Source of the DNA: Pycnococcus provasolii
Lineage: Eukaryota; Chlorophyta; Pseudoscourfieldiophyceae; Pseudoscourfieldiales; Pycnococcaceae
Direction of reading: 5' to 3'
NCBI GenBank assembly: GCA_938743325.2
Contig: OW568862.1
Location: 1,390,201-1,454,200, forward strand
DNA: 64,000 nt
The notes beneath the pieces are model-generated. The model did no database searches. It saw only the letters and a program-made list of their open reading frames with translations, and had not been told where the DNA came from. How positions within the stretch are numbered: the first letter of the stretch is position 1; every line of letters begins with the position of its first letter. Made by a program: the position numbers and the translations under genes. Positions 1 through 64,000 of this stretch are shown in pieces.

Positions 1-128
1 CACATGTACACACATTCCTCTTCTTTATCGTTAAATGTGTTAAAGGCATTGCCAGCTAAAAACAAAACACAACGAAATTAATAATAAGGTAAAAAAAATA
101 GTTCAAATTTCTTTTCCACAATACTAAT

Positions 129-1091
129 TCAAAGGTCAGCCTCCTTCGCCTTGCTCATGTCGCCAACCTGGCTGACGAAGTTGTCGGTGATCGTTTGCAC
201 CTCCTTCGAAACGACTTTGCGCTCAGACTCCGTCAGCGATTTGCTCGCCTTGGCTATGTTCAACGCACGCTGGCGCACGGCGCGTATCTTCACCTTCGTC
301 GCCTCGCCGCTTTTCGTGACGTGCTTGCGCATAGCCTCCTTGCTTTCCGCCGAGGGGGGTGGCACGGGCACGGTGATCGTCGTACCACCTGCTTCCGACA
401 CGGGGTTGAGTCCTAGCGCCGCGGTGCGTATGGCCTTTTCAATGGATTCTGCGACGCTGCTATCGTACGGCGTAACGCTGAGAGTCGACGTGTTGAGCAC
501 CGTGACCGTTGCGAGTTCCTGCAGGCTCATGCGCGTCTCGTACGCGTCGACGCTCAGACGCTCGAGCATCGCCGGGCTCGCACGTCCCGTCTGCAAGCTA
601 GATAGCTCGTCCGCATAAAAGGACACCGTGACGTCCATGCGCTCACGCACGTAACCGTAGAAAGCCTCGTCGTCGTACATGCCGTCGACGTCAAAGTGAT
701 CGGCGTCGACGGCGCCTCCTTCAGCGCCGTCGCCGTCGCCGCTGTCAGCTTCTTGTGCAGCCGCACCGGAGTTCTCGTCTGCCGGAGCGGATTTTTTCTT
801 GCCTTTCTTCGCAAAACCGCGCCGAAATAACATGTCAGAGAGAGAACGCGAAGACGTGAAAGCTGGCGACGTTGTTGAAGTCCAAGGCTGGTTTGTCGCT
901 GTGTGCGTTACCGACATATTTGTTGCATTGACGTCGGTGACGGTAGCGAAGGTGAGAAGCGTTCTCGCTGGACGGCAAGCGGCACACGTTTTCGTGCTAG
1001 GAAGCAGCGGCGTGTGCGCGTCAAGAAGAGCGCGCCGTCCCGCGGCACACGCACGACGTGACACCAACCAGCACCACGAAGTTGGCAACAT
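129..1091 (-). CDS. RRF: Ribosome recycling factor, organellar (probably mitochondrial)
   Basis: Ribosome recycling factor splits post-termination ribosomes together with EF-G. From the ATG at 1091 the protein is 320 residues: about 140 of leader and low-complexity sequence, then a full RRF domain of about 180. Visible RRF hallmarks are LQTGRASPAMLERL, TVTPYD-like SVTPYDSS, the ALGLNP stretch followed by a T-V-P-V-P strand, and the C-terminal KVKIRAVRQRALN helix. The leader MLPTSWCWLVSRRACAAGRR is arginine-rich and lacks acids, and a second basic segment (LFRRGFAKKGKKK) precedes an acidic linker. This looks more mitochondrial than plastid, but targeting is inferred. The open frame continues 13 codons upstream without another ATG. 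The longest competing frame is antisense and shows no family motif. Confidence 0.93.
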   Translation of the reverse strand: MLPTSWCWLVSRRACAAGRRALLDAHTPLLPSTKTCAACRPARTLLTFATVTDVNATNMSVTHTATNQPWTSTTSPAFTSSRSLSDMLFRRGFAKKGKKKSAPADENSGAAAQEADSGDGDGAEGGAVDADHFDVDGMYDDEAFYGYVRERMDVTVSFYADELSSLQTGRASPAMLERLSVDAYETRMSLQELATVTVLNTSTLSVTPYDSSVAESIEKAIRTAALGLNPVSEAGGTTITVPVPPPSAESKEAMRKHVTKSGEATKVKIRAVRQRALNIAKASKSLTESERKVVSKEVQTITDNFVSQVGDMSKAKEADL

Positions 1092-1240
1092 GTTGAAGAT
1101 GGGGGGGGGCGAGGGGGGGAGGAGGGGCACGGGGTTTGGAGATTTGGGGAAAACCGCTGCAGGTTCTTACATCGTTCGATGATATCGGCATATACCCATC
1201 TCTCTCAGCCACCCCACCGCTGACGACCACACCCGTGTCA

Positions 1241-1260
1241 CCACACACACACACACACAC

Positions 1261-1301
<41 letters not shown>

Positions 1302-1327
1302 CACTCACTCACTCACTCACTCGCTCG
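1241..1327. repeat. (CA)n then (ACTC)n microsatellite
   Basis: An almost pure CA dinucleotide tract passes into an ACTC/CTCG tetranucleotide tract. It lies in the roughly 280 bp between the 5' end of the RRF gene and the 3' end of clpC. No gene is seen here; open frames across it are only repeat translations. Confidence 0.95.
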
Positions 1328-1368
1328 CGCTCACACGCACGTGAGGAGAAGTACTAAGGCAGCGCCGT

Positions 1369-2698
1369 CTAGCTGATGCCCGCGGGCGTCTCGCTGATGG
1401 CCGTCGCCTCGCCGAGCGCCTCACCATTCGCGCCGAGCACCACGACGTTACCCGCGGCATCGACGTCGACGATGGCACTGTCACCCTCCTTCAGAAGACC
1501 TCCGAGCATGCGCTCCGCGAGCACATCCTCGAGAAGGCGCATGATAGCACGGCGCAGCGGACGAGCGCCGTAGCTCGGGCTGTACCCCTCGTCCACGAGG
1601 CGGTCACGGAAGCGCTCCGTCACCTCAAGGTCAATCTCCTTCTCCTTAAGGCGGGTGAACACGTCCTTGAGCATGTAAGCACTGATCTCCTTCACCTCCA
1701 GCTTCGTCAGCTGACGGAACACGATGATCTCGTCAAGACGGTTGAGGAACTCGGGGCGGAAGTAGTTCTTCAGCTCCTCGTTGACCAGGGTCTTGATCCT
1801 GTTGTAGCTCTGCGAGTCCGCATCGTCGTTGCTCAGCTGGAAGCCAAGACCGCCGCCACCCTTCTCGATCACACTGCTTCCAACGTTCGACGTCATGATC
1901 AGCAGCGTGTTCTTGAAGTCAACCGTGCGTCCCTTGCTGTCCGTGAGACGGCCATCCTCGAGGATCTGAAGCATCATGTTGAACACGTCGGGGTGCGCCT
2001 TCTCCACCTCGTCGAAGAGAACGAGCGAGTACGGCCTTCGCCTAACAGCCTCCGTGAGCTGGCCACCCTCGTTGTAGCCCACGTATCCGGGGGGCGATCC
2101 GATGAGCTTGGAGACGGTGTGGCGCTCCATGAACTCGGACATGTCGAGACGTACCATAGCCTCCTCGCTGCCGTAGAAGTACTCGGCGATAGACTTGGCG
2201 AGCTCGGACTTGCCCACTCCGGTAGGTCCGGAGAAGATGAAGCTCGCGATGGGGCGGTTGGGGTTCTTCAGTCCCGTTCTCGCTCGGCGGATCGCGCGAG
2301 AGCACGCCACCACAGCCTCCTCCTGGCCAATCAGGCGCTTGTGCAGCGTCTCCTCCATCTTCAGCAGGCGTTCCACCTCGTCGCTGGACACCTTCTCCAC
2401 GGGGATTCCTGTCCAATTTGCGACGATGTTGGCGATATCAGCCTCCGTGACGACGGCGCCGCCCTCACCCTCGCTCTCCTTCTCAGCCTCGCCCTCCTCC
2501 TTCGATTTGCCGGTGATCGCCTGGATCTGGCTCTTCAGCTCCATCTCCCTGTCGCGAAGCTGTCCAGCCTTCTCGAAGTCCTGTCCACGAACCGCGGCAT
2601 CCTTCTCCTTCACAACGCCCTTGAGCTCCTTGTCGAGCTCGCGCGCCTCCTCGGGGAGCTGCGCGTGTGCGAGGCGAACGCGCGAACCAGCCTCGTCA

Positions 2699-2730
<32 letters not shown>

Positions 2731-4050
2731 ATCGCTGATGTACTGGCTGGCAAGCTGCGCGGCAGCCTCGAGCGCCTCGTCGGTGTACCGAAGCTTGTGA
2801 TGAATTTCGTAGCGTTCGCGCAGTCCCTGAAGAATCTGAATCGCCTCGTCCACGGTTGGCTCGGGGACTTGAACAGGCTGGAAACGGCGCTCGAGCGCGG
2901 GATCCTTCTCGATGTGCTTGCGGTACTCGTCAATCGTGGTGGCGCCGATGCACTGCAGCTCACCTCGCGCAAGCGCGGGCTTGAGGATGTTCGCCGCGTC
3001 GATCGCACCCTCGGCGGCGCCGGCGCCGATGAGCGTGTGCACCTCGTCGATGAAGAGGATGATGTCGTCGGACTGCTTCACCTCGTCCATGAGCTTCTTG
3101 AGACGCTCCTCAAACTCGCCGCGGTACTTGGTTCCCGCCACGAGAAGTCCCATGTCGAGCGTGACCACCTGCTTGCCCTCGACAGTCTCGGGGACGTTGT
3201 TGTTGGCAATCGCCTGCGCGAGGCCCTCGGCGATGGCTGACTTTCCAACGCCAGGCTCGCCAATCAGGCAGGGGTTGTTCTTCGTGCGGCGGCCGAGAAT
3301 CTGGATCACGCGCTGCATCTCGTTCGTGCGGCCGACGCACGGGTCGAGGTTGCCCTCCTCAGCCTGCTTCGTGAGGTTCGTGCCGAACTCCTCGAGCGTG
3401 GGCGTCTTCTGGTTGCCGGAAGCACCTCCAGCGCCCGCGGCGGCACCGACAGCCTCCTGAGACTCGCCTACCATGCGAATCACCTGCGTGCGAACCTTCG
3501 CCGTGTCCGTTCCAAGGTTCTCGAGAACGCGCGCGGCGACGCCCTCGCCCTCGCGGAGAAGACCGAGCAGAAGGTGCTCCGTTCCGATGTAGTTGTGCCC
3601 AAGCTGGCGTGCTTCCTCGAGCGCGAGCTCGAGAACGCGCTTCGCACGCGGCGTGAACGGAATCTCCACCGCCACGAACCCTGAGCCGCGTCCGATGATC
3701 TTCTCCACCTCGATGCGCGCCTCCTTCAGGTTAAGACCGAGACCCTTGAGAACCTTAGACGCAATGCCCGTGCCTTCACCGAGCAGACCGAGGAGAAGCT
3801 GCTCGGTACCCACGAAGTTGTGGCCGAGACGGCGCGCCTCCTCCTGAGCGAGCATGACGACCTTGATGGCCTTCTCGGTGAAACGCTCGAACATCATGCG
3901 GGCTTCCATGCGTCGGGGTCCGCCCGACGTGCGCGCGCACGACGTCACCTGCGCGCGCAGCGCGTGCGCACCGCTCGACGCGAACGATGAGCACGAGGCG
4001 CCATATGCGCAGGGTGTCGGAGCTCCAAGCCGCGCAGACGTTGCGAAAAG
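1369..4050 (-). CDS. clpC: ClpC, plastid Hsp100 AAA+ chaperone of the Clp protease (main exon)
   Basis: ClpC unfolds proteins and feeds them to the stromal ClpP protease, and also acts at the import motor. Visible in order: two Clp-N repeats ([19 protein letters not shown] and [16 protein letters not shown], each followed by GTE(Q/H)LLLGLL), AAA1 with Walker A GEPGVGKS and Walker [10 protein letters not shown], a UVR motif in the middle domain ([15 protein letters not shown]), AAA2 with Walker A GPTGVGKS and Walker [11 protein letters not shown], and a ClpP-docking-type loop GGGGLGFQ. About 890 residues fits plant ClpC. Upstream of the first ATG in this frame (3915), the frame stays open through a Ser/Ala/Arg-rich stretch typical of a transit peptide back to 4050, where a CAG acceptor sits. 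I therefore extend the exon to 4050 and place the start codon in an upstream exon. Confidence 0.93.
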
Positions 4051-4228
4051 CTGCGTATTTATTTGATCATGTGGTTGTGGTTGACGAGTGTGTGTGGTGG
4101 TTTTGCAATGAAGTTTTTGTTAGTACGTGTAACGTCCAACTAGCCTCTTTTCATGTCATCTTTCCAGAGAGAGGTGGAAAAGAAACAAAAAAAAGCCAAA
4201 AAGGAGGGAGGGAGGGGGGGCACCGTAC
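4051..4228 (-). other. Predicted intron of clpC, with a tiny first exon ATG-GCA at 4229-4234
   Basis: On the minus strand a perfect TACTAAC branch-point motif near 4115-4121 is followed by no AG until the CAG at 4051-4053. Upstream, ATG GCA at 4234-4229 is followed by GTACGG, a possible 5' splice site. Joining them in phase 0 gives Met-Ala followed by a transit-peptide-like sequence beginning [12 protein letters not shown]. The acceptor and branch point are well supported. The exact first exon is a guess, since another ATG further upstream could be used. Confidence 0.45.
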
Positions 4229-4234
4229 TGCCAT

Positions 4235-4921
4235 TCCGCTGATGCTGCAACACAAGCGCCACACGGCGAAACAAATCCACCCGTCCCAACACCAAAAGGA
4301 GTAAGCACAATATGCCGCTTCGCGACTCGTCAACTTGCGCGGCAGAGTTGACAGCGTATTCGCGTTGCCCGCAGTCCGGCGGCGGAATGTGGATGTTGCT
4401 CCCCCGCCGAACAATCCCTTCTTCCGTTTCTGTGCCCTCCGCACCCCACCCCACCTTCCCTCCCTTCCCTCAGTGTGCAGTTGTCGTAGCCTACCTTTCT
4501 TCCCCTGGCTGCGCGCTTTGGGTTTGTGAGCGCCCTCCTCTGCGCGGTTGTTTGGTTGTTTATCTGCAGCATCGGCATGGCAGCAGCAGCAGCAGCAGCG
4601 TGTAAAGTTGTTGTGGCGGGGGGGGAAGGGGCAACGGGAGGCGACGCGTCGTCTTTCTCAGGCCGGAGAAAAGCCCCGGGGGAGATATCTGGGCGAAGAA
4701 AGGGCACCGCCCCCTGTGATCCCCCGCATTTTATCCACAGAGCAACCACCCGGCCGAGGAACCAGTTAGGGTTTTAACCGCAAATCCTCCCCGTGGATTT
4801 GGAAACTGTATGAAACGTTAGGGTTTCTTGGTAACCCTGGTGCCTGCCGGCACCTATCCTGCTAGGGCTTCGCCCTGCCATTGCTTTGTCGTTCTTGCAC
4901 ATCTTTAAACCTCAAGCAGCC
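4235..4921. other. Intergenic region between clpC and the RmlC-RmlD gene
   Basis: About 690 bp between divergent genes. It holds a short CAG microsatellite (about 4581-4601), a G-run near 4619-4626 and two isolated TTAGGGTTT-like words near 4765-4825. It presumably carries both promoters. The short open frames are mutually overlapping and show no family motif, so no gene is called. Confidence 0.6.
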
Positions 4922-6463
4922 ATGGCGCAGCGGTGGCCTCTGCCGATACAGGGCGCGTACTACATTCTTCTGCCGCGGTACGGCGACGAACGAGGGTACA
5001 TGCAGGAGTCGTTCCGCACAGACACGAAGCTTGACCTCGGCGACACCGTCGAAGGCCAGCCGTCTCACCAGATTGCGTGGAGCAAGAGCTGCAAGGGCGT
5101 GCTGCGCGGCTTCCACACGTCGCCGTACTACAAGGCGGTTTCCATCCTGAGCGGGTCGATTTTAGACGTTCTCGTCGACCTTAGGCCGCACTCGCCGACG
5201 TACCTTAAGTACGCTTTCATGAACCTCTCGGAAGAAGAGCCTGGCGAGGTAATCGTGCCTCCTGGGGTGGGCCACGGCTTTCTCAGCAGGTCCGACGACA
5301 CGCGCATGCTGTACGTGCAAGGTGGCGTCTACAAGCCTGAGCAGGAGGTGAACGTGCGCTGGAACGACGCCGTGCTGAACGTGCCTTGGCCCAAGGAGGA
5401 GGCGGATGCGGCGCTCGTCTCCGCGAAGGACTCGACCAGCGCGCTGCTTTCGGAAGCGAGACCTGACACCGCCACGCTGAAGCCTGGGCGTCGCATCAGC
5501 CTAGTGATTGGCGCAAGCGGACAGGTTGGCGGCGCGCTGTGCGAGCTGCTGACGGACGCGCGGTGCGTCGGCACGTACTGCGCGAACGCTGCGCCGAGAC
5601 CTGGCTGCGTGCCATTCGACATGGACGCGGCGGCTGACAACCCGAAGCTTGCGGAGCAGCTGCTCAGCTTCGTGCGTCCGGCTGTCGTGTACATCTGCGC
5701 AGGCTTCACTTGGGTGGATGGGTGCGAGCGAGATGTCGAGAAGGCACAACGTCTCAACCACCGCGGACCTCTTGCGGTGGCGCAGGCGGCAAAGGTGTAC
5801 GGGGCGAAGGTCGTGTTCTACTCCACGGACTATGTGTTTGACGGGCGCGCTGCGAGCATGACGGACGATGCGGCGGGTTATGCAAACGGTTACGTCGAAA
5901 CCACGCCGCTGAATCCGCTGAATGTGTACGGCAAATCGAAGGTGGATGGCGAAACTGCGATTTTGCAGTGCGACCCGTCCGCGCTGATCCTGCGCACCAC
6001 CGTCGTGTACGGCCCGGAGATGCAGGGTAAGAACTTCGTCTACCAACTCGCACGTCGCCTTGCAGATGCGTCGGGCATGAGCGTTCCGAATGACCAGGTG
6101 GGATCGCCCACGTACAATCGTGACCTCGCGGCGATCAGCGCGGAGCTTGTCGAAAAAGGCGCGACGGGCATCTACAACGTCGTCGGCGAGGAGATTATGG
6201 ATCGGTACGCCTTTGCGGTCGAGGTGGCGTCAGCGCTCGGACTGGACTCGTCCACCGTGAAGGGTACCGAGACGGTCGCGGGTGCCGCACAGACGTTTGG
6301 CAAGGCTGATGCACAGGTAGGTGCCGAACGTCCTCTACGCTGTGGCTTGAGCATGGAAAAAACTCTCGCCGTCGTGTCGCACAGGCCGAGAAGCGTTCGG
6401 GACGCCATTGCGCACTGGAAGGCGACCCCGTTCGCCGCGGGTGCGAAGGAACTCGGAAGCTAA
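4922..6463 (+). CDS. Fused dTDP-4-dehydrorhamnose 3,5-epimerase / 4-reductase (RmlC-RmlD)
   Basis: The protein (513 aa) joins the last two steps of nucleotide-L-rhamnose synthesis. Residues about 1-170 are an RmlC-type cupin: GVLRGFHTSPYYKAV carries the family's catalytic His, followed by SGSILDVLVDLR and VPPGVGHGFLS. Residues about 190-510 are an RmlD-type short-chain reductase: GASGQVGGALCELL is the NAD(P)H Rossmann loop, FYSTDYVFDG and NVYGKSKVDGE supply the Thr/Tyr-x3-Lys catalytic set, and ILRTTVVYG follows. Land plants also use one chain for both activities (UER/NRS), but that enzyme does not use an N-terminal RmlC cupin, so this resembles a fusion of bacterial-type enzymes. The start is the ATG at 4922 in a strong context (gcagccATGG). 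Nucleotide preference (dTDP or UDP) cannot be read from sequence. Confidence 0.92.
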   Translation: MAQRWPLPIQGAYYILLPRYGDERGYMQESFRTDTKLDLGDTVEGQPSHQIAWSKSCKGVLRGFHTSPYYKAVSILSGSILDVLVDLRPHSPTYLKYAFMNLSEEEPGEVIVPPGVGHGFLSRSDDTRMLYVQGGVYKPEQEVNVRWNDAVLNVPWPKEEADAALVSAKDSTSALLSEARPDTATLKPGRRISLVIGASGQVGGALCELLTDARCVGTYCANAAPRPGCVPFDMDAAADNPKLAEQLLSFVRPAVVYICAGFTWVDGCERDVEKAQRLNHRGPLAVAQAAKVYGAKVVFYSTDYVFDGRAASMTDDAAGYANGYVETTPLNPLNVYGKSKVDGETAILQCDPSALILRTTVVYGPEMQGKNFVYQLARRLADASGMSVPNDQVGSPTYNRDLAAISAELVEKGATGIYNVVGEEIMDRYAFAVEVASALGLDSSTVKGTETVAGAAQTFGKADAQVGAERPLRCGLSMEKTLAVVSHRPRSVRDAIAHWKATPFAAGAKELGS

Positions 6464-6494
6464 AAGCTAAGCTAAGCTAAGCTAAGCTAAGCTT
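6464..6494. repeat. (AGCTA)n short tandem repeat directly after the stop codon
   Basis: Six near-perfect AGCTA units begin immediately after the TAA of the RmlC-RmlD gene. The remaining sequence to 6785 (about 290 bp) shows no gene and probably holds the promoter of the next one. Confidence 0.9.
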
Positions 6495-6785
6495 TGTCTA
6501 TCAACTGTAAAAGTACCATATTGTTCACCTGCCATCCCGCGACTTGTGACGTGCAGGGGATTGGCCGGTAGGGTAGGGTGACTTGACTTATTCCGTCCGT
6601 TGTCGGTTGTCCGTGCAATTGAAAAGAAATAATCGGGGATCCACCGTTGCTCAGACCCCCGGGAACGATTTGAACCTTGGCGCCTTCCTCCCAAGACCCC
6701 ACTCTTCCCGTCCCTTTTTCCGTCTGTCAACGCGGCCTTCAAATCAAACTCCTCACGCGAACAACAACACGCCCAACAAACAACA

Positions 6786-7269
6786 ATGGCAAAGGAGCTG
6801 GCGCAGCTCGCGCCGTGGGGCTGGGATCCGCGCATCACCAAACACCCGCCAGGACCGAGCTCTCTGAGGCACTTCGAGGAGGCTGGCGCGCTTGCAAAGT
6901 TCGAGAAGAGCAACAGCACAAACGGCAAGAAGAAGAATCTCAAGGAGAAAGAGAACAAGAATAGCAATAGCACTGCTACGCCGAATCCTGCGAAGCGTCC
7001 ACGTCTCACGAAACCTTTACCGACATCTGCTATAGCATGCACGCCTTCGCTGAAGACGCCTGCACCGGAGACACCTGCGGTGCTGCCACCAAGCGGTGGT
7101 GCCGCAACCACGATGCCACGTGACGCTGGAGGATCGTCTTTGAAAGGTCGAGGGGGTGGGAGCACAATCGGCGTTTCGTCCAAACGCGGCGGCGAGGTGT
7201 ATGCAGTGCCAACGCCCATCCCTATGAAAACGTTGGGAAAGGTTGCCGAGTTGCAGGACGACGACGATA

Positions 7270-7304
<35 letters not shown>

Positions 7305-8009
7305 GCTGCCGTGACGGAAACGCCAACGCAGCAAGACGCGGCGACAAAGCTCTCGTCGCCTGTGCAAAAACCACCCACAGCGACGACAAGGCCACGTCGT
7401 GGCGCCAACGCAGCTGCAGCCACAACTACCGCACCGGCTTCGGGAGAACCTACGAAAGCCGCGATACCCTCTCCACCTGCTGCGGCGCTTGCCGGCGCAG
7501 TAGGCTCCGACCTCGCTGGCGCCGCCGTGCCGCCGCCGCCCGCGGCAAAGGCTGCACGATCACGAGTGCGTCAGCCATCCTCGAAAGCTCGAGCACCCTC
7601 ACCTGCTCCCAAGCGTCCGCCTCCGCCTCCCCCGCAGGCGACAGCCAAACCGCCTACAACCGCGACGGTGGCTACCGCCTCTAACGCCGTGCAGCAAGCG
7701 CAGCGACTTTCCCCGCCTTGGCGTCCGCAGTCTCGCTGCACGCTTCGCAGTCTTGACGACGCACCTCGCGACGGCACAGTACGTTCGTATGTCGTACAGC
7801 CGACGTCGGGCATGACATGCGATGGGGATGTGCACCCGGCGCTTCCTATACCGCAGCCATGGTGGAACTACGCGTGGGCTGGCAACTCCTTCCAACGGAA
7901 GCAGCACCAAGTGCAGCCGACGGTACAACGTACGTTGTGCACTTCGTTCTCCCCAGCTCTTGCCAACGGGCTCCGTTTCCTCACAAGGTCAGCGGGAGAG
8001 AAGAAATAG
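6786..8009 (+). CDS. Unrecognised, mostly disordered proline/alanine-rich protein
   Basis: A 407-residue open frame starting at an ATG in good context (acaacaATGG). I recognise no family. It starts with a compact, tryptophan-containing segment (LAPWGWDPRITKHPPG and SSLRHFEEAGALAKFEK), then a Lys-rich stretch, a run of about 16 mostly Asp residues near residue 160, and long Pro/Ala/Lys-rich disorder. A second aromatic segment near the C-terminus reads PQPWWNYAWAGNSFQRK. Conserved-looking ends around a disordered middle fit a nuclear or scaffolding protein, but that is inference. The competing antisense frames read as repeat-driven shadows of the GAC and CCG tracts. Confidence 0.55.
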
Positions 8010-8130
8010 ACGCATTTTGGTAAAAGCTTGGAGGGAGCGTGTGTTTTGTGTGTGACTTGAATTTTTTTTTCATTGTTTTTTTGAATCATTTCTGGATTGT
8101 TTGCACTCTTATTTCGTCATACTGTATCGT

Positions 8131-8715
8131 CTACGCGTCAGCCTCCTCAATCTCAGAGCCTGCGCTTCGCTCGGACACCTTGAAGTACACTCGGCACGTG
8201 GGCTTGAGGATTTTGTTCGCACGGCCCTGTGCACGAGGTCGAAAGCGCTTCATGTAAGGACCCTGGTCCGCGTAGCACTCCTCGACGTACAGCTGGCTCT
8301 TGTTGAGACCGAAGAACTTTGCGTTCGCCGCGGCGGACATCAGGCAACGCTTCACCGGCTCGCAGGCACGGTACGGCATGAACTCCAGGAGCACCAGGCA
8401 CTCCTCGTAGCTCCGTCCACGCAGCTGGTTGATGACACGGCGCACCTTGAAGACGCTCATTTTCAAGTTCTTCAACGAGCACTCGCCGCAGACGCGGTCC
8501 GTTGTCACCGCTGACACCTCCTCCGTCGCCGCCGCCGTCGACACAACGCGCGACGCCAGCGCGAGCGGCTGAGGCTGCGCCCTCCTTCCGACAAAGGCAG
8601 CCTGCTGTGGGATGACGGCACGCACCGCACGCGGCGCGGCGGCACGGCGCACATTAACGCACGGGCGCGCGACGGAGGGTCGGCTGCTGACGCGCATCAT
8701 CTGGCTCGCGGACAT
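8131..8715 (-). CDS. RPL22: Plastid large-subunit ribosomal protein uL22c, nuclear-encoded
   Basis: uL22 lines the peptide exit tunnel of the 50S subunit. The 194-residue protein has a Ser/Arg/Ala-rich, acid-poor N-terminal region of about 70 residues ([18 protein letters not shown]...) typical of a plastid transit peptide, then the L22 domain: [19 protein letters not shown], the [20 protein letters not shown] helix, [18 protein letters not shown], and the diagnostic hairpin loop [20 protein letters not shown]. The first in-frame ATG is at 8715; the codon before it is GTG. In many algae rpl22 is still plastid-encoded, so this is a gene transferred to the nucleus. Confidence 0.94.
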
Positions 8716-9229
8716 CACGACGCCACACTGTTACCGTTTTCTTTATGGGAGGAGGGGTGGAAGGACGAGGGTGGCGGTAGGTGGGGGGCGAGGGTTTCGT
8801 GGCTCTTGAGAAGCCGGGAGGGCGAGTGGATAGAGCCAAAAGGAAAATGCAACCAAACCGGTATCCCCATTCGCCCGTTCCCGTGGATGAGCTCGGAAGC
8901 AAATGGGGCAAATGGGGTTTACATTGATTGGGTTTGCGGGGAGGCATTTATTCGGGGTTGGCGGAGACCTTGACCGTGGCGGGTGGGGCAACTGACCAGC
9001 TCCAGCAGGGTTGCAAGGAACTATCCCCACTCCAGGCAAAGTTCGTCTAAGAGCTTCGCCCCCTCGCAGCCTCGGCCTGTCGGGTCGTTCGTCGCTCCGC
9101 AAAACCCAGACTGCCAGACCCCGACCGACCGACCCACCTGCAGGCGAAACCCAGCTCAGCAGCAAAACGACACTACGACAGTCACAAGCGCCGAACACAC
9201 ACACACACACGCGCGCGCGCCTTCGTATC

Positions 9230-9787
9230 ATGACGTCCACGTACCGCGCGAAGCACTTCGGCGACCGCGACGTTTACGCCGACCAGACGGAATCAACGCA
9301 CTACCCGGCACCGAGCTTGCAGCCCAAGTTCGTGTCGAGTGTGGTCATTGGCGACGAGGGAAAGGCTGGTGTGGAGGCGTCGTGGATTTCGCAGACGCAG
9401 GCTGCGCACAGCGCATCTGCGCTCGCGCCTTTGCCTCCGCCACCTCGCCCAGCTTGGATGGGTGACCCTAAGACGGGTGTCCCCGGGTTCAGCGCAAACG
9501 GCAAGGACATGACCTTGGAGGAGCTGATCCGTGAGAAGATTTGGGAACGCAAGCGAGCTGGCCAGGGCTCGAATCTGCTGTGGAGGTTACGTGAGTTCCA
9601 GCAAGCGGACCGTGACGGCAACGGACGTGTTGAGACAAAAGAGCTGTACCACTTTCTTCGCACATTTGCCGTCGAGCTTGACAAAAGGCAGCTTGAGCGG
9701 CTCATCGAGGTTCACGACACGTCGGGCGATGGTTCCATCAACTACCAGGAGTTCCTAGCTTGGATTCTACCGGAGGTTCAGGAGTAA
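9230..9787 (+). CDS. Two-EF-hand calcium-binding protein
   Basis: A 185-residue protein. The N-terminal half is low in recognisable structure with a short proline run. The C-terminal half carries two canonical EF-hand loops: DRDGNGRVETKE and DTSGDGSINYQE, each with Asp at position 1, Gly at 6 and Glu at 12. They are separated by a normal helix-linker-helix (LYHFLRTFAVELDKRQLERLIEVH). The arrangement resembles calmodulin-like sensors or flagellar EF-hand proteins, but nothing here fixes the partner. The frame is open upstream without an ATG, and a CA/CG dinucleotide tract lies just before the start. Confidence 0.85.
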   Translation: MTSTYRAKHFGDRDVYADQTESTHYPAPSLQPKFVSSVVIGDEGKAGVEASWISQTQAAHSASALAPLPPPPRPAWMGDPKTGVPGFSANGKDMTLEELIREKIWERKRAGQGSNLLWRLREFQQADRDGNGRVETKELYHFLRTFAVELDKRQLERLIEVHDTSGDGSINYQEFLAWILPEVQE

Positions 9788-9861
9788 AGAAAAAAAAAAA
9801 ACAAATTATAGAATTCGAAAAAGACTTTTTTTTCATCAATCTCTTGTTTGCATAGGTTTCT

Positions 9862-9864
<3 letters not shown>

Positions 9865-9904
<40 letters not shown>

Positions 9905-10040
9905 ACCTTGCACACACACACCTTGCACACACACACACACTCACACTCACACACTCACACTCACACACACACACTCACACTCACTCACACACACACCTTG
10001 CACGCACGCACGCACCTTGCCACGAACGAACGAACGCACA
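9865..10040. repeat. Compound (CA)n microsatellite
   Basis: A long CA tract interrupted several times by CCTTG, passing into CACT, GCAC and GAAC tetranucleotide runs. It separates the 3' ends of the convergent EF-hand and ABCA genes. Confidence 0.95.
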
Positions 10041-10053
10041 CATTTATGTGGAT

Positions 10054-12996
10054 TCATGCATCCGGCGGAGGCGGCTGCGGAGTTGCGCTCATTTCCTCCA
10101 AAGTGTGATCTCCATAAACAATGTTGCCGTCAGCATCTGTGATCCACTCGATGCGCACGGCGTAGTTTGTGCCTCCTATTTGAGCGTAGTCCGTACCCAA
10201 CGGGATGGGAAGCATAATCATCCCGCCGTTATTCGGAAGTTCAATGGGGATCTGGCACATCTTCGTCGACCCTTCCAATGCCGCTTTCTTTGCAATGGAG
10301 AGGAAAACCTCGTCCAGCGTAGCGAGCGTCACCTGGACATCGTTAACGCCCAGCGCGTGAGCATCCTCGTCGAGCTGACGGAGGAACGACGAAAGCCGAT
10401 CGTCCGACTCTCGCGGGATTCGGAAGTGCATGTACTTGCCGTTGCCCTTGAGAGATTTGGCAGCATCCTCGAGCTCGCCATCAATTCCATCCCGGAAATA
10501 CGTGTTCAGCATGACACGTGCAGGATCGTCGACGGCATCGTTCAAGTCGTTTGACGAAGACCCCTTGTGACCTCCAAGCATGCCACTTCCACTTCTGTCT
10601 GCACGCAGGGAGATTGCGACTGAGTAGCCTGTGCCAAACTTACGCTTCAGGCGCACGGACGACGCAAGGCACCTGAGACGTCCCCCGGCGATGATGCCAA
10701 TGCGATCCGACAAGGCGTCAGCCTCCTCCATGCTGTGCGTCGTCAACACAATCGCCCGCCCAGCCTTCGCCTCGAGGATGATGTCCCAAACATGCCTGCG
10801 GTGAATTGGATCCATGCCAGTCGTTGGCTCGTCGAGGAACACAACCTGAGGGTCGCCAATGAGCGAAATTGCAACGCTCAGGCGACGGCGCATGCCTCCG
10901 CTGTACGCACGCGTCTCAACCTTGCGATCTTTAAGCAGCTTCACTGACCCGAGAAGGTTCAGCGTTTCCTGCTCGAGCATGCCGTAGGGAAGACCTCGAA
11001 GTGCGGAGAAGAGGTACATGTGCTCCTCTCCCGTGAGCTCGCCCCACAGGATATCAAACTGCGGGCAGACGCCAATCTTCGTTCGCACGCCCCCGATGTC
11101 CGTCACGACGCTTGTGCCGTAGATGTATCCGTCGCCTGCGGTACACGGGAGCACGCCCGTCATCAGGTTAATTGTCGTGGACTTTCCAGCTCCGTTCGGA
11201 CCGAGCAGGCCAAACAGCTCCCCAGTCTTCACCTCGAACCAATTGCCCTTCACGGCGTGAAACGCGGCTCCACCACCCCTGCATCCAAGCGAATAGAATG
11301 ATTTGACGAGGCCCTGCACGAGCATGGCGGCGGACGACTGCTCGGTCGCACTCTGCTTCAGGCGCATTTCTTCCTCAGCCACATCCTCCTCAAGTGCCGA
11401 GGCATTCCCACCCGCAGATGCTGCGGCGGCGTCCGTCGCTGCCACGTCAACTGACGAAACGCTCTTCTTCATTCCTAGCAAACTCATCCAAGTTGACGGG
11501 AGGAACGGAAAGTAGAAAGGCCGGTTGACACCAAATTCGTTGGGAAGCACCTGATCGAGGTACATGGCCAGTATGGTAAAGAAGAAGAAGTCAAGCGTCA
11601 GCAGCTCGTAGCACATCTCCAGGCTGTAATCGCACGCACCAAAACTACCTTCGCTGTACACGTTGTTCTTGCAGTAGGAGTCAATCTGCGACCACTTGAT
11701 GCCACCTCGATCTGACGAGGCTGTGGCCTTCCCGAGGTCGCCTAGTCCTTTGGCCAGCAGCGTGGGTGGGAAAAATGCAAAGATGATTGGGATAGCCTTG
11801 TATTTGCCGTTCGCCGTTCCCTTGGTGAACGGCTCGCCTCCAGCCACACCAACGACGAGAGTGAGAATGAAGCCGAGCAGGAAAACGACGAAGCCGTACA
11901 TCGTTGCGAGTGCGCTCGAGCGTAGGAACACGGATGTGCAGAATCCGAATCCAGCCATGGCGAGCTGAAAGAGAAGCAGGAGTGTGAAGGTGACGCTTGA
12001 GTCGTTCTTCAGAAATAGTTGGAATCCGAACAGATTGCCCCAGGCGAGGATTAGCGCAGCCTGCACGAGGCAGACGATAAACTCGGTGACTACCCAAGAC
12101 ACCCAGTACGTAAAGTCGGACGTGCCGACGTTGCGAAGAGCCTGGCGCAGCTTCAGCTCGCGCTCGCCGACGATAGAGTTCAACTGCATGACGTACGTGA
12201 ACATGGCGGCGGCAAAGATGAACGTGGAGCCGATTGCGCCAACGAGCGAGAACGGCTCGATGGCTGGGTGCGGATACTTTCGGAACGAGACGTCCCACGT
12301 GTCAACAAAGTCGGCCTCGTCCATGCCTGCTTGCTTCAGCGTAAAACGCGTGATCTCGCGTTCCGCAGCCTGCTGCAGAGGTAGCTGCACGTAGAAGTTC
12401 GGGTCCTCGAACGTCCCTCGGGACGCCTTGACTGTGCCGTTCACCTGGATACCAAAGTCGACCTTCTTCTTGTTGTCGGGCAACGTGCTGACGGTGAATT
12501 CGATGCCGGCTTGGCATCGCTGCGTGTTGGCCAGAAGCCACGCGTCCTTCTCGGCGACAGTGGGGAAGCCTATGACTTTATCGAGTGGGATGGCCGCGTC
12601 GAGGTTGTTCTCTCGCATACCCTTGACAACCTCCTCGACGGCAGAGTCGTTGTTCGGCGTATACGCGAACGTGTAGCAAGGCGTCTTGATGTAGAACTGC
12701 TTCGTGCAGTCTGGTATTCCCCCAACGCGCTGCTTCGTTGGCACCTCGATGTTGCGGTTGCTCTCCGTTCGCCTCTCCTCCTGCTTAATCGCCTCCTCGA
12801 TGCCAAGCACGAGCAGGAGCATGACAAACGCGGAGCCAATCTGCAGAATGAGTGAACTTTTGTTGCGCCACTTGACTAGCGCGTTCTTCCAGACGAGCGC
12901 GGCAATCTGCTGCGCAAACAGCTGCGGCCCACCTATGGTTCCGTGCGACACGCGCGGCGCGTCCTTCGCGTCGGCAGCCAAGGCGGGGTCCGTCAT
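10054..12996 (-). CDS. ABCA-subfamily half-size ABC transporter
   Basis: A 980-residue transporter with one membrane domain and one ATPase domain, as in plant ABCA2-12 half-size proteins, usually linked to lipid transport. The first membrane segment is near residues 45-70 (LILQIGSAFVMLLLVLGI), followed by a loop of about 190 residues, then at least five further segments between roughly 255 and 520. The ATPase has Walker A GPNGAGKST, a Q-loop VCPQFDILW, signature YSGGMRRRLSVA, Walker B VVFLDEPTTGMD and H-switch TTHSMEEAD, all intact. The start is the ATG at 12996; the open frame continues upstream but contains no other ATG. It is head to head with a second ABCA gene. Substrate is unknown. Confidence 0.95.
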   Translation of the reverse strand: MTDPALAADAKDAPRVSHGTIGGPQLFAQQIAALVWKNALVKWRNKSSLILQIGSAFVMLLLVLGIEEAIKQEERRTESNRNIEVPTKQRVGGIPDCTKQFYIKTPCYTFAYTPNNDSAVEEVVKGMRENNLDAAIPLDKVIGFPTVAEKDAWLLANTQRCQAGIEFTVSTLPDNKKKVDFGIQVNGTVKASRGTFEDPNFYVQLPLQQAAEREITRFTLKQAGMDEADFVDTWDVSFRKYPHPAIEPFSLVGAIGSTFIFAAAMFTYVMQLNSIVGERELKLRQALRNVGTSDFTYWVSWVVTEFIVCLVQAALILAWGNLFGFQLFLKNDSSVTFTLLLLFQLAMAGFGFCTSVFLRSSALATMYGFVVFLLGFILTLVVGVAGGEPFTKGTANGKYKAIPIIFAFFPPTLLAKGLGDLGKATASSDRGGIKWSQIDSYCKNNVYSEGSFGACDYSLEMCYELLTLDFFFFTILAMYLDQVLPNEFGVNRPFYFPFLPSTWMSLLGMKKSVSSVDVAATDAAAASAGGNASALEEDVAEEEMRLKQSATEQSSAAMLVQGLVKSFYSLGCRGGGAAFHAVKGNWFEVKTGELFGLLGPNGAGKSTTINLMTGVLPCTAGDGYIYGTSVVTDIGGVRTKIGVCPQFDILWGELTGEEHMYLFSALRGLPYGMLEQETLNLLGSVKLLKDRKVETRAYSGGMRRRLSVAISLIGDPQVVFLDEPTTGMDPIHRRHVWDIILEAKAGRAIVLTTHSMEEADALSDRIGIIAGGRLRCLASSVRLKRKFGTGYSVAISLRADRSGSGMLGGHKGSSSNDLNDAVDDPARVMLNTYFRDGIDGELEDAAKSLKGNGKYMHFRIPRESDDRLSSFLRQLDEDAHALGVNDVQVTLATLDEVFLSIAKKAALEGSTKMCQIPIELPNNGGMIMLPIPLGTDYAQIGGTNYAVRIEWITDADGNIVYGDHTLEEMSATPQPPPPDA

Positions 12997-13438
12997 GGAG
13001 GTTGGATGGTGGTGGGGGAGGTATCGGAAGGCGGAAAGGGGGAGGAGCGGAGGAGGGGAGGGCAGTTCGTTTTCCAAGCCTTGCCTTGCCGCAGGGTGAT
13101 GGTGATGGATGCCATGTGGAAGGGGAAGGGGCACTGATCAACTGATCAACGGATTCCCTGCCCCTCTTCCCACCACGCATTGCCCATCCGTCATCCACCG
13201 TGGGCCGGACAACTGGCAACTGTGGCAAGGGATTGCTCCCTACCATCCTACCTCCTACCACGGGTTGCGCGTGCCTCTCGTGATTCCCGTCTCCAGAAGA
13301 ACCTGCTCGGTGCTCCTCCCAACCCCGCACTGAGAAACAAAGCAAAGCAAAGCAGACAAAGCAAAGCGGCGCAAGAGGCAATCCTCCGCCGCTCAGCGCA
13401 CGGGTCTCCGCTTACCGCAGGTGTCGCGTGCTGCAGCC
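12997..13438. promoter_or_regulatory. Shared divergent promoter region of the two ABCA genes
   Basis: The 442 bp between two head-to-head ATGs contain no supported gene and must hold both promoters, so the two transporters are likely co-regulated. I see purine- and pyrimidine-rich tracts but no core element I can name with confidence. Confidence 0.6.
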
Positions 13439-16400
13439 ATGGACGGCAGTCGCGGCCAAACAGTCTCTTCAGGCTTTCGCGAGCAAACGCGAGCTCTCCT
13501 TCTGAAGAATGCGGTGCTGCAGAAGCGAAACTACTGCACAAATATTTGCATCGTAATCACGCCGCTCATATTCAGCTTGGTGATTCTTGGCATCCAGTTT
13601 GCCATCGACACGCTGTTTTTGAGCAACGATGACTTTAAGTGCGGCTGCCAGTGTACCAAGTTAAAGGTTAGGTGGGGCACTAAGAAGGAATTCGATTTGC
13701 AGGATTACGGTGGCGAGGACTTTCCAGACACGCTTGAAGCAGATGGCGTCAGGTTTCGTCCGACTGACCTGTACTCTGAAAATACCCGCGGCATATCGTG
13801 TCTTTTGAAAAACAAAAATAAGTGTGCTTCCAAGTACAGCACTGCGTCGCAGGTGGCATGGTGTCCTCTAGAGAGTCCGAACCAGATACAGCCCACGCTG
13901 CAGATGCCCAAGTCACAGTACCGCGCGACAGACGGTCTCGACGCAAACGCTTGTGGCAAAGGGCACAGTGGCGACCCTCGGAATCCGACCAAGGAGGCTC
14001 ATTATGCCGATGATCCCGCGCGCTGCCCGGCGACTTTGCTGGTGAGCAGCAACACCGCCAGCGCCGCTGCGAAGCAATCGCTGCTCGACGGTCTTGGTGA
14101 ACCTTCACAACTCACTGACGTAAGTGGTGACTCCGAAAACCCCCTGCTGGCTATGATTGAAGAGCTCAACAAGTTGACAGGTTCTGACCAGGAGGCGGCG
14201 GCGGCGGCGAACAAAACAAGCACCAGGCGGCAGAGGCTTGCCTCGAATGATGGAGATGGTGATCAAGACGATGGCGAAGATGACAAGTCCATGCAATCGA
14301 GATTCGAGGGCATGACAATGGAGTCGATTCAGCAGATGTTTAGCTTAACTTCGCAGATGTGGTCCGCAATCAGAAGTGAGGTTGGCCAGCTCGGGACGAC
14401 TTTGGAACGTGGAATCACGCGATTTACCCAGATTGAGCTCTCCGGCGACGATGTGGACTTTTACTACGCAAAGTGCGACAAGCTGCCCGAAAGCCTCAAG
14501 ACTGCGCTGTTCGATCTTGGCACAAACTCGGGCACGGGACCACTTCTCTGCGTTGACAAGAATGTGCACGAAACATCAGGATTTGATGCGATGCGGCGTA
14601 TGCTTTACAACGGCTATGGATACGGCGCGATGGAAAGCAATACCATCAAGCGAGGCAGTGGCGTGATCCGCCAATACGTCGGCGCGATTGACTTTGCCGA
14701 CGCTGATCCGAGCGCGAAGGGGGGTAAGTTCAACCTAGACATCATGTACAATGGCACAACTATTGAAGAAGAAGGTGGTGGTGGTGATGGACCACAGTCG
14801 TACTGGCGCGACTTGACGGAATTGCAGAACATGGCAACGCGCTCTTTCGTTAAGGCTTCGATTGAGCGCGTTTCCGGCTCGAAGATTCGTGGAGACCACG
14901 TTCCCGCCCGTTACATGTACACGCGCGAGATGCCTAAGCAAGGAACGAGCTTGCGCCTCGAGTTTTCAACTTTCTTGGGTCCGCTGTTCTACACGTGGCT
15001 GCTTCAAATCCTGCTTCCAATCATGGCTGGGCAGATGGTGCAGGAGAAGGAGAACCGCCTTCGCGTCATCATGCGCATGCACGGTCTCGGCGATGGCGCA
15101 TACTGGCTGATTAATCTTGGATACTGGCTGGTGATGCACATGCTGTACTCGGCGATGGTGCTCGGATTTGGCCACATGGTGAACATCAGCTTCTTCACCA
15201 TGAACGACTCGGGAGTCATGTACATGGGTTTCCTCATGTTCTCCCTCGTGCAGATGGCCACCGCGGTTTTGATCACATCGATATTCTCCAATGCTCGTTC
15301 GGCATCGACGTTCTGCGTCGTGCTTCTGCTTGCAACGGGCCTGCTCGGAGAATTTTTAGTTTCGCCGTACATTGAGTCGCACGAGAAGGGCAACTTCCCC
15401 TCCGCGGCGCTTTGGATTGTTCAGCTCATCCCGTCGTTTGGACTGTACCGCATGCTGTGGGAATTTGCGCAGTACTCGTTTCTTGGCGTGTACACGAACG
15501 AATTTGGCATCACGTGGGACATCGTGAGCAGCGACAACTCTTGCCACGTCGCGCCGCTTCTTGGTCTGTTTGCGCTCGAGACGGCTGTCATCATGCTCGT
15601 CAGCCTGTACGTCGACCAGACGTTCGCAACGGGGGGAGGCGTTCCGAAGCACTGGCTCTTTCCCCTTCACATGATGGGCATTCTGAAGCCGCCAAGCGGC
15701 GGCAGTCTGTTGGCGGATGATATGAGCTCTAGCATTGGCCCGAGTGGCATGGATGTCGAGGGCAAGGTGCTGAATCGCCAGAAATCCGCCGACACTGACG
15801 ACGTCGCGGAGGCGAGGTTGCACGCGGAGTCGCAGAGCTTGGGAAGCACGGAGTGCGCGATTGTGATGAAGCAAATCAGCATGTGCTACCCGGCTCGGGG
15901 TGGCATGCCCCCGAAGGTTGCGTGCGACAGCCTGAGCCTTGCCATCGAGCGCGGGGAGTGCTTCGGCTTGCTCGGCCCCAACGGCGCGGGGAAGAGCACG
16001 GTCATCAACATGCTCACGGGGTTGATGTCGCAGACGTCTGGCACGGCGTACGTCGAGAACATGGAGCTTGGGCTGCAGATGACGGACATCTACAAGCTGA
16101 TGGGCGTGTGTCCTCAGCACGACCTCCTCTGGCCGACGTTGACAGCTGCCGAGCACCTTAACTTTTACGGGAGATTGAAAAAGCTCGTGGGTGCAGAGCT
16201 GAAGGCTGCCGTGGACGAGGGTTTGGCGGCGGTGAATCTGCTCAACGTTGCAAACAAGCGCGTCGGCGAATTTTCGGGTGGCATGAAGCGTCGCCTGAGC
16301 GTGGCCATTTCTCTGATGGGAAAGCCAAAGGTGGTGTACATGGACGAGCCTTCGACGGGCCTTGATCCGGCAAGCCGCAAGGCTCTGTGGAAGGTGATCA

Positions 16401-16828
16401 AGGCGGCGAAGAAGAACACGTGCATGATTTTGACGACGCACAGCATGGAGGAGGCTGGCGAGCTCTGCGACCGTCTGGGCATTTTCGTCGGTGGAAAAAT
16501 GCAGTGCGTGGGAAGTCCGCGCGAGCTGACGAGCCGCTACGGCGGATTTCTGATTCTGAACATACTGGGTCCTGCGGAAATGATGGATTCCGTTTCGAAT
16601 TTTATGAGAAGTCTCGCAAGAGGGGCGAGAAGGACGTACGCACTGGGTGGGCTGAGCAAGTGGGAAATTCCTTTGAGCGAGGCGAACTTGAGCGCGACGT
16701 TTTCTGCCATCGAGGGTGCGAAGTCGACTCTTAAAATTGACGACTGGAGCGTGTCCAACCTGACGCTCGAGGAGGTGTTCATTAAGGTTTGCCGTGACGC
16801 AGGGATTGACACGGGGAGCATAGACTAG
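13439..16828 (+). CDS. ABCA-subfamily half-size ABC transporter, second copy
   Basis: An 1129-residue protein. The first membrane segment is near residues 35-60 (ICIVITPLIFSLVILGIQFA), followed by an unusually long non-membrane region of about 450 residues with acidic low-complexity stretches. A block of membrane segments starts near residue 510; the plant-ABCA motif KENRLRVIMRMHGLGDGAYW lies between the first two. The ATPase has Walker A GPNGAGKSTVINM, Q-loop VCPQHDLLW, signature FSGGMKRRLSVA, Walker B VVYMDEPSTGLDP and H-loop TTHSMEEAG. The start is the ATG at 13439 (cagccATGG). It is clearly paralogous to the divergent neighbour in the ATPase but far from identical, so the duplication is old. 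Confidence 0.95.
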   Translation: MDGSRGQTVSSGFREQTRALLLKNAVLQKRNYCTNICIVITPLIFSLVILGIQFAIDTLFLSNDDFKCGCQCTKLKVRWGTKKEFDLQDYGGEDFPDTLEADGVRFRPTDLYSENTRGISCLLKNKNKCASKYSTASQVAWCPLESPNQIQPTLQMPKSQYRATDGLDANACGKGHSGDPRNPTKEAHYADDPARCPATLLVSSNTASAAAKQSLLDGLGEPSQLTDVSGDSENPLLAMIEELNKLTGSDQEAAAAANKTSTRRQRLASNDGDGDQDDGEDDKSMQSRFEGMTMESIQQMFSLTSQMWSAIRSEVGQLGTTLERGITRFTQIELSGDDVDFYYAKCDKLPESLKTALFDLGTNSGTGPLLCVDKNVHETSGFDAMRRMLYNGYGYGAMESNTIKRGSGVIRQYVGAIDFADADPSAKGGKFNLDIMYNGTTIEEEGGGGDGPQSYWRDLTELQNMATRSFVKASIERVSGSKIRGDHVPARYMYTREMPKQGTSLRLEFSTFLGPLFYTWLLQILLPIMAGQMVQEKENRLRVIMRMHGLGDGAYWLINLGYWLVMHMLYSAMVLGFGHMVNISFFTMNDSGVMYMGFLMFSLVQMATAVLITSIFSNARSASTFCVVLLLATGLLGEFLVSPYIESHEKGNFPSAALWIVQLIPSFGLYRMLWEFAQYSFLGVYTNEFGITWDIVSSDNSCHVAPLLGLFALETAVIMLVSLYVDQTFATGGGVPKHWLFPLHMMGILKPPSGGSLLADDMSSSIGPSGMDVEGKVLNRQKSADTDDVAEARLHAESQSLGSTECAIVMKQISMCYPARGGMPPKVACDSLSLAIERGECFGLLGPNGAGKSTVINMLTGLMSQTSGTAYVENMELGLQMTDIYKLMGVCPQHDLLWPTLTAAEHLNFYGRLKKLVGAELKAAVDEGLAAVNLLNVANKRVGEFSGGMKRRLSVAISLMGKPKVVYMDEPSTGLDPASRKALWKVIKAAKKNTCMILTTHSMEEAGELCDRLGIFVGGKMQCVGSPRELTSRYGGFLILNILGPAEMMDSVSNFMRSLARGARRTYALGGLSKWEIPLSEANLSATFSAIEGAKSTLKIDDWSVSNLTLEEVFIKVCRDAGIDTGSID

Positions 16829-16947
16829 AGACGATGGATAGGAGGAAGAGAATGGAATGTGGAAGAAAAAAAGGCGTGAGGAACGACCGACCGACCGATT
16901 GACTACCCAGTCGATTGACTGAACGAACGAACATATTGATGATTCGA

Positions 16948-17009
16948 TGGAGGGAGGGAGGGAGGGAGGGAGGGAGGGAGAGAGAGAGAGAGAGGGAGAG
17001 AGAGAGAGA
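16948..17009. repeat. (GGGA)n-(GA)n microsatellite
   Basis: A GGGA tetranucleotide run passes into GA dinucleotides in the gap between the convergent ABCA and hydrolase genes. No gene is present. Confidence 0.95.
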
Positions 17010-17104
17010 AATAGTGTGTGAATGAGTAAAAATGATGGAAGAAATCATTTACTTGTTGTTACTAGACTACTTTTTGCAACTTGTGTTTATTTTTTTAATT
17101 GTTT

Positions 17105-18526
17105 TTATTCCAAGTCAGATACGATGAACGTGTCGTCGTCGTGCATGCCATCTTCGCTGGATGGCGTTCGAGCGAGCTGGCCAGATGACGACGAGCGTGA
17201 GCGATCATCCTCGCCACTGCTTCGTCCTATGAGCACGCTATCAGGCGTCATTCCGTACTCTCGTATTCTGTTCAGATTCTTTTCTCGGCTCCTCCTCCTC
17301 TCAAACTTGTGCATTTCATGCATCGCAGCAGAGAGCGCGGAGGCGCCACGCCACGTTCCAAACGACGTTCCAAACACGTCAGATTCGTTTCCAAACACGT
17401 CAGATTCGTCGTCGCCAGAACTGTCGTTGTCAACGCCCCAGGCTAACGTTGTTTGTTGGCGCATGTGTGCTCCGGGCACCGCCTGCGGCGGCGAAGCGGC
17501 AATGGTGGACAAGTTGGTGATGGTCATGTTGCGCGGCATCGTCTTGGGGGCTGTCGACGACGTCGGCGGCGGCAGCGGCGGCGGCGGCGGGGTGTTTGCG
17601 GTGGCTGTAGTGTACGGTGGGATGGCCGTGGGCATGGACATTGGGGCGGCGTTGAAGTGATGGCAAGCTGGAGAGAGGCTGTCGTGGAAGTCGGTGTCGC
17701 GAGGTGTGGTGGAGCGTATGGGAACAGCTGTCGTGTACCTAGGAGGACGTGGTGGTGCGGAAATGGGGACGGAGACGGAGACGGAAACGGGGACGGGTGC
17801 GGTTGCTTCTGGTGGCACGGACGCCGCGCTGTTGTTGTTCCAAGCGCGATCAAGACCCACGGCGAAGGCATCCGCCTCCCTCTCCGCAGCCCGGTCGAGC
17901 TCGTCGAGCGTGACGTTGGGGAAGAGGTACCCCACGTAAAGCGAAAGCGCCGCGCGATGTCTCTCGACGCCACGGTCGCCGCAGCACTCGCTCACAATGG
18001 CGGTGCGAAAGCCGTGCAACATTGCGCCGTACGCGGTGTGGTTCACGCAAACGCTCGTAATCAGCCCGCACACAATCACGGTGTTCACCTCCATGCAACG
18101 CAGCATGCTTGCCAGGTCGCTACCTGGCGCCGAGCCCGTGACGGACAGAAACGCGTTGAAGTTGTCTTTGACAATCACCGGCTCCCCAGGTATGGGTGCA
18201 GCCCAAGGTTCGCCCTCCATGGGCTCGATTTCGATTTTGTCGCGTTCCGGGTGCAGCTTTGAGAACTGTTCTAGCCAGGGGGACAATGCCATTGCGTACG
18301 ACGCTCGGATGTGCACGACGTTTGCGCCACGCGACCGCGCTGCAGAAAGAAGACGCGTCATGTTCTTGGGAAGCTGCGGGAAAGAGTCGTGCACCTCAGG
18401 GACATCGCGCCAGTAGCAAGGCTGAACGTCAACAACGAGCAAGGCTGTACCACGGCAGAGCGAAACGGGACCGACGGGTGTGATCGCACCTCCACAAGCC
18501 GTGTCATTGTGCGGACGCGGCACCAT
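17105..18526 (-). CDS. Isochorismatase-family cysteine hydrolase with a long disordered tail
   Basis: A 473-residue protein. Residues about 25-225 are an isochorismatase-like hydrolase fold: LLVVDVQPCYW carries the catalytic Asp, VIVKDNFNAF the Lys, and VCGLITSVCVNHTAYGAMLHGF the nucleophilic Cys, so the triad is intact. The family includes nicotinamidases, ureidoacrylate hydrolases and isochorismatases; I cannot choose among them, because the metal-binding DxH of nicotinamidase is not evident. The remaining 250 residues are Pro/Ser/Thr-rich disorder with a short repeat (ESDVFG twice) and a basic segment (KFERRRSREKNLNRIREYG). Such a tail is not typical for this family and may be regulatory. 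Confidence 0.87.
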   Translation of the reverse strand: MVPRPHNDTACGGAITPVGPVSLCRGTALLVVDVQPCYWRDVPEVHDSFPQLPKNMTRLLSAARSRGANVVHIRASYAMALSPWLEQFSKLHPERDKIEIEPMEGEPWAAPIPGEPVIVKDNFNAFLSVTGSAPGSDLASMLRCMEVNTVIVCGLITSVCVNHTAYGAMLHGFRTAIVSECCGDRGVERHRAALSLYVGYLFPNVTLDELDRAAEREADAFAVGLDRAWNNNSAASVPPEATAPVPVSVSVSVPISAPPRPPRYTTAVPIRSTTPRDTDFHDSLSPACHHFNAAPMSMPTAIPPYTTATANTPPPPPLPPPTSSTAPKTMPRNMTITNLSTIAASPPQAVPGAHMRQQTTLAWGVDNDSSGDDESDVFGNESDVFGTSFGTWRGASALSAAMHEMHKFERRRSREKNLNRIREYGMTPDSVLIGRSSGEDDRSRSSSSGQLARTPSSEDGMHDDDTFIVSDLE

Positions 18527-19344
18527 ATACTTGTTCTATTTATCTTTTTTGCTTAGAAATGAGTGCAGTATTTCGCGACCGCACGCCCTACGAAAACACA
18601 CCCGCCACGTGAGAGAGGTGAGTTGCGGCTGCTGCGCGTTGAGGCTTTTTGCACGCCCGTGACACGGGATGTCTCGCTCGAAGGAGGAGGGAGGGACAGG
18701 GCAGGGCAGGGCAGGGACGCGCGGTCGGAAAGGGACGGACGTTCTTCCCTGCGAACGCTTCGTTGCCGGATAGGGGCTCACAATTCGCTCGGATTTGAAG
18801 GGGCTCGCCGTTCTTTCTAGCCATGCAAAATCGGGAATCGGCCTTGACGCGCTCCGCTCCACGCGCCCGAGTCAGGAATCGGGTTGTCCAGATTTTTCTC
18901 TTGTCTCGACCGAGCAAAAAGAAAACCTGCCAACCTGGAAAACAGTCGGCATTTTGCGGCTTTCGGGTTTCCCGCAGGTGTTTCCCGCTTCAGGATGTCA
19001 TCTCCAGAGTTGGGCGGGATTCGACCGTGCGGCGCGTTCTGCGCGTTTTAGAAGAAGAAGAAGATGGCGGCGCGGCACGGGTGGCGCTGCTCCTCGGAAG
19101 GGCATATATAAATATATGGGTGATGTGAAGTTACGTGATTTTCGTGTTAAGGTATCACCGTATCATATCGTAGTTCGTATATCATGCTATCGTAGATCAT
19201 ATGTATTATAGTTACATGCCAGTAATGTACACTCTTTTTTATCTGGAGCAAGTCTTGAGTAGCATTCATGATTGACCAGGCAGCAGCAACGTACTCAAGC
19301 ACAACCTTTTGTAAGCCTCAAAGTCCTTGTCCGTCATCCTTTTG
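18527..19344. other. Intergenic region before copia copy 1
   Basis: About 820 bp with no supported gene. It contains a short GGGCA repeat (about 18697-18716) and becomes AT-rich after 19090, including a TATATAAATATAT stretch. Candidate frames here are short, overlap each other and show no motifs. The last five bases before the LTR (TTTTG) would be one target-site duplication, but the partner is missing because the other end of the element is truncated. Confidence 0.5.
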
Positions 19345-19559
19345 TGTGGCAGGTGGCGCCTTGAGTTGCCGCGGTACGCTCTGCCGCGCGTACACTTACG
19401 AAGGAGTACTTAAGGTAAACCGGAAAAGGTGAGAGTTACACGTAAAGGGAAACAAAGACAACCGTTCCTAAGGCGGCTATCCCCGGGGACTTACCCGGGG
19501 GCCTTAGGGGTCAAGAGCCTCGTTCGGCGTTAACCACCTGAATTAGGGGTTAAGCCACA
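19345..19559 (-). repeat. 3' LTR of copia copy 1
   Basis: 215 bp bounded by the inverted termini TGTGGC and GCCACA. Compared with the 216-bp LTRs of copy 2 it has one base less in an A-run and a few substitutions around a GGGG/CCCC hairpin. Confidence 0.93.
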
Positions 19560-19782
19560 CACCACCCACGCCGAACAGGCGAAGGTGCTGCACGTGTAAG
19601 GTAAAACTGAAGGTAAAAGAAAAACCACAAAAGGTGGAAAAGAAACCGAAAACGAAAATGAAACCGATGAGGACACTGTCCGGCCAATGCCATGCATGGA
19701 CCCAAAATTGCCACGAAGGCGTATAAACAAAAAGAAAAGAAAAGAAAAGATGAGAGAGCGTCAGGGTGATCAGTCCTGCGCA

Positions 19783-22700
19783 TTAGAATGCATCGCCATC
19801 GGCGTGTGCTGTGGTCTGCTTCATGCGTTTGGCTGACGGCTCATCGGCCGATGCCTGCGCTGAAGTACTAATGAAATTTAGTACGCGGTAACCCCACGAC
19901 TTAAGTACCTGCATGAGGTGTTGAATTCGTTGAAAAGACAAAGGTTTTGTGAGTGCATCAGATGGGTTATCGTCACCTGGAGTATGAAGGAGCTTGAAGA
20001 CTCCAGCACGAGCGTGCTCGCGCGTAAAGAACAATCGCGTCCTGATATGCTTCATGGACGTGTTGTGAATCGGATTGGTCAAGATATTTCTGCACGTAGT
20101 TGAGTCGCTGAAGAGGAAAGTTTGCACGCTTAGTTGAAAAGCATGAAGAAACAACTGCTTCCAATAGAGAAGATGAGTGACTGCGGTCGCTCCGGCGACG
20201 GTCTCGGCCTCTCCACTGCTCAGAGTAGTATACGGCTGATGCTTGCAGTACCAATCCAAAAGACAATTGCCACATGTAACATACAATCCAGAAATACTTC
20301 GCCCAGTTATAGGACAGCTTGCGTGACTCGCATCAACCAGAACTGATAGGGCCAGTGGCTGATCGATAGCCTTATACTCCAGACCTTCTTCACATGTGTT
20401 GACCAGGTAAGTAAGAATCCGAATCAACTGATTCCAATGCGTGGGATCAGGATTACTTAACGCCCGAGAAATAACAATCAGCGCAACGCTGATATCATGA
20501 CGTGTGCATCTATTCACCCACAGAAGAGCTGAGAATAAAGAAAGGAAAGGCCTAGTCTTCATCTTGAGCTTTTCAGCCTCGGTCAGCTCAGACTTAACCT
20601 TAATGACGAAATGAGATGACATAGGAGTATTAATTTCCGGGTTCTGCTCCAAATTGTAGGTGCGAGCCAAATCCATTATGTATGCCTTTTGGTTTAGCAG
20701 AAATGATCCATCAGGTAGATAGTTAACCTTTATGTTGAACATTCGGGTGAGCTGCTCCTGCTGCGAGCCAATATCGAATCGCTTGCAGAGTGCATCCATG
20801 AATCTGTCACGTTCTAAGTGATCGGAGTAGGCGATCTTTCCATCGTCCGTATGCACAAACAATGCAATGATGGGAACTCCATTCTTGTGAAGGAACCAGA
20901 GACTGGTGTCGGCGGGTGACTGAGACATGCCATACCCTTCCAAGAAAGAGAAGAAGTCAACCATCCAGTTGTGCCCGCTCTGACGCAATCCGTAAAGAGA
21001 CTTGACTAACAGCCATATCAATTCGTTTCCATTTTCATCGTAGCGCTCCAGACCATGTGGCGGCTTCATGTAAATCGTCTCAGTCAGGTAGCTATGAAGG
21101 TAAGCAGCGCGGACATCGAACTCGTCCATCTTCATTTCATACGTTACCACGATAAACATAAACATCCGCATGGTAGATACCTTCGGAGTAGATGCGTATG
21201 TCTCAAAGAAATCCACGCCAAAGATCTGAGTAAAACCTTGAGCCACCAATCGAGCCTTAGCTTTGAGAAGAAGTCCAGTGATTGGGTCGAACTTGATCTC
21301 AAATATGACGCGACCTCTGATCGTATGTTGTCCAGCTGGAAGGTACACCCAGCGGTATACGCCGTTCCGTTCCATGTTACTGATCTCGGTGCCCATAGCC
21401 TCAAGGTACAGTGACTTGAGCGGACCAGGTTTCATAGCCATGAGCTCGCGGCTATTCGTCGGAACAAATATGTTCTTGCGATTCTCCGATGTGAGAATTG
21501 GATTCGTGTCTGCAGTCTGTGCCGTCATAAGTGCTGCGCTGCCCTTGACATCGAATTCATTTTTCTTCGCATCGTCGAATTCTCCATTCGAGAAAGCGAT
21601 CTCGTAGACTTGCGTATTCGTATCGTATCCAACGATGAGTCCATCCCATCCGGGCCAGGCGTGCAGTTCAACCTTGCGGAACATGTTCTGCTCAGGCTTT
21701 GCGTGCTGCAGTACTTGATCCCATACCTCTGGATGATACTCGAGAAGTCCAATGAGATAAACGAAGGTGGTACCTTTGTTTGCGGTGTGTATCTCTGCAA
21801 CTGAATTGATGAAATCGCCCTCTTGCCAGAGGAACACATCTTTGACTCTGATGTCCTCTAAACGAGTGTTCCTGCGGATGACGGCAGGAGTAAGTCCGTC
21901 ATGTGAGGATCTGCAGAGTCGGTAAACCGCGACATCCCATCGCGTCTTGCCGCATGACTTGCCATTTGGGTGACGGTATACCTCTTCTCCTGCTGGAATG
22001 CTGAAGAGGTATTCCCAGCGGTCAACGGTGACGGACTCCCAGTCCGGTATCACAAGGGTAATGCTGAGTGTCTTGTTTGCGTCGAATACGGCCTCACAAT
22101 CTCGGATGTGCAGCTGAAGTTCGGTGACACTCGGAAATGGTGGATTGGCAAATATGGAATCATAGTTTTTGAGTCGATCTATGGATTCTGCGAATGGTGT
22201 GTCAGGATTGGAGCCGCGTGCAAGGCGTTGGTTGGCTCCATCCGTACGGTTGTAAGCTTCGTAGGTGTGGTCGCCAGTTATCCGCGTGATGCGCTTGTAC
22301 ACCCGGTCGTTGACCATCTGTTCGCTGTGACCGTGGATGCCCAATGCGCCGAGGTCGGGTTCGCCACCACCCTCAATTGGCGATGCACCACCCTCAGTTG
22401 GCGGTGCTTGATTGAGCGCGTCATGGATGAACTTGTCGACCTCGTCCAAACCATCTCCTCCACCACCCTCGACAGGCGCAGCCGTGCCAGAAACGGTGTG
22501 GCTGTCGACGCCCGAGATGGTGTTGTCGGAACTCGTGGCGAGTTCGACGGAGAGAAGGCGATGTCCGCGGATGTATACTGTATCTGTTACGGGATCGTAG
22601 ACGTATGCGCTGTGCGCGTCTTTGAAACCTAGATAGATGTACTGCTTCCCATGCGGCTGCATTGCGTTGCGGAGCTGCTTGGGTATGTACACGTAGATGA

Positions 22701-23859
22701 GGCTGCCGATAATGCGGAGCGCAGAGAGATCGTCGGCAGACCGAAAGAGTTCGATGGATGGAATTTTATCGGTAGCACCGTGCGTCATGTTGTTGTAGAT
22801 GATCGCGACGGTCTTGAGGACGATGGGCCAGTATTTGCGCGGCACGTGCGGTGCTGCGAATAATATGGCCATGACATGCGTCCAGAGAGTATCAATGATT
22901 CGCTCGTGCCTGCCGCCCGCCTTCTTGTCGTACGGCGGCGTAGTGCTGGTATGAATGTTGTTGGCGAGGGCAGTTTTCTTCATTTCGCCTTCATTCAGGA
23001 CTTTTTCGCTGTCAGCGCGCAATTCTTTGATTTCGATGCCCTTGCTGCGCATGAATGCGACGTACTGCAGAAGTGCGTTTGCAGAATCGCTCTTCTTCCG
23101 CAATGCGTACGGCACAGTATGACGGGTCTTGTCGTCCGTGAAGTGAATGAAGTACTTGTCGCCTCGATATGATGGTGTCGGAACATCGGTCTTGATGTCC
23201 GTGTGAACGAGTGCTTCGCCGACGCGGTCCGTTCGTTCTGATTGACGATGTTTGGGGATGTCGTGTGCTTTCCCTTCAACGCAGCCTCGACAGAGGTGCG
23301 TGAGTTTCTTGGTGGCGGTGTCTGCTGATGTCTTATGTTCGCCGAATTTTGCTCCGGCCGCAATGCTAGCCTTGATTTTCGTTTCGTTGAAATGAGCGAG
23401 TCGCAGATGCAGCAGACGTAGTCCCTCTAGCGCATGGATAGCGTATGCAGCTGCTGGGGATTGATGGAATGTGGTGTCGATCGTCATGTCGAAATCGAGT
23501 GGCGGTGCCACCTCGACGCAGAAGAAGTTGTCGACGATCTTGATGGGGTACGTGTTTCCTCTGTTGTCGTAGAGCTCGAGTCTGCTGAGCGAGACGTCCC
23601 AGCCGTTGGCCGCGAGCTGCACGAGCGACAGAAGATTTCGTGAGATGGTTGTGCAAGTTATCACCTGCTTGAGGTCGATTCGCGCTCGTAATCCTTCGAG
23701 CGAATTGAGCGCGATGCTGAGCCTCTGTATAATTCTGCCCCTGAAATTTCCCATGAGTGTTTCGATCTGGACGTCGCTGCCCGACGTGCCTCCAATAAAG
23801 TAGAGGACGTGATTCGTAGCGGCGCTGTCCAGTATTAGATATCCGTCAGTGGACATCAT
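19783..23859 (-). CDS. pol: Copia pol polyprotein (copy 1)
   Basis: 1358 residues in copia order: aspartic protease (LDSAATNHVLYF, residue about 10), GAG-pre-integrase HHCC zinc finger (HLRLAH ... LTHLCRGCVEGKAH), integrase core with its acidic residues, reverse transcriptase (DFFETYASTPKVSTMRMFM, LYGLRQSGHNWMVDF, LFVHTDDGK) and RNase H (SVLVDASHA, SSGEAETVAGATAV). The frame is intact and differs from copy 2 at a handful of residues. Its ATG overlaps the gag stop as ATGA. Confidence 0.95.
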   Translation of the reverse strand: MMSTDGYLILDSAATNHVLYFIGGTSGSDVQIETLMGNFRGRIIQRLSIALNSLEGLRARIDLKQVITCTTISRNLLSLVQLAANGWDVSLSRLELYDNRGNTYPIKIVDNFFCVEVAPPLDFDMTIDTTFHQSPAAAYAIHALEGLRLLHLRLAHFNETKIKASIAAGAKFGEHKTSADTATKKLTHLCRGCVEGKAHDIPKHRQSERTDRVGEALVHTDIKTDVPTPSYRGDKYFIHFTDDKTRHTVPYALRKKSDSANALLQYVAFMRSKGIEIKELRADSEKVLNEGEMKKTALANNIHTSTTPPYDKKAGGRHERIIDTLWTHVMAILFAAPHVPRKYWPIVLKTVAIIYNNMTHGATDKIPSIELFRSADDLSALRIIGSLIYVYIPKQLRNAMQPHGKQYIYLGFKDAHSAYVYDPVTDTVYIRGHRLLSVELATSSDNTISGVDSHTVSGTAAPVEGGGGDGLDEVDKFIHDALNQAPPTEGGASPIEGGGEPDLGALGIHGHSEQMVNDRVYKRITRITGDHTYEAYNRTDGANQRLARGSNPDTPFAESIDRLKNYDSIFANPPFPSVTELQLHIRDCEAVFDANKTLSITLVIPDWESVTVDRWEYLFSIPAGEEVYRHPNGKSCGKTRWDVAVYRLCRSSHDGLTPAVIRRNTRLEDIRVKDVFLWQEGDFINSVAEIHTANKGTTFVYLIGLLEYHPEVWDQVLQHAKPEQNMFRKVELHAWPGWDGLIVGYDTNTQVYEIAFSNGEFDDAKKNEFDVKGSAALMTAQTADTNPILTSENRKNIFVPTNSRELMAMKPGPLKSLYLEAMGTEISNMERNGVYRWVYLPAGQHTIRGRVIFEIKFDPITGLLLKAKARLVAQGFTQIFGVDFFETYASTPKVSTMRMFMFIVVTYEMKMDEFDVRAAYLHSYLTETIYMKPPHGLERYDENGNELIWLLVKSLYGLRQSGHNWMVDFFSFLEGYGMSQSPADTSLWFLHKNGVPIIALFVHTDDGKIAYSDHLERDRFMDALCKRFDIGSQQEQLTRMFNIKVNYLPDGSFLLNQKAYIMDLARTYNLEQNPEINTPMSSHFVIKVKSELTEAEKLKMKTRPFLSLFSALLWVNRCTRHDISVALIVISRALSNPDPTHWNQLIRILTYLVNTCEEGLEYKAIDQPLALSVLVDASHASCPITGRSISGLYVTCGNCLLDWYCKHQPYTTLSSGEAETVAGATAVTHLLYWKQLFLHAFQLSVQTFLFSDSTTCRNILTNPIHNTSMKHIRTRLFFTREHARAGVFKLLHTPGDDNPSDALTKPLSFQRIQHLMQVLKSWGYRVLNFISTSAQASADEPSAKRMKQTTAHADGDAF

Positions 23860-25010
23860 TTCTGATCCTCCAGTTTATCCGTTAGAAAAGCAACTTGCTT
23901 CTTCAGTATCGATGTCGGATTTCCGTCTTTCGGGGGATTTGGACACTTGTTGGCGTAATGCCCAAACTGCCCACATTTGAAGCATTCAACGTCCTTGATG
24001 TCGATCTGTCCATACTGGGTGTATCCGCGGCCGTATCCTCGTCCGCGGCCTCCCGCTGCACCACGGCCTCCGCGTCCGCGTCCTCCTCCAGGGCGTGGGT
24101 TGGGGCAGGTGCTGGTGGTATGTTCGATCGTGATTTGCCCACAGTTGTTGCACAGCTGTGGACGCTTGAGTTGAGGAAGCCCTTCATTCGTAGCGAGCGC
24201 TGTCGCGTTTTTCGTGAGGGTCTTCTGCACCTCGGCGGCGACAGCAGTTGCCAAAGCGGCATGAGGCGAGATCTTCGGCTTTGGTGTGCGATTTTCCTCC
24301 TGCTGCGCCTTGCGCTTTCCTCCTTTCATCTTCTGCTCGTGCTCGGCGCGATCTGTCGCATAGTGGTTCTGGACTGCCTGCTTAAGCTCGAGATACGTCG
24401 GCATGACCATCCCAGGTATCTTCATGGAGTCCAAAATACTGCGGTATTTGTCGGTATTCACCGTCCGCATGAGCAAGGCGATTTTCATGTTGTCCGGTGT
24501 GCCTGGGAAAAACTCGGTCAAAATACGCTCCAGCGACTGCAGGTTCGGAGCGGGATCTTGGTGCATAGTGGTTTCGATGTTCAGTAGCTCCGTCAGCGCT
24601 GATATGGTGTTCGCGAGGTTAGGAGCTCCGTGAAGTTTCCAAAGACGGTGAAGGAGTAGTATGCCGTTTTTCTTCTCGTTCTCGTACGCGTCGTTTGCAG
24701 CCTGAGACAGCGTTGCCTTCACTGCTGTATAGATATAACGTCGGTCGGGAACGGAGTAATACTGCACCCAGGTTTCTTCGTCGATCTCTTCAAGGTTCTC
24801 AAGTTTGATGTCTCTCTCGATGTTGTAGAAGCCAACTTCCTCTAGCTGCTCCACAACCGCCTTGAACCAGCGACGGTACTGTTTCTGCTGCCCGTCGTAT
24901 TTCTTTTTGTCCAAAGCGTTTAGTATGGCGTCCGTAGTGCTGTTGCGGGATTTCTCTCGCTTCAGGTGCGTCATACCGTCAGTAAGGCCCTCAGCGGCCA
25001 TAGGGTCCAT
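23856..25010 (-). CDS. gag: Copia gag (copy 1)
   Basis: 384 residues from the ATG at 25010. The N-terminal two-thirds resembles the UBN2/retrotransposon gag capsid region (KKYDGQQKQYRRWFKAVVEQ, ILTEFFPGTPDNMKIALLM). The C-terminal part has a Gly/Arg-rich stretch between two CCHC-type knuckles (CNNCGQITIEHTTSTC and CFKCGQFGHYANKC). The stop codon overlaps the pol start. Confidence 0.92.
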   Translation of the reverse strand: MDPMAAEGLTDGMTHLKREKSRNSTTDAILNALDKKKYDGQQKQYRRWFKAVVEQLEEVGFYNIERDIKLENLEEIDEETWVQYYSVPDRRYIYTAVKATLSQAANDAYENEKKNGILLLHRLWKLHGAPNLANTISALTELLNIETTMHQDPAPNLQSLERILTEFFPGTPDNMKIALLMRTVNTDKYRSILDSMKIPGMVMPTYLELKQAVQNHYATDRAEHEQKMKGGKRKAQQEENRTPKPKISPHAALATAVAAEVQKTLTKNATALATNEGLPQLKRPQLCNNCGQITIEHTTSTCPNPRPGGGRGRGGRGAAGGRGRGYGRGYTQYGQIDIKDVECFKCGQFGHYANKCPNPPKDGNPTSILKKQVAFLTDKLEDQK

Positions 25011-25383
25011 GATTTGCAGCCGTGTGGTGTTGTCCAAGAGATTTCACTTCGAGATTTCCAAAGATGCTGTAGATCTAGAGATCTGTGTTTCGAGGATCAG
25101 GAGATTTACGTTTCGAGATTTTCGGTTCGTTGGTTCCCGGTAAAGAAAAATAGTCCAAGTATAACCTTCGTGCGGTGAGCACTAATGCCAGCGGGCAAGA
25201 CATAACTTTTAACAACATAACATTACCGCGCTACTTGGTGATATGACAAGATATCGCCGGAAACGGCGGGTGAAAAAAATGGCTGTTGTTATTGGCTTCG
25301 TTCTGCACGACGCTGGCCGACGGTCGTCCGCATACCGGAGGCGAAATTTTTTTTTCAACATGTGGGTCAAACTGCCAGCCTGG

Positions 25384-25530
25384 CAATTAGGGTTACAATT
25401 AGGGTTACAATTAGGGTTACAATTAGGGTTACAATTAGGGTTACAATTAGGGTTACAATTAGGGTTACAATTAGGGTTACAATTAGGGTTACAATTAGGG
25501 TTACAATTAGGGTTACAATTAGGGTTACAA
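25384..25530 (+). repeat. 12-bp telomere-variant array (TTAGGGTTACAA)n
   Basis: About twelve head-to-tail copies of a 12-mer in which TTAGGG alternates with TTACAA. It abuts, in phase, the canonical TTAGGG array that follows. The preceding 207 bp (25177-25383) are unrelated to copia and show no gene. Confidence 0.95.
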
Positions 25531-25686
25531 TTAGGGTTAGGGTTAGGGTTAGGGTTAGGGTTAGGGTTAGGGTTAGGGTTAGGGTTAGGGTTAGGGTTAG
25601 GGTTAGGGTTAGGGTTAGGGTTAGGGTTAGGGTTAGGGTTAGGGTTAGGGTTAGGGTTAGGGTTACGGTTAGGGTTAGGGTTAGGG
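25531..25686 (+). repeat. Interstitial telomere-type array (TTAGGG)n
   Basis: About 26 nearly perfect TTAGGG units on the plus strand, with one TTACGG variant near the right end. This is the orientation of a right chromosome end. TTAGGG differs from the TTTAGGG or TTTTAGGG of many plants and green algae. Confidence 0.97.
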
Positions 25687-25751
25687 CCTCTGTTTTTGGT
25701 TTTTCGTTTTCTCCCCCCACGTCATCCCCTTTTTTGGCATTTCCCCAAACA

Positions 25752-26252
25752 TCAGAGCTTTGGGTTCACGTTGAGCTTTGGGGGGCTGGTGGGGAGGCCT
25801 TTTGCGCTGCCGTTATTTTCTCCGGCGTTGTTGACGACTTGCTCGTCGGTGTCGACACCGTTGACGAACGTCGTGGGCGTGTATACGTACGCTCGGTCAA
25901 TGATCTGCATGACTTCCGAGAATGCGACGCCGTACAGACCAAATTCCTGCTGTGTGAGTTCAACGAGGCCGTTGACGTAGTCAGACAGCTCTGGCGACAT
26001 GTTCGGCGACTTTCCGCTCATCGCCATGTCCGCACGCATTTTCGCAAGCTCTGCCCGTACGTTCACTTTTTCATCGGCAGGTGTCTCCTCAGCCGACGCG
26101 TGAACACGAACATTGTTACGATTCCCACAATGATGACGACGACGATGACAAGAAGACCCTGACCCCAACCCACAAGAGAATTGTCTTTGATGAATGTGGT
26201 GATGGGAAGAAACACCACGAAGGGAAGCCGTCATAGAGCTATTCACACTCAT
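25752..26252 (-). pseudogene. HopJ-family protein, 3'-truncated, between two telomere arrays
   Basis: An open frame of 166 residues from the ATG at 26252. Residues about 1-65 are His/Ser/Arg-rich and end VRVHA, like a plastid transit peptide. Residues about 90-150 match the start of the HopJ family: FSEVMQIIDRAYVYTPTTF, then NG and VNNAGENNGSAK. In complete members the similarity continues for roughly 50 more residues after the GS(C)K element; here it stops and 15 unrelated residues lead to a stop codon 66 bp from the TTAGGG array. No splice donor is visible at the break, so I read this as a truncated gene. HopJ was named from a bacterial effector but is widespread in algae; its function there is unknown. 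It may still be expressed. Confidence 0.65.
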
Positions 26253-26348
26253 CTTGATTACGCGAAACACTTCAAGTACCGTACGAAAGTTATATATGTG
26301 GAGAAACGACTCGATGCGAAAAAATGACAAGTGGCGCCGCCGCCGATG

Positions 26349-26520
26349 CCTAACACCTACACCTGTGCCTAACCCAAACCTCAAACCCAAACCCCTAACC
26401 CTAACCCTAACCCTAACCCTAACCCTAACCCTAACCCTAACCCTAACCCTAACCCTAACCCTAACCCTAACCCTAACCCTAACCCTAACCCTAGATCTAG
26501 GGTTACGGGTTAGGGTTTTG
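26349..26520 (-). repeat. Interstitial telomere-type array (CCCTAA)n with an inverted tip
   Basis: Degenerate CCTAACAC/CCCAAACC words (26349-26392) precede about 17 perfect CCCTAA units (26393-26494). The array ends in a perfect 20-bp palindrome, TAACCCTAGATCTAGGGTTA (26486-26505), followed by two TTAGGG-like units reading the other way. Relative to the left array this one is inverted. Confidence 0.95.
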
Positions 26521-26751
26521 CAAAAACGCAGCATCAAAAACGCAGCATGGATTCGACATGGTGTCGGCTCGCATCTCCACACGCCCCCCGCGGGGCAATC
26601 ACAAACCGGCGAAGTGGCTCTCACTCGGCTCTCGTGAATCACGCGCGGCAATCACTGCGTCTCCCCCCCCCCATGCCCTTTCTCGCCCCCATCATCCGCC
26701 GTCCGTGGCACCGCGCCCCTGCGTGCCTCCGCCAACGCCACGCGCACGAAC

Positions 26752-27459
26752 ATGATCTTCAAGGCCGCCACCAAGCCTAAGGCGAAGAAGGTTGCCAAGT
26801 CGAACAAGTCCGGAAACTGGACGCTCAAGCGTACCATCGCGGAGAAGAAGCCCGCGGACATCGTGCAGAACTTCGGTGCCGGCGTGCAGTTCGGAGGCTT
26901 CACGAAGGCGAACGAGCTCTTCAGCGGACGTCTTGCTATGCTCGGCTTCGCCGCGCTTATCGTCGAGGACTCCCTCACGGGCAAGGGTTCCATCGCGCAG
27001 ATCGACTCCGAGCTCGGCCTGCAGCTGTGGGAGACGGAGGACCTGCTCCTTCTTCAGATTGGCGTGATTGGAGCGCTCGCCGCGACTGGCTTCGCGTCGG
27101 GCGGACAGCCGTTCCGCGACCTGTACCCAGAGGACGCGCAGAACCTGTACTCGCCGAAGGATGGCGAGAAGTTCTGGCGCCAGGTGTTCGGCCTCGCGGA
27201 GGAGGGCCCGGTGTTCGGCTTCAACACGAACAACGAGCTCCTGCTCGGCCGCCTCGCGATGACGGGCTTCGCCGTGACGACGCTCATCGAGGCTGTGTCT
27301 GGCCGCGGCCCGCTCGAGCAGCTCGGCTTCGAGCTCGGCGCGAGCAGCCTTCACTTCGAGGAGGACTTCTTCCTTGCGTCTGCGGCATTCTTCGCGGTGA
27401 GCGCTGTGTTACCCGCGGCGCTGACGGGCCTGTCGAGCCTGTCTGGCTTCAAGAAGTAA
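26752..27459 (+). CDS. PSBS: PsbS-like photosystem II 22 kDa protein (photoprotection)
   Basis: PsbS senses lumen acidification and triggers energy-dependent quenching in photosystem II antennae. The 235-residue protein has the PsbS two-fold repeat: GFTKANELFSGRLAMLGFAA (about residues 55-75) and GFNTNNELLLGRLAMTGFAV (about 158-177), each followed by a (T/S)GxG turn, a conserved Glu (SELG; FELG) and a second hydrophobic helix, giving four membrane helices. The two Glu appear equivalent to the pH-sensing residues of plant PsbS. The ATG at 26752 lies at what looks like the mature N-terminus. Upstream in the same frame is a transit-peptide-like sequence (SSAVRGTAPLRASANATRT) with no in-frame ATG, while an ATG at 26673 is one base out of phase. 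See findings. Confidence 0.85.
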   Translation: MIFKAATKPKAKKVAKSNKSGNWTLKRTIAEKKPADIVQNFGAGVQFGGFTKANELFSGRLAMLGFAALIVEDSLTGKGSIAQIDSELGLQLWETEDLLLLQIGVIGALAATGFASGGQPFRDLYPEDAQNLYSPKDGEKFWRQVFGLAEEGPVFGFNTNNELLLGRLAMTGFAVTTLIEAVSGRGPLEQLGFELGASSLHFEEDFFLASAAFFAVSAVLPAALTGLSSLSGFKK

Positions 27460-28151
27460 GCGCGCGCAAATGTCTCATCGTCGCGGTAGGTCTGGACAGG
27501 CTGATGTCATGTGTGCAAGCTCAAACACCGCGTCGGCACTCGGTGGCGATGCTGTCGCTGCCCAAGCGCTCGTTCTATAGCTGCATGCAGCATACGCGTA
27601 CGGGTATTCACAAGCCTGACTGAACATTGCGTATATAGCGTACAGGAATGCCAACTAGGCAGGACAAAGATAAATATTCCTTGTCCCGCCTAGTACTTTG
27701 ATTCGGTGCGTGGTCAAAGTGGAGCTACCAAGTGGATGTCGAGCCGCTTCGCGCCACAAACTCGTGGCATGCAGATTGACAGTGGGTGGTCCGATTACTT
27801 CATCACCAAATATGCAGGTGCCTTCATCAAAAATTGCCGTCTAATGCATGTTGGTTCTTGCTCGGAGAGGACGACGACAACGAGTGGGAATATGGAGAAT
27901 GAGGAAGGAAAATATTGCCATTTTTTTTATTCAAAACCCAAACTCCTCAGAAATTTTCTGATCGTAATCAAAATGGAATTGCCCTCGACGTCGTCGTCGT
28001 CGATGTCGTCGTCGTCGATGTCGTCGTCTAATTAATTGTTTCCCCCCCGAGGAACGGAGTTGCAGCACACCGGCTGCCGGACATGACGAGCTCTCACCAC
28101 CACCACCATCGCCAACGAAGGCAGACGACGCCGATATAGACGCCGTGAACG
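27460..28151. other. Spacer between PSBS and copia copy 2
   Basis: About 690 bp without a supported gene. It includes a GTC microsatellite (about 27988-28028). The last 75 bp (from about 28076) are the outermost part of the left arm of the inverted duplication and match, inverted, 55225-55300. The last five bases, GAACG, are the target-site duplication of copia copy 2. Confidence 0.7.
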
Positions 28152-28367
28152 TGTGGCTTAACCCCTAATTCAGGTGGTTAACGCCGAACGAGGCTCTTGA
28201 CCCCTAAGACCCCCGGGGAAGTCCCCGGGGATAGCCGCCTTAGGAACGGTTGTCTTTGTTTCCCTTTACGTGTAACTCTCACCTTTTTCCGGTTTACCTT
28301 AAGTACTCCTTCGTAAGTGTACGCGCGGCAGAGCGTACCGCGGCAACTCAAGGCGCCACCTGCCACA
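28152..28367 (+). repeat. 5' LTR of copia copy 2
   Basis: 216 bp from TGTGGC to GCCACA, identical by eye to the 3' LTR at 34003. It contains a strong hairpin of facing CCCCGGGG-type blocks at roughly 28207-28231. Confidence 0.96.
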
Positions 28368-28551
28368 CAAGCTTGTGTCTAAGGACCGCACGAAGGTTAT
28401 ACTTGGACTATTTTTTATTTACCGAGAACCAACGAACCGAAAATCTCGAAACGTAAATCTCCTGATCCTCGAAACACAGATCTCTAGATCTACAGCATCT
28501 TTGGAAATCTCGAAGTGAAATCTCTTGGACAACACCACACGGCTGCAAATC

Positions 28552-29706
28552 ATGGACCCTATGGCCGCTGAGGGCCTTACTGACGGTATGACGCACCTGA
28601 AGCGAGAGAAATCCCGCAACAGCACTACGGACGCCATACTAAACGCTTTGGACAAAAAGAAATACGACGGGCAGCAGAAACAGTACCGTCGCTGGTTCAA
28701 GGCGGTTGTGGAGCAGCTAGAGGAAGTTGGCTTCTACAACATCGAGAGAGACATCAAACTTGAGAACCTTGAAGAGATCGACGAAGAAACCTGGGTGCAG
28801 TACTACTCCGTTCCCGACCGACGTTATATCTATACAGCAGTGAAGGCAACGCTGTCTCAGGCTGCAAACGACGCGTACGAGAACGAGAAGAAAAACGGCA
28901 TACTACTCCTTCACCGTCTTTGGAAACTTCACGGAGCTCCTAACCTCGCGAACACCATATCAGCGCTGACGGAGCTACTGAACATCGAAACCACTATGCA
29001 CCAAGATCCCGCTCCGAACCTGCAGTCGCTGGAGCGTATTTTGACCGAGTTTTTCCCAGGCACACCGGACAACATGAAGATCGCCTTGCTCATGCGGACG
29101 GTGAATACCGACAAATACCGCAGTATTTTGGACTCCATGAAGATACCTGGGATGGTCATGCCGACGTATCTCGAGCTTAAGCAGGCAGTCCAGAACCACT
29201 ATGCGACAGATCGCGCCGAGCACGAGCAGAAGATGAAAGGAGGAAAGCGCAAGGCGCAGCAGGAGGAAAATCGCACACCAAAGCCGAAGATCTCGCCTCA
29301 TGCCGCTTTGGCAACTGCTGTCGCCGCCGAGGTGCAGAAGACCCTCACGAAAAACGCGACAGCGCTCGCTACGAATGAAGGGCTTCCTCAACTCAAGCGT
29401 CCACAGCTGTGCAACAACTGTGGGCAAATCACGATCGAACATACCACCAGCACCTGCCCCAACCCACGCCCTGGAGGAGGACGCGGACGCGGAGGCCGTG
29501 GTGCAGCGGGAGGCCGCGGACGAGGATACGGCCGCGGATACACCCAGTATGGACAGATCGACATCAAGGACGTTGAATGCTTCAAATGTGGGCAGCTTGG
29601 GCATTACGCCAACAAGTGTCCAAATCCCCCGAAAGACGGAAATCCGACATCGATACTGAAGAAGCAAGTTGCTTTTCTAACGGATAAACTGGAGGATCAG
29701 AAATGA
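28552..29706 (+). CDS. gag: Copia gag (copy 2)
   Basis: 384 residues from the ATG at 28552; the frame is open a little further upstream but only from a TTG codon. It has the same architecture as copy 1: capsid-like region, Gly/Arg-rich linker and two CCHC-type knuckles (second: CFKCGQLGHYANKC). The TGA stop at 29704-29706 overlaps the pol ATG at 29703. Confidence 0.94.
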   Translation: MDPMAAEGLTDGMTHLKREKSRNSTTDAILNALDKKKYDGQQKQYRRWFKAVVEQLEEVGFYNIERDIKLENLEEIDEETWVQYYSVPDRRYIYTAVKATLSQAANDAYENEKKNGILLLHRLWKLHGAPNLANTISALTELLNIETTMHQDPAPNLQSLERILTEFFPGTPDNMKIALLMRTVNTDKYRSILDSMKIPGMVMPTYLELKQAVQNHYATDRAEHEQKMKGGKRKAQQEENRTPKPKISPHAALATAVAAEVQKTLTKNATALATNEGLPQLKRPQLCNNCGQITIEHTTSTCPNPRPGGGRGRGGRGAAGGRGRGYGRGYTQYGQIDIKDVECFKCGQLGHYANKCPNPPKDGNPTSILKKQVAFLTDKLEDQK

Positions 29707-32700
29707 TGTCCACTGACGGATATCTAATACTGGACAGCGCCGCTACGAATCACGTCCTCTACTTTATTGGAGGCACGTCGGGCAGCGACGTCCAGATCGA
29801 AACACTCATGGGAAATTTCAGGGGCAGAATTATACAGAGGCTCAGCATCGCGCTCAATTCGCTCGAAGGATTACGAGCGCGAATCGACCTCAAGCAGGTG
29901 ATAACTTGCACAACCATCTCACGAAATCTTCTGTCGCTCGTGCAGCTCGCGGCCAACGGCTGGGACGTCTCGCTCAGCAGACTCGAGCTCTACGACAACA
30001 GAGGAAACACGTACCCCATCAAGATCGTCGACAACTTCTTCTGCGTCGAGGTGGCACCGCCACTCGACTTCGACATGACGATCGACACCACATTCCATCA
30101 ATCCCCAGCAGCTGCATACGCTATCCATGCGCTAGAGGGACTACGTCTGCTGCATCTGCGACTCGCTCATTTCAACGAAACGAAAATCAAGGCTAGCATT
30201 GCGGCCGGAGCAAAATTCGGCGAACATAAGACATCAGCAGACACCGCCACCAAGAAACTCACGCACCTCTGTCGAGGCTGCGTTGAAGGGAAAGCACACG
30301 ACATCCCCAAACATCGTCAATCAGAACGAACGGACCGCGTCGGCGGCGCACTCGTTCACACGGACATCAAGACCGATGTTCCGACACCATCATATCGAGG
30401 CGACAAGTACTTCATTCACTTCACGGACGACAAGACCCGTCATACTGTGCCGTACGCATTGCGGAAGAAGAGCGATTCTGCAAACGCACTTCTGCAGTAC
30501 GTCGCATTCATGCGCAGCAAGGGCATCGAAATCAAAGAATTGCGCGCTGACAGCGAAAAAGTCCTGAATGAAGGCGAAATGAAGAAAACTGCTCTCGCCA
30601 ACAACATTCATACCAGCACTACGCCGCCGTACGACAAGAAGGCGGGCGGCAGGCACGAGCGAATCATTGATACTCTCTGGACGCATGTCATGGCCATATT
30701 ATTCGCAGCACCGCACGTGCCGCGCAAATACTGGCCCATCGTCCTCAAGACCGTCGCGATCATCTACAACAACATGACGCACGGTGCTACCGATAAAATT
30801 CCATCCATCGAACTCTTTCGGTCTGCCGACGATCTCTCTGCGCTCCGCATTATCGGCAGCCTCATCTACGTGTACATACCCAAGCAGCTCCGCAACGCAA
30901 TGCAGCCGCATGGGAAGCAGTACATCTATCTAGGTTTCAAAGACGCGCACAGCGCATACGTCTACGATCCCGTAACAGATACAGTATACATCCGCGGACA
31001 TCGCCTTCTCTCCGTCGAACTCGCCACGAGTTCCGACAACACCATCTCGGGCGTCGACAGCCACACCGTTTCTGGCACGGCTGCGCCTGTCGAGGGTGGT
31101 GGAGGAGATGGTTTGGACGAGGTCGACAAGTTCATCCATGACGCGCTCAATCAAGCACCGCCAACTGAGGGTGGTGCATCGCCAATTGAGGGTGGTGGCG
31201 AACCCGACCTCGGCGCATTGGGCATCCACGGTCACAGCGAACAGATGGTCAACGACCGGGTGTACAAGCGCATCACGCGGATAACTGGCGACCACACCTA
31301 CGAAGCTTACAACCGTACGGATGGAGCCAACCAACGCCTTGCACGCGGCTCCAATCCTGACACACCATTCGCAGAATCCATAGATCGGCTCAAAAACTAT
31401 GATTCCATATTTGCCAATCCACCATTTCCGAGTGTCACCGAACTTCAGCTGCACATCCGAGATTGTGAGGCCGTATTCGACGCAAACAAGACACTCAGCA
31501 TTACCCTTGTGATACCGGACTGGGAGTCCGTCACCGTTGACCGCTGGGAATACCTCTTCAGCATTCCAGCAGGAGAAGAGGTATACCGTCACCCAAATGG
31601 CAAGTCATGCGGCAAGACGCGATGGGATGTCGCGGTTTACCGACTCTGCAGATCCTCACATGACGGACTTACTCCTGCCGTCATCCGCAGGAACACTCGT
31701 TTAGAGGACATCAGAGTCAAAGATGTGTTCCTCTGGCAAGAGGGCGATTTCATCAATTCAGTTGCAGAGATACACACCGCAAACAAAGGTACCACCTTCG
31801 TTTATCTCATTGGACTTCTCGAGTATCATCCAGAGGTATGGGATCAAGTACTGCAGCACGCAAAGCCTGAGCAGAACATGTTCCGCAAGGTTGAACTGCA
31901 CGCCTGGCCCGGATGGGATGGACTCATCGTTGGATACGATACGAATACGCAAGTCTACGAGATCGCTTTCTCGAATGGAGAATTCGACGATGCGAAGAAA
32001 AATGAATTCGATGTCAAGGGCAGCGCAGCACTTATGACGGCACAGACTGCAGACACGAATCCAATTCTCACATCGGAGAATCGCAAGAATATATTTGTTC
32101 CGACGAATAGCCGCGAGCTCATGGCTATGAAACCTGGTCCGCTCAAGTCACTGTACCTTGAGGCTATGGGCACCGAGATCAGTAACATGGAACGGAACGG
32201 CGTATACCGCTGGGTGTACCTTCCAGCTGGACAACATACGATCAGAGGTCGCGTCATATTTGAGATCAAGTTCGACCCAATCACTGGACTTCTTCTCAAA
32301 GCTAAGGCTCGATTGGTGGCTCAAGGTTTTACTCAGATCTTTGGCGTGGATTTCTTTGAGACATACGCATCTACTCCGAAGGTATCTACCATGCGGATGT
32401 TTATGTTTATCGTGGTAACGTATGAAATGAAGATGGACGAGTTCGATGTCCGCGCTGCTTACCTTCATAGCTACCTGACTGAGACGATTTACATGAAGCC
32501 GCCACATGGTCTGGAGCGCTACGATGAAAATGGAAACGAATTGATATGGCTGTTAGTCAAGTCTCTTTACGGATTGCGTCAGAGCGGGCACAACTGGATG
32601 GTTGACTTCTTCTCTTTCTTGGAAGGGTATGGCATGTCTCAGTCACCCGCCGACACCAGTCTCTGGTTCCTTCACAAGAATGGAGTTCCCATCATTGCAT

Positions 32701-33779
32701 TGTTTGTGCATACGGACGATGGAAAGATCGCCTACTCCGATCACTTAGAACGTGACAGATTCATGGATGCACTCTGCAAGCGATTCGATATTGGCTCGCA
32801 GCAGGAGCAGCTCACCCGAATGTTCAACATAAAGGTTAACTATCTACCTGATGGATCATTTCTGCTAAACCAAAAGGCATACATAATGGATTTGGCTCGC
32901 ACCTACAATTTGGAGCAGAACCCGGAAATTAATACTCCTATGTCATCTCATTTCGTCATTAAGGTTAAGTCTGAGCTGACCGAGGCTGAAAAGCTCAAGA
33001 TGAAGACTAGGCCTTTCCTTTCTTTATTCTCAGCTCTTCTGTGGGTGAATAGATGCACACGTCATGATATCAGCGTTGCGCTGATTGTTATTTCTCGGGC
33101 GTTAAGTAATCCTGATCCCACGCATTGGAATCAGTTGATTCGGATTCTTACTTACCTGGTCAACACATGTGAAGAAGGTCTGGAGTATAAGGCTATCGAT
33201 CAGCCACTGGCCCTATCAGTTCTGGTTGATGCGAGTCACGCAAGCTGTCCTATAACTGGGCGAAGTATTTCTGGATTGTATGTTACATGTGGCAATTGTC
33301 TTTTGGATTGGTACTGCAAGCATCAGCCGTATACTACTCTGAGCAGTGGAGAGGCCGAGACCGTCGCCGGAGCGACCGCAGTCACTCATCTTCTCTATTG
33401 GAAGCAGTTGTTTCTTCATGCTTTTCAACTAAGCGTGCAAACTTTCCTCTTCAGCGACTCAACTACGTGCAGAAATATCTTGACCAATCCGATTCACAAC
33501 ACGTCCATGAAGCATATCAGGACGCGATTGTTCTTTACGCGCGAGCACGCTCGTGCTGGAGTCTTCAAGCTCCTTCATACTCCAGGTGACGATAACCCAT
33601 CTGATGCACTCACAAAACCTTTGTCTTTTCAACGAATTCAACACCTCATGCAGGTACTTAAGTCGTGGGGTTACCGCGTACTAAATTTCATTAGGACTTC
33701 AGCGCAGGCATCGGCCGATGAGCCGTCAGCCAAACGCATGAAGCAGACCACAGCACACGCCGATGGCGATGCATTCTAA
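29703..33779 (+). CDS. pol: Copia pol polyprotein (copy 2)
   Basis: 1358 residues: protease, GAG-pre-integrase zinc finger, integrase, reverse transcriptase and RNase H in the copia order. The protease motif is DSAATNH rather than the common DSGA. The reverse transcriptase active site reads FVHTDDGK where copia elements usually have YVDD. pol is in the -1 frame relative to gag, with a start-stop overlap rather than a gag-pol fusion. No stop or frameshift is present. Confidence 0.96.
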   Translation: MMSTDGYLILDSAATNHVLYFIGGTSGSDVQIETLMGNFRGRIIQRLSIALNSLEGLRARIDLKQVITCTTISRNLLSLVQLAANGWDVSLSRLELYDNRGNTYPIKIVDNFFCVEVAPPLDFDMTIDTTFHQSPAAAYAIHALEGLRLLHLRLAHFNETKIKASIAAGAKFGEHKTSADTATKKLTHLCRGCVEGKAHDIPKHRQSERTDRVGGALVHTDIKTDVPTPSYRGDKYFIHFTDDKTRHTVPYALRKKSDSANALLQYVAFMRSKGIEIKELRADSEKVLNEGEMKKTALANNIHTSTTPPYDKKAGGRHERIIDTLWTHVMAILFAAPHVPRKYWPIVLKTVAIIYNNMTHGATDKIPSIELFRSADDLSALRIIGSLIYVYIPKQLRNAMQPHGKQYIYLGFKDAHSAYVYDPVTDTVYIRGHRLLSVELATSSDNTISGVDSHTVSGTAAPVEGGGGDGLDEVDKFIHDALNQAPPTEGGASPIEGGGEPDLGALGIHGHSEQMVNDRVYKRITRITGDHTYEAYNRTDGANQRLARGSNPDTPFAESIDRLKNYDSIFANPPFPSVTELQLHIRDCEAVFDANKTLSITLVIPDWESVTVDRWEYLFSIPAGEEVYRHPNGKSCGKTRWDVAVYRLCRSSHDGLTPAVIRRNTRLEDIRVKDVFLWQEGDFINSVAEIHTANKGTTFVYLIGLLEYHPEVWDQVLQHAKPEQNMFRKVELHAWPGWDGLIVGYDTNTQVYEIAFSNGEFDDAKKNEFDVKGSAALMTAQTADTNPILTSENRKNIFVPTNSRELMAMKPGPLKSLYLEAMGTEISNMERNGVYRWVYLPAGQHTIRGRVIFEIKFDPITGLLLKAKARLVAQGFTQIFGVDFFETYASTPKVSTMRMFMFIVVTYEMKMDEFDVRAAYLHSYLTETIYMKPPHGLERYDENGNELIWLLVKSLYGLRQSGHNWMVDFFSFLEGYGMSQSPADTSLWFLHKNGVPIIALFVHTDDGKIAYSDHLERDRFMDALCKRFDIGSQQEQLTRMFNIKVNYLPDGSFLLNQKAYIMDLARTYNLEQNPEINTPMSSHFVIKVKSELTEAEKLKMKTRPFLSLFSALLWVNRCTRHDISVALIVISRALSNPDPTHWNQLIRILTYLVNTCEEGLEYKAIDQPLALSVLVDASHASCPITGRSISGLYVTCGNCLLDWYCKHQPYTTLSSGEAETVAGATAVTHLLYWKQLFLHAFQLSVQTFLFSDSTTCRNILTNPIHNTSMKHIRTRLFFTREHARAGVFKLLHTPGDDNPSDALTKPLSFQRIQHLMQVLKSWGYRVLNFIRTSAQASADEPSAKRMKQTTAHADGDAF

Positions 33780-34002
33780 TGCGCAGGACTGATCACCCTG
33801 ACGCTCCCTCATCTTTTCTTTTCTTTTCTTTTTGTTTATACGCCTTCGTGGCAATTTTGGGTCCATGCATGGCATTGGCCGGACAGTGTCCTCATCGGTT
33901 TCATTTTCGTTTTCGGTTTCTTTTCCACCTTTTGTGGTTTTTCTTTTACCTTCAGTTTTACCTTACACGTGCAGCACCTTCGCCTGTTCGGCGTGGGTGG
34001 TG

Positions 34003-34218
34003 TGTGGCTTAACCCCTAATTCAGGTGGTTAACGCCGAACGAGGCTCTTGACCCCTAAGACCCCCGGGGAAGTCCCCGGGGATAGCCGCCTTAGGAACGG
34101 TTGTCTTTGTTTCCCTTTACGTGTAACTCTCACCTTTTTCCGGTTTACCTTAAGTACTCCTTCGTAAGTGTACGCGCGGCAGAGCGTACCGCGGCAACTC
34201 AAGGCGCCACCTGCCACA
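34003..34218 (+). repeat. 3' LTR of copia copy 2
   Basis: 216 bp, identical by eye to the 5' LTR, followed directly by the GAACG target duplication. Confidence 0.96.
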
Positions 34219-34346
34219 GAACGTCCCCACCCATCTGAAGCAAGTGATGGACAAGGAACCACCCCCCAAGTCAGAAGTACTAAGGTTACGACTTACGAGA
34301 GCATTTTTTTTCCAGTTTTTCACGATTGCCCACTCTGGGAGCACAG

Positions 34347-34502
34347 CTTGACCCTGTACCTAGAACAAGGGTGTTGGCTGGATCTGCCAAGCTTGCGAGC
34401 TGGTACAACCGTACAAGCCAAACCTAGTCGGAGGTTTGGCAAAATGTACCACCTTCTCAGCTTGGCTGATCCAACCAATACCCTTGTAGGTACAGGGTCA
34501 AG
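34347..34502. repeat. Fold-back (inverted-repeat) element, diverged copy
   Basis: Two imperfect arms of about 70 bp face each other (CTTGACCCTGTACC ... facing its complement near 34485-34502), both carrying the sequence GATCTGCCAAGCTTG or its diverged complement. Two better-preserved copies lie at 35218 and 54912. It has no coding capacity. Confidence 0.8.
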
Positions 34503-35217
34503 GTGCAGTAGTAGTTCCCTGGCCGGGATCACCTTGCAAGCTCGCGGCCGGTGTGCAAGGTTTTTTTTTTTTTTTTTCACTGGCCGGAGTTTGGTAAGAA
34601 CCACTTTTATATCCACAGCGTGCGGGACACCCGGACTATACAATTTATACGCATGTGCTTCAGGAAAAGCACATGGAGATGACACGTTATTCGTACGGCA
34701 CTTACGGGGCGAGTTTTCACGTATGCAACGTCCATGACGTCCTTAAGCAAACGTAGTACACGCGTACGAAGAAATAATTACTAATAGTCACTCATAGTTC
34801 CTCTTCACTTCCCCTCCTAACCCTAACCTTAACCCTGCAGGCTGGCAATTGTGCAAAGGCTTTGCCGCAGCGTGCATGCGTTCGTCGTGGGTGGTAGTAG
34901 GCGCGAGGAGACACCTGTGCGCAACTTTTGTCAATGCTGGCGAAGCGCTGGATGCGGACAACGTTCACGCGACTCGCATGAAGATAACCCCGAATTGATT
35001 TTCCTCCAGTGAGAATATATCTACTAGCCCTAACCCTAACCCTAATCCTAACTTAAAACCCTAACCACCTCTACTTTGTCTTTTTCTCAAAGTGCCTATC
35101 ATCTGTCGTTTTTCTTGCCTCTTTGGTATAACGGGGAAAAAAGGCTCTAACGGGACGCCATGTCCATGGAGGATCGACGCAACTCTGGACGACATTGCTT
35201 CCCACACAGGTACGTTA

Positions 35218-35356
35218 TTGGATCTGCCAAGCTTGCGAGCTGGTACAGTTTGCCAAACCTCTAGCCCTAGCCCTAACCCAGTCGGAGGTTTGGCAAACTG
35301 TACCAGCTCGCAAGCTTGGCAGATCCAACCAACACCCTTGTACATACTGGGACAAG
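35218..35356. repeat. Fold-back element, left arm partly lost
   Basis: Matches the element at 54912-55078, with a telomere-like loop (CTAGCCCTAGCCCTAACCC), but the outer part of its left arm is replaced by unrelated sequence at 35217. The inner 50 bp of the arms pair perfectly. Confidence 0.85.
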
Positions 35357-35665
35357 CTGTGCAGTACTTCCCCTTGGCCGGGATCACCTTGCAAGCTCGC
35401 GGCCGGTGTGCAAGGTGTGTTTTTTTGTTTTTTTCACTGGCCGGAGTTTGGTAAGAAATAAGGAAGGGAAACCTCCTCTCCTCCTGGTTGGTGCGTAGGA
35501 AGGGGTCCCACCCTTGCGTGAAAGGCACGTTTGGCGCGAATACGAACTGGGAGAATGGATGATGGATCCTTCCCCGGTTCCCCCCCATCCATCACAGCTG
35601 GCACGGCGAACCATCACTCACATCTATCCATCACAGCGCATCATCGTCCGTCCATCCGTCCCGGC

Positions 35666-35947
35666 ATGTGTCATTGCTGGTTGATTGTCGGGCAGTACGC
35701 CACGGACGGGGTGAGGCACGACTATGGGCGCGCGGTGCAGGCGTATTATGGGTGGTCGGCGAACGACCCACTGCCAATACCCTGCCCAGAGCACAACCAG
35801 CACCACGAGCACTTCATCAGCAAGGCATCAATCGCCCGATGCGACGACGCGTATGAGAAAAAAGGGGTGCAAGTTCCCCCGCTTTTACAGCGCGGCCGCC
35901 GCCGCAGGCGTGTGGGCGCGGTGCGCGCGCGCCAAGGTCGCAGTTAA
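35666..35947 (+). CDS. Small conserved open frame of unknown function (left-arm copy)
   Basis: A 93-residue frame starting MCHCWLI with ATG and stop preserved at the same length in the right arm (54310-54591). Similarity between copies mainly reflects the recent duplication, but substitutions have not broken the frame. The composition is not simple repeat (RHDYGRAVQAYYGWSANDPL, PCPEHN), and a basic C-terminus follows. I recognise no family. It could equally be a remnant of a larger gene. Confidence 0.3.
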   Translation: MCHCWLIVGQYATDGVRHDYGRAVQAYYGWSANDPLPIPCPEHNQHHEHFISKASIARCDDAYEKKGVQVPPLLQRGRRRRRVGAVRARQGRS

Positions 35948-36044
35948 GATTAGGTTATTTTTTTTAGAGTAAAGGAAACAATTTCCAAAAAAAAAGGTGG
36001 TTGTGCTTATAACAAAAAATCCCGATTGTTGCAAATTAAAAAAA

Positions 36045-39000
36045 TTATTGATCCAATGCGAGGTATTGGATCTCGCTCTTGCTCTCGCCGCTCCTATACT
36101 TTACGCCGACGAGCCGTCCCGCGTGCTTCATCATCTCCTGTTTGTGGGTGATGACGATGAAGCACGTGGTGCTGCTCTCCGATGATTGCGAGCGTATGTA
36201 CTTCGCCACGCTCGTCACGTTCTCGCCGTCAAGCGCAGCGTCCACCTCGTCGAGCACGAAGAAGGGGCTCGGCTTGTACGCGTGGATTGCGAACAGAAGC
36301 GCGAGAGCCGCGACCGTTCGCTCTCCGCCGGAGAGCTGATCCATGTCCCGGTATCGCTTCGTCGGGGGCATCGCCGTGTACTTGCAGCCACCCTTGTGAG
36401 GCTCGTCGCTGCCTGTGCCGTCATCCTCGAGCGTCAGAAACGCAGAGCCACCAAGCGGGTGCGTAGCCGACGTGGTCAGCGCCTTGTATATTGCGTTAAT
36501 CTTGCCGGACACCGCGTTGAACGCATCCAGGATGCGGTTGCTCCGCTCCTCGCGCACGCCGCTAAATTCAACCTGGAGTGCCTTCAAGTTTTGGTTCGTC
36601 TCGTCAGCCTCGGTAGCCATTGCGCTCTCCTGCTTCTTCAGCGACTCGTACTCTTCGCGAGCCTTCGGGTTAGGTTCAAGGCGTTCGAATGCCGACGCGC
36701 GCTTCGAAACACCCTTCTGCATCTTCTCGAGGCGCGCCAAGAAATCCTGCTCAGCCTCGGAAGACGTGGAGGCTGATGTCGCCTTCGACACCTCGGCGCG
36801 GCGAGACGCGCACAGCTCCGCGACGTCCCCTGAAAGACCTGTGTACTCGAAGTGCTCGAGCTCCGTCAGCGCGTTGTTCGCAGCCTCTCCTTCGAATGTG
36901 CCTTCCGCCGCAGCCTGCTCGTCGCCATCCGCCATCTCCGCATCACCGGCAGCGGCAGCTGCACCGCGTCGCGCGCGCTTCGCAGCGCGCTTCGTGCCAG
37001 CGCCTCCCGACGCGCCCGCGCCACCCCCCTCCGACCCAGCCGCCGGAAGCTCGACGCTTTCCATCTCGCAGTTCTCGAGCACGTCGCGCACCTTCATTGC
37101 AATCTCCTCGCCTCGCGTCTGCATGTTCGTGATGCTGCGGTTGATACCTGCCAGCTTCGCCTGCTCCGCCGCTAGCTGCTTCTTCGTCTCTGCAATTTCA
37201 GCATCGAGCGCCGCCGTCTCCTTGCCGAGAGCCAGAAGCTTCTCCGACAGCTTGTTCCGCTTCGCCTCGTGCTTCTGCTCCGTCTTCTCCACCTTCTCCA
37301 TCTTCTCCCTGAGCTTGTCCGCCTCCTTCTTGTCCGCGTGAAGCTTGGCGCGCTGATCCTCCATCTTCTTCGCCAAGCCGCGCTTGCGCTCGTACTCAAT
37401 CTGAGTCTGCAGCGCCGCCTCCTGTTTCGTGAGCTTGGAGCGTTGTGCCGCCACCTCCTGCACCTGCGAGAAGTGCTTCTCCGCGATGTTCGCGACACCC
37501 ACGCGGCGCGAAAAGTCGCCAAACACGTCGTCGAGCTCGGCACGCAGCTTAGTTTCCTTGCCGGACACCTCGCTTGCCACCTTGGCATACTCCGCGGCAT
37601 GCTTCTCCGTCTGTGCCGCCGTGCGCTTTTTCTCCTCCTCGAGCGCCGCCGCCTCGCGCTCGAGTGTCTCAAGCGTCTTGGTAGCCTCCGCGAGATCCTT
37701 CTCGGCGTACCCGAGCTGCTGCTGAATGCTCGCGGCACGCCGTGCAAGGTCGTCCTGGGCAGCCTTCTGCTGCTCGGCGGTGGGCAGGCTGCGTAGCTCG
37801 CGCTCCGCCTCCGTGCGCTCCTTGCGCACCGCCTCGAACTGCGCTTCGGACCACCGCCCTGCGCGATTCGCGAGCGAGTGCATCGTTCCGCCAGTCATCA
37901 CGCCGCTCACGTCAATCTTCGTTCCCACGAGGTCCACCGCCTTGATGCGAGGGCCCGGCGGCGGTGCCGACGCTGCAGCGGCGCTGCCGGCGGAAGCAGC
38001 GGACGCGCCGCCGCCGAAGCACAGGCGGCTCGCCTCGTCGAGACTGTCGCAGACGACGGTGTTGCCGACGGCGTAGCGTGCAGCTCGCTCGAACTTAGCC
38101 TTCAGGTCGACGGCGCTCGGGTGCGCAGCCACCGCCGCGGCGTTCGGCGTGACGACGTCCATCATCAGGCGCGCGGTTCCGCCAAGCGAACGCAGGCGCG
38201 CGTCAATCTGCTTCGCCTGGATCGTCGTCACGGGCAGGAACGTCATGGGCGCCATCTTCTGCACTCGAAGGTGCGTGATGCAACTCTTCGCCGTCGCCTC
38301 CTCTTCGACGAGGATGGCGTCCATGTTGCGTCCCATCACCACCGTCACGGGCACGTTGTACTTTTTCTGCGTCACCGAGATGCAGTCCGTCATGCGCCCG
38401 TAGATGGTCGTCGAGTGAAGCCGCCTGAGGCTGTCTAGCGCACGGCGCTTCTGCTGCTCCGCCTCGCTCAGTTTCATGTCCGCGCGCGCGTCGCGGTACC
38501 TCTCCTCGAGCTCCTCGCACTTGCTCTCGAGCGTCTTGCGCCGTTTCGACTCCTTCTCCGCGCGCTGCGCGAGCTCCTGCTTCTCCGCGCGCATTCTGTC
38601 CATCGATGCGCGAAATTCCGCCTTCTGCGACGCCAGTGCCTCCGACGCCTTCGCCTGCTTCTCCTTGCGCTGCCTGAGATGTGTCGCCTGCTCGTCGAGG
38701 TCCACCGCCTGCTGCTCGGCGCGAGCCTTCTCGGCATCCGCCGCCTGGAGCGAGCGCTTCAGCGTGTCGATCTCCTGCTTGAGGCGGAACGTGCGGCTGC
38801 CCGCCACATGCTTCAGCCGTTGGTACTCCGCGACGTGCTGCTCCTGCAGCTTCGGCACGTCCCTGTCACCCGACGACGCGCTCGCGTCCAGCTCCTTGAG
38901 CGCCTCCTGAATCTTGCCGAGGTCCGTCTCCAATTTTGCGACGTCCTCCTTGTGAGCCGCCAGCTCCTCCTCGCGCTTTTTGAGCGCTTCTGCATTCTTC

Positions 39001-39923
39001 TTTGTCGACTTGTCGAGACGCGCCATCTGCTCCTTCGCCTGCAGCTTGGCTGGCCGCAGCTTCGCCACCTCCGCCGCCACCGCCTTCAGGCGCTTCTCCG
39101 CCGATGCCGTCGACGTCTGCACCTTCTTGCGCTTCGCCGTCTGGTCGTCGCGCCCCTTTTGGAGCGGCGCGAGCGTGCTCGCGTGCACATCCGCGCACGA
39201 TGCCTGCGCCACCCCAAGCGCCTGCCGCACGCCCGCCAGCTCGCTCTTGTGGTAGAGCAGCTGCACGAGCGCGAGCTTCGCGCGCTGCTCGGCGAGCTCC
39301 TCCTTCAAGCTGTTGAACTTGTCAGCCTCCTCAGCCTGCCCCTTCTTCTTGATTGCTTCGAGCATGACGGCCTTGCGCTTCAGGGATACTTCCCGCATCT
39401 TCGTCACGAGGCTGGTGCACTCCGCCTCCAGTTTTTCGTAGCGTGGCACGAGCGCGTCTGCGCCCGAGATGTGCTCGAACAGCTGCACGAGCTCGTGCGG
39501 CCCGCGTGACGCCACCTGCTCGACGTCACCCTGGAACACGAGAAAGTTTCTCGTCTTGGTGAGCACGCCGAAGCTCGCGAGCCTGTCCAGGTACGCCGCG
39601 GACGTGACCGTCTTCCCGTCGATGCTGTACGTCGCCTGCGCATTCTTAATGTCACGTCTGAACACGATTTCGTTCCCGTTCGGCTGCACGAATGCGAGCG
39701 AGACGTACGCGTTCTTTTCCCCGGTTGTGACCAGTTCACTCACCTGTCCACTTCGCAGGTGGCTGCTTCTCACGCCTACGACGAACGAGATGGCGTCCAT
39801 GAGGTTGGACTTGCCCGATCCGTTCGGCCCGACGACGCACGTGAAGTGTTCTTTGAAGGGGCCGACGACATGCGTACTTTTGTACGACTTGAAGTTGTGT
39901 ATCGTGAGACGGTCGAACGCCAT
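36045..39923 (-). CDS. SMC1: SMC1, cohesin ATPase subunit (copy a)
   Basis: SMC1 pairs with SMC3 to form the cohesin ring. The 1292-residue protein starts MAFDRLTIHNFKSYK, has Walker A GPNGSGKSN at residues about 32-40, two long coiled coils (residues about 170-500 and 690-1080), a hinge between them (GRMTDCISVTQKKYNVPVTV ... VDLVGTKIDVSGVMTGG), and a C-terminal head with signature LSGGERTVAALALLF and Walker B FFVLDEVDAALD, then a D-loop-like ENVTSVAKYI. All ATPase motifs are intact and the length is normal for SMC1. Class assignment rests on the SMC1-type N-terminus and NLMDAISFVVG. A low-complexity Ala/Lys/Arg insert (KRAAKRARRGAAAAA) lies near residue 960. A second near-identical copy is at 50274. 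Confidence 0.96.
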   Translation of the reverse strand: MAFDRLTIHNFKSYKSTHVVGPFKEHFTCVVGPNGSGKSNLMDAISFVVGVRSSHLRSGQVSELVTTGEKNAYVSLAFVQPNGNEIVFRRDIKNAQATYSIDGKTVTSAAYLDRLASFGVLTKTRNFLVFQGDVEQVASRGPHELVQLFEHISGADALVPRYEKLEAECTSLVTKMREVSLKRKAVMLEAIKKKGQAEEADKFNSLKEELAEQRAKLALVQLLYHKSELAGVRQALGVAQASCADVHASTLAPLQKGRDDQTAKRKKVQTSTASAEKRLKAVAAEVAKLRPAKLQAKEQMARLDKSTKKNAEALKKREEELAAHKEDVAKLETDLGKIQEALKELDASASSGDRDVPKLQEQHVAEYQRLKHVAGSRTFRLKQEIDTLKRSLQAADAEKARAEQQAVDLDEQATHLRQRKEKQAKASEALASQKAEFRASMDRMRAEKQELAQRAEKESKRRKTLESKCEELEERYRDARADMKLSEAEQQKRRALDSLRRLHSTTIYGRMTDCISVTQKKYNVPVTVVMGRNMDAILVEEEATAKSCITHLRVQKMAPMTFLPVTTIQAKQIDARLRSLGGTARLMMDVVTPNAAAVAAHPSAVDLKAKFERAARYAVGNTVVCDSLDEASRLCFGGGASAASAGSAAAASAPPPGPRIKAVDLVGTKIDVSGVMTGGTMHSLANRAGRWSEAQFEAVRKERTEAERELRSLPTAEQQKAAQDDLARRAASIQQQLGYAEKDLAEATKTLETLEREAAALEEEKKRTAAQTEKHAAEYAKVASEVSGKETKLRAELDDVFGDFSRRVGVANIAEKHFSQVQEVAAQRSKLTKQEAALQTQIEYERKRGLAKKMEDQRAKLHADKKEADKLREKMEKVEKTEQKHEAKRNKLSEKLLALGKETAALDAEIAETKKQLAAEQAKLAGINRSITNMQTRGEEIAMKVRDVLENCEMESVELPAAGSEGGGAGASGGAGTKRAAKRARRGAAAAAGDAEMADGDEQAAAEGTFEGEAANNALTELEHFEYTGLSGDVAELCASRRAEVSKATSASTSSEAEQDFLARLEKMQKGVSKRASAFERLEPNPKAREEYESLKKQESAMATEADETNQNLKALQVEFSGVREERSNRILDAFNAVSGKINAIYKALTTSATHPLGGSAFLTLEDDGTGSDEPHKGGCKYTAMPPTKRYRDMDQLSGGERTVAALALLFAIHAYKPSPFFVLDEVDAALDGENVTSVAKYIRSQSSESSTTCFIVITHKQEMMKHAGRLVGVKYRSGESKSEIQYLALDQ

Positions 39924-40418
39924 GCTTGTGGGAAGGCAGGGAGTGGGGCACCTGGTGGAGGGTGGAGGGTGGGGGCGAAGGGGCCTCCATGGGTGCGTGG
40001 CCGCGACCCTACAAGAACGCTGTTGGGGCGCGCGTGGCAATGGCAGAATGGGCGCGCGCCCGTCGGGCAGGCGGGGACGGACAGCCTTGAGGGAGTTGCA
40101 CCTTTCTGGATAGTTCCTTCGGATGTTGCCCAGCCTCCCCTCCACCTACGCGCATCCTGTGGAGTCTGAAGTCTGGAACATGCCACATCACCTTGCCGCA
40201 TCTTCCTAGTTCCTACTCGAGACATTTGAGGAATTGGCCAACCATACAGTAGGTGGCCTTATTCCCATTGGTATTCTTTTCCGTACGTGCATTGGCCCCG
40301 ACCTGTGACTCGTGCAAGATGGATGTTTTGTTCATCAGCGGCATCAGAGGACCTCCTCGGAGGGGGGAAATCCGGAAATGCCACCCTTAACGAGTCCCTT
40401 AAGGATCATAACTTAACA
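39924..40418. promoter_or_regulatory. Bidirectional promoter region of SMC1-a and MYB-SCC3
   Basis: About 495 bp between head-to-head start codons, so the two cohesin genes probably share control. The same region is duplicated at 49776-50273, differing by small changes including a 2-bp insertion (GAGAGTCCC against GAGTCCC) that breaks the short frame upstream of the ATG at 40419. This supports 40419 as the start. Confidence 0.6.
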
Positions 40419-43400
40419 ATGTCTACCTGTACGAAGAGGACAGCATCAGGAAGGAAAACCAGAAAAGATAAAGGAAAACCTAGGAGGCCGCGAAATAAAT
40501 GGACAGAAGAGGAACATAAGAAGTTTCTCAAGGCGCTCGACATGTACGGACGAGACTGGCACAAGTGTGCAGAACACATGCAAACGAGGGAAAGCAAGGC
40601 AATCGAAAGCCACGCGCAACATCACTTCATCAGGCTGTGCCATCAGGGAATCCCGCTACCCGCCAAGGTGGCGGAAAGCGGAGAAGGATACACGAAGAGT
40701 GGAAAACCGCTCGACCTTAACAGCGCAGCAGCTCAGGCTGTTCTCGCGTACTCGGGTGCCGCCGCCGCCGCCGCTGCCGCTGCTCCCGCCCCCGCTCCCG
40801 CTCCCGCTCCAGTCAAGCCGAACCAGATGAATGGACTGCACTTTCAGCCGCCTGTGACTTCGCAGGAGCAGCAGCAGAAACAAAAGAAAGGAAAGCAGGC
40901 ACTGTCGCCGCCAACGCCAAAGGCTGCTGCTGCAGCAACGACGTCGCCGCCTGCAGGAGCAGGAAACGCAAACGTCAACAACATGTACGAAGTGTGCCGA
41001 ACGGGTCCTTCCACGCACGTCACGGCGACGGCGAAAGCGCTCGTCCAGTCCGCGCTGACGAACGAACGAGGCGCTGTGAGCAAGCTCATCACGCTCACCA
41101 TGCGTGCAGCAGGCATCAACGCCGTTGACGCCGCCGTCGCACCCGCGGAGCTCGACAAGCCGAACGCCATGGACGCGCTCGTCGACGCCAAGGCGCAGGT
41201 GGCGCGCGAAACCGAGCTGGATGCAGAGTCTGTCAGAGACAAGATAGCACTCGCACACGGCGTGCATAGCATGTGGGAGCAAGTCGGGGCGATGGCGTGC
41301 GAGTCGGACGCCGCGCTGCGAGGCAACCTGCTCCAAACACTGTCCGACTTTGCCGTCAAGCTGTCCGCGTGCAGCGTTCGCGACCTGCGCACGTACGGGG
41401 CGCAGTTCGCGCTCGCGCTCATCACGTCGCTTGTGAGTACCGCGGCAAACACACAGAAGGTGCTCGTCTCCACGCAGCGCCAGCTGGAGGCGGCGCAGGG
41501 AACGGGGCAGCTTTGGGCGACGCTGAAGCACCTCATGGAGACGACGCAGAGCAAGCACGAGCGCCTGCACGACCACATCTCGTCGGTGTTCCAGGGCGCC
41601 TTCACACACCGCTTCCACGACGTCGACGTCACCGTCCGCAAAGCGTGCATCGAGAGTCTCGGCAGCTGGGTCGCCATGTACCCCACGCACTTCCTCGACG
41701 ACTCGTTTCTGAAGTACGTCGGATTGGCGATGAAAGACCTGGACCAACACGTGCGTCGCTCCGCGCTAGCGGCACTCAAGCCGCTGTACGCCCCCAAAAA
41801 GGGAAGCTCCATGCAGATTCAGGCTATGGATCTGTTCACGCAGCGATTCGCCCCACGCGTGCTGGAGATGACGTCGGACGTCGACCAGGGAGTACGCGTG
41901 GCGGCCATTGCGCTCGTACGCGCGATGCTCATCTCCGACGCGGCTGAAGATGGCACATTCTTCCTCGCCGAGAAGAAGGCGGCGGACAACGAGGCTGGTG
42001 CGTCGCCATCGACGCAGCCGGCGGAGCCGCGCGATCGCATGCTCGAGACGATTCGCAGCCTTCTCATCACGTGCCATGCAGAGGCTGTGCGTAAGGCTGC
42101 CGGCGACCTGCTCGCGGATGTGTACCTCGCATTCGCCGAGCACGTATCCGTGGCGAAGGGTCGGGCCGAAGGACGCGACGGTGCCACGCTCGGCGCGCTC
42201 GCGCAGCTCGCGTCATTCATCGGAAACGACGCGTCCTCGGAGGAAGTGGACAGCATCGTCGACGCCGTGGCGGAAAAGGCACCGGTTCTCCAGGACTGGG
42301 ATCTGCTCGTCAAGTGCATGACGTGCGACGAGGCGGCAGCTGCGCTGTCATCCGCCGCCGATCTTGAGGATGTCAGTGCGTCGACGTCGCCGGCGTCGTC
42401 GAAGGAAAAAGCGTCGAAGAAGGCGCGCAGCAGCTCTTCCAGCTCCTCTTCGGTCGCACTGCGCCGCGCAATCATGCGCCTGCTTGCATCCTCCGTGACT
42501 CGAATGGCAAAACTGGCGCGCGACAGTGACGCAACCTCGGGCTCGAGGAAGCGTGACGCCGAAAAGCACGGCGTTGCGCACAAGGAGGCGACAAGTGCAC
42601 TCAGTCTGCACGCACCCTCACTGCTGCGCCTCTTCGGGCTGCACGGCGTGGCTTCGGACGACGCCAGCCTTACCGCCGCGGTGAAGATGTTCGCCGCGCT
42701 GAAGCTCGATGTGTACTCGGCGAGGCGCGCCGAGGCGTCGTACTCTGAGGCGCTTACCCTCGTTCATCACGAGGCGGCACTCGCGCCCGCTCCCGCCTCT
42801 TCGGATCAGCCAGAGAGCTGGATGGCGGCTTTCGGATGCTTCGCCATTCTCGCAGATGCCGAGAAGAACGGCGCTATCCCTCCCACGCTGCGTGACGCAA
42901 TCGCCAACGAGACGTCAGCGCTGGCAGAGGTGCTAACCACGGCTGCGGTGGAAGCGTCAGAGCGCATCTCGTCGACGCTCGCATCCGCGAGCGCTGCAGC
43001 GGCGGCACCGTCGCGAGGCTGTGGCAAGCGCGGTCGAGGTGGCGGTGCTGCTCAGGTGGACGCGGAAGATTTGCTCGACGTGGATTCCTGGGCATTCACC
43101 AGCATTCTGCAGCCGATGCAGCGTCTCCAAGCCTTTCTCAATGCAACAGGCGGCGTGGCGATCTGCAACGAAGCGAGTCTGTGGGAGGAAGATGCGCGCG
43201 CAGCGAACCTGTTCGATGCGATCCACAGCGCGTGCAATGCGATGGCTACCGACGGCAAGTCCGTGCACGGCTCGATCGAACAAAGTGCTGTGAACAATCT
43301 GTACATGCTCTCGACGGCGCGTGCATACTGCGAAGGCGCGCGTCTGAACGACCGCGTCGCGGATGCGGCAGCCTCGGCGGAGGCGGCGATCCATTTGACG

Positions 43401-43703
43401 TCGTCAGAGAACACGGACTCAGATGCTGACGATGCGTTTCGGAGAATGAACGCTTTGACCGCCGTGTGCATCCTCGCAAACGCCATCGCTCCCGGCGTTC
43501 AATCGAATGCCGCTTACATGCCATCAGAAGCGGCGGGCAGGTCGCTGCACAGTGCCTGTGAAACGTCGGTCGCCCATCTTGCCGATCCCAACGCGATCGC
43601 CGTGCAGGTGGAAGTGGACAGTCCGAAGAAGAGGAAGAGGAACAGGAAGAGGAAGAGGAAGAGGAATAGGAAGTCAGGAAGAGGAACTTTAAAAATTAAT
43701 TAA
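40419..43703 (+). CDS. SCC3: MYB/SANT domain fused to SCC3/STAG cohesin subunit
   Basis: A 1094-residue chimera in one frame. Residues about 27-75 are a single SHAQKYF-class MYB repeat (NKWTEEEHKKFLKALDMYGR, then ESHAQHHFIRLC), normally a DNA-binding domain. An Ala/Pro/Gln-rich linker follows (about 105-190). From about 195 the protein resembles SCC3/STAG, the HEAT-repeat subunit that clamps DNA to cohesin: VRDLRTYGAQFALALITSLV, STQRQLEAAQG, ISSVFQGAFTHRFHDVDVTV, FLDDSFLKYVGLAMKDLD and LDLFTQRF-like motifs align with the STAG conserved domain. The C-terminus is a run of Lys/Arg (KKRKRNRKRKRKRNRKS). The MYB and C-terminal parts are visibly more AT-rich than the middle. An in-frame ATG at 40323 exists but is not preserved in the duplicated promoter. 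It converges with SCC2 and overlaps it at the stop. Confidence 0.85.
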   Translation: MSTCTKRTASGRKTRKDKGKPRRPRNKWTEEEHKKFLKALDMYGRDWHKCAEHMQTRESKAIESHAQHHFIRLCHQGIPLPAKVAESGEGYTKSGKPLDLNSAAAQAVLAYSGAAAAAAAAAPAPAPAPAPVKPNQMNGLHFQPPVTSQEQQQKQKKGKQALSPPTPKAAAAATTSPPAGAGNANVNNMYEVCRTGPSTHVTATAKALVQSALTNERGAVSKLITLTMRAAGINAVDAAVAPAELDKPNAMDALVDAKAQVARETELDAESVRDKIALAHGVHSMWEQVGAMACESDAALRGNLLQTLSDFAVKLSACSVRDLRTYGAQFALALITSLVSTAANTQKVLVSTQRQLEAAQGTGQLWATLKHLMETTQSKHERLHDHISSVFQGAFTHRFHDVDVTVRKACIESLGSWVAMYPTHFLDDSFLKYVGLAMKDLDQHVRRSALAALKPLYAPKKGSSMQIQAMDLFTQRFAPRVLEMTSDVDQGVRVAAIALVRAMLISDAAEDGTFFLAEKKAADNEAGASPSTQPAEPRDRMLETIRSLLITCHAEAVRKAAGDLLADVYLAFAEHVSVAKGRAEGRDGATLGALAQLASFIGNDASSEEVDSIVDAVAEKAPVLQDWDLLVKCMTCDEAAAALSSAADLEDVSASTSPASSKEKASKKARSSSSSSSSVALRRAIMRLLASSVTRMAKLARDSDATSGSRKRDAEKHGVAHKEATSALSLHAPSLLRLFGLHGVASDDASLTAAVKMFAALKLDVYSARRAEASYSEALTLVHHEAALAPAPASSDQPESWMAAFGCFAILADAEKNGAIPPTLRDAIANETSALAEVLTTAAVEASERISSTLASASAAAAAPSRGCGKRGRGGGAAQVDAEDLLDVDSWAFTSILQPMQRLQAFLNATGGVAICNEASLWEEDARAANLFDAIHSACNAMATDGKSVHGSIEQSAVNNLYMLSTARAYCEGARLNDRVADAAASAEAAIHLTSSENTDSDADDAFRRMNALTAVCILANAIAPGVQSNAAYMPSEAAGRSLHSACETSVAHLADPNAIAVQVEVDSPKKRKRNRKRKRKRNRKSGRGTLKIN

Positions 43704-44069
43704 TTACGAATTAACTCCCCTAAAAGAATATTGCCCAGATTATCAAAATCTGTTGATGGGTCAACTTCAAAAAATTCCGTACCATATGCAATCTTGTAAT
43801 GGCTGTTCATGTAAACCTTTAAACGGTTCTCCATCTCGCCTTCTTCACCTTCAAAGTACTCCTTAATCATTAACAACTTTTTAGGCTTGTTCGTGGCCTG
43901 GTAGTCTTTTTGAATTCTGCTTTTCAGACACTTATGCGACATCCCCACCTTCACCACAGACCAATCCTCTTTTTTCACTTCTTTTTTTCCTTGGAGGAGG
44001 AATGCGTACACTCCACTACGCCCTTCAAACGTACTCACTTTCTGCTTGATTTCTGCATCATTGATGACA

Positions 44070-44113
<44 letters not shown>

Positions 44114-47100
44114 CTCGTTGTCGTCCTCGTCGACTGCTGCACCTCTGCTACGCTTCATGCCAACCTTCTTTTTCGCTTTCTTGACAGCATGCGCGAGGGC
44201 TGCATAGTCTGTGCCAGCATCCTCCTGCTCGAGCCGCTTGGCTAGCTCACCAAGGCTGATTCCTTCGCCATCTCCTTGCAGGGCTCTGTGCACGTCCACC
44301 ATGCCGTTGATTATGGCAGCCGCGCCGTCGAAAGGCGAGCCGCTGCCTCTACCGACAGACCCCGCCGCTCCCGAAAAGTCCGTGGGCTTGTAGGATGCAA
44401 TACGCTCATCTGTTAAGCGGAAGCGCGCACGAAGGCAGGCCTTAAGGCGAAGGAGCAGGACGCCTGAGGCGAGCTTCTCGGTCGACGGTGTTGACCCGAG
44501 AGGCGCCTCGGTACCACCATCGTTGTCGCCGCCGCCGTCGTCGTCGTCAATCGTGAGAACGCCAAGTTTCGCGAGCTCGGCATTGCAGGCAACAACCACG
44601 TGAAGTGCCTCCGCCTGACGAACGTATGGTAGAGTCGCCAGAATGTCTGCGCTCAGCGCAGACAGCCACCAGCTTTGGACAGTAGTTTCCGCGATGTGGC
44701 GAATGGCAGACTCCAGGAAGCGGCGCTTGAAGCCGAGACGTGTGCCGAAAGCAGATGCGTACAATTCTCCCCAGATCACGAGCGCGTATGCCGGCGGAGT
44801 TGAGCTTGATCCCTTCAGCATACGAGCAGCAAGTTTAATGCCGTCTGCGAGACTGCTCGCAACGCGTCCGGCACCATCATTTGCGATGTAGCGATGCAGC
44901 TCTGCCGCCGCGCCACGGCGTAGCGATTCGTCGGGATCCGTCGTGGCACTGCGAAGAATGCTCGGGAGCGCCTCCTGCGGAGGCACGTGGCCGTGAACGA
45001 GAGCTGCGGCGACCACGGTGGTGGCTCGAGAGCGAACCGTAATGTGAGCGGACGCGTCGCCGCTCAGCTCCACGACGCGCGTGAAGTGCTCCTGGATGGC
45101 TGCCCCGGCGTGCGTCGCCACATCGTCGGTCGCGCCATTGATCTTGTTGATCGTCATTTTCTCCGCGCCGTTGCTGCAGCCGGCATCGGCTTTACTCTGC
45201 GCGTGCACGAGACGGTCCTCTTCCACGGCACTCAGCTCGGACAGGAGGCGAAGCACGCGATCCTGATCCTCTAGTGGAGAATTCTGGGAAAGGGCTCGCG
45301 CGAACAACGCATGCACGTCAAGGCGTTGCAGAAGCGGCGGGCCGCCAGCACTTTCCATGCTTGAACCTGCGTGCGCAGCGCGGCTTGCAGCCATTGCCGC
45401 ATCGCAGAGAGCGCCAAAAGCGAAGGAGGCGACCTGATTGTGCTGAGGATGGCTCGCCGTGCTCCCGTAGAGCTTTTGAAAGCGAACGTGCATCTGAGCT
45501 GCCGTTGTTGGTTTGAGCACCGATCCACCGCCGCTGCGCAAAAGGGCGCCAAGGGCGAAGAGCGCGCGTGGCACACGTGCCGCATCGTCGTCACCGGCGT
45601 CGACGCTGAGCTGTGCGCGGTAATGCGCGAAGAGACGCCCAACGCACGCGCGCGCGCGCGAATCTCCCGCTGCCGCCAGGCCGCATAGGGCAGTACTGGC
45701 AGTCTCGGCCACCTGACGCTGCGCTGCATTGGTGAAGAGGTTCACGAGCCTCTTCTCCGCCTCTGCGTATAGCACGTCTGAGATCGGCGGTCGAAGGCTC
45801 GCGCCCATGACGTGCAGGAGAACCAGCTTCGTCTCAGCTACACTTCGTGAATCGTCCCTCTTCGTGAGAACGATGTGAGGCACTAGCGACTGCATGGTGT
45901 CCGCCGGCGGAGGGCAGCCAGCCACATCGAGGGCGTGCAGAAAGAGAAGAGGCGCGAGCAGGGATCCGCCGGTTCCATCGCTCAGCCCGTCCACTGCCAT
46001 GTGAAGTGCCGCATCGCGGTGCACGTGCAGGCACTCGTCACCCATGTCGCGAAGGATGCGTTGCAGCAGCGCGACGAGCACAGTGTTGCGCCGCAGAGGA
46101 AGGCTGATAGCTCCCGAAGGTGAGGACGAGGCGCGAAAGTATTTTAGGGAGATAGTAGCCAGAACGCGTGCAGCCCTCTCGTCTTTGGTGGCTGCGCTGA
46201 GGTTCGCGGTGGGGCTTCCCAGGCCATTGCCGCCGCCGCCGCCGCCGTCATCGTCTTCTGCGTCATCGACGTCCACACTTGAGGGAGTCAGGCTGAGCAC
46301 GTCGATGAAGGTGCGCACGACAAGCGTTCGAATCGACTCCTCAGGGTCGTCGACTCGCCAAAGCACCTCAGCAAGAGCGTCCGTGGTGACGGCGTCGTCG
46401 AGCGAGGTGGCATGGAGCACATCGCGAAGCGTTGTCAGCGCAGCCTTGCGTACAGCCAGCGATGTATCTCGACATCGCTGTGCTAGTTTGGCGGTGAGCT
46501 CGGAACGATTGTCCGAGCTCACCGCCGCCGCTCGAACACTCGATGACTCGTCCGAAAGCGCATGTTCCACCGCCGCTCGGAATGCCGGCGCGTGCGTGGC
46601 AGACTCGGGATCCGCAGATGCGAGCTGGTGCAGCGCTTTCATGGCATGGCAGCGCACAGACGGAGATGATTCAAAGCGGCGATCAATCGCCTGTGTCAGC
46701 CACGTGAGCAGCACCGGCGAAGATAGCGGGACGAGGCGGCGTGTCGTTGCGAGAATACTTATGGCGAGCGAATATGTTTTCGAGTCATCGCTGGATGCTT
46801 GGCCCGCCGCCGCCGCCGCCGCCGCCACGCGCACATCCTCCAGGGGTTCCTGGAGGCGCCAATACCGAGGAAGCGTCGCATTGTCGCCGCTGCTTTTAAC
46901 CCCCCCTTCCGCCTCGAGGCAGTACAGCTTAGTCAGCGTGAATCGGCGTGCCAGAGCCATCGCCTGTAGGGCCGCATTGACGGGATATTCGAGCTCCGGA
47001 GATGCACGCTGTGGAGGAAGGCGTGCTGCGGCGGACCCGGTGGCTGCGAGTTGTAGCATAGCATAGTAATCCTGGCGCGGGTTTGTCTGTTGCTGCTGCA

Positions 47101-48751
47101 TCAGAGGGCTCACGATGGGAAGCGGTGGCGAAATTGCGCGTGCACCCGTTATCGATTCGGAATATGCCCCTGCTTTCTCAGATGAACATCGGACGAGGCG
47201 CACCCAGTAATGCCCATTCAAGAGCCGACGGTCCAAGTGGCAGCTAGACGAGGTGGGTGTAAACCACCCCATCTGTCTAGCCGCAAACTCGACGGGAATC
47301 CACCTACTCTTGCGCACGATCGAGCCGTCCTGCTGATCTTGAGCCTCGTCGGATGGAGGCATGCTCGCACCGTCACCAGTACGTGGCACCACAATGACGT
47401 GCACATCAAAGTCGCCGAGGCGCGTGCGCGTCGCCTTGGCATGCGCAAGAGCGTGTGCCACCACCTTTCCCACGACGTCGCAGGCGAGGCTGCGGTGCAG
47501 CACCTCCGTACTCTTGAATCCAAACCTACCTCCCAGTACCGTGCACAGCCCGTGCAAAATTACGTCGCAAGCGGGCCACAGCATATCGCCGTGGCTCTGC
47601 AGAGAGCACAGGTCTTCCACCACGGACTCGACGATCGCCTTGATGTCAATCTCTCGCTGCCTTGCGGTGGACACATTCTGAAGCAGCGCGATCCAGAAGG
47701 CGTCAACGTAGTGCGTGCACTTCGCGTGCAGGGCGCTCGATGCCGAGACATCGCCTTCGCCGCTCCTCTCTTGGCTTGGCAGCGACAGTGACGCCTGCAT
47801 GCACAAGACGAGCGCGGCAGACACGGGTCGCACATTCGCCGTCTTGGTGCCATCACATTCGCCGATGGGCATCATGCACGTGCGAATCTCACGGGTCGGA
47901 GTGCTCGGTAGGTCGGTGAGAATCTTTGCGAGGCTCGTGACGACGTCCAAGCGTGAGGCGTGGTGCCCGTGGTCGAATGCACACCACAGAAGTTCAAGCG
48001 ACGCCAGCTGCATCGGAACGAGTGGGTGCGGATTTGCTCGCGTGTTGGGCACCTCGAGCGCTCGCATCGCAAGGCGCTGGATCTGTGCCTGCAGCGTGCC
48101 TGCCAGCCGAATGCGCGCTTGCAGGCGAGCGAGCAGGGCATGCGCCTGAACCACCTTGGTGACAACAGGGTTGCTAGAGTCAGCAAGCACAGCCTCGACG
48201 TTCTCGCGCACGCGCTGGATGATTTGCTCAATCTGATCGTCGACGTACAGCTGAGGCGGTAAGTTGGGCAGCGTGAGTACCGAGAGTACTCCGTTGTCGT
48301 TTGAGCTGTCGTCGTTGGTGAAGTGCTCGATGAGAGACGATGCTGTTTTCTCGTCGATGTCACTCGACGAGCTTGAGTCAGCAGCAGCTTTGTGAGCTTG
48401 GCTCAGCGCCAGCGCGATGAAGGCGTTGACGGCAGCGTCGTGCTGTTTCGGTTGTTCCTTGCTAAGTATGGTCCCTGCCAGGGTGTGCAAGGTCTTCTGA
48501 GCAGGCGGCGGCGGCGGCGGCGGCGGCGGTGGTTGGCTGGCGATGCTTCGTGCGCGTTTAATTTGTCGCTGAGCCATTTCGTCGTCATCTTCATCTCCGT
48601 TGTCAGGTGACGGTGGTTGTGGAGTAGGCGGTGGCGGCGTTTGCGTTGGCGGCGTTTGCGTTTGCGTTTGCGTCGCAGCAGCCTCATCTGGCAGTGCCGC
48701 CGGTGCTGCCGCAGCAGCAACTGTGCGAGCCTTGCGCTTGCGCTTCGACAT
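43700..48751 (-). CDS. SCC2: SCC2/NIPBL-type cohesin loader with C-terminal GIY-YIG/T5orf172-like domain
   Basis: SCC2 with SCC4 loads cohesin onto DNA and stimulates its ATPase. The 1683-residue protein has a basic start (MSKRKRKARTV), a Thr/Pro/Gln-rich and poly-Pro N-terminus, then HEAT repeats. Diagnostic matches to SCC2/NIPBL are LAQRCRDTSLAVRKAALTTL followed by VLWRVDDPEESIRTLVVRTF, ARVPRALFALGALLR, VHALFARAL near LLSELSAVEEDRL, and HGHVPPQEALPSILRSATTD. After a poly-Asp tract, the last 105 residues (SGVYAFLLQGKKEV, VVKVGMSHKCLKSRIQKDY, MENRLKVYMNSHYK, GTEFFEVD) resemble a T5orf172/MUG113-type GIY-YIG domain, not expected in SCC2. That part is distinctly AT-rich. An upstream in-frame ATG at 49174 would add 141 residues, but these read through a poly-C and a repeat, so 48751 is preferred. 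Confidence 0.82.
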
Positions 48752-48790
48752 GCCCTTGCAAATGGGCGCGTGCCTTAGGCCGGGGGAGGA

Positions 48791-48810
48791 GGGGGGGGGG
48801 GGGGGGGGGG
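48791..48810. repeat. Poly-G tract upstream of SCC2
   Basis: Twenty consecutive G on the plus strand, 40 bp upstream of the SCC2 ATG. It is probably in the 5' UTR or promoter, and its length is likely unreliable in an assembly. Confidence 0.95.
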
Positions 48811-48954
48811 CAAGAGTTAGAGAGAGTTGGCAGCAGCTTCGCGGCTGGGATATTGCCCACCTTAATAGCTTAATCTTCGTGATGCAAGACCGGCCGCGAA
48901 CGTGCATTCGTGCAGATCTCCAGAAAGGGTCGTAGGCACTACAAGCGGCCCTCT

Positions 48955-49095
48955 GGGGGGTTTTGGGGCACTTTGCGCATTTCGCCTCTTTTGGGGCAGA
49001 ATCACGGCCCTCCCCTGAGCCTTGGGGCAGAATCACGGCCCTCCCCGGGGGTTTGGGGCAGAACCTCGGCCCTCCCTCAGGCAGAATCTCGGCCC
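48955..49095. repeat. Imperfect ~30-bp tandem repeat (GGGGCAGAATCACGGCCCTC)
   Basis: Four degrading copies of a unit containing GGCAGAATC(A/T)CGGCCC upstream of SCC2. The interval 48752-49615 otherwise holds an (AAAG)n tract (about 49217-49240) and a CTC-rich run (about 49310-49350), with no supported gene. Confidence 0.85.
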
Positions 49096-49448
49096 GCGTT
49101 CTTATAGGTAGGGGATTCGTACCACAGGGGAAGTGGCGGATCTCTTCCTGGTTGGACCTAACATTTTCGTCCATGAGGGAAGCGATAGTGGAAATTAAAA
49201 AAAAAAGGAAATCGCCAAAAAAGAAAGAAAGAAAGAAAGACCACCTTCTTAGGTTGTCTCATAGGCCCCACAGGATTGAAGCAAAAGTGTCAGAGTGGCG
49301 TAGGCTCCTCTCTCCCTTTCTCCTCTCTCCCTCTCTCCCTCTCTCCCTTTCTCCTCCCCTTTTTGCCCCGCAACCTTATTTTTTCTGTCGACAAGGCTTA
49401 TCAGACCAGGCATCAGGATGATGGGCGCGCGCGCGCGTGTGCGTGATT

Positions 49449-49775
49449 CTATAGATAGTCTATGTACAGGCAGACAGGTGAGTATGTAAAAGATATGTAA
49501 CAATTCTGTGTGTGGTAATTTGCACTGCGATGAAGATACCTTAGTTGCTCCAAGGTGGTAGACGGGGATGCGAGGCGCCCAAAAATGACGCCCCCTCCTC
49601 CCGGCCTACCACCTATGTGTTCTGCACACTTGTGCCAGTCTCGTCCGTACATGTCGAGCGCCTCGAGAAACTTCTTTTTTTCCTCTTCTGTCCATTCATT
49701 TCGAGGTTTGCGTCGTTTTCCTTTATCTTTTCTGGTTTTCCTTCCTGATGCTGTCCTCTTCGTACAGGTAGACAT
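49449..49775 (-). pseudogene. Truncated copy of the MYB-SCC3 5' end
   Basis: The first 53 codons match MYB-SCC3 from its ATG (MSTCTKRTASGRKTRKDKGK) through WTEEE and MYGRDWHKCAEH, with a few substitutions. Homology stops at 49616 where the inverted duplication ends; the frame then runs through unrelated sequence to a stop at 49449. Only the first two-thirds of the MYB repeat remains, so the SHAQ helix is lost. It retains the duplicated promoter and could be transcribed. Confidence 0.85.
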
Positions 49776-50273
49776 TGTTAAGTTATGATCCTTAAGGGAC
49801 TCTCGTTAAGGGTGGCATTTCCGGATTTCCCCCCTCCGAGGAGGTCCTCTGATGCCGCTGATGAACAAAACATCCATCTTGCACGAGTCACAGGTCGGGG
49901 CCAATGCACGTACGGAAAAGAATACCAATGGGAATAAGGCCACCTACTGTATGGTTGGCCAATTCCTCAAATGTCTCGAGTAGGAACTAGGAAGATGCGG
50001 CAAGGTGATGTGGCATGTTCCAGACTTCAGACTCCACAGGATGCGCGTAGGTGGAGGGGAGGCTGGGCAACATCCGAAGGAACTATCCAGAAAGGTGCAA
50101 CTCCCTCAAGGCTGTCCGTCCCCGCCTGCCCGACGGGCGCGCGCCCATTCTGCCATTGCCACGCGCGCCCCAACAGCGTTCTTGTAGGGTCGCGGCCACG
50201 CACCCATGGAGGCCCCTTCGCCCCCACCCTCCACCCTCCACCAGGTGCCCCACTCCCTGCCCAACCAACAAGC
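49776..50273. promoter_or_regulatory. Duplicated bidirectional promoter (SMC1-b / truncated MYB)
   Basis: The counterpart of 39924-40418, nearly identical apart from scattered substitutions and small indels. Both SMC1 copies therefore start under almost the same upstream sequence. Confidence 0.55.
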
Positions 50274-53200
50274 ATGGGTGTTACCTTCGACCGTCTCACG
50301 ATACACAACTTCAAGTCGTACAAAGGTACGCATGTCGTCGGCCCCTTCAAAAAACACTTCACGTGCGTCGTCGGGCCGAACGGATCGGGCAAGTCCAACC
50401 TCATGGACGCCATCTCGTTCGTCGTAGGCGTGAGAAGCAGCCACCTGCGAAGTGAACAGGTGGGCGAACTTGTCACCACCGGGGAAAACAACGCGTACGT
50501 CTCGCTCGCATTCGTGCAGCCGAACGGGAACGAAATCGTGTTCAGACGTGACATTAAGAATGCGCAGGCGACGTACAGCATCGACGGGAAGACGGTCACG
50601 TCCGCGGCGTACCTGGACAGTCTCGCGAGCTTCGGCGTGCACACCAAGACGCGAAACTTTCTCGTGTTCCAGGGTGACGTCGAGCAGGTGGCGAGACGCG
50701 GGTCGCACGAGCTCGTGCAGCTGTTCGAGCACATCTCGGGCGCAGACGCGCTCGTGCCACGCTACGAAAAACTGGAGGCGGAGTGCACCAGCCTCGTGAC
50801 GAAGATGCGGGAAGTATCCCTGAAGCGCAAGGCCGTCATGCTCGAAAAACTCAAGAAGAAGAGGCAGGCTGAGGAGGCTGACATGTTCGACAGATTGAAT
50901 GAGGAGCTCGCCGAGCAGCGCGCGGAGCTCGCGCTCGTGCAGCTGCTCTACCACAAGAGCGAGCTGGCGGGCGTGCGGCGGGCGCTTGGGGTGGCGCAGG
51001 CATCGTGCGCGGATGTGCACGCGAGCACGCTCGCGCCGCTCCAAAAGGAGCGCGACGACCAGACGGCGAAGCGCAAGAAGGTGCAGACGTCGAAGGCATC
51101 GGCGGAGAAGCGCCTGAAGGCGGTGGCGGCGGAGGTGGCGAAGCTGCGACCAGCCAAGCTGCAGGCGAAGGAGCAGATGGCGCGTCTCGACAAGTCGACA
51201 GAAAAAAATAAAAAAGCGCTCAAAAAGCGCAAAAAGGAGCTGGCGGCTCACAAGAAGGACGTCGCAAAATTGGAGACGGACCTCGGCAAGATTCAGGAGG
51301 CGCTCAAGGAGCTGGACGCGAGTGCGTCGTCGGGTGACAGGGACGTGCCGAAGCTGCAGGAGCAGCACGTCGCGGAGTACACACGGCTGAAGCAGGTGGC
51401 GGGCAGCCGCACGTTCCGCCTCAAGCAGGAGATCGACACGCTGAAGCGCTCGCTCCATGCGGCGGATGCCGAGAAGGCTCGCGCCGAGCAGCAGGCGGTG
51501 GACCTCGACGAGCAGGCGACACATCTCAGGCAGCGCAAGGAGAAGCAGGCGAAGGCGTCGGAGGCACTGGCGTCGCAGAAGGCGGAATTTCGCGCATCGA
51601 TGGACAGAATGCGCGCGGAGAAGCAGGAGCTCGCGCAGCGCGCGGAGAAGGAGTCGAAACGGCGCAAGACGCTCGAGAGCAAGTGCGAGGAGCTCGAGGA
51701 GAGGTACCGCGACGCGCGCGCGGACATGAAACTGAGCGAGGCGGAGCAGCAGAAGCGCCGTGCGCTAGACAGCCTCAGGCGGCTTCACCCGACGACCATC
51801 TACGGGCGCATGACGGACTGCATCTCGGTGACGCAGAAAAAGTACAACGTGCCCGTGACGGTGGTGATGGGACGCAACATGGACGCCATCCTCGTCGAAA
51901 AGGAGGCGACGGCGAAGAGTTGCATCACGCACCTTCGAGAGCAGAAGATGGCGCCCATGACGTTACTGCCCGTGATGACGATCCAGGCGAAGCAGATCGA
52001 CGCGCGCCTGCGTTCGCTTGGCGGAACCGCGCGCCTGATGATGGACGTCGTCACGCCGAACGCCGCGGCGGTGGCTGCGCACCCGAGCGCCGTCGACCTG
52101 AAGGCTAAGTTCGAGCGAGCTGCACGCTACGCCGTCGGCAACACCGTCGTCTGCGACAGTCTCGACGAGGCGAGTCGCCTGTGCTTCGGCGGCGGCGCGT
52201 CCGCTGCTTCCGCCGGCAGCGCCGCTGCAGCGTCGGCACCGCCGCCGGGCCCTCGCATCAAGGCGGTGGACCTCGTGGGAACGAAGATTGACGTGAGCGG
52301 CGTGATGACTGGCGGAACGATGCACTCGCTCGCGAATCGCGCAGGGCGGTGGTCCGAAGCGCAGTTCGAGGCGGTGCGCAAGGAGCGCACGGAGGCGGAG
52401 CGCGAGCTACGCAGCCTGCCCACCGCCGAGCAGCAGAAGGCTGCCCAGGACGACCTTGCACGGCGTGCCGCGAGCATTCAGCAGCAGCTCGGGTACGCCG
52501 AGAAGGATCTCGCGGAGGCTACCAAGACGCTTGAGACACTCGAGCGCGAGGCGGCGGCGCTCGAGGAGGAGAAAAAGCGCACGGCGGCACAGACGGAGAA
52601 GCATGCCGCGGAGTATGCCAAGGTGGCAAGCGAGGTGTCCGGCAAGGAAACTAAGCTGCGTGCCGAGCTCGACGACGTGTTTGGCGACTTTTCGCGCCGC
52701 GTGGGTGTCGCGAACATCGCGGAGAAGCACTTCTCGCAGGTGCAGGAGGTGGCGGCACAACGCTCCAAGCTCACGAAACAGGAGGCGGCGCTGCAGACTC
52801 AGATTGAGTACGAGCGCAAGCGCGGCTTGGCGAAGAAGATGGAGGATCAGCGCGCCAAGCTTCACGCGGACAAGAAGGAGGCGGACAAGCTCAGGGAGAA
52901 GATGGAGAAGGTGGAGAAGACGGAGCAGAAGCACGAGGCGAAGCGGAACAAGCTGTCGGAGAAGCTTCTGGCTCTCGGCAAGGAGACGGCGGCGCTCGAT
53001 GCTGAAATTGCAGAGACGAAGAAGCAGCTAGCGGCGGAGCAGGCGAAGCTGGCAGGTATCAACCGCAGCATCACGAACATGCAGACGCGAGGCGAGGAGA
53101 TTGCAATGAAGGTGCGCGACGTGCTCGAGAACTGCGAGATGGAAAGCGTCGAGCTTCCGGCGGCTGGGTCGGAGGGGGGTGGCGCGGGCGCGTCGGGAGG

Positions 53201-54143
53201 CGCTGGCACGAAGCGCGCTGCGAAGCGCGCGCGACGCGGTGCAGCTGCCGCTGCCGGTGATGCGGAGATGGCGGATGGCGACGAGCAGGCTGCGGCGGAA
53301 GGCACATTCGAAGGAGAGGCTGCGAACAAAGCGCTGACGGAGCTCGAGCACTTCGAGTACACAGGTCTTTCAGGGTACGTCGCGGAGCTGTGCGCGTCTC
53401 GCCGCGCCGAGGTGTCGAAGGCGACGTCTTCCAAGGCGGCTGAGCAGGCTTTCTCGGCGCTCCTCGAGGAGATGCAGAAGGGTGTTTCGAAGCGCGCGTC
53501 GGCACTCGAACGCCTTGAACCTAACCCGAAGGCTCGCGAAGAGTACGAGTCGCTGAAGATGCAGGAGAGCACAATGGCTACCGAGGCTGACGAGACGAAC
53601 CAAAAATTGAAGGCACTCCAGGAGGAATTTAGCGGCGTGCGCGAGGAGCGGAGCAACCGCATCCTGGATGCGTTCAACGCGGTGTCCGGCAAGATTAACG
53701 CAATATACAAGGCGCTGACCACGTCGGCTACGCACCCGCTTGGTGGCTCTGCTTTTCTGACGCTCGAGGATGGCGGCACAGGCAGCGACGAGCCTCACAA
53801 GGGTGGCTGCAAGTACACGGCGATGCCCCCGACGAAGCGATACCGGGACATGGATCAGCTCTCCGGCGGAGAGCGAACGGTCGCGGCTCTCGCGCTTCTA
53901 TTCGCAATCCACGCGTACAAGCCGAGCCCCTTCTTCGTGCTCGACGAGGTGGACGCTGCGCTTGACGGCGAGAACGTGACGAGCGTGGCGAAGTACATAC
54001 GCTCGCAATCATCGGAGAGCAGCACCACGTGCTTCATCGTCATCACCCACAAACAGGAGATGATGAAGCACGCGGGACGGCTCGTCGGCGTAAAGTATAG
54101 GAGCGGCGAGAGCAAGATCCAATACCTCGCATTGGATCAATAA
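50274..54143 (+). CDS. SMC1: SMC1, cohesin ATPase subunit (copy b)
   Basis: A 1289-residue protein starting MGVTFDRLTIHNFKSYK. All hallmarks are intact: Walker A GPNGSGKSN, hinge, signature LSGGERTVAALALLF and Walker B FFVLDEVDAALD. It differs from copy a by scattered replacements in the N-terminal head and first coiled coil (for example SEQVGELVTTGENNAY, EEADMFDRLNEELAEQ) and near the C-terminal coiled coil (ATSSKAAEQAFSALLEEMQ), with small indels. From the middle of the hinge to the Ala/Lys/Arg insert (about 52001-53329) the two look identical at the base level. Both genes are open, so both are probably functional, with either dosage or specialised roles. Confidence 0.96.
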   Translation: MGVTFDRLTIHNFKSYKGTHVVGPFKKHFTCVVGPNGSGKSNLMDAISFVVGVRSSHLRSEQVGELVTTGENNAYVSLAFVQPNGNEIVFRRDIKNAQATYSIDGKTVTSAAYLDSLASFGVHTKTRNFLVFQGDVEQVARRGSHELVQLFEHISGADALVPRYEKLEAECTSLVTKMREVSLKRKAVMLEKLKKKRQAEEADMFDRLNEELAEQRAELALVQLLYHKSELAGVRRALGVAQASCADVHASTLAPLQKERDDQTAKRKKVQTSKASAEKRLKAVAAEVAKLRPAKLQAKEQMARLDKSTEKNKKALKKRKKELAAHKKDVAKLETDLGKIQEALKELDASASSGDRDVPKLQEQHVAEYTRLKQVAGSRTFRLKQEIDTLKRSLHAADAEKARAEQQAVDLDEQATHLRQRKEKQAKASEALASQKAEFRASMDRMRAEKQELAQRAEKESKRRKTLESKCEELEERYRDARADMKLSEAEQQKRRALDSLRRLHPTTIYGRMTDCISVTQKKYNVPVTVVMGRNMDAILVEKEATAKSCITHLREQKMAPMTLLPVMTIQAKQIDARLRSLGGTARLMMDVVTPNAAAVAAHPSAVDLKAKFERAARYAVGNTVVCDSLDEASRLCFGGGASAASAGSAAAASAPPPGPRIKAVDLVGTKIDVSGVMTGGTMHSLANRAGRWSEAQFEAVRKERTEAERELRSLPTAEQQKAAQDDLARRAASIQQQLGYAEKDLAEATKTLETLEREAAALEEEKKRTAAQTEKHAAEYAKVASEVSGKETKLRAELDDVFGDFSRRVGVANIAEKHFSQVQEVAAQRSKLTKQEAALQTQIEYERKRGLAKKMEDQRAKLHADKKEADKLREKMEKVEKTEQKHEAKRNKLSEKLLALGKETAALDAEIAETKKQLAAEQAKLAGINRSITNMQTRGEEIAMKVRDVLENCEMESVELPAAGSEGGGAGASGGAGTKRAAKRARRGAAAAAGDAEMADGDEQAAAEGTFEGEAANKALTELEHFEYTGLSGYVAELCASRRAEVSKATSSKAAEQAFSALLEEMQKGVSKRASALERLEPNPKAREEYESLKMQESTMATEADETNQKLKALQEEFSGVREERSNRILDAFNAVSGKINAIYKALTTSATHPLGGSAFLTLEDGGTGSDEPHKGGCKYTAMPPTKRYRDMDQLSGGERTVAALALLFAIHAYKPSPFFVLDEVDAALDGENVTSVAKYIRSQSSESSTTCFIVITHKQEMMKHAGRLVGVKYRSGESKIQYLALDQ

Positions 54144-54309
54144 TTTTTTTAATTTGCAACAATCGGGATTTTTTGTTATAAGCACAACCACATTTTTTTT
54201 GGAAATTGTTTCCTTTACTCTAAAAAAAGTACAACCTTTTTTAGTACAACGCGTCGTCTATCGCGAACAACTCGCGGACTCGTTTCCGACAGCGGTGGCG
54301 AACTTAACC

Positions 54310-54591
54310 TTAACTGCGACCTTCGCTCTCGCGCACCGCGCCCACACGCCTGCGGCGGCGGCCGCGCTGTAAAAGCGGGGGAACTTGCACCCCTTTTTTC
54401 TCATACGCGTCGTCGCATCGGGCGATTGATGCCTTGCTGATGAAGTGCTCGTGGTGATGGTTGTGCTCTGGGCAGGGTATTGGCAGTGGGTCGTTCGCCG
54501 ACCACCCATAATACACCTGCACCGCGCGCCCATAGTCGTGCCTCACCCCGTCCGTGGCGTACTGCCAGCCAATCAACCAGCAATGACACAT
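54310..54591 (-). CDS. Small conserved open frame of unknown function (right-arm copy)
   Basis: The counterpart of 35666-35947, the same 93-residue length and with few replacements, starting MCHCWLIGWQYATDGVRHDY. The frame is open further upstream, but the ATG at 54591 is the one shared by both arms. Function and reality as a gene are unknown. Confidence 0.3.
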   Translation of the reverse strand: MCHCWLIGWQYATDGVRHDYGRAVQVYYGWSANDPLPIPCPEHNHHHEHFISKASIARCDDAYEKKGVQVPPLLQRGRRRRRVGAVRESEGRS

Positions 54592-54911
54592 GCCGGGACG
54601 GATGGACGGACGATGATGCGCTGTGATGGATAGATGTGAGTGATGGTTCACCGTGCCAGCTGTGATGGATGGGGGGGAAGGATCCATAATCCATCCTCTA
54701 TTCTCCCAGTTCGTATTCGCGCCAAACGTGCCTTTCACGCAAGGGTGGGACCCCTTCCTACGCACCAACCAGGAGGAGAGGAGGTTTCCCTTCCTTATTT
54801 CTTACCAAACTCCGGCCAGTGAAAAAAACAAAAAAACACACCTTGCACACCGGTGGGCCGCGAGCTTGCAAGGGCTTGCAAGGTGATCCCGGCCAAGGGG
54901 AACTACTGCAC

Positions 54912-55078
54912 CTTGTCCCAGTATGTACAAGGGTGTTGGTTGGATCTGCCAAGCTTGCGAGCTGGTACAGTTTGCCAAACCTCCGACTGGGTTAGGGCTA
55001 GGGCTAGAGGTTTGGCAAACTGTACCAGCTCGCAAGCTTGGCAGATCCAACCAACACCCTTGTACATACAGGGACAAG
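54912..55078. repeat. Fold-back element with ~72-bp arms and telomere-like loop
   Basis: Arms 54912-54983 and 55007-55078 are almost perfect inverted complements; the inner 58 bp pair without mismatch. The 23-bp loop contains GGGTTAGGGCTAGGG. There is no coding capacity and no obvious transposase. It could be a MITE-like or fold-back element, or the footprint of an inverted duplication. Confidence 0.9.
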
Positions 55079-55308
55079 CTGTGCTCCCAGAGTGGGCAAT
55101 CGTGACAAAAACTGGACAAAAAATACAGTAGGAGGAAACTGCTCGCGTAAAGGTACCCGGTAGTACTTCTGACTTTGGGGGTGGTTCCTTGTCCATCACT
55201 TGCTTCAGATGGGTGGGGACGTTCACGGCGTCTTCATCGGCGTCGTCGTCTGCCTTTGTTGGCGATGGTGGTGGTGGTGAGAGCTCGTCATGTCCTGCTC
55301 CATGTGCT

Positions 55309-56431
55309 GAGGAGGCTGACAAGTTCAACGGCTTGAAGGAGGAGCTCGCCGAGCAGCGCGCGAAGCTCGCGCTCGTGCAGCTGCTCTACCACAAGAGCGA
55401 GCTGGCGGGCGTGCGGCTGGCGCTTGGGGTGGCGCAGGCATCGTGCGCGGATGTGCACGCGAGCACGATCGCGCGCCGCTCCAAAAGGAGCGCGACGACC
55501 AGACGGCGAAGCGCAAGAAGGTGCAGACGTCGATGGCATCGGCGGAGAAGCGCCTGAAGGCGGTGGCGGCGGAGGTGGCGAAGCTGCGGCCAGCCAAGCT
55601 GCAGGCGAAGGAGCAGATGGCGCGTCTCGACAAGTTGACAAAAAAAAAATAAAAAAAGCGCTCAAAAAACGCGAGGAGGAGCTGGCGGCTCACAAGGAGG
55701 ACGTCGCAAAATTGGAGACGGACCTCGGCAAGATTCAGGATGCGCTCAAGGAGCTGGACGCGAGCGCGTCGTCGGGTGACAGGTGACGTGCCGAAGCTGC
55801 AGGAGCAGCACGTCGCGGAGTACAAACGGCTGAAGCAGGTGGCGGGCAGCCGCACGTTCCGCCTCAAGCAGGAGATCGACACGCTGAAGCGCTCGCTCCA
55901 GGCGGCGGATGCCGAGAAGGCTCGCGTCGAGCAGCAGGCGGTGGACCTCGACGAGCAGGCGACACATCTCAGGCAGCGCAAGGAGAAGCAGGCGAAGGCG
56001 TCGGACGCACTGGCGTCGCAGAAGGCGGAATTTCGCGCATCGATGGACAGAATGCGCGCGGAGAAGCACGAGCTCGCGCAGCGCGCGGAGAAGGAGTCGA
56101 AACGGCGCAAGACGCTCGAGAGCAAGTGCAACGAGCTCGAGGAGAGGTACCGCGACGCGCGCGCGGACATGAAACTGAGCGAGGCGGAGCAGCAGCAGCG
56201 CCGTGCGCTAGACAGCCTCAGGCGGCTTCACCCGACGACCATCTACGGGCGCATGACGGACTGCATCTCGGTGACGCAGAAAAAGTACCACATGCCCGTG
56301 ACGGTGGTGATGGGACGCAACATGGACGCCATCCTCGTCGAAAAGGAGGCGACGGCGAAGAGTTGCATCACGCACCTTCGAGAGCAGAAGATGGCGCCCA
56401 TGACCTTCCTGCCCGTGACGACGATCCAGGC
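55309..56431 (+). pseudogene. SMC1 fragment (first coiled coil to mid-hinge), frameshifted
   Basis: Matches SMC1 from EEADKFN to FLPVTTIQA. It is closer to copy a than copy b (EELAEQRAKLAL). Lesions include an indel near 55470 (GATCGCGCGCC), an A-run expansion creating a stop near 55640-55655, and one extra base near 55783 (GGTGACAGGTGACG). It starts abruptly after the inverted-duplication boundary and ends in unrelated sequence with a GTC microsatellite. It lacks both ATPase heads and cannot make a functional SMC. Confidence 0.93.
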
Positions 56432-56434
56432 CAT

Positions 56435-56466
<32 letters not shown>

Positions 56467-57086
56467 TCAGGTCAGCAAGGAGGTCGCGTGCCCTTGCCGA
56501 TAGCTCAGCGCGATGACGTGGTGATGAGGGCGGTGAAGCAAGACGAGGCACGACGACGGTGTACCCTTCGGCGGCGGTCTCCATCCCCCCGATGTCTCCG
56601 TCGGTGACCGTCTCGCGCCTCGCCGTGGGCGCGGGCTTCGTGTGCGAGTCGGCATCAGACGACTCGGCGCGCTGCGCGGGAACGACCCAAGCGTCCGTCG
56701 GTCTGATCAGCCCCAACGCCTTCACCACCGTCGTCGACGGCGGCGTGTGGACGAGCGCGACGTGCGCGACGCCGACGCCGTCGCCCCCTCCTCCCTCCCC
56801 CGCTCCGTCACCCCCGCCTCCGCCGCCTCCGCCACTGCTCGTCGCATCATCGGGCGCCGCGCGCGCTCGTCGGAGCTCGAGCCTCGAGCCGTTCTGGACG
56901 TGGTTCGCCGTCGCGGTGCTCGCGTGGGCGGGACTGAGCGTGTGCGTCTTTGGCGCGCTGGCAGCGCGACGGCGCAGCGCGACGGCGGCGGCGCGAAGTT
57001 GTGCGTGGGCGGGACTGAGCGTGTGCGTCTTTGGCGCGCTGGCAGCGCGACGGCGGCGGCGCGAAGTCGTGTACGCGGTTTTATGA
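56432..57086 (+). other. Possible C-terminal fragment of a proline-rich membrane protein
   Basis: From about 56559 an open frame runs to a stop at 57086: a Cys-containing ectodomain-like piece (FVCESASDDSARCAGTTQAS), a Pro/Ser stalk, a hydrophobic segment (FWTWFAVAVLAWAGLSVCVF) and a basic tail. This looks like the end of a type I membrane protein. The last segment is tandemly duplicated: about 54 bp beginning GCGTGGGCGGGACTGAGCG occur at about 56926 and 57005. There is no start codon near the upstream junction, and the opposite strand is also open, so this is tentative. Confidence 0.35.
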
Positions 57087-57131
57087 TAAGAAATACTCAT
57101 GTTACAACAGCGCGCGCCGCGAGCGACGCAC

Positions 57132-57885
57132 TCACACGGCGAGCGCGCCCGTCACGGCGAGCGTGTCGAGCATATCGGGCGTGGCCGTCCAGAGCGGGCA
57201 GTCGGTCGTGTCCACCTCCAGACAGCTCGAATATGGCGAGCGCATGAGGTCGAGCGTCGTTTCGCACTCTTTTTCGTCCTTCTCGCGCGCGGCCCACCAG
57301 CGCGCGACCGCCGCCGCGCCGGTGGGCGCCTTGCGCGCAAACTCTGTGTTGCGCGGCGAGACGCGCGCGCCCTTTGCGGCGCCCAGGGCGCGCCTGAGAA
57401 CCACCTCTCGCTCGGCGCCGTCGCCGACGCGGTTTGCGCACGCTCGCTGCATCTCGGCCTGCGCCGCCATCGACGTCTCCCTCTCCGGCTCGAAGTGGCC
57501 GACGTTCGTCTTCCATAGCGGCGCCAGCGTCTTCACGACGTCCTCCCACCGCAATTCCGTCAGACGCTTGGCAAAGAGCTCGGCCGAAACGTCGGCCTCG
57601 TCGCGTTTCGCCGCAAAGTGAAACACGACCCGCCGCACCGTCATCCTCCTCAGCCATGAACTCCTTGTTAACCTCCCAGCTGTGCGTCGTTCCGGCGTGC
57701 GCCTTAACAAACTCTGCAAGCCAAGCGAGCGACACCGCGCGGCTCACGGGCGACTCGGACGAATATTCGGCCTGAGTCTTCCCATCATCGACGTCTTGCC
57801 TCGTTGGCTTGACTGTCAGCACTGTCGTCGGCCAGAGTTCTTCCTTGCGCGCCGTTGATGTTGCCGTCGACGCCCCGCACCCCAT
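57132..57885 (-). pseudogene. Acylation-motif protein with a frameshift, function unknown
   Basis: The ATG at 57885 opens a frame beginning MGCGAST, a classic N-myristoylation/palmitoylation start, and continues about 80 residues (WLAEFVKAHAGTTHSWEVNK). Protein-like sequence then continues in a different frame (RRVVFHFAAKRDEADVSAEL, LTELRWEDVVKTLAPLWKTN, SPYSSCLEVDTTDCPLW) to a stop at 57132. A single frameshift near 57630-57650 separates them. Read through, it would be about 250 residues. I recognise no family. It could be a broken gene or a one-base assembly error. Confidence 0.5.
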
Positions 57886-58045
57886 GGCCGGTCCCGTATG
57901 TCACTTGTGAGAGCGATGGCCGGTGGTGATGGCAGTTGCAGAGTTTTTGGTCGTTCGGGACGATGCACCGTTGAGCCACTGTCACACATCGAAAATTGTA
58001 GAGTTGAAGGGCGGTGAGTGGTGATGGCGATGGCGGAGATGGCCG

Positions 58046-58088
58046 TTTTTTCGCTACCTCCAGGAGGCTCCTGGAGGTAGCGAAAAAA
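58046..58088. repeat. Perfect 21-bp inverted repeat (hairpin)
   Basis: Arms 58046-58066 and 58068-58088 are exact reverse complements around a single base. Each carries CGCTACCTCCAGGAG or its complement, with T6/A6 at the outer ends. The surrounding 57886-58350 shows no gene. Confidence 0.9.
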
Positions 58089-58350
58089 CCAGGAGGACCT
58101 CTCCACAACGGGGCGTTAGGTCGGCGGGGAACAACGGGGCGATAGGTCGGCCCTCCACCAAACCGGTACGAGAGCACGGGCACTCAGGTCGTGCTTCCCA
58201 GAAAAACTCAACTCTTGCAACGTGAATTTAGTCTGCACCAGTTTTTGCACCAGTTTTTGCCCAGGTAGTAAACCCTCCGTAGGAGTGGGGACCCGTCCCT
58301 GGTCTTGCACCAGTCCCATACAAATGCTTCAGCGCTAATTCCTCACTCCC

Positions 58351-58950
58351 AATGACCCGAAGCGATAACGGTTTCACTGGGGGAAGCCGGCCCATGCAAG
58401 ACAGGTTCCCCGAATCCCCAATGCACCGAAGCGATAACGGTTTCACAGGGGGGAAAAGCCGACCCATGCAAGATAGGTTCCCCGAACCCCCAATGCACCG
58501 AAGCGATAACGGTTTCACAGGGGGAAGCGGACCCATGCAAGATAGGTTCCCCGAACCCCCAATGACCCGAAGCGATAACGGTTTCACGGGGGGAAAAGCC
58601 GACCCATGCAAGATAGGTTCCCCGAACCCCCAATGCACCGAAGCGATAACGGTTTCACGGCGGGAAGCCGGCCCATGCAAGATAGGTTCCCCGAACCCCC
58701 AATGCACCGAAGCGATAACGGTTTCACGGGGGGAAGCGGGCCCATGCAAGATAGGTTCCCCGAACCCCCAATGACCCGAAGCGATAACGGTTTCACGGCG
58801 GGAAGCCGGCCCATGCAAGATAGGTTCCCCGAACCCCCAATGACCCGAAGCGATAACGGTTTCACGGGGGGAAGCGGGCCCATGCAAGATAGGTTCCCCG
58901 AACCCCCAATGACCCGAAGCGATAACGGTTTCACGGGGGGAAGCCGGCCC
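58351..58950. repeat. 69-bp minisatellite, nine units
   Basis: Units anchored by AGCGATAACGGTTTCAC at 58361, 58430, 58502, 58571, 58642, 58711, 58780, 58849 and 58918: most steps are exactly 69 bp, with two of 72 and 71. Units come in two flavours (AATGCACCGA or AATGACCCGA). Because 69 is a multiple of three, long frames open on both strands by periodicity (forward RSDNGFTGGSRPMQDRFPEP). I do not call a gene from this. The flanks (58951-59616) show no supported gene. Confidence 0.95.
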
Positions 58951-59616
58951 CGGGGCTCTCTGCGACGCTCGCTTGTACTCACACCCTCCACGGCAGCGGC
59001 GGCGGCCTCTAGGCCGTCGTGTGTTGGTGGTGTTGCAAATGGTGTGGTGCTGGCCTTAATATGGGTGGTGGGTTCAAAGGGTTAGGCGCGTGACTGAAAC
59101 CTATACTCTCTTGTGAGCGTGGTCTTGACCTTAAGTGACCTTAAGACAGCCACACTGGAAGTAAGTATAAAGCAGTTATAACCACTGGTAGTGGCCGCCA
59201 CTAGATATAGGTTTGGTATCCCCTCTGACTACGAATCGAGTAGACAAAGAGAAGAATGATCGATTACAAGATACTCATCGGACGAGCCCATCTAGTGGCT
59301 CGCCCACAGGACGCCTCTGGGCCGACCAGAGGCCCCAGGAGACACCTCTTCACCACCGTAGAAGTGGCGATAAGGCCTTCAATCAAATCCCATCCAAATC
59401 CAACCCAATATCTTCACCAGTAGATAAATCAGGAGCCAGGGAGCCGCCACTCCTTCACATGTCACAAACCCACGTGGCGGAACTCCGAAACCAAACTCAC
59501 CTGAAACCCCTAAAACATAACCCCGGTCCGGGAGCCCAAAAACCGATTCCAAGGCACCCGAAACCCCAATCCATCAAAACCCCAAAACAGAACCTGCGAG
59601 ACCTAAACGCCCTCGC

Positions 59617-59905
59617 TCACTCCTCCCGAGCAGGGTCTCGGGGTACAAACTCCCTGCACAGTGTCCTGTCACGCAACCTGCAGAAATCATCACGCGATAG
59701 CCCCTTAGTAAGAAGATCAGCCAATTGATCCTTTGTATCGATGTATCGCAGCTCCAACACTAGACGTCGCACCTGATCGCGCACATCTTGCAGCCGCACA
59801 TCGATGTGTTTAGTGCGTCCACTATAGACAATGTCACGCAGAATTGTGATGGCAGCTGTGTTGTCCTCGTACACGATAGTTGGCCCAGGTACGATGATAC
59901 ACAGC
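59617..59905 (-). mobile_element. Fragment of a second copia family (RNase H end of pol)
   Basis: Minus-strand coding for the last ~95 residues of a copia polyprotein: IVYEDNTAAITILRD, RTKHIDVRLQDVRDQV, YIDTKDQLADLLTKGL, ending at a stop at 59617. The sequence differs from the two full elements in this window (which read LFSDSTTCRNILTN here), so it is another family. It is truncated at about 59905 by dynein sequence on the opposite strand. I could not find its LTR. Confidence 0.85.
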
Positions 59906-62110
59906 TCTCCGAGGGCACGCCTAGTGATTTTGATGACGAATTCATGCTGGTCACGGCGTACTACGAGCTCATCGAAGAGTACCACATTCAGGTGCCGGAC
60001 ATCGATCACGCGGCGTTCAAGACGCTCCCGACGGACTTCAATGCGTACAAGGGCTCGCTTGACTTCGCGGAAGGCAGCCACGAGGAGCGTGAGATGAAGT
60101 TCAGCTCGGACCTCGAGCGAGAGGTGGAGGGTGTCGGCAAGGAGGTTGCGGACATTCGCGTGCTCGCAGGACACGAGATGATTCTCGACGGGTCTGCCAA
60201 ATCGAGCGAGGTCATTGAGCTCACCACCCGCCTCGTGTCGAAGGTGGAGGAGCAGAAGGCGCAGGCAAAGCGCATTCAGAAGTATCAGAGGCTCTTCAAG
60301 GTGTTCGAGACTTCGTTCGAGGATATCGACGAGTGCAGCGAGGAGGTGACGTTAAAGCACACCCTTTGGACTGGCTCGTAGCCTGCACAGGTCGTCATCT
60401 CCGTAAGTCAGACGTACTGGTGCGCCGCGACGACACAGTGCCTCGAGCAGACGGAGCGCCCCACCAAGGATGCGCTGGACGAGTGGCGCAAGGTCAACGT
60501 CAGTCAGCTCGTGGAACTTTCCGAGGTGGTGCGGCAGGACCTGACGGGTCTGCAGCGCAAGATTGTCGTCTCGCTCATCACGATTCATGTGCATGCTCGC
60601 GACATTGTCGAGAATCTCATGGCTGATAACGCCACGCGTTCCACGGATTTTGAGTGGCAAATGCAGCTCAGGTACTACTGGTACGAGGAGAACGAAGAGA
60701 CAGTTGTGCGTCAGACGAACGCCACTTTCATCTACATGTACGAGTACCTTGGCGCGCAGAGCCGCCTTGTCGTCACGCCGATGACAAATCGCTGTTATAT
60801 GACTTTGACTGGTGCGCTTCACCTCAAGCTTGGCGGTGCACCCGCCGGACCCGCCGGAACGGGAAAAACAGAGACAACGAAGGATCTCGGCAAGGCTCTC
60901 GGCGTTCAGTGCGTCGTCTTCAACTGCGGCGACAACCTCGACTACAAATTCATGGCAAATTTCTTCTCGGGACTTGCGCATTGCGGCGCGTGGGCGTGCT
61001 TCGACGAGTTCAATCGCATCGATATCGATGTGCTATCGGTCGTCGCGCAGCAGCTTCTGACGATCCAAAATGCGCTCAAGGCGAAGGTGTCAAAGTTCAA
61101 CTTCGAGGGCAAGGAGATTCGCCTCGTCCCAACTTTCGGTGTCTTCATTACGATGAATCCGGGATACGCAGGTCGAACGGAGTTGCCGGACAACCTTAAG
61201 GCGCTGTTCAGGCCGATGGCCATGATGATTCCCGACTACGCTCTCGTGGCTGAGTTGATGCTGTATGCCGAAGGGTTCGCCGACGCCAAAACTCTAGCGC
61301 GAAAGATGGTTAAGCTGTACAAGCTCTCCAGCGAGCAGCTGAGCCAGCAGGATCACTACGACTTTGGCATGCGTGCTCTGAAGTCCGTGCTTGTGATGGC
61401 ACGTTCGCTCAAGCGTGCCAACCCAACATTGTCCGAGGATGTGACGCTCATCCGCGCTATGCGCGACTCGAATGTGCCCAAGTTCCTTAAGGATGACGCC
61501 GCGCTGTTCCGCGCAATTTTGCTTGACCTCTTCCCCGGCGTGGAGGTGCCGCTGAACGACTACGGTGACCTGCAGACAGCGGTGGAGGCGAGCCTCGTGA
61601 ACGCGGAAAAGCAGGTGGTGGACGAATTCGTTCTCAAGACGATCCAGCTGCACGAGACATTCAACGTTCGATTCGGAGTCATGCTCGTGGGTCCCACGGG
61701 TGGTGGCAAGACGGTCGTGTATCAGACTCTCAAGGCGGCGATGACGATTGCTCCGTGAGCAGAAGCACAAGGACGACACGTACCAAGTGACGCACACGTA
61801 CACGTTCAACCCGAAGTGCATCAAGATGGGTGAGCTGTACGGCGAGTACAACCTCATGACGAACGAGTGGACGGATGGACTCGGCTCCACGCTCATCCGC
61901 AACGCCGTCGCCGACACGACCAACGATCGCAAGTGGGTTGTATTCGACGGCCCCGTGGATGCCATCTGGATCGAGAACATGAACACGGTGCTTGACGACA
62001 ACTGCACACTCTGCCTGCCAAACGGCGAGCGCATCAAGCTCAACCCAGTGACGATGCGCATGCTGTTCGAGGTGCAGGACCTCGCCGTGACGTCGCCCGC
62101 CACCGTAAGG
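59905..62110 (+). pseudogene. Dynein heavy chain fragments (linker, AAA1, AAA2), internally deleted and frameshifted
   Basis: Three blocks in dynein order. Block 1 (about 59905-60381) is linker/stem sequence (FMLVTAYYELIEEYHIQVPD, SSEVIELTTRLVSKVEEQKA) ending at a TAG. Block 2 (about 60382-61758) runs from PAQVVISVSQTYW through AAA1 Walker A GPAGTGKTETTKDL, FNCGDNLDYK, CFDEFNRID and TMNPGYAGRTELPDNLK to AAA2 Walker A GPTGGGKT. Block 3, one base out of frame (about 61748-62104), continues AAA2: FNPKCIKMGELYGEYN, WVVFDGPVDAIWIENMN, SPAT, ending at a GTAAGG splice-donor-like site. Several hundred linker residues between blocks 1 and 2 are missing. This resembles a genomic fragment of an axonemal-type dynein motor, joined to copia and SMC1 debris. 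Confidence 0.88.
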
Positions 62111-62122
62111 TTGGTTGTTGGT

Positions 62123-62429
62123 TGACAAAAAAAAAAATAAAAAAAGCGCTCAAAAAACGCGAGGAGGAGCTGGCGGCTCACAAGGAGGACGTCGCAAAAT
62201 TGGAGACGGACCTCGGCAAGATTCAGGATGCGCTCAATGAGCTGGACGCGAGCGCGTCGTCGGGTGACAGGTGACGTGCCGAAGCTGCAGGAGCAGCACG
62301 TCGCGGAGTACAAACGGCTGAAGCAGGTGGCGGGCAGCCGCACGTTCCGCCTCAAGCAGGAGATCGACACGCTGAAGCGCTCGCTCCAGGCGGCGGATGC
62401 CGAGAAGGCTCGCGTCGAGCAGCAGGCGG
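62123..62429 (+). pseudogene. Second SMC1 fragment sharing lesions with the one at 55309
   Basis: About 300 bp of SMC1 first-coiled-coil sequence (LAAHKEDVAKLETDL, RTFRLKQEIDTLKRSLQAAD). It carries the same A-run/stop (TAAAAAAAGCGCTC) and the same extra base (GGTGACAGGTGACG) as the 55309 fragment, so one pseudogene piece was copied from the other. It ends abruptly at 62429 in lectin-gene debris. Confidence 0.92.
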
Positions 62430-63221
62430 ACCCAACGCGCGGGTGCGCCGCCACCCACCAGACGCTCCGCGCTGTAACGCGCATTGAATGTCGTCAGGGA
62501 CGTGACACCGTAGAGGTTGAAGAACTTCGCAAGGTCAACACGCGCCGCGCAGCAGCCTCGTATCGCTCGGATCCGACGCGCTCGCATCCATCCAGAAGCC
62601 AGCCTCCGCCGCGAGCTCGAGCACTTGCTTGACTCCTCCCACCTCGCGGGCGTTACAGGCGCGTCCTTCGCGTACCCGTCCGACGCCGTGACTAAGAGGT
62701 TGTCCCCGCTCTTTGGTACAGGTAGCCTTGCTGCGCACTCCTCTCGTCCGTGCAGACAGACTTCGTTCGACGGGTCGATCTGCAGCGCACTCCCGAAGGC
62801 GCGCTGGCGATTCGCGTGTACGCCTTCGCGCGCGCGTTGTCTGGCTCGTCGCACAGATTGAGCATGGATACAGCATCGTAATTCAGCTCGTACCGCTTCC
62901 TTCGATCAGCCTCCTGCTGCTCCGTTCGCTCGCGAATCAGACGTTTGGCTGCCACCGTGCTCCACGGGATGGCGCGAAACTTTTTATCTGCACCCTTTGA
63001 AGGTGCCCGGGTGCACCTCGCTCGGCGACAGTGCGCGGGCGAGTACGTGAACACGTGCGCGTCGTTGAAAGTTCCGCAGTTATCCACCAGCGTGGTTCGA
63101 CATCACATCCACCGAGATCATGTCCATGCCCATGGCAAAGCATCCCTCGCTAGGTCCGCTCGGGCTCGTGCCGTACACCTCGAAGCCGTAGGAGAACGTG
63201 CCCTTGTAGAGCTCCTTCTCC
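62430..63221 (-). pseudogene. Decayed 3' part of the lectin gene
   Basis: Minus-strand protein-like sequence continues from the lectin frame but shifts frame repeatedly: EEKELYKGTFSYGFEVYGTS to VDVMSN (about 63218-63090), then VDNCGTFNDAHVFTYSP to LCDEPDNARAKAY (about 63087-62840), then ALQIDPSNEVCLHGREECA, then VKQVLELAAEAGFWMDA and FFNLYGVTSLTTFNARYSAE. Each segment looks coding, but none joins without a shift. It could be a decaying gene or an error-rich assembly stretch. The family of these parts is not recognised. Confidence 0.5.
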
Positions 63222-64000
63222 TCAGGGCGTGTAGTCCGAGTATCCGCAGCCATCCTTCTTGACAATTCCAAAGGTGACAATTTCTCCCACAGTTGCCTCA
63301 GACAAGTCGAATCCGTCGCACGTCTTGTTCGCAAGCATGTCAGAGAACTCCGCGGGATACGTCGTGTTCCACGCTGATCCAAACGCACACGTCGGCTGCA
63401 CCGCCGCATCGGCGACACCGACGAGCGTCGGCGCCGTCATGTTCGACCAGAACGGCTCACCCGCCATTCCGCACGTCGCCGTCACCGCGAGCGTCTTCAC
63501 GCTGTTCTTGCACGGCTGCCCGAAGTTGCGAACAACCGCGTGCATGCGGCAGCTCTGCTTGCCAAGGCACTCCTTCGTCACCTCCTTCATCGACGTCGAC
63601 GCCGAGCATCCGTCAACGTAGTAGGCACCCGCGGTTCCGCCGGTAACTCCAAAGTTGGCGTAGAGGATGTTGGTGATGTGGCTGCCCGCAGGGCAGTTCA
63701 ACTTCATCTCGGACTTCTCAGCCACCTGCGAGCTCACCAGTCCGACGATTCCGTGAGCCTTGCCCTTGGCGTCGCGAACGCCGTAGTTGTTGCCCTCGTT
63801 GAACCTGTAGTGCGCCACGAGCTTGTCCTCGGAGTCCTTGAGCGGGCAGAACGAATCGCCGAACATGTTCTCCGCGCTCACGGCGCCGCTGTCGTACATG
63901 CGCACGTCGTCAATCAGCCCGAGGATTCCCTGGCCAATGCGCAGAGGCTGCGTGTTCGTTCGGCTCGGCATGTCCTGGTTCGCCCAGCTCGTCGTCGAGA
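63222..64000 (-). CDS. LamG-like plus SUEL-type galactose-binding lectin protein (partial, 5' end beyond window)
   Basis: The frame is open to the right edge, so the N-terminus lies outside. From the edge inward: a concanavalin/LamG-like segment (GILGLIDDVRMYDSGAVSAE, DKLVAHYRFNEGNNYGVRDA), then a SUEL/rhamnose-binding-type lectin domain (LNCPAGSHITNILYANFGVT, KECLGKQSCRMHAV, LAVTATCG) with its Cys pattern visible, then AAVQPTCAFGSAWNTTYPAE and CDGFDLSEATVGEIVTFG. A TGA at 63222 ends the frame, but one inserted base there explains it, since coding continues at once in another frame (EEKELYKGTFSYG). It is probably a secreted or cell-surface glycan-binding protein, and possibly a pseudogene overall. 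Confidence 0.7.
   Translation of the reverse strand, partial: STTSWANQDMPSRTNTQPLRIGQGILGLIDDVRMYDSGAVSAENMFGDSFCPLKDSEDKLVAHYRFNEGNNYGVRDAKGKAHGIVGLVSSQVAEKSEMKLNCPAGSHITNILYANFGVTGGTAGAYYVDGCSASTSMKEVTKECLGKQSCRMHAVVRNFGQPCKNSVKTLAVTATCGMAGEPFWSNMTAPTLVGVADAAVQPTCAFGSAWNTTYPAEFSDMLANKTCDGFDLSEATVGEIVTFGIVKKDGCGYSDYTP

Follow-up and report, generated by a model that had tools for sequence, protein, structure and literature searches.

The 64,000-nt stretch of Pycnococcus provasolii DNA analysed here (the window), which is the end of contig 2 (chromosome 2), carries four adjacent open reading frames (ORFs) encoding SMC1, SCC3/STAG, SCC2/NIPBL, and a second SMC1, as assigned by Pfam and by matches to the sequences of solved structures. 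The gene bodies are 94 to 97% identical to ordinary SMC1, SCC3, and SCC2 genes located elsewhere in the genome, the ends are chimeric, and the SMC1 genes are the two arms of one inverted duplication. Our best explanation, held tentatively and with slightly less than even confidence, is a young secondary cohesin cluster, for which the central parts of three unlinked genes would have been copied, provided with new ends, and retained in an auxiliary role.

The first-pass annotation had already proposed two SMC1 genes next to SCC3/STAG and SCC2/NIPBL, and this is borne out, with the regions 40419-43703 and 43700-48751 being assigned to STAG and NIPBL/SCC2, respectively. Cohesin subunits are ancient. 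They usually exist as single genes or as old duplicates and are not linked to one another. The ordinary genes of the same genome follow this pattern, with SMC1 on contig 40, SCC3 on contig 12, SCC2 on contig 18, and SMC3 on contig 23, in agreement with the earlier remark that linkage of this kind is unusual. The search for other SMC1, SCC3, and SCC2 genes in the genome found near-identical ordinary copies, all of them unlinked, and the ordinary copies on contigs 40, 12, and 18 led us to reject the cluster as the sole cohesin set of the organism. In the SMC family search of the genome, where the best 13 of 48 candidates were scored, additional SMC genes were seen on contigs 15 and 1.

SMC1' copy A (36045..40145, minus strand) is an ORF of 1366 aa (Pfam SMC_N, 3.5e-60; SMC_hinge, 9e-20), and copy B (49971..54143, plus strand) is an ORF of 1390 aa (SMC_N, 1.1e-60; SMC_hinge, 1.3e-19). 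The alignment suggests that the likely coding sequences (CDS) run from about 36045 to 39923 (minus strand, Met at 39923) and from about 50274 to 54143 (plus strand, Met at 50274). Human SMC1A is the best structure-sequence match of both copies (A, 8.2e-139; B, 1.3e-143), and both possess the SMC head halves and the hinge and keep the Walker A, LSGGER signature, and Walker B strings. The left arm of the inverted duplication (35218..40579, minus strand), which carries SMC1-A and its flanks, pairs with the right arm (49615..55050, plus strand), which carries SMC1-B; these 5.4-kb arms are 97.6% identical over a block of 4633 bp and 95.0% identical over a block of 756 bp. The SMC1' body is near-identical to the SMC1 gene on contig 40, yet it contains dense islands of differences. 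The C-terminal part of SMC1 is the kleisin-binding region, and here the last ~43 aa of SMC1' diverge from the end of the contig-40 gene while still being SMC-like, with no DNA match to this end outside the two arms among the matches listed.

The SCC3' gene (40287..43703, plus strand; first Met at 40323 or 40419) is an ORF of 1138 aa that retains the SCD and STAG domains (Pfam 6.1e-21 and 5.2e-7) and matches SA-2 at 1.4e-27 in the structure-sequence search. Over its body (40862-43619) it is 96% identical to the contig-12 gene (C12:255844-258613), and about 300 C-terminal residues of the contig-12 protein are absent, so that the C-terminal HEAT region is incomplete. The head of SCC3' carries a Myb DNA-binding domain of the SHAQKYF class (profile match at 40491..40625, plus strand), and the DNA there (40500-40738 and 40752-40821) has a match in a Myb+JAB gene at C12:820214-820607. 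NCBIfam returned only general SMC/ATPase and Myb matches. At the residue that corresponds to W334 of SA2, SCC3' has Leu480 (TTG codon, 41724..41726, plus strand), where the contig-12 copy has Trp, and the Arg-Phe pair that follows is unchanged; F371 is a further residue of the conserved essential surface of SA2. This surface is described as including W334 and R370, with W334 lying in a regulator-binding pocket (PMC10279526). With Trp replaced by Leu480, SCC3' departs from the conserved essential surface, and for this reason we classify it as a derived SCC3 rather than a full functional equivalent.

The SCC2' gene (43700..49174, minus strand) is an ORF of 1824 aa, probably starting at Met142 (48751), with matches to Nipped-B_C (Pfam 1e-9), Cohesin_HEAT (2e-7), and, in the structure-sequence search, NIPBL (1.5e-21). 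The body (44165-48725) is a 94 to 97% copy of C18:418732-423589, minus 102 codons, and the N-terminus, which in SCC2 is the part that binds SCC4, is unlike that of the contig-18 copy; like those of SCC3', the ends of SCC2' do not resemble the ends of the ordinary proteins. The C-terminal tail (43703..44041, minus strand) is weakly GIY-YIG/MUG113-like. Its profile match to MUG113 (E value of 0.002) has 19.1 bits, which lies below the Pfam cut-off of 22.3 and does not place the tail among the GIY-YIG nucleases, and a phage endonuclease family matched with an E value of 0.015. A protein search of the genome for the tail returned only the tail itself. A close viral relative was considered, and none was confirmed in the viral_contigs set.

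The ordinary SCC3 and SCC2 copies were found by a DNA search in which the best 33 of 34 candidates were scored and the query's own place was omitted, so the copy lists are lower bounds; the searches for SMC1 and SMC4 fragments did list their own place. For SMC1, SCC3, and SCC2 alike, the donor segments lie within the donor ORFs. Against human SMC1A, the SMC1 of contig 40 reaches 541 bits, compared with 484 bits for copy B and 468 bits for copy A, and the best rows against SA-2 give 126 bits for the contig-12 SCC3 and 100 bits for SCC3'. Because the ordinary copies score higher against the human proteins, the cluster copies of SMC1 and SCC3 look derived. The scores against NIPBL run counter to this pattern (SCC2', 79 bits; contig-18 gene, 69 bits), and for SCC2 the direction of copying is one that we infer. 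As specificity controls, neighbouring genes and SMC3 were searched (best 39 of 68 and best 39 of 216 candidates scored), and no long near-identical match was listed, although the query's own place was also unlisted, so that perfect matches can be missed, which weakens both controls.

The window also includes an SMC1 fragment (55306..56431, plus strand) with three frame-shifting indels, which is kin to fragments on contigs 14, 4, and 12, and a shorter SMC1 fragment (62121..62429, plus strand) with one frame-shifting indel. Elsewhere in the genome, fragments of SMC1 and SMC4 are numerous, as are copies related to dynein, the numbers again being lower bounds.

The indels provide statistical support for the reading frames of the cluster having been kept by selection. 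Relative to the donors, all 12 aligner-called indels in the four cluster ORFs are multiples of three, of which about 10 are distinct (a 9-bp deletion is common to copies A and B, and deletions of 144 and 162 bp can alternatively be aligned as one of 306 bp), whereas in seven dispersed fragments only 3 of 17 are multiples of three and 14 break the frame, many of them being shared by descent. Between the two arms, indels in multiples of three make up 3/3 in the CDS versus 0/7 outside it (P = 0.008); the CDS of copy B was taken from 50277 for this test and not from the Met at 50274, which leaves the indel classes unaffected. The idea of a maintained, co-inherited unit, which was part of the first-pass annotation, gains support from this frame protection short of proof, while the gene assignments and the unusual linkage hold. 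The specialised meiotic or sex-linked cohesin and the selfish-type locus that it offered as examples would be possible forms of such a unit.

None of the four ORFs contains a premature stop. The chance of this in neutral simulations was about 0.008 for SMC1 (simulated with 170 substitutions, against 153 differences when those of A and B are pooled), 0.06 to 0.12 for SCC3, and 0.013 to 0.015 for SCC2, and it was 0.07 to 0.34 per gene when only half of the substitutions were placed on the cluster branch. The seven dispersed fragments likewise lack stop codons, and as the cluster was noticed for its long ORFs, its lack of stops in part reflects the way it was found. At the amino acid level, dN/dS is close to 1 (A versus contig 40, 1.10; B versus contig 40, 1.12; A versus B, 0.97; SCC3', 1.02; SCC2', 1.31). 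The nonsynonymous share shows no difference from the neutral expectation for A (P = 0.48), B (P = 0.32), and SCC3' (P = 0.65), and SCC2' has more nonsynonymous changes than expected (P = 0.007, one of four tests). No significant depletion of changes was seen at family-conserved SMC sites, with the swapped C-terminus excluded (P = 0.20 and 0.06). Synonymous divergence is alike across the three genes, at 3.4 to 4.9%. Introgression from a relative was rejected, since a dN/dS near 1 does not fit two conserved orthologues, as was RIP-like C-to-T hypermutation, given the transition/transversion counts of 47/51 (A), 67/65 (B), 49/46 (SCC3'), and 116/80 (SCC2').

Under the secondary cohesin cluster explanation, central parts of SMC1 from contig 40, SCC3 from contig 12, and SCC2 from contig 18 would have been copied to chromosome 2, the copied bodies joined to other ends, and SMC1 doubled afterwards by the inverted duplication. 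The products may form an auxiliary cohesin, in which SMC1' and SCC3' would act with the shared SMC3 and a kleisin, and SCC2' would serve as the loader. The Myb head would recruit such a complex to DNA without the usual partners, and the pocket with the W334-to-Leu change might respond more weakly to regulators that carry a YxF motif, shugoshin among them. Near-neutral amino acid change would suit a role that needs folded proteins and not the ancestral contacts, which could be stage specific, dosage related, or partly interfering. A bolder version, which we rate as rather unlikely, is that the locus might be a self-contained second cohesin kit with its own SMC1, a DNA-binding SCC3, and a loader with a nuclease-like tail, possibly sequence targeted, acting alongside the standard complex or in opposition to it, and inherited as one block.

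The main rival is neutral debris, that is, a fragment-rich region in which segmental duplication would have deposited incomplete copies of long genes that are still open by chance. We regard this as possible, if on the doubtful side: dN/dS near 1, the abundance elsewhere of SMC1 fragments, SMC4 fragments, and copies related to dynein, donor segments inside donor ORFs, and controls that can miss perfect matches all fit it, whereas the contrast in frame-preserving indels between cluster and fragments, and between CDS and flanks of the same arms, does not, nor does the fact that three distinct components of a single machine lie together, each of them as a long ORF. Truncated and chimeric duplicates, the nonsynonymous excess of SCC2', the altered SCC3 pocket, the scatter of SMC1 and SMC4 fragments over several contigs, and the repeat-rich surroundings would also be in line with an antagonistic or selfish locus, whose altered subunits might disturb normal cohesin and bias the inheritance of chromosome 2, or counter a driver elsewhere; we regard this as unlikely.

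Gene conversion appears less likely again. Old paralogues could have been partly overwritten by ordinary genes, with islands and ends retaining the old divergence, as the difference islands in SMC1 and the SMC-like but unmatched SMC1' C-terminus (unmatched outside the arms among the matches listed) might indicate; however, the ends of SCC3' and SCC2' are unlike those of the ordinary proteins, and the similar synonymous divergence of the three genes suggests a single origin period. It is very improbable that the inverted arms mainly serve as a double-stranded RNA source tuning SMC1 expression, for although long arms of 95 to 98% identity and SMC1 fragments on several contigs would suit it, the 9-kb spacer holds two large genes, and SCC3', SCC2', and the frame protection are left unexplained. 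Hardly credible is an assembly artefact from misjoined haplotypes or repeats. Repeats do flank the cluster, and the contig stops in a repeated stretch without a telomere, but the window has no runs of N, the junctions lie inside open frames, and the assembly (32.2 Mb) is described as based on HiFi reads at 444x with Hi-C curation and a QV of 58.2 (PMC11130579). As far as the assembly record shows, the four genes are contiguous.

The vertebrate meiotic cohesin paralogues SMC1-beta, STAG3, REC8, and RAD21L, which share a single SMC3, are old, unlinked, and not chimeric. The secondary cluster resembles that set in its extra SMC1 and STAG/SCC3 genes beside only one SMC assigned to SMC3 (among the best 13 of 48 candidates), and differs in being linked, young, and inclusive of the loader SCC2. 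In the Segregation Distorter RanGAP of Drosophila, a truncated-duplicate driver, a housekeeping gene likewise exists as an altered and incomplete duplicate, whereas here several genes of one machine are involved, as at most a candidate driver. Extra cohesin gene copies in a microbe are also described for Fusarium oxysporum, where they are Rad21 paralogues and concern only the kleisin (PMC6591460), in contrast to SMC1, SCC3, and SCC2 together with no kleisin in the cluster. A Caenorhabditis study reports recurrent, short-lived duplications of chromosome-segregation proteins, there centromeric histones and not cohesin (PMC9577544), and positive selection on SMC complexes, with fast amino acid change in their genes as found here, is reported in another study (PMC11431564). 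In the titles and abstract openings of the papers listed by our literature search, there was no known cluster, fusion, or report on P. provasolii cohesin. If the preferred explanation is true, the cluster, with copies of three parts of the machine that are young, linked, chimeric, and protected in frame, would offer a natural experiment on the rewiring of a chromosome machine, and conflict or specialisation in chromosome segregation could be tested on it. Two strains are sequenced, with assemblies that differ greatly in size (32.2 Mb versus 22.7 Mb), which makes the presence or absence of the cluster and its age directly testable.

The transposons and telomere repeats noted nearby in the first-pass annotation were located. 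A Ty1/copia-like element (19342..25176, minus strand) is inverted relative to 28385-34221, with 16 differences in 5835 aligned sites, this being part of a second Ty1/copia-like element (28151..34221, plus strand), which has a single difference among the 220 sites of its LTRs (28151-28370 and 34002-34221). About 10 kb to the left of the cluster, CAATTAGGGTTA followed by a TTAGGG array (25384..25686, plus strand) resembles the chromosome start of contig 40, and a second telomere-type repeat array lies at 26368-26493. The idea that two telomeres had simply fused head to head at 25.4-26.5 kb was rejected, as the degenerate part of the right array faces away from the cluster; the arrays may be interstitial or subtelomeric repeats. 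Short TTAGGG-type runs also occur at about 34.8-35.3 kb and at 55.0 kb.

The four cluster ORFs are assigned by Pfam and by comparison with solved structures to SMC1 (copy A, 36045-40145, minus strand), SCC3/STAG (SCC3', 40287-43703, plus strand), SCC2/NIPBL (SCC2', 43700-49174, minus strand), and SMC1 (copy B, 49971-54143, plus strand), which bears out the side-by-side arrangement claimed in the first-pass annotation. SCC3' and SCC2' lie tail to tail with overlapping stop codons, and the SMC1 copies are carried on the arms of an inverted duplication (35218-40579 for A and 49615-55050 for B). The host, Pycnococcus provasolii CCAP190/2, is a marine prasinophyte with a genome of 32,333,900 bases in 46 contigs, assembled from HiFi and Hi-C data; the window forms the final 64 kb of contig 2. 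A gene of the chlorophyll-binding family, presumably of the PsbS type, lies at 26752-27459 and is consistent with this host.

The check for other SMC1, SCC3, and SCC2 genes proposed in that annotation yielded near-identical copies on contigs 40, 12, and 18 (C40, C12, and C18), the ordinary, unlinked genes referred to here as donors. In the DNA search of the genome, the SMC1 body has a 96% identical partner at C40:41330-45067, the SCC3 body a 96% identical partner at C12:255844-258613, and the SCC2 body a 94 to 97% identical partner at C18:418732-423589, with an extra SCC2 piece on C22. The donor frames, open from stop to stop, comprise 1344 (SMC1), 1324 (SCC3), and 1941 (SCC2) amino acids. Judged from sequence, the cluster is secondary to the ordinary cohesin genes. 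Human SMC1A scores highest with the C40 gene (541 bits), followed by B (484) and A (468), and SA-2 scores 126 bits with the C12 gene and 100 bits with SCC3', whereas the order is reversed for NIPBL (69 bits for the C18 gene and 79 for SCC2'); derived cluster copies are therefore indicated for only two of the three gene kinds, SMC1 and SCC3.

Donor homology starts and stops inside the cluster ORFs. SCC3' lacks about 300 C-terminal residues and carries a SHAQKYF-class Myb domain, for which a Myb+JAB gene at C12:820 kb gives a DNA match. In SCC2', 102 internal codons are missing, and the terminal tail gives a sub-threshold match to MUG113, which we take to be a GIY-YIG-related family. The C-terminal end common to A and B is SMC-like and unlike the C40 SMC1 end. 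Position 480 of SCC3' is Leu (TTG), being Trp in the C12 copy and in human SA-2, and aligns to SA2 W334 by the chain-numbering offset, assuming that 7zjs uses full-length numbering. PMC10279526 describes that W334A impairs SGO1 binding and that the SA2 surface at W334 is also used by CTCF. We infer that SCC3' may have lost YxF-motif regulation.

The most likely function, as far as sequence can suggest, is that of an auxiliary cohesin set, whose partners would be a kleisin and the shared SMC3. The SMC genes on contigs 23 and 19 are SMC3 and SMC4, respectively, with further SMC genes on contigs 15 and 1 among the matches listed. The kleisin C-terminal domain was found at one locus in the genome and the N-terminal domain at two, C6:964949-966822 (in two pieces) and C32:456443-456736, the latter giving no match in the C-terminal domain search.

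The main rival is that the cluster is duplication debris whose reading frames are still open: near-neutral residue change favors this reading, and the apparent protection of the frames counts against it. All 12 aligner-called indels between the four cluster ORFs and the donors (about 10 distinct events) are multiples of three, compared with 14 frame-breaking indels out of 17, many shared by descent, in seven dispersed fragments (six SMC1 and one SCC2). The cluster ORFs have no premature stops relative to the donors, with neutral expectations of 3.5 (A), 4.4 (B), 2.8 (SCC3'), and 4.3 (SCC2'); the seven fragments likewise lack stops. Between the arms, indels are multiples of three in 3/3 coding cases versus 0/7 outside (Fisher p=0.008), and substitutions number 72/3861 aligned coding sites versus 40/1482 outside (p=0.07). 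Observed and expected nonsynonymous shares are 0.79 and 0.76 for A (p = 0.48), 0.78 and 0.74 for B (p = 0.32), and 0.75 and 0.72 for SCC3' (p = 0.65); among the four tests only SCC2' departs from the neutral share (0.80 and 0.71, p = 0.007; about 0.03 corrected for four tests). A and B have 83 changes in common, so the two copies are not independent. Changes at sites conserved in the genome's own SMC paralogues are fewer, nonsignificantly (p 0.20 and 0.06). Because of these stop, indel, nonsynonymous-share, and conserved-site results, the cluster reading frames look to be kept, while residues drift or adapt. Less likely explanations than an auxiliary set or debris are that the cluster is a drive locus, that its genes are old paralogues with gene conversion, that the inverted arms serve as an RNA source, or that the arrangement is an assembly artefact. 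Among the literature results listed, none reported such a cluster, an SCC3-Myb fusion, or P. provasolii cohesin. Duplicated cohesin subunits are known; what sets this case apart is that the copies are linked, chimeric, and apparently young.

The dispersal of gene pieces extends beyond cohesin, since SMC4 has further pieces elsewhere and a dynein-related stretch is also multicopy. Further pieces of SMC4 (C19) with a minimum length of 150 bases and 94 to 99% identity number at least eight: C40 carries three, C7 and C12 two each, and C4 one. These are internal fragments of the condensin gene, including those at C12:301890-303241 and C40:20196-23359, and the three on C40 lie about 18 to 21 kb from the ordinary SMC1. 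The stretch at 59923-62109, holding an ORF with a dynein AAA_6 match (1.6e-156), has near-identical copies at C14:633922-636108 and C2:1247262-1249448 and partial ones on C24 and C7. A 10-kb neighbor-gene query (window 4800-14800) gave a best match of 205 bases at 100% and a longest of 412 bases at 71%, and a 10-kb SMC3-region query a longest of 748 bases at 64%; only part of the candidates were scored, and the matches listed include neither a long near-identical copy nor the queries' own places, so the two queries weigh little as controls for specificity. What stands out is the presence of three long cohesin-machinery ORF kinds at one place.

In the region 25384-26493, CAATTAGGGTTA units precede a TTAGGG array, an arrangement also present where contig 40 starts, and after 700 bases comes a CCCTAA array with a degenerate part on its left; by its sequence this is subtelomere-like material inside contig 2. 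Two copia-like elements within 19342-34221 are inverted to each other and differ at 16 of 5835 sites; the left one shows no match to an outer LTR where the subtelomere-like block begins. A tandem array at 58348-58950 (69-base unit, 8.7 copies) has relatives on C14 and C12. The contig end (62430-64000) is a SUEL-lectin ORF region with 94 to 95% identical copies on C28, C14, C11, and C3, and a 118-base stretch at the start of contig 2 matches it. At 4886-6463, one ORF fuses RmlC-like and RmlD-like domains.
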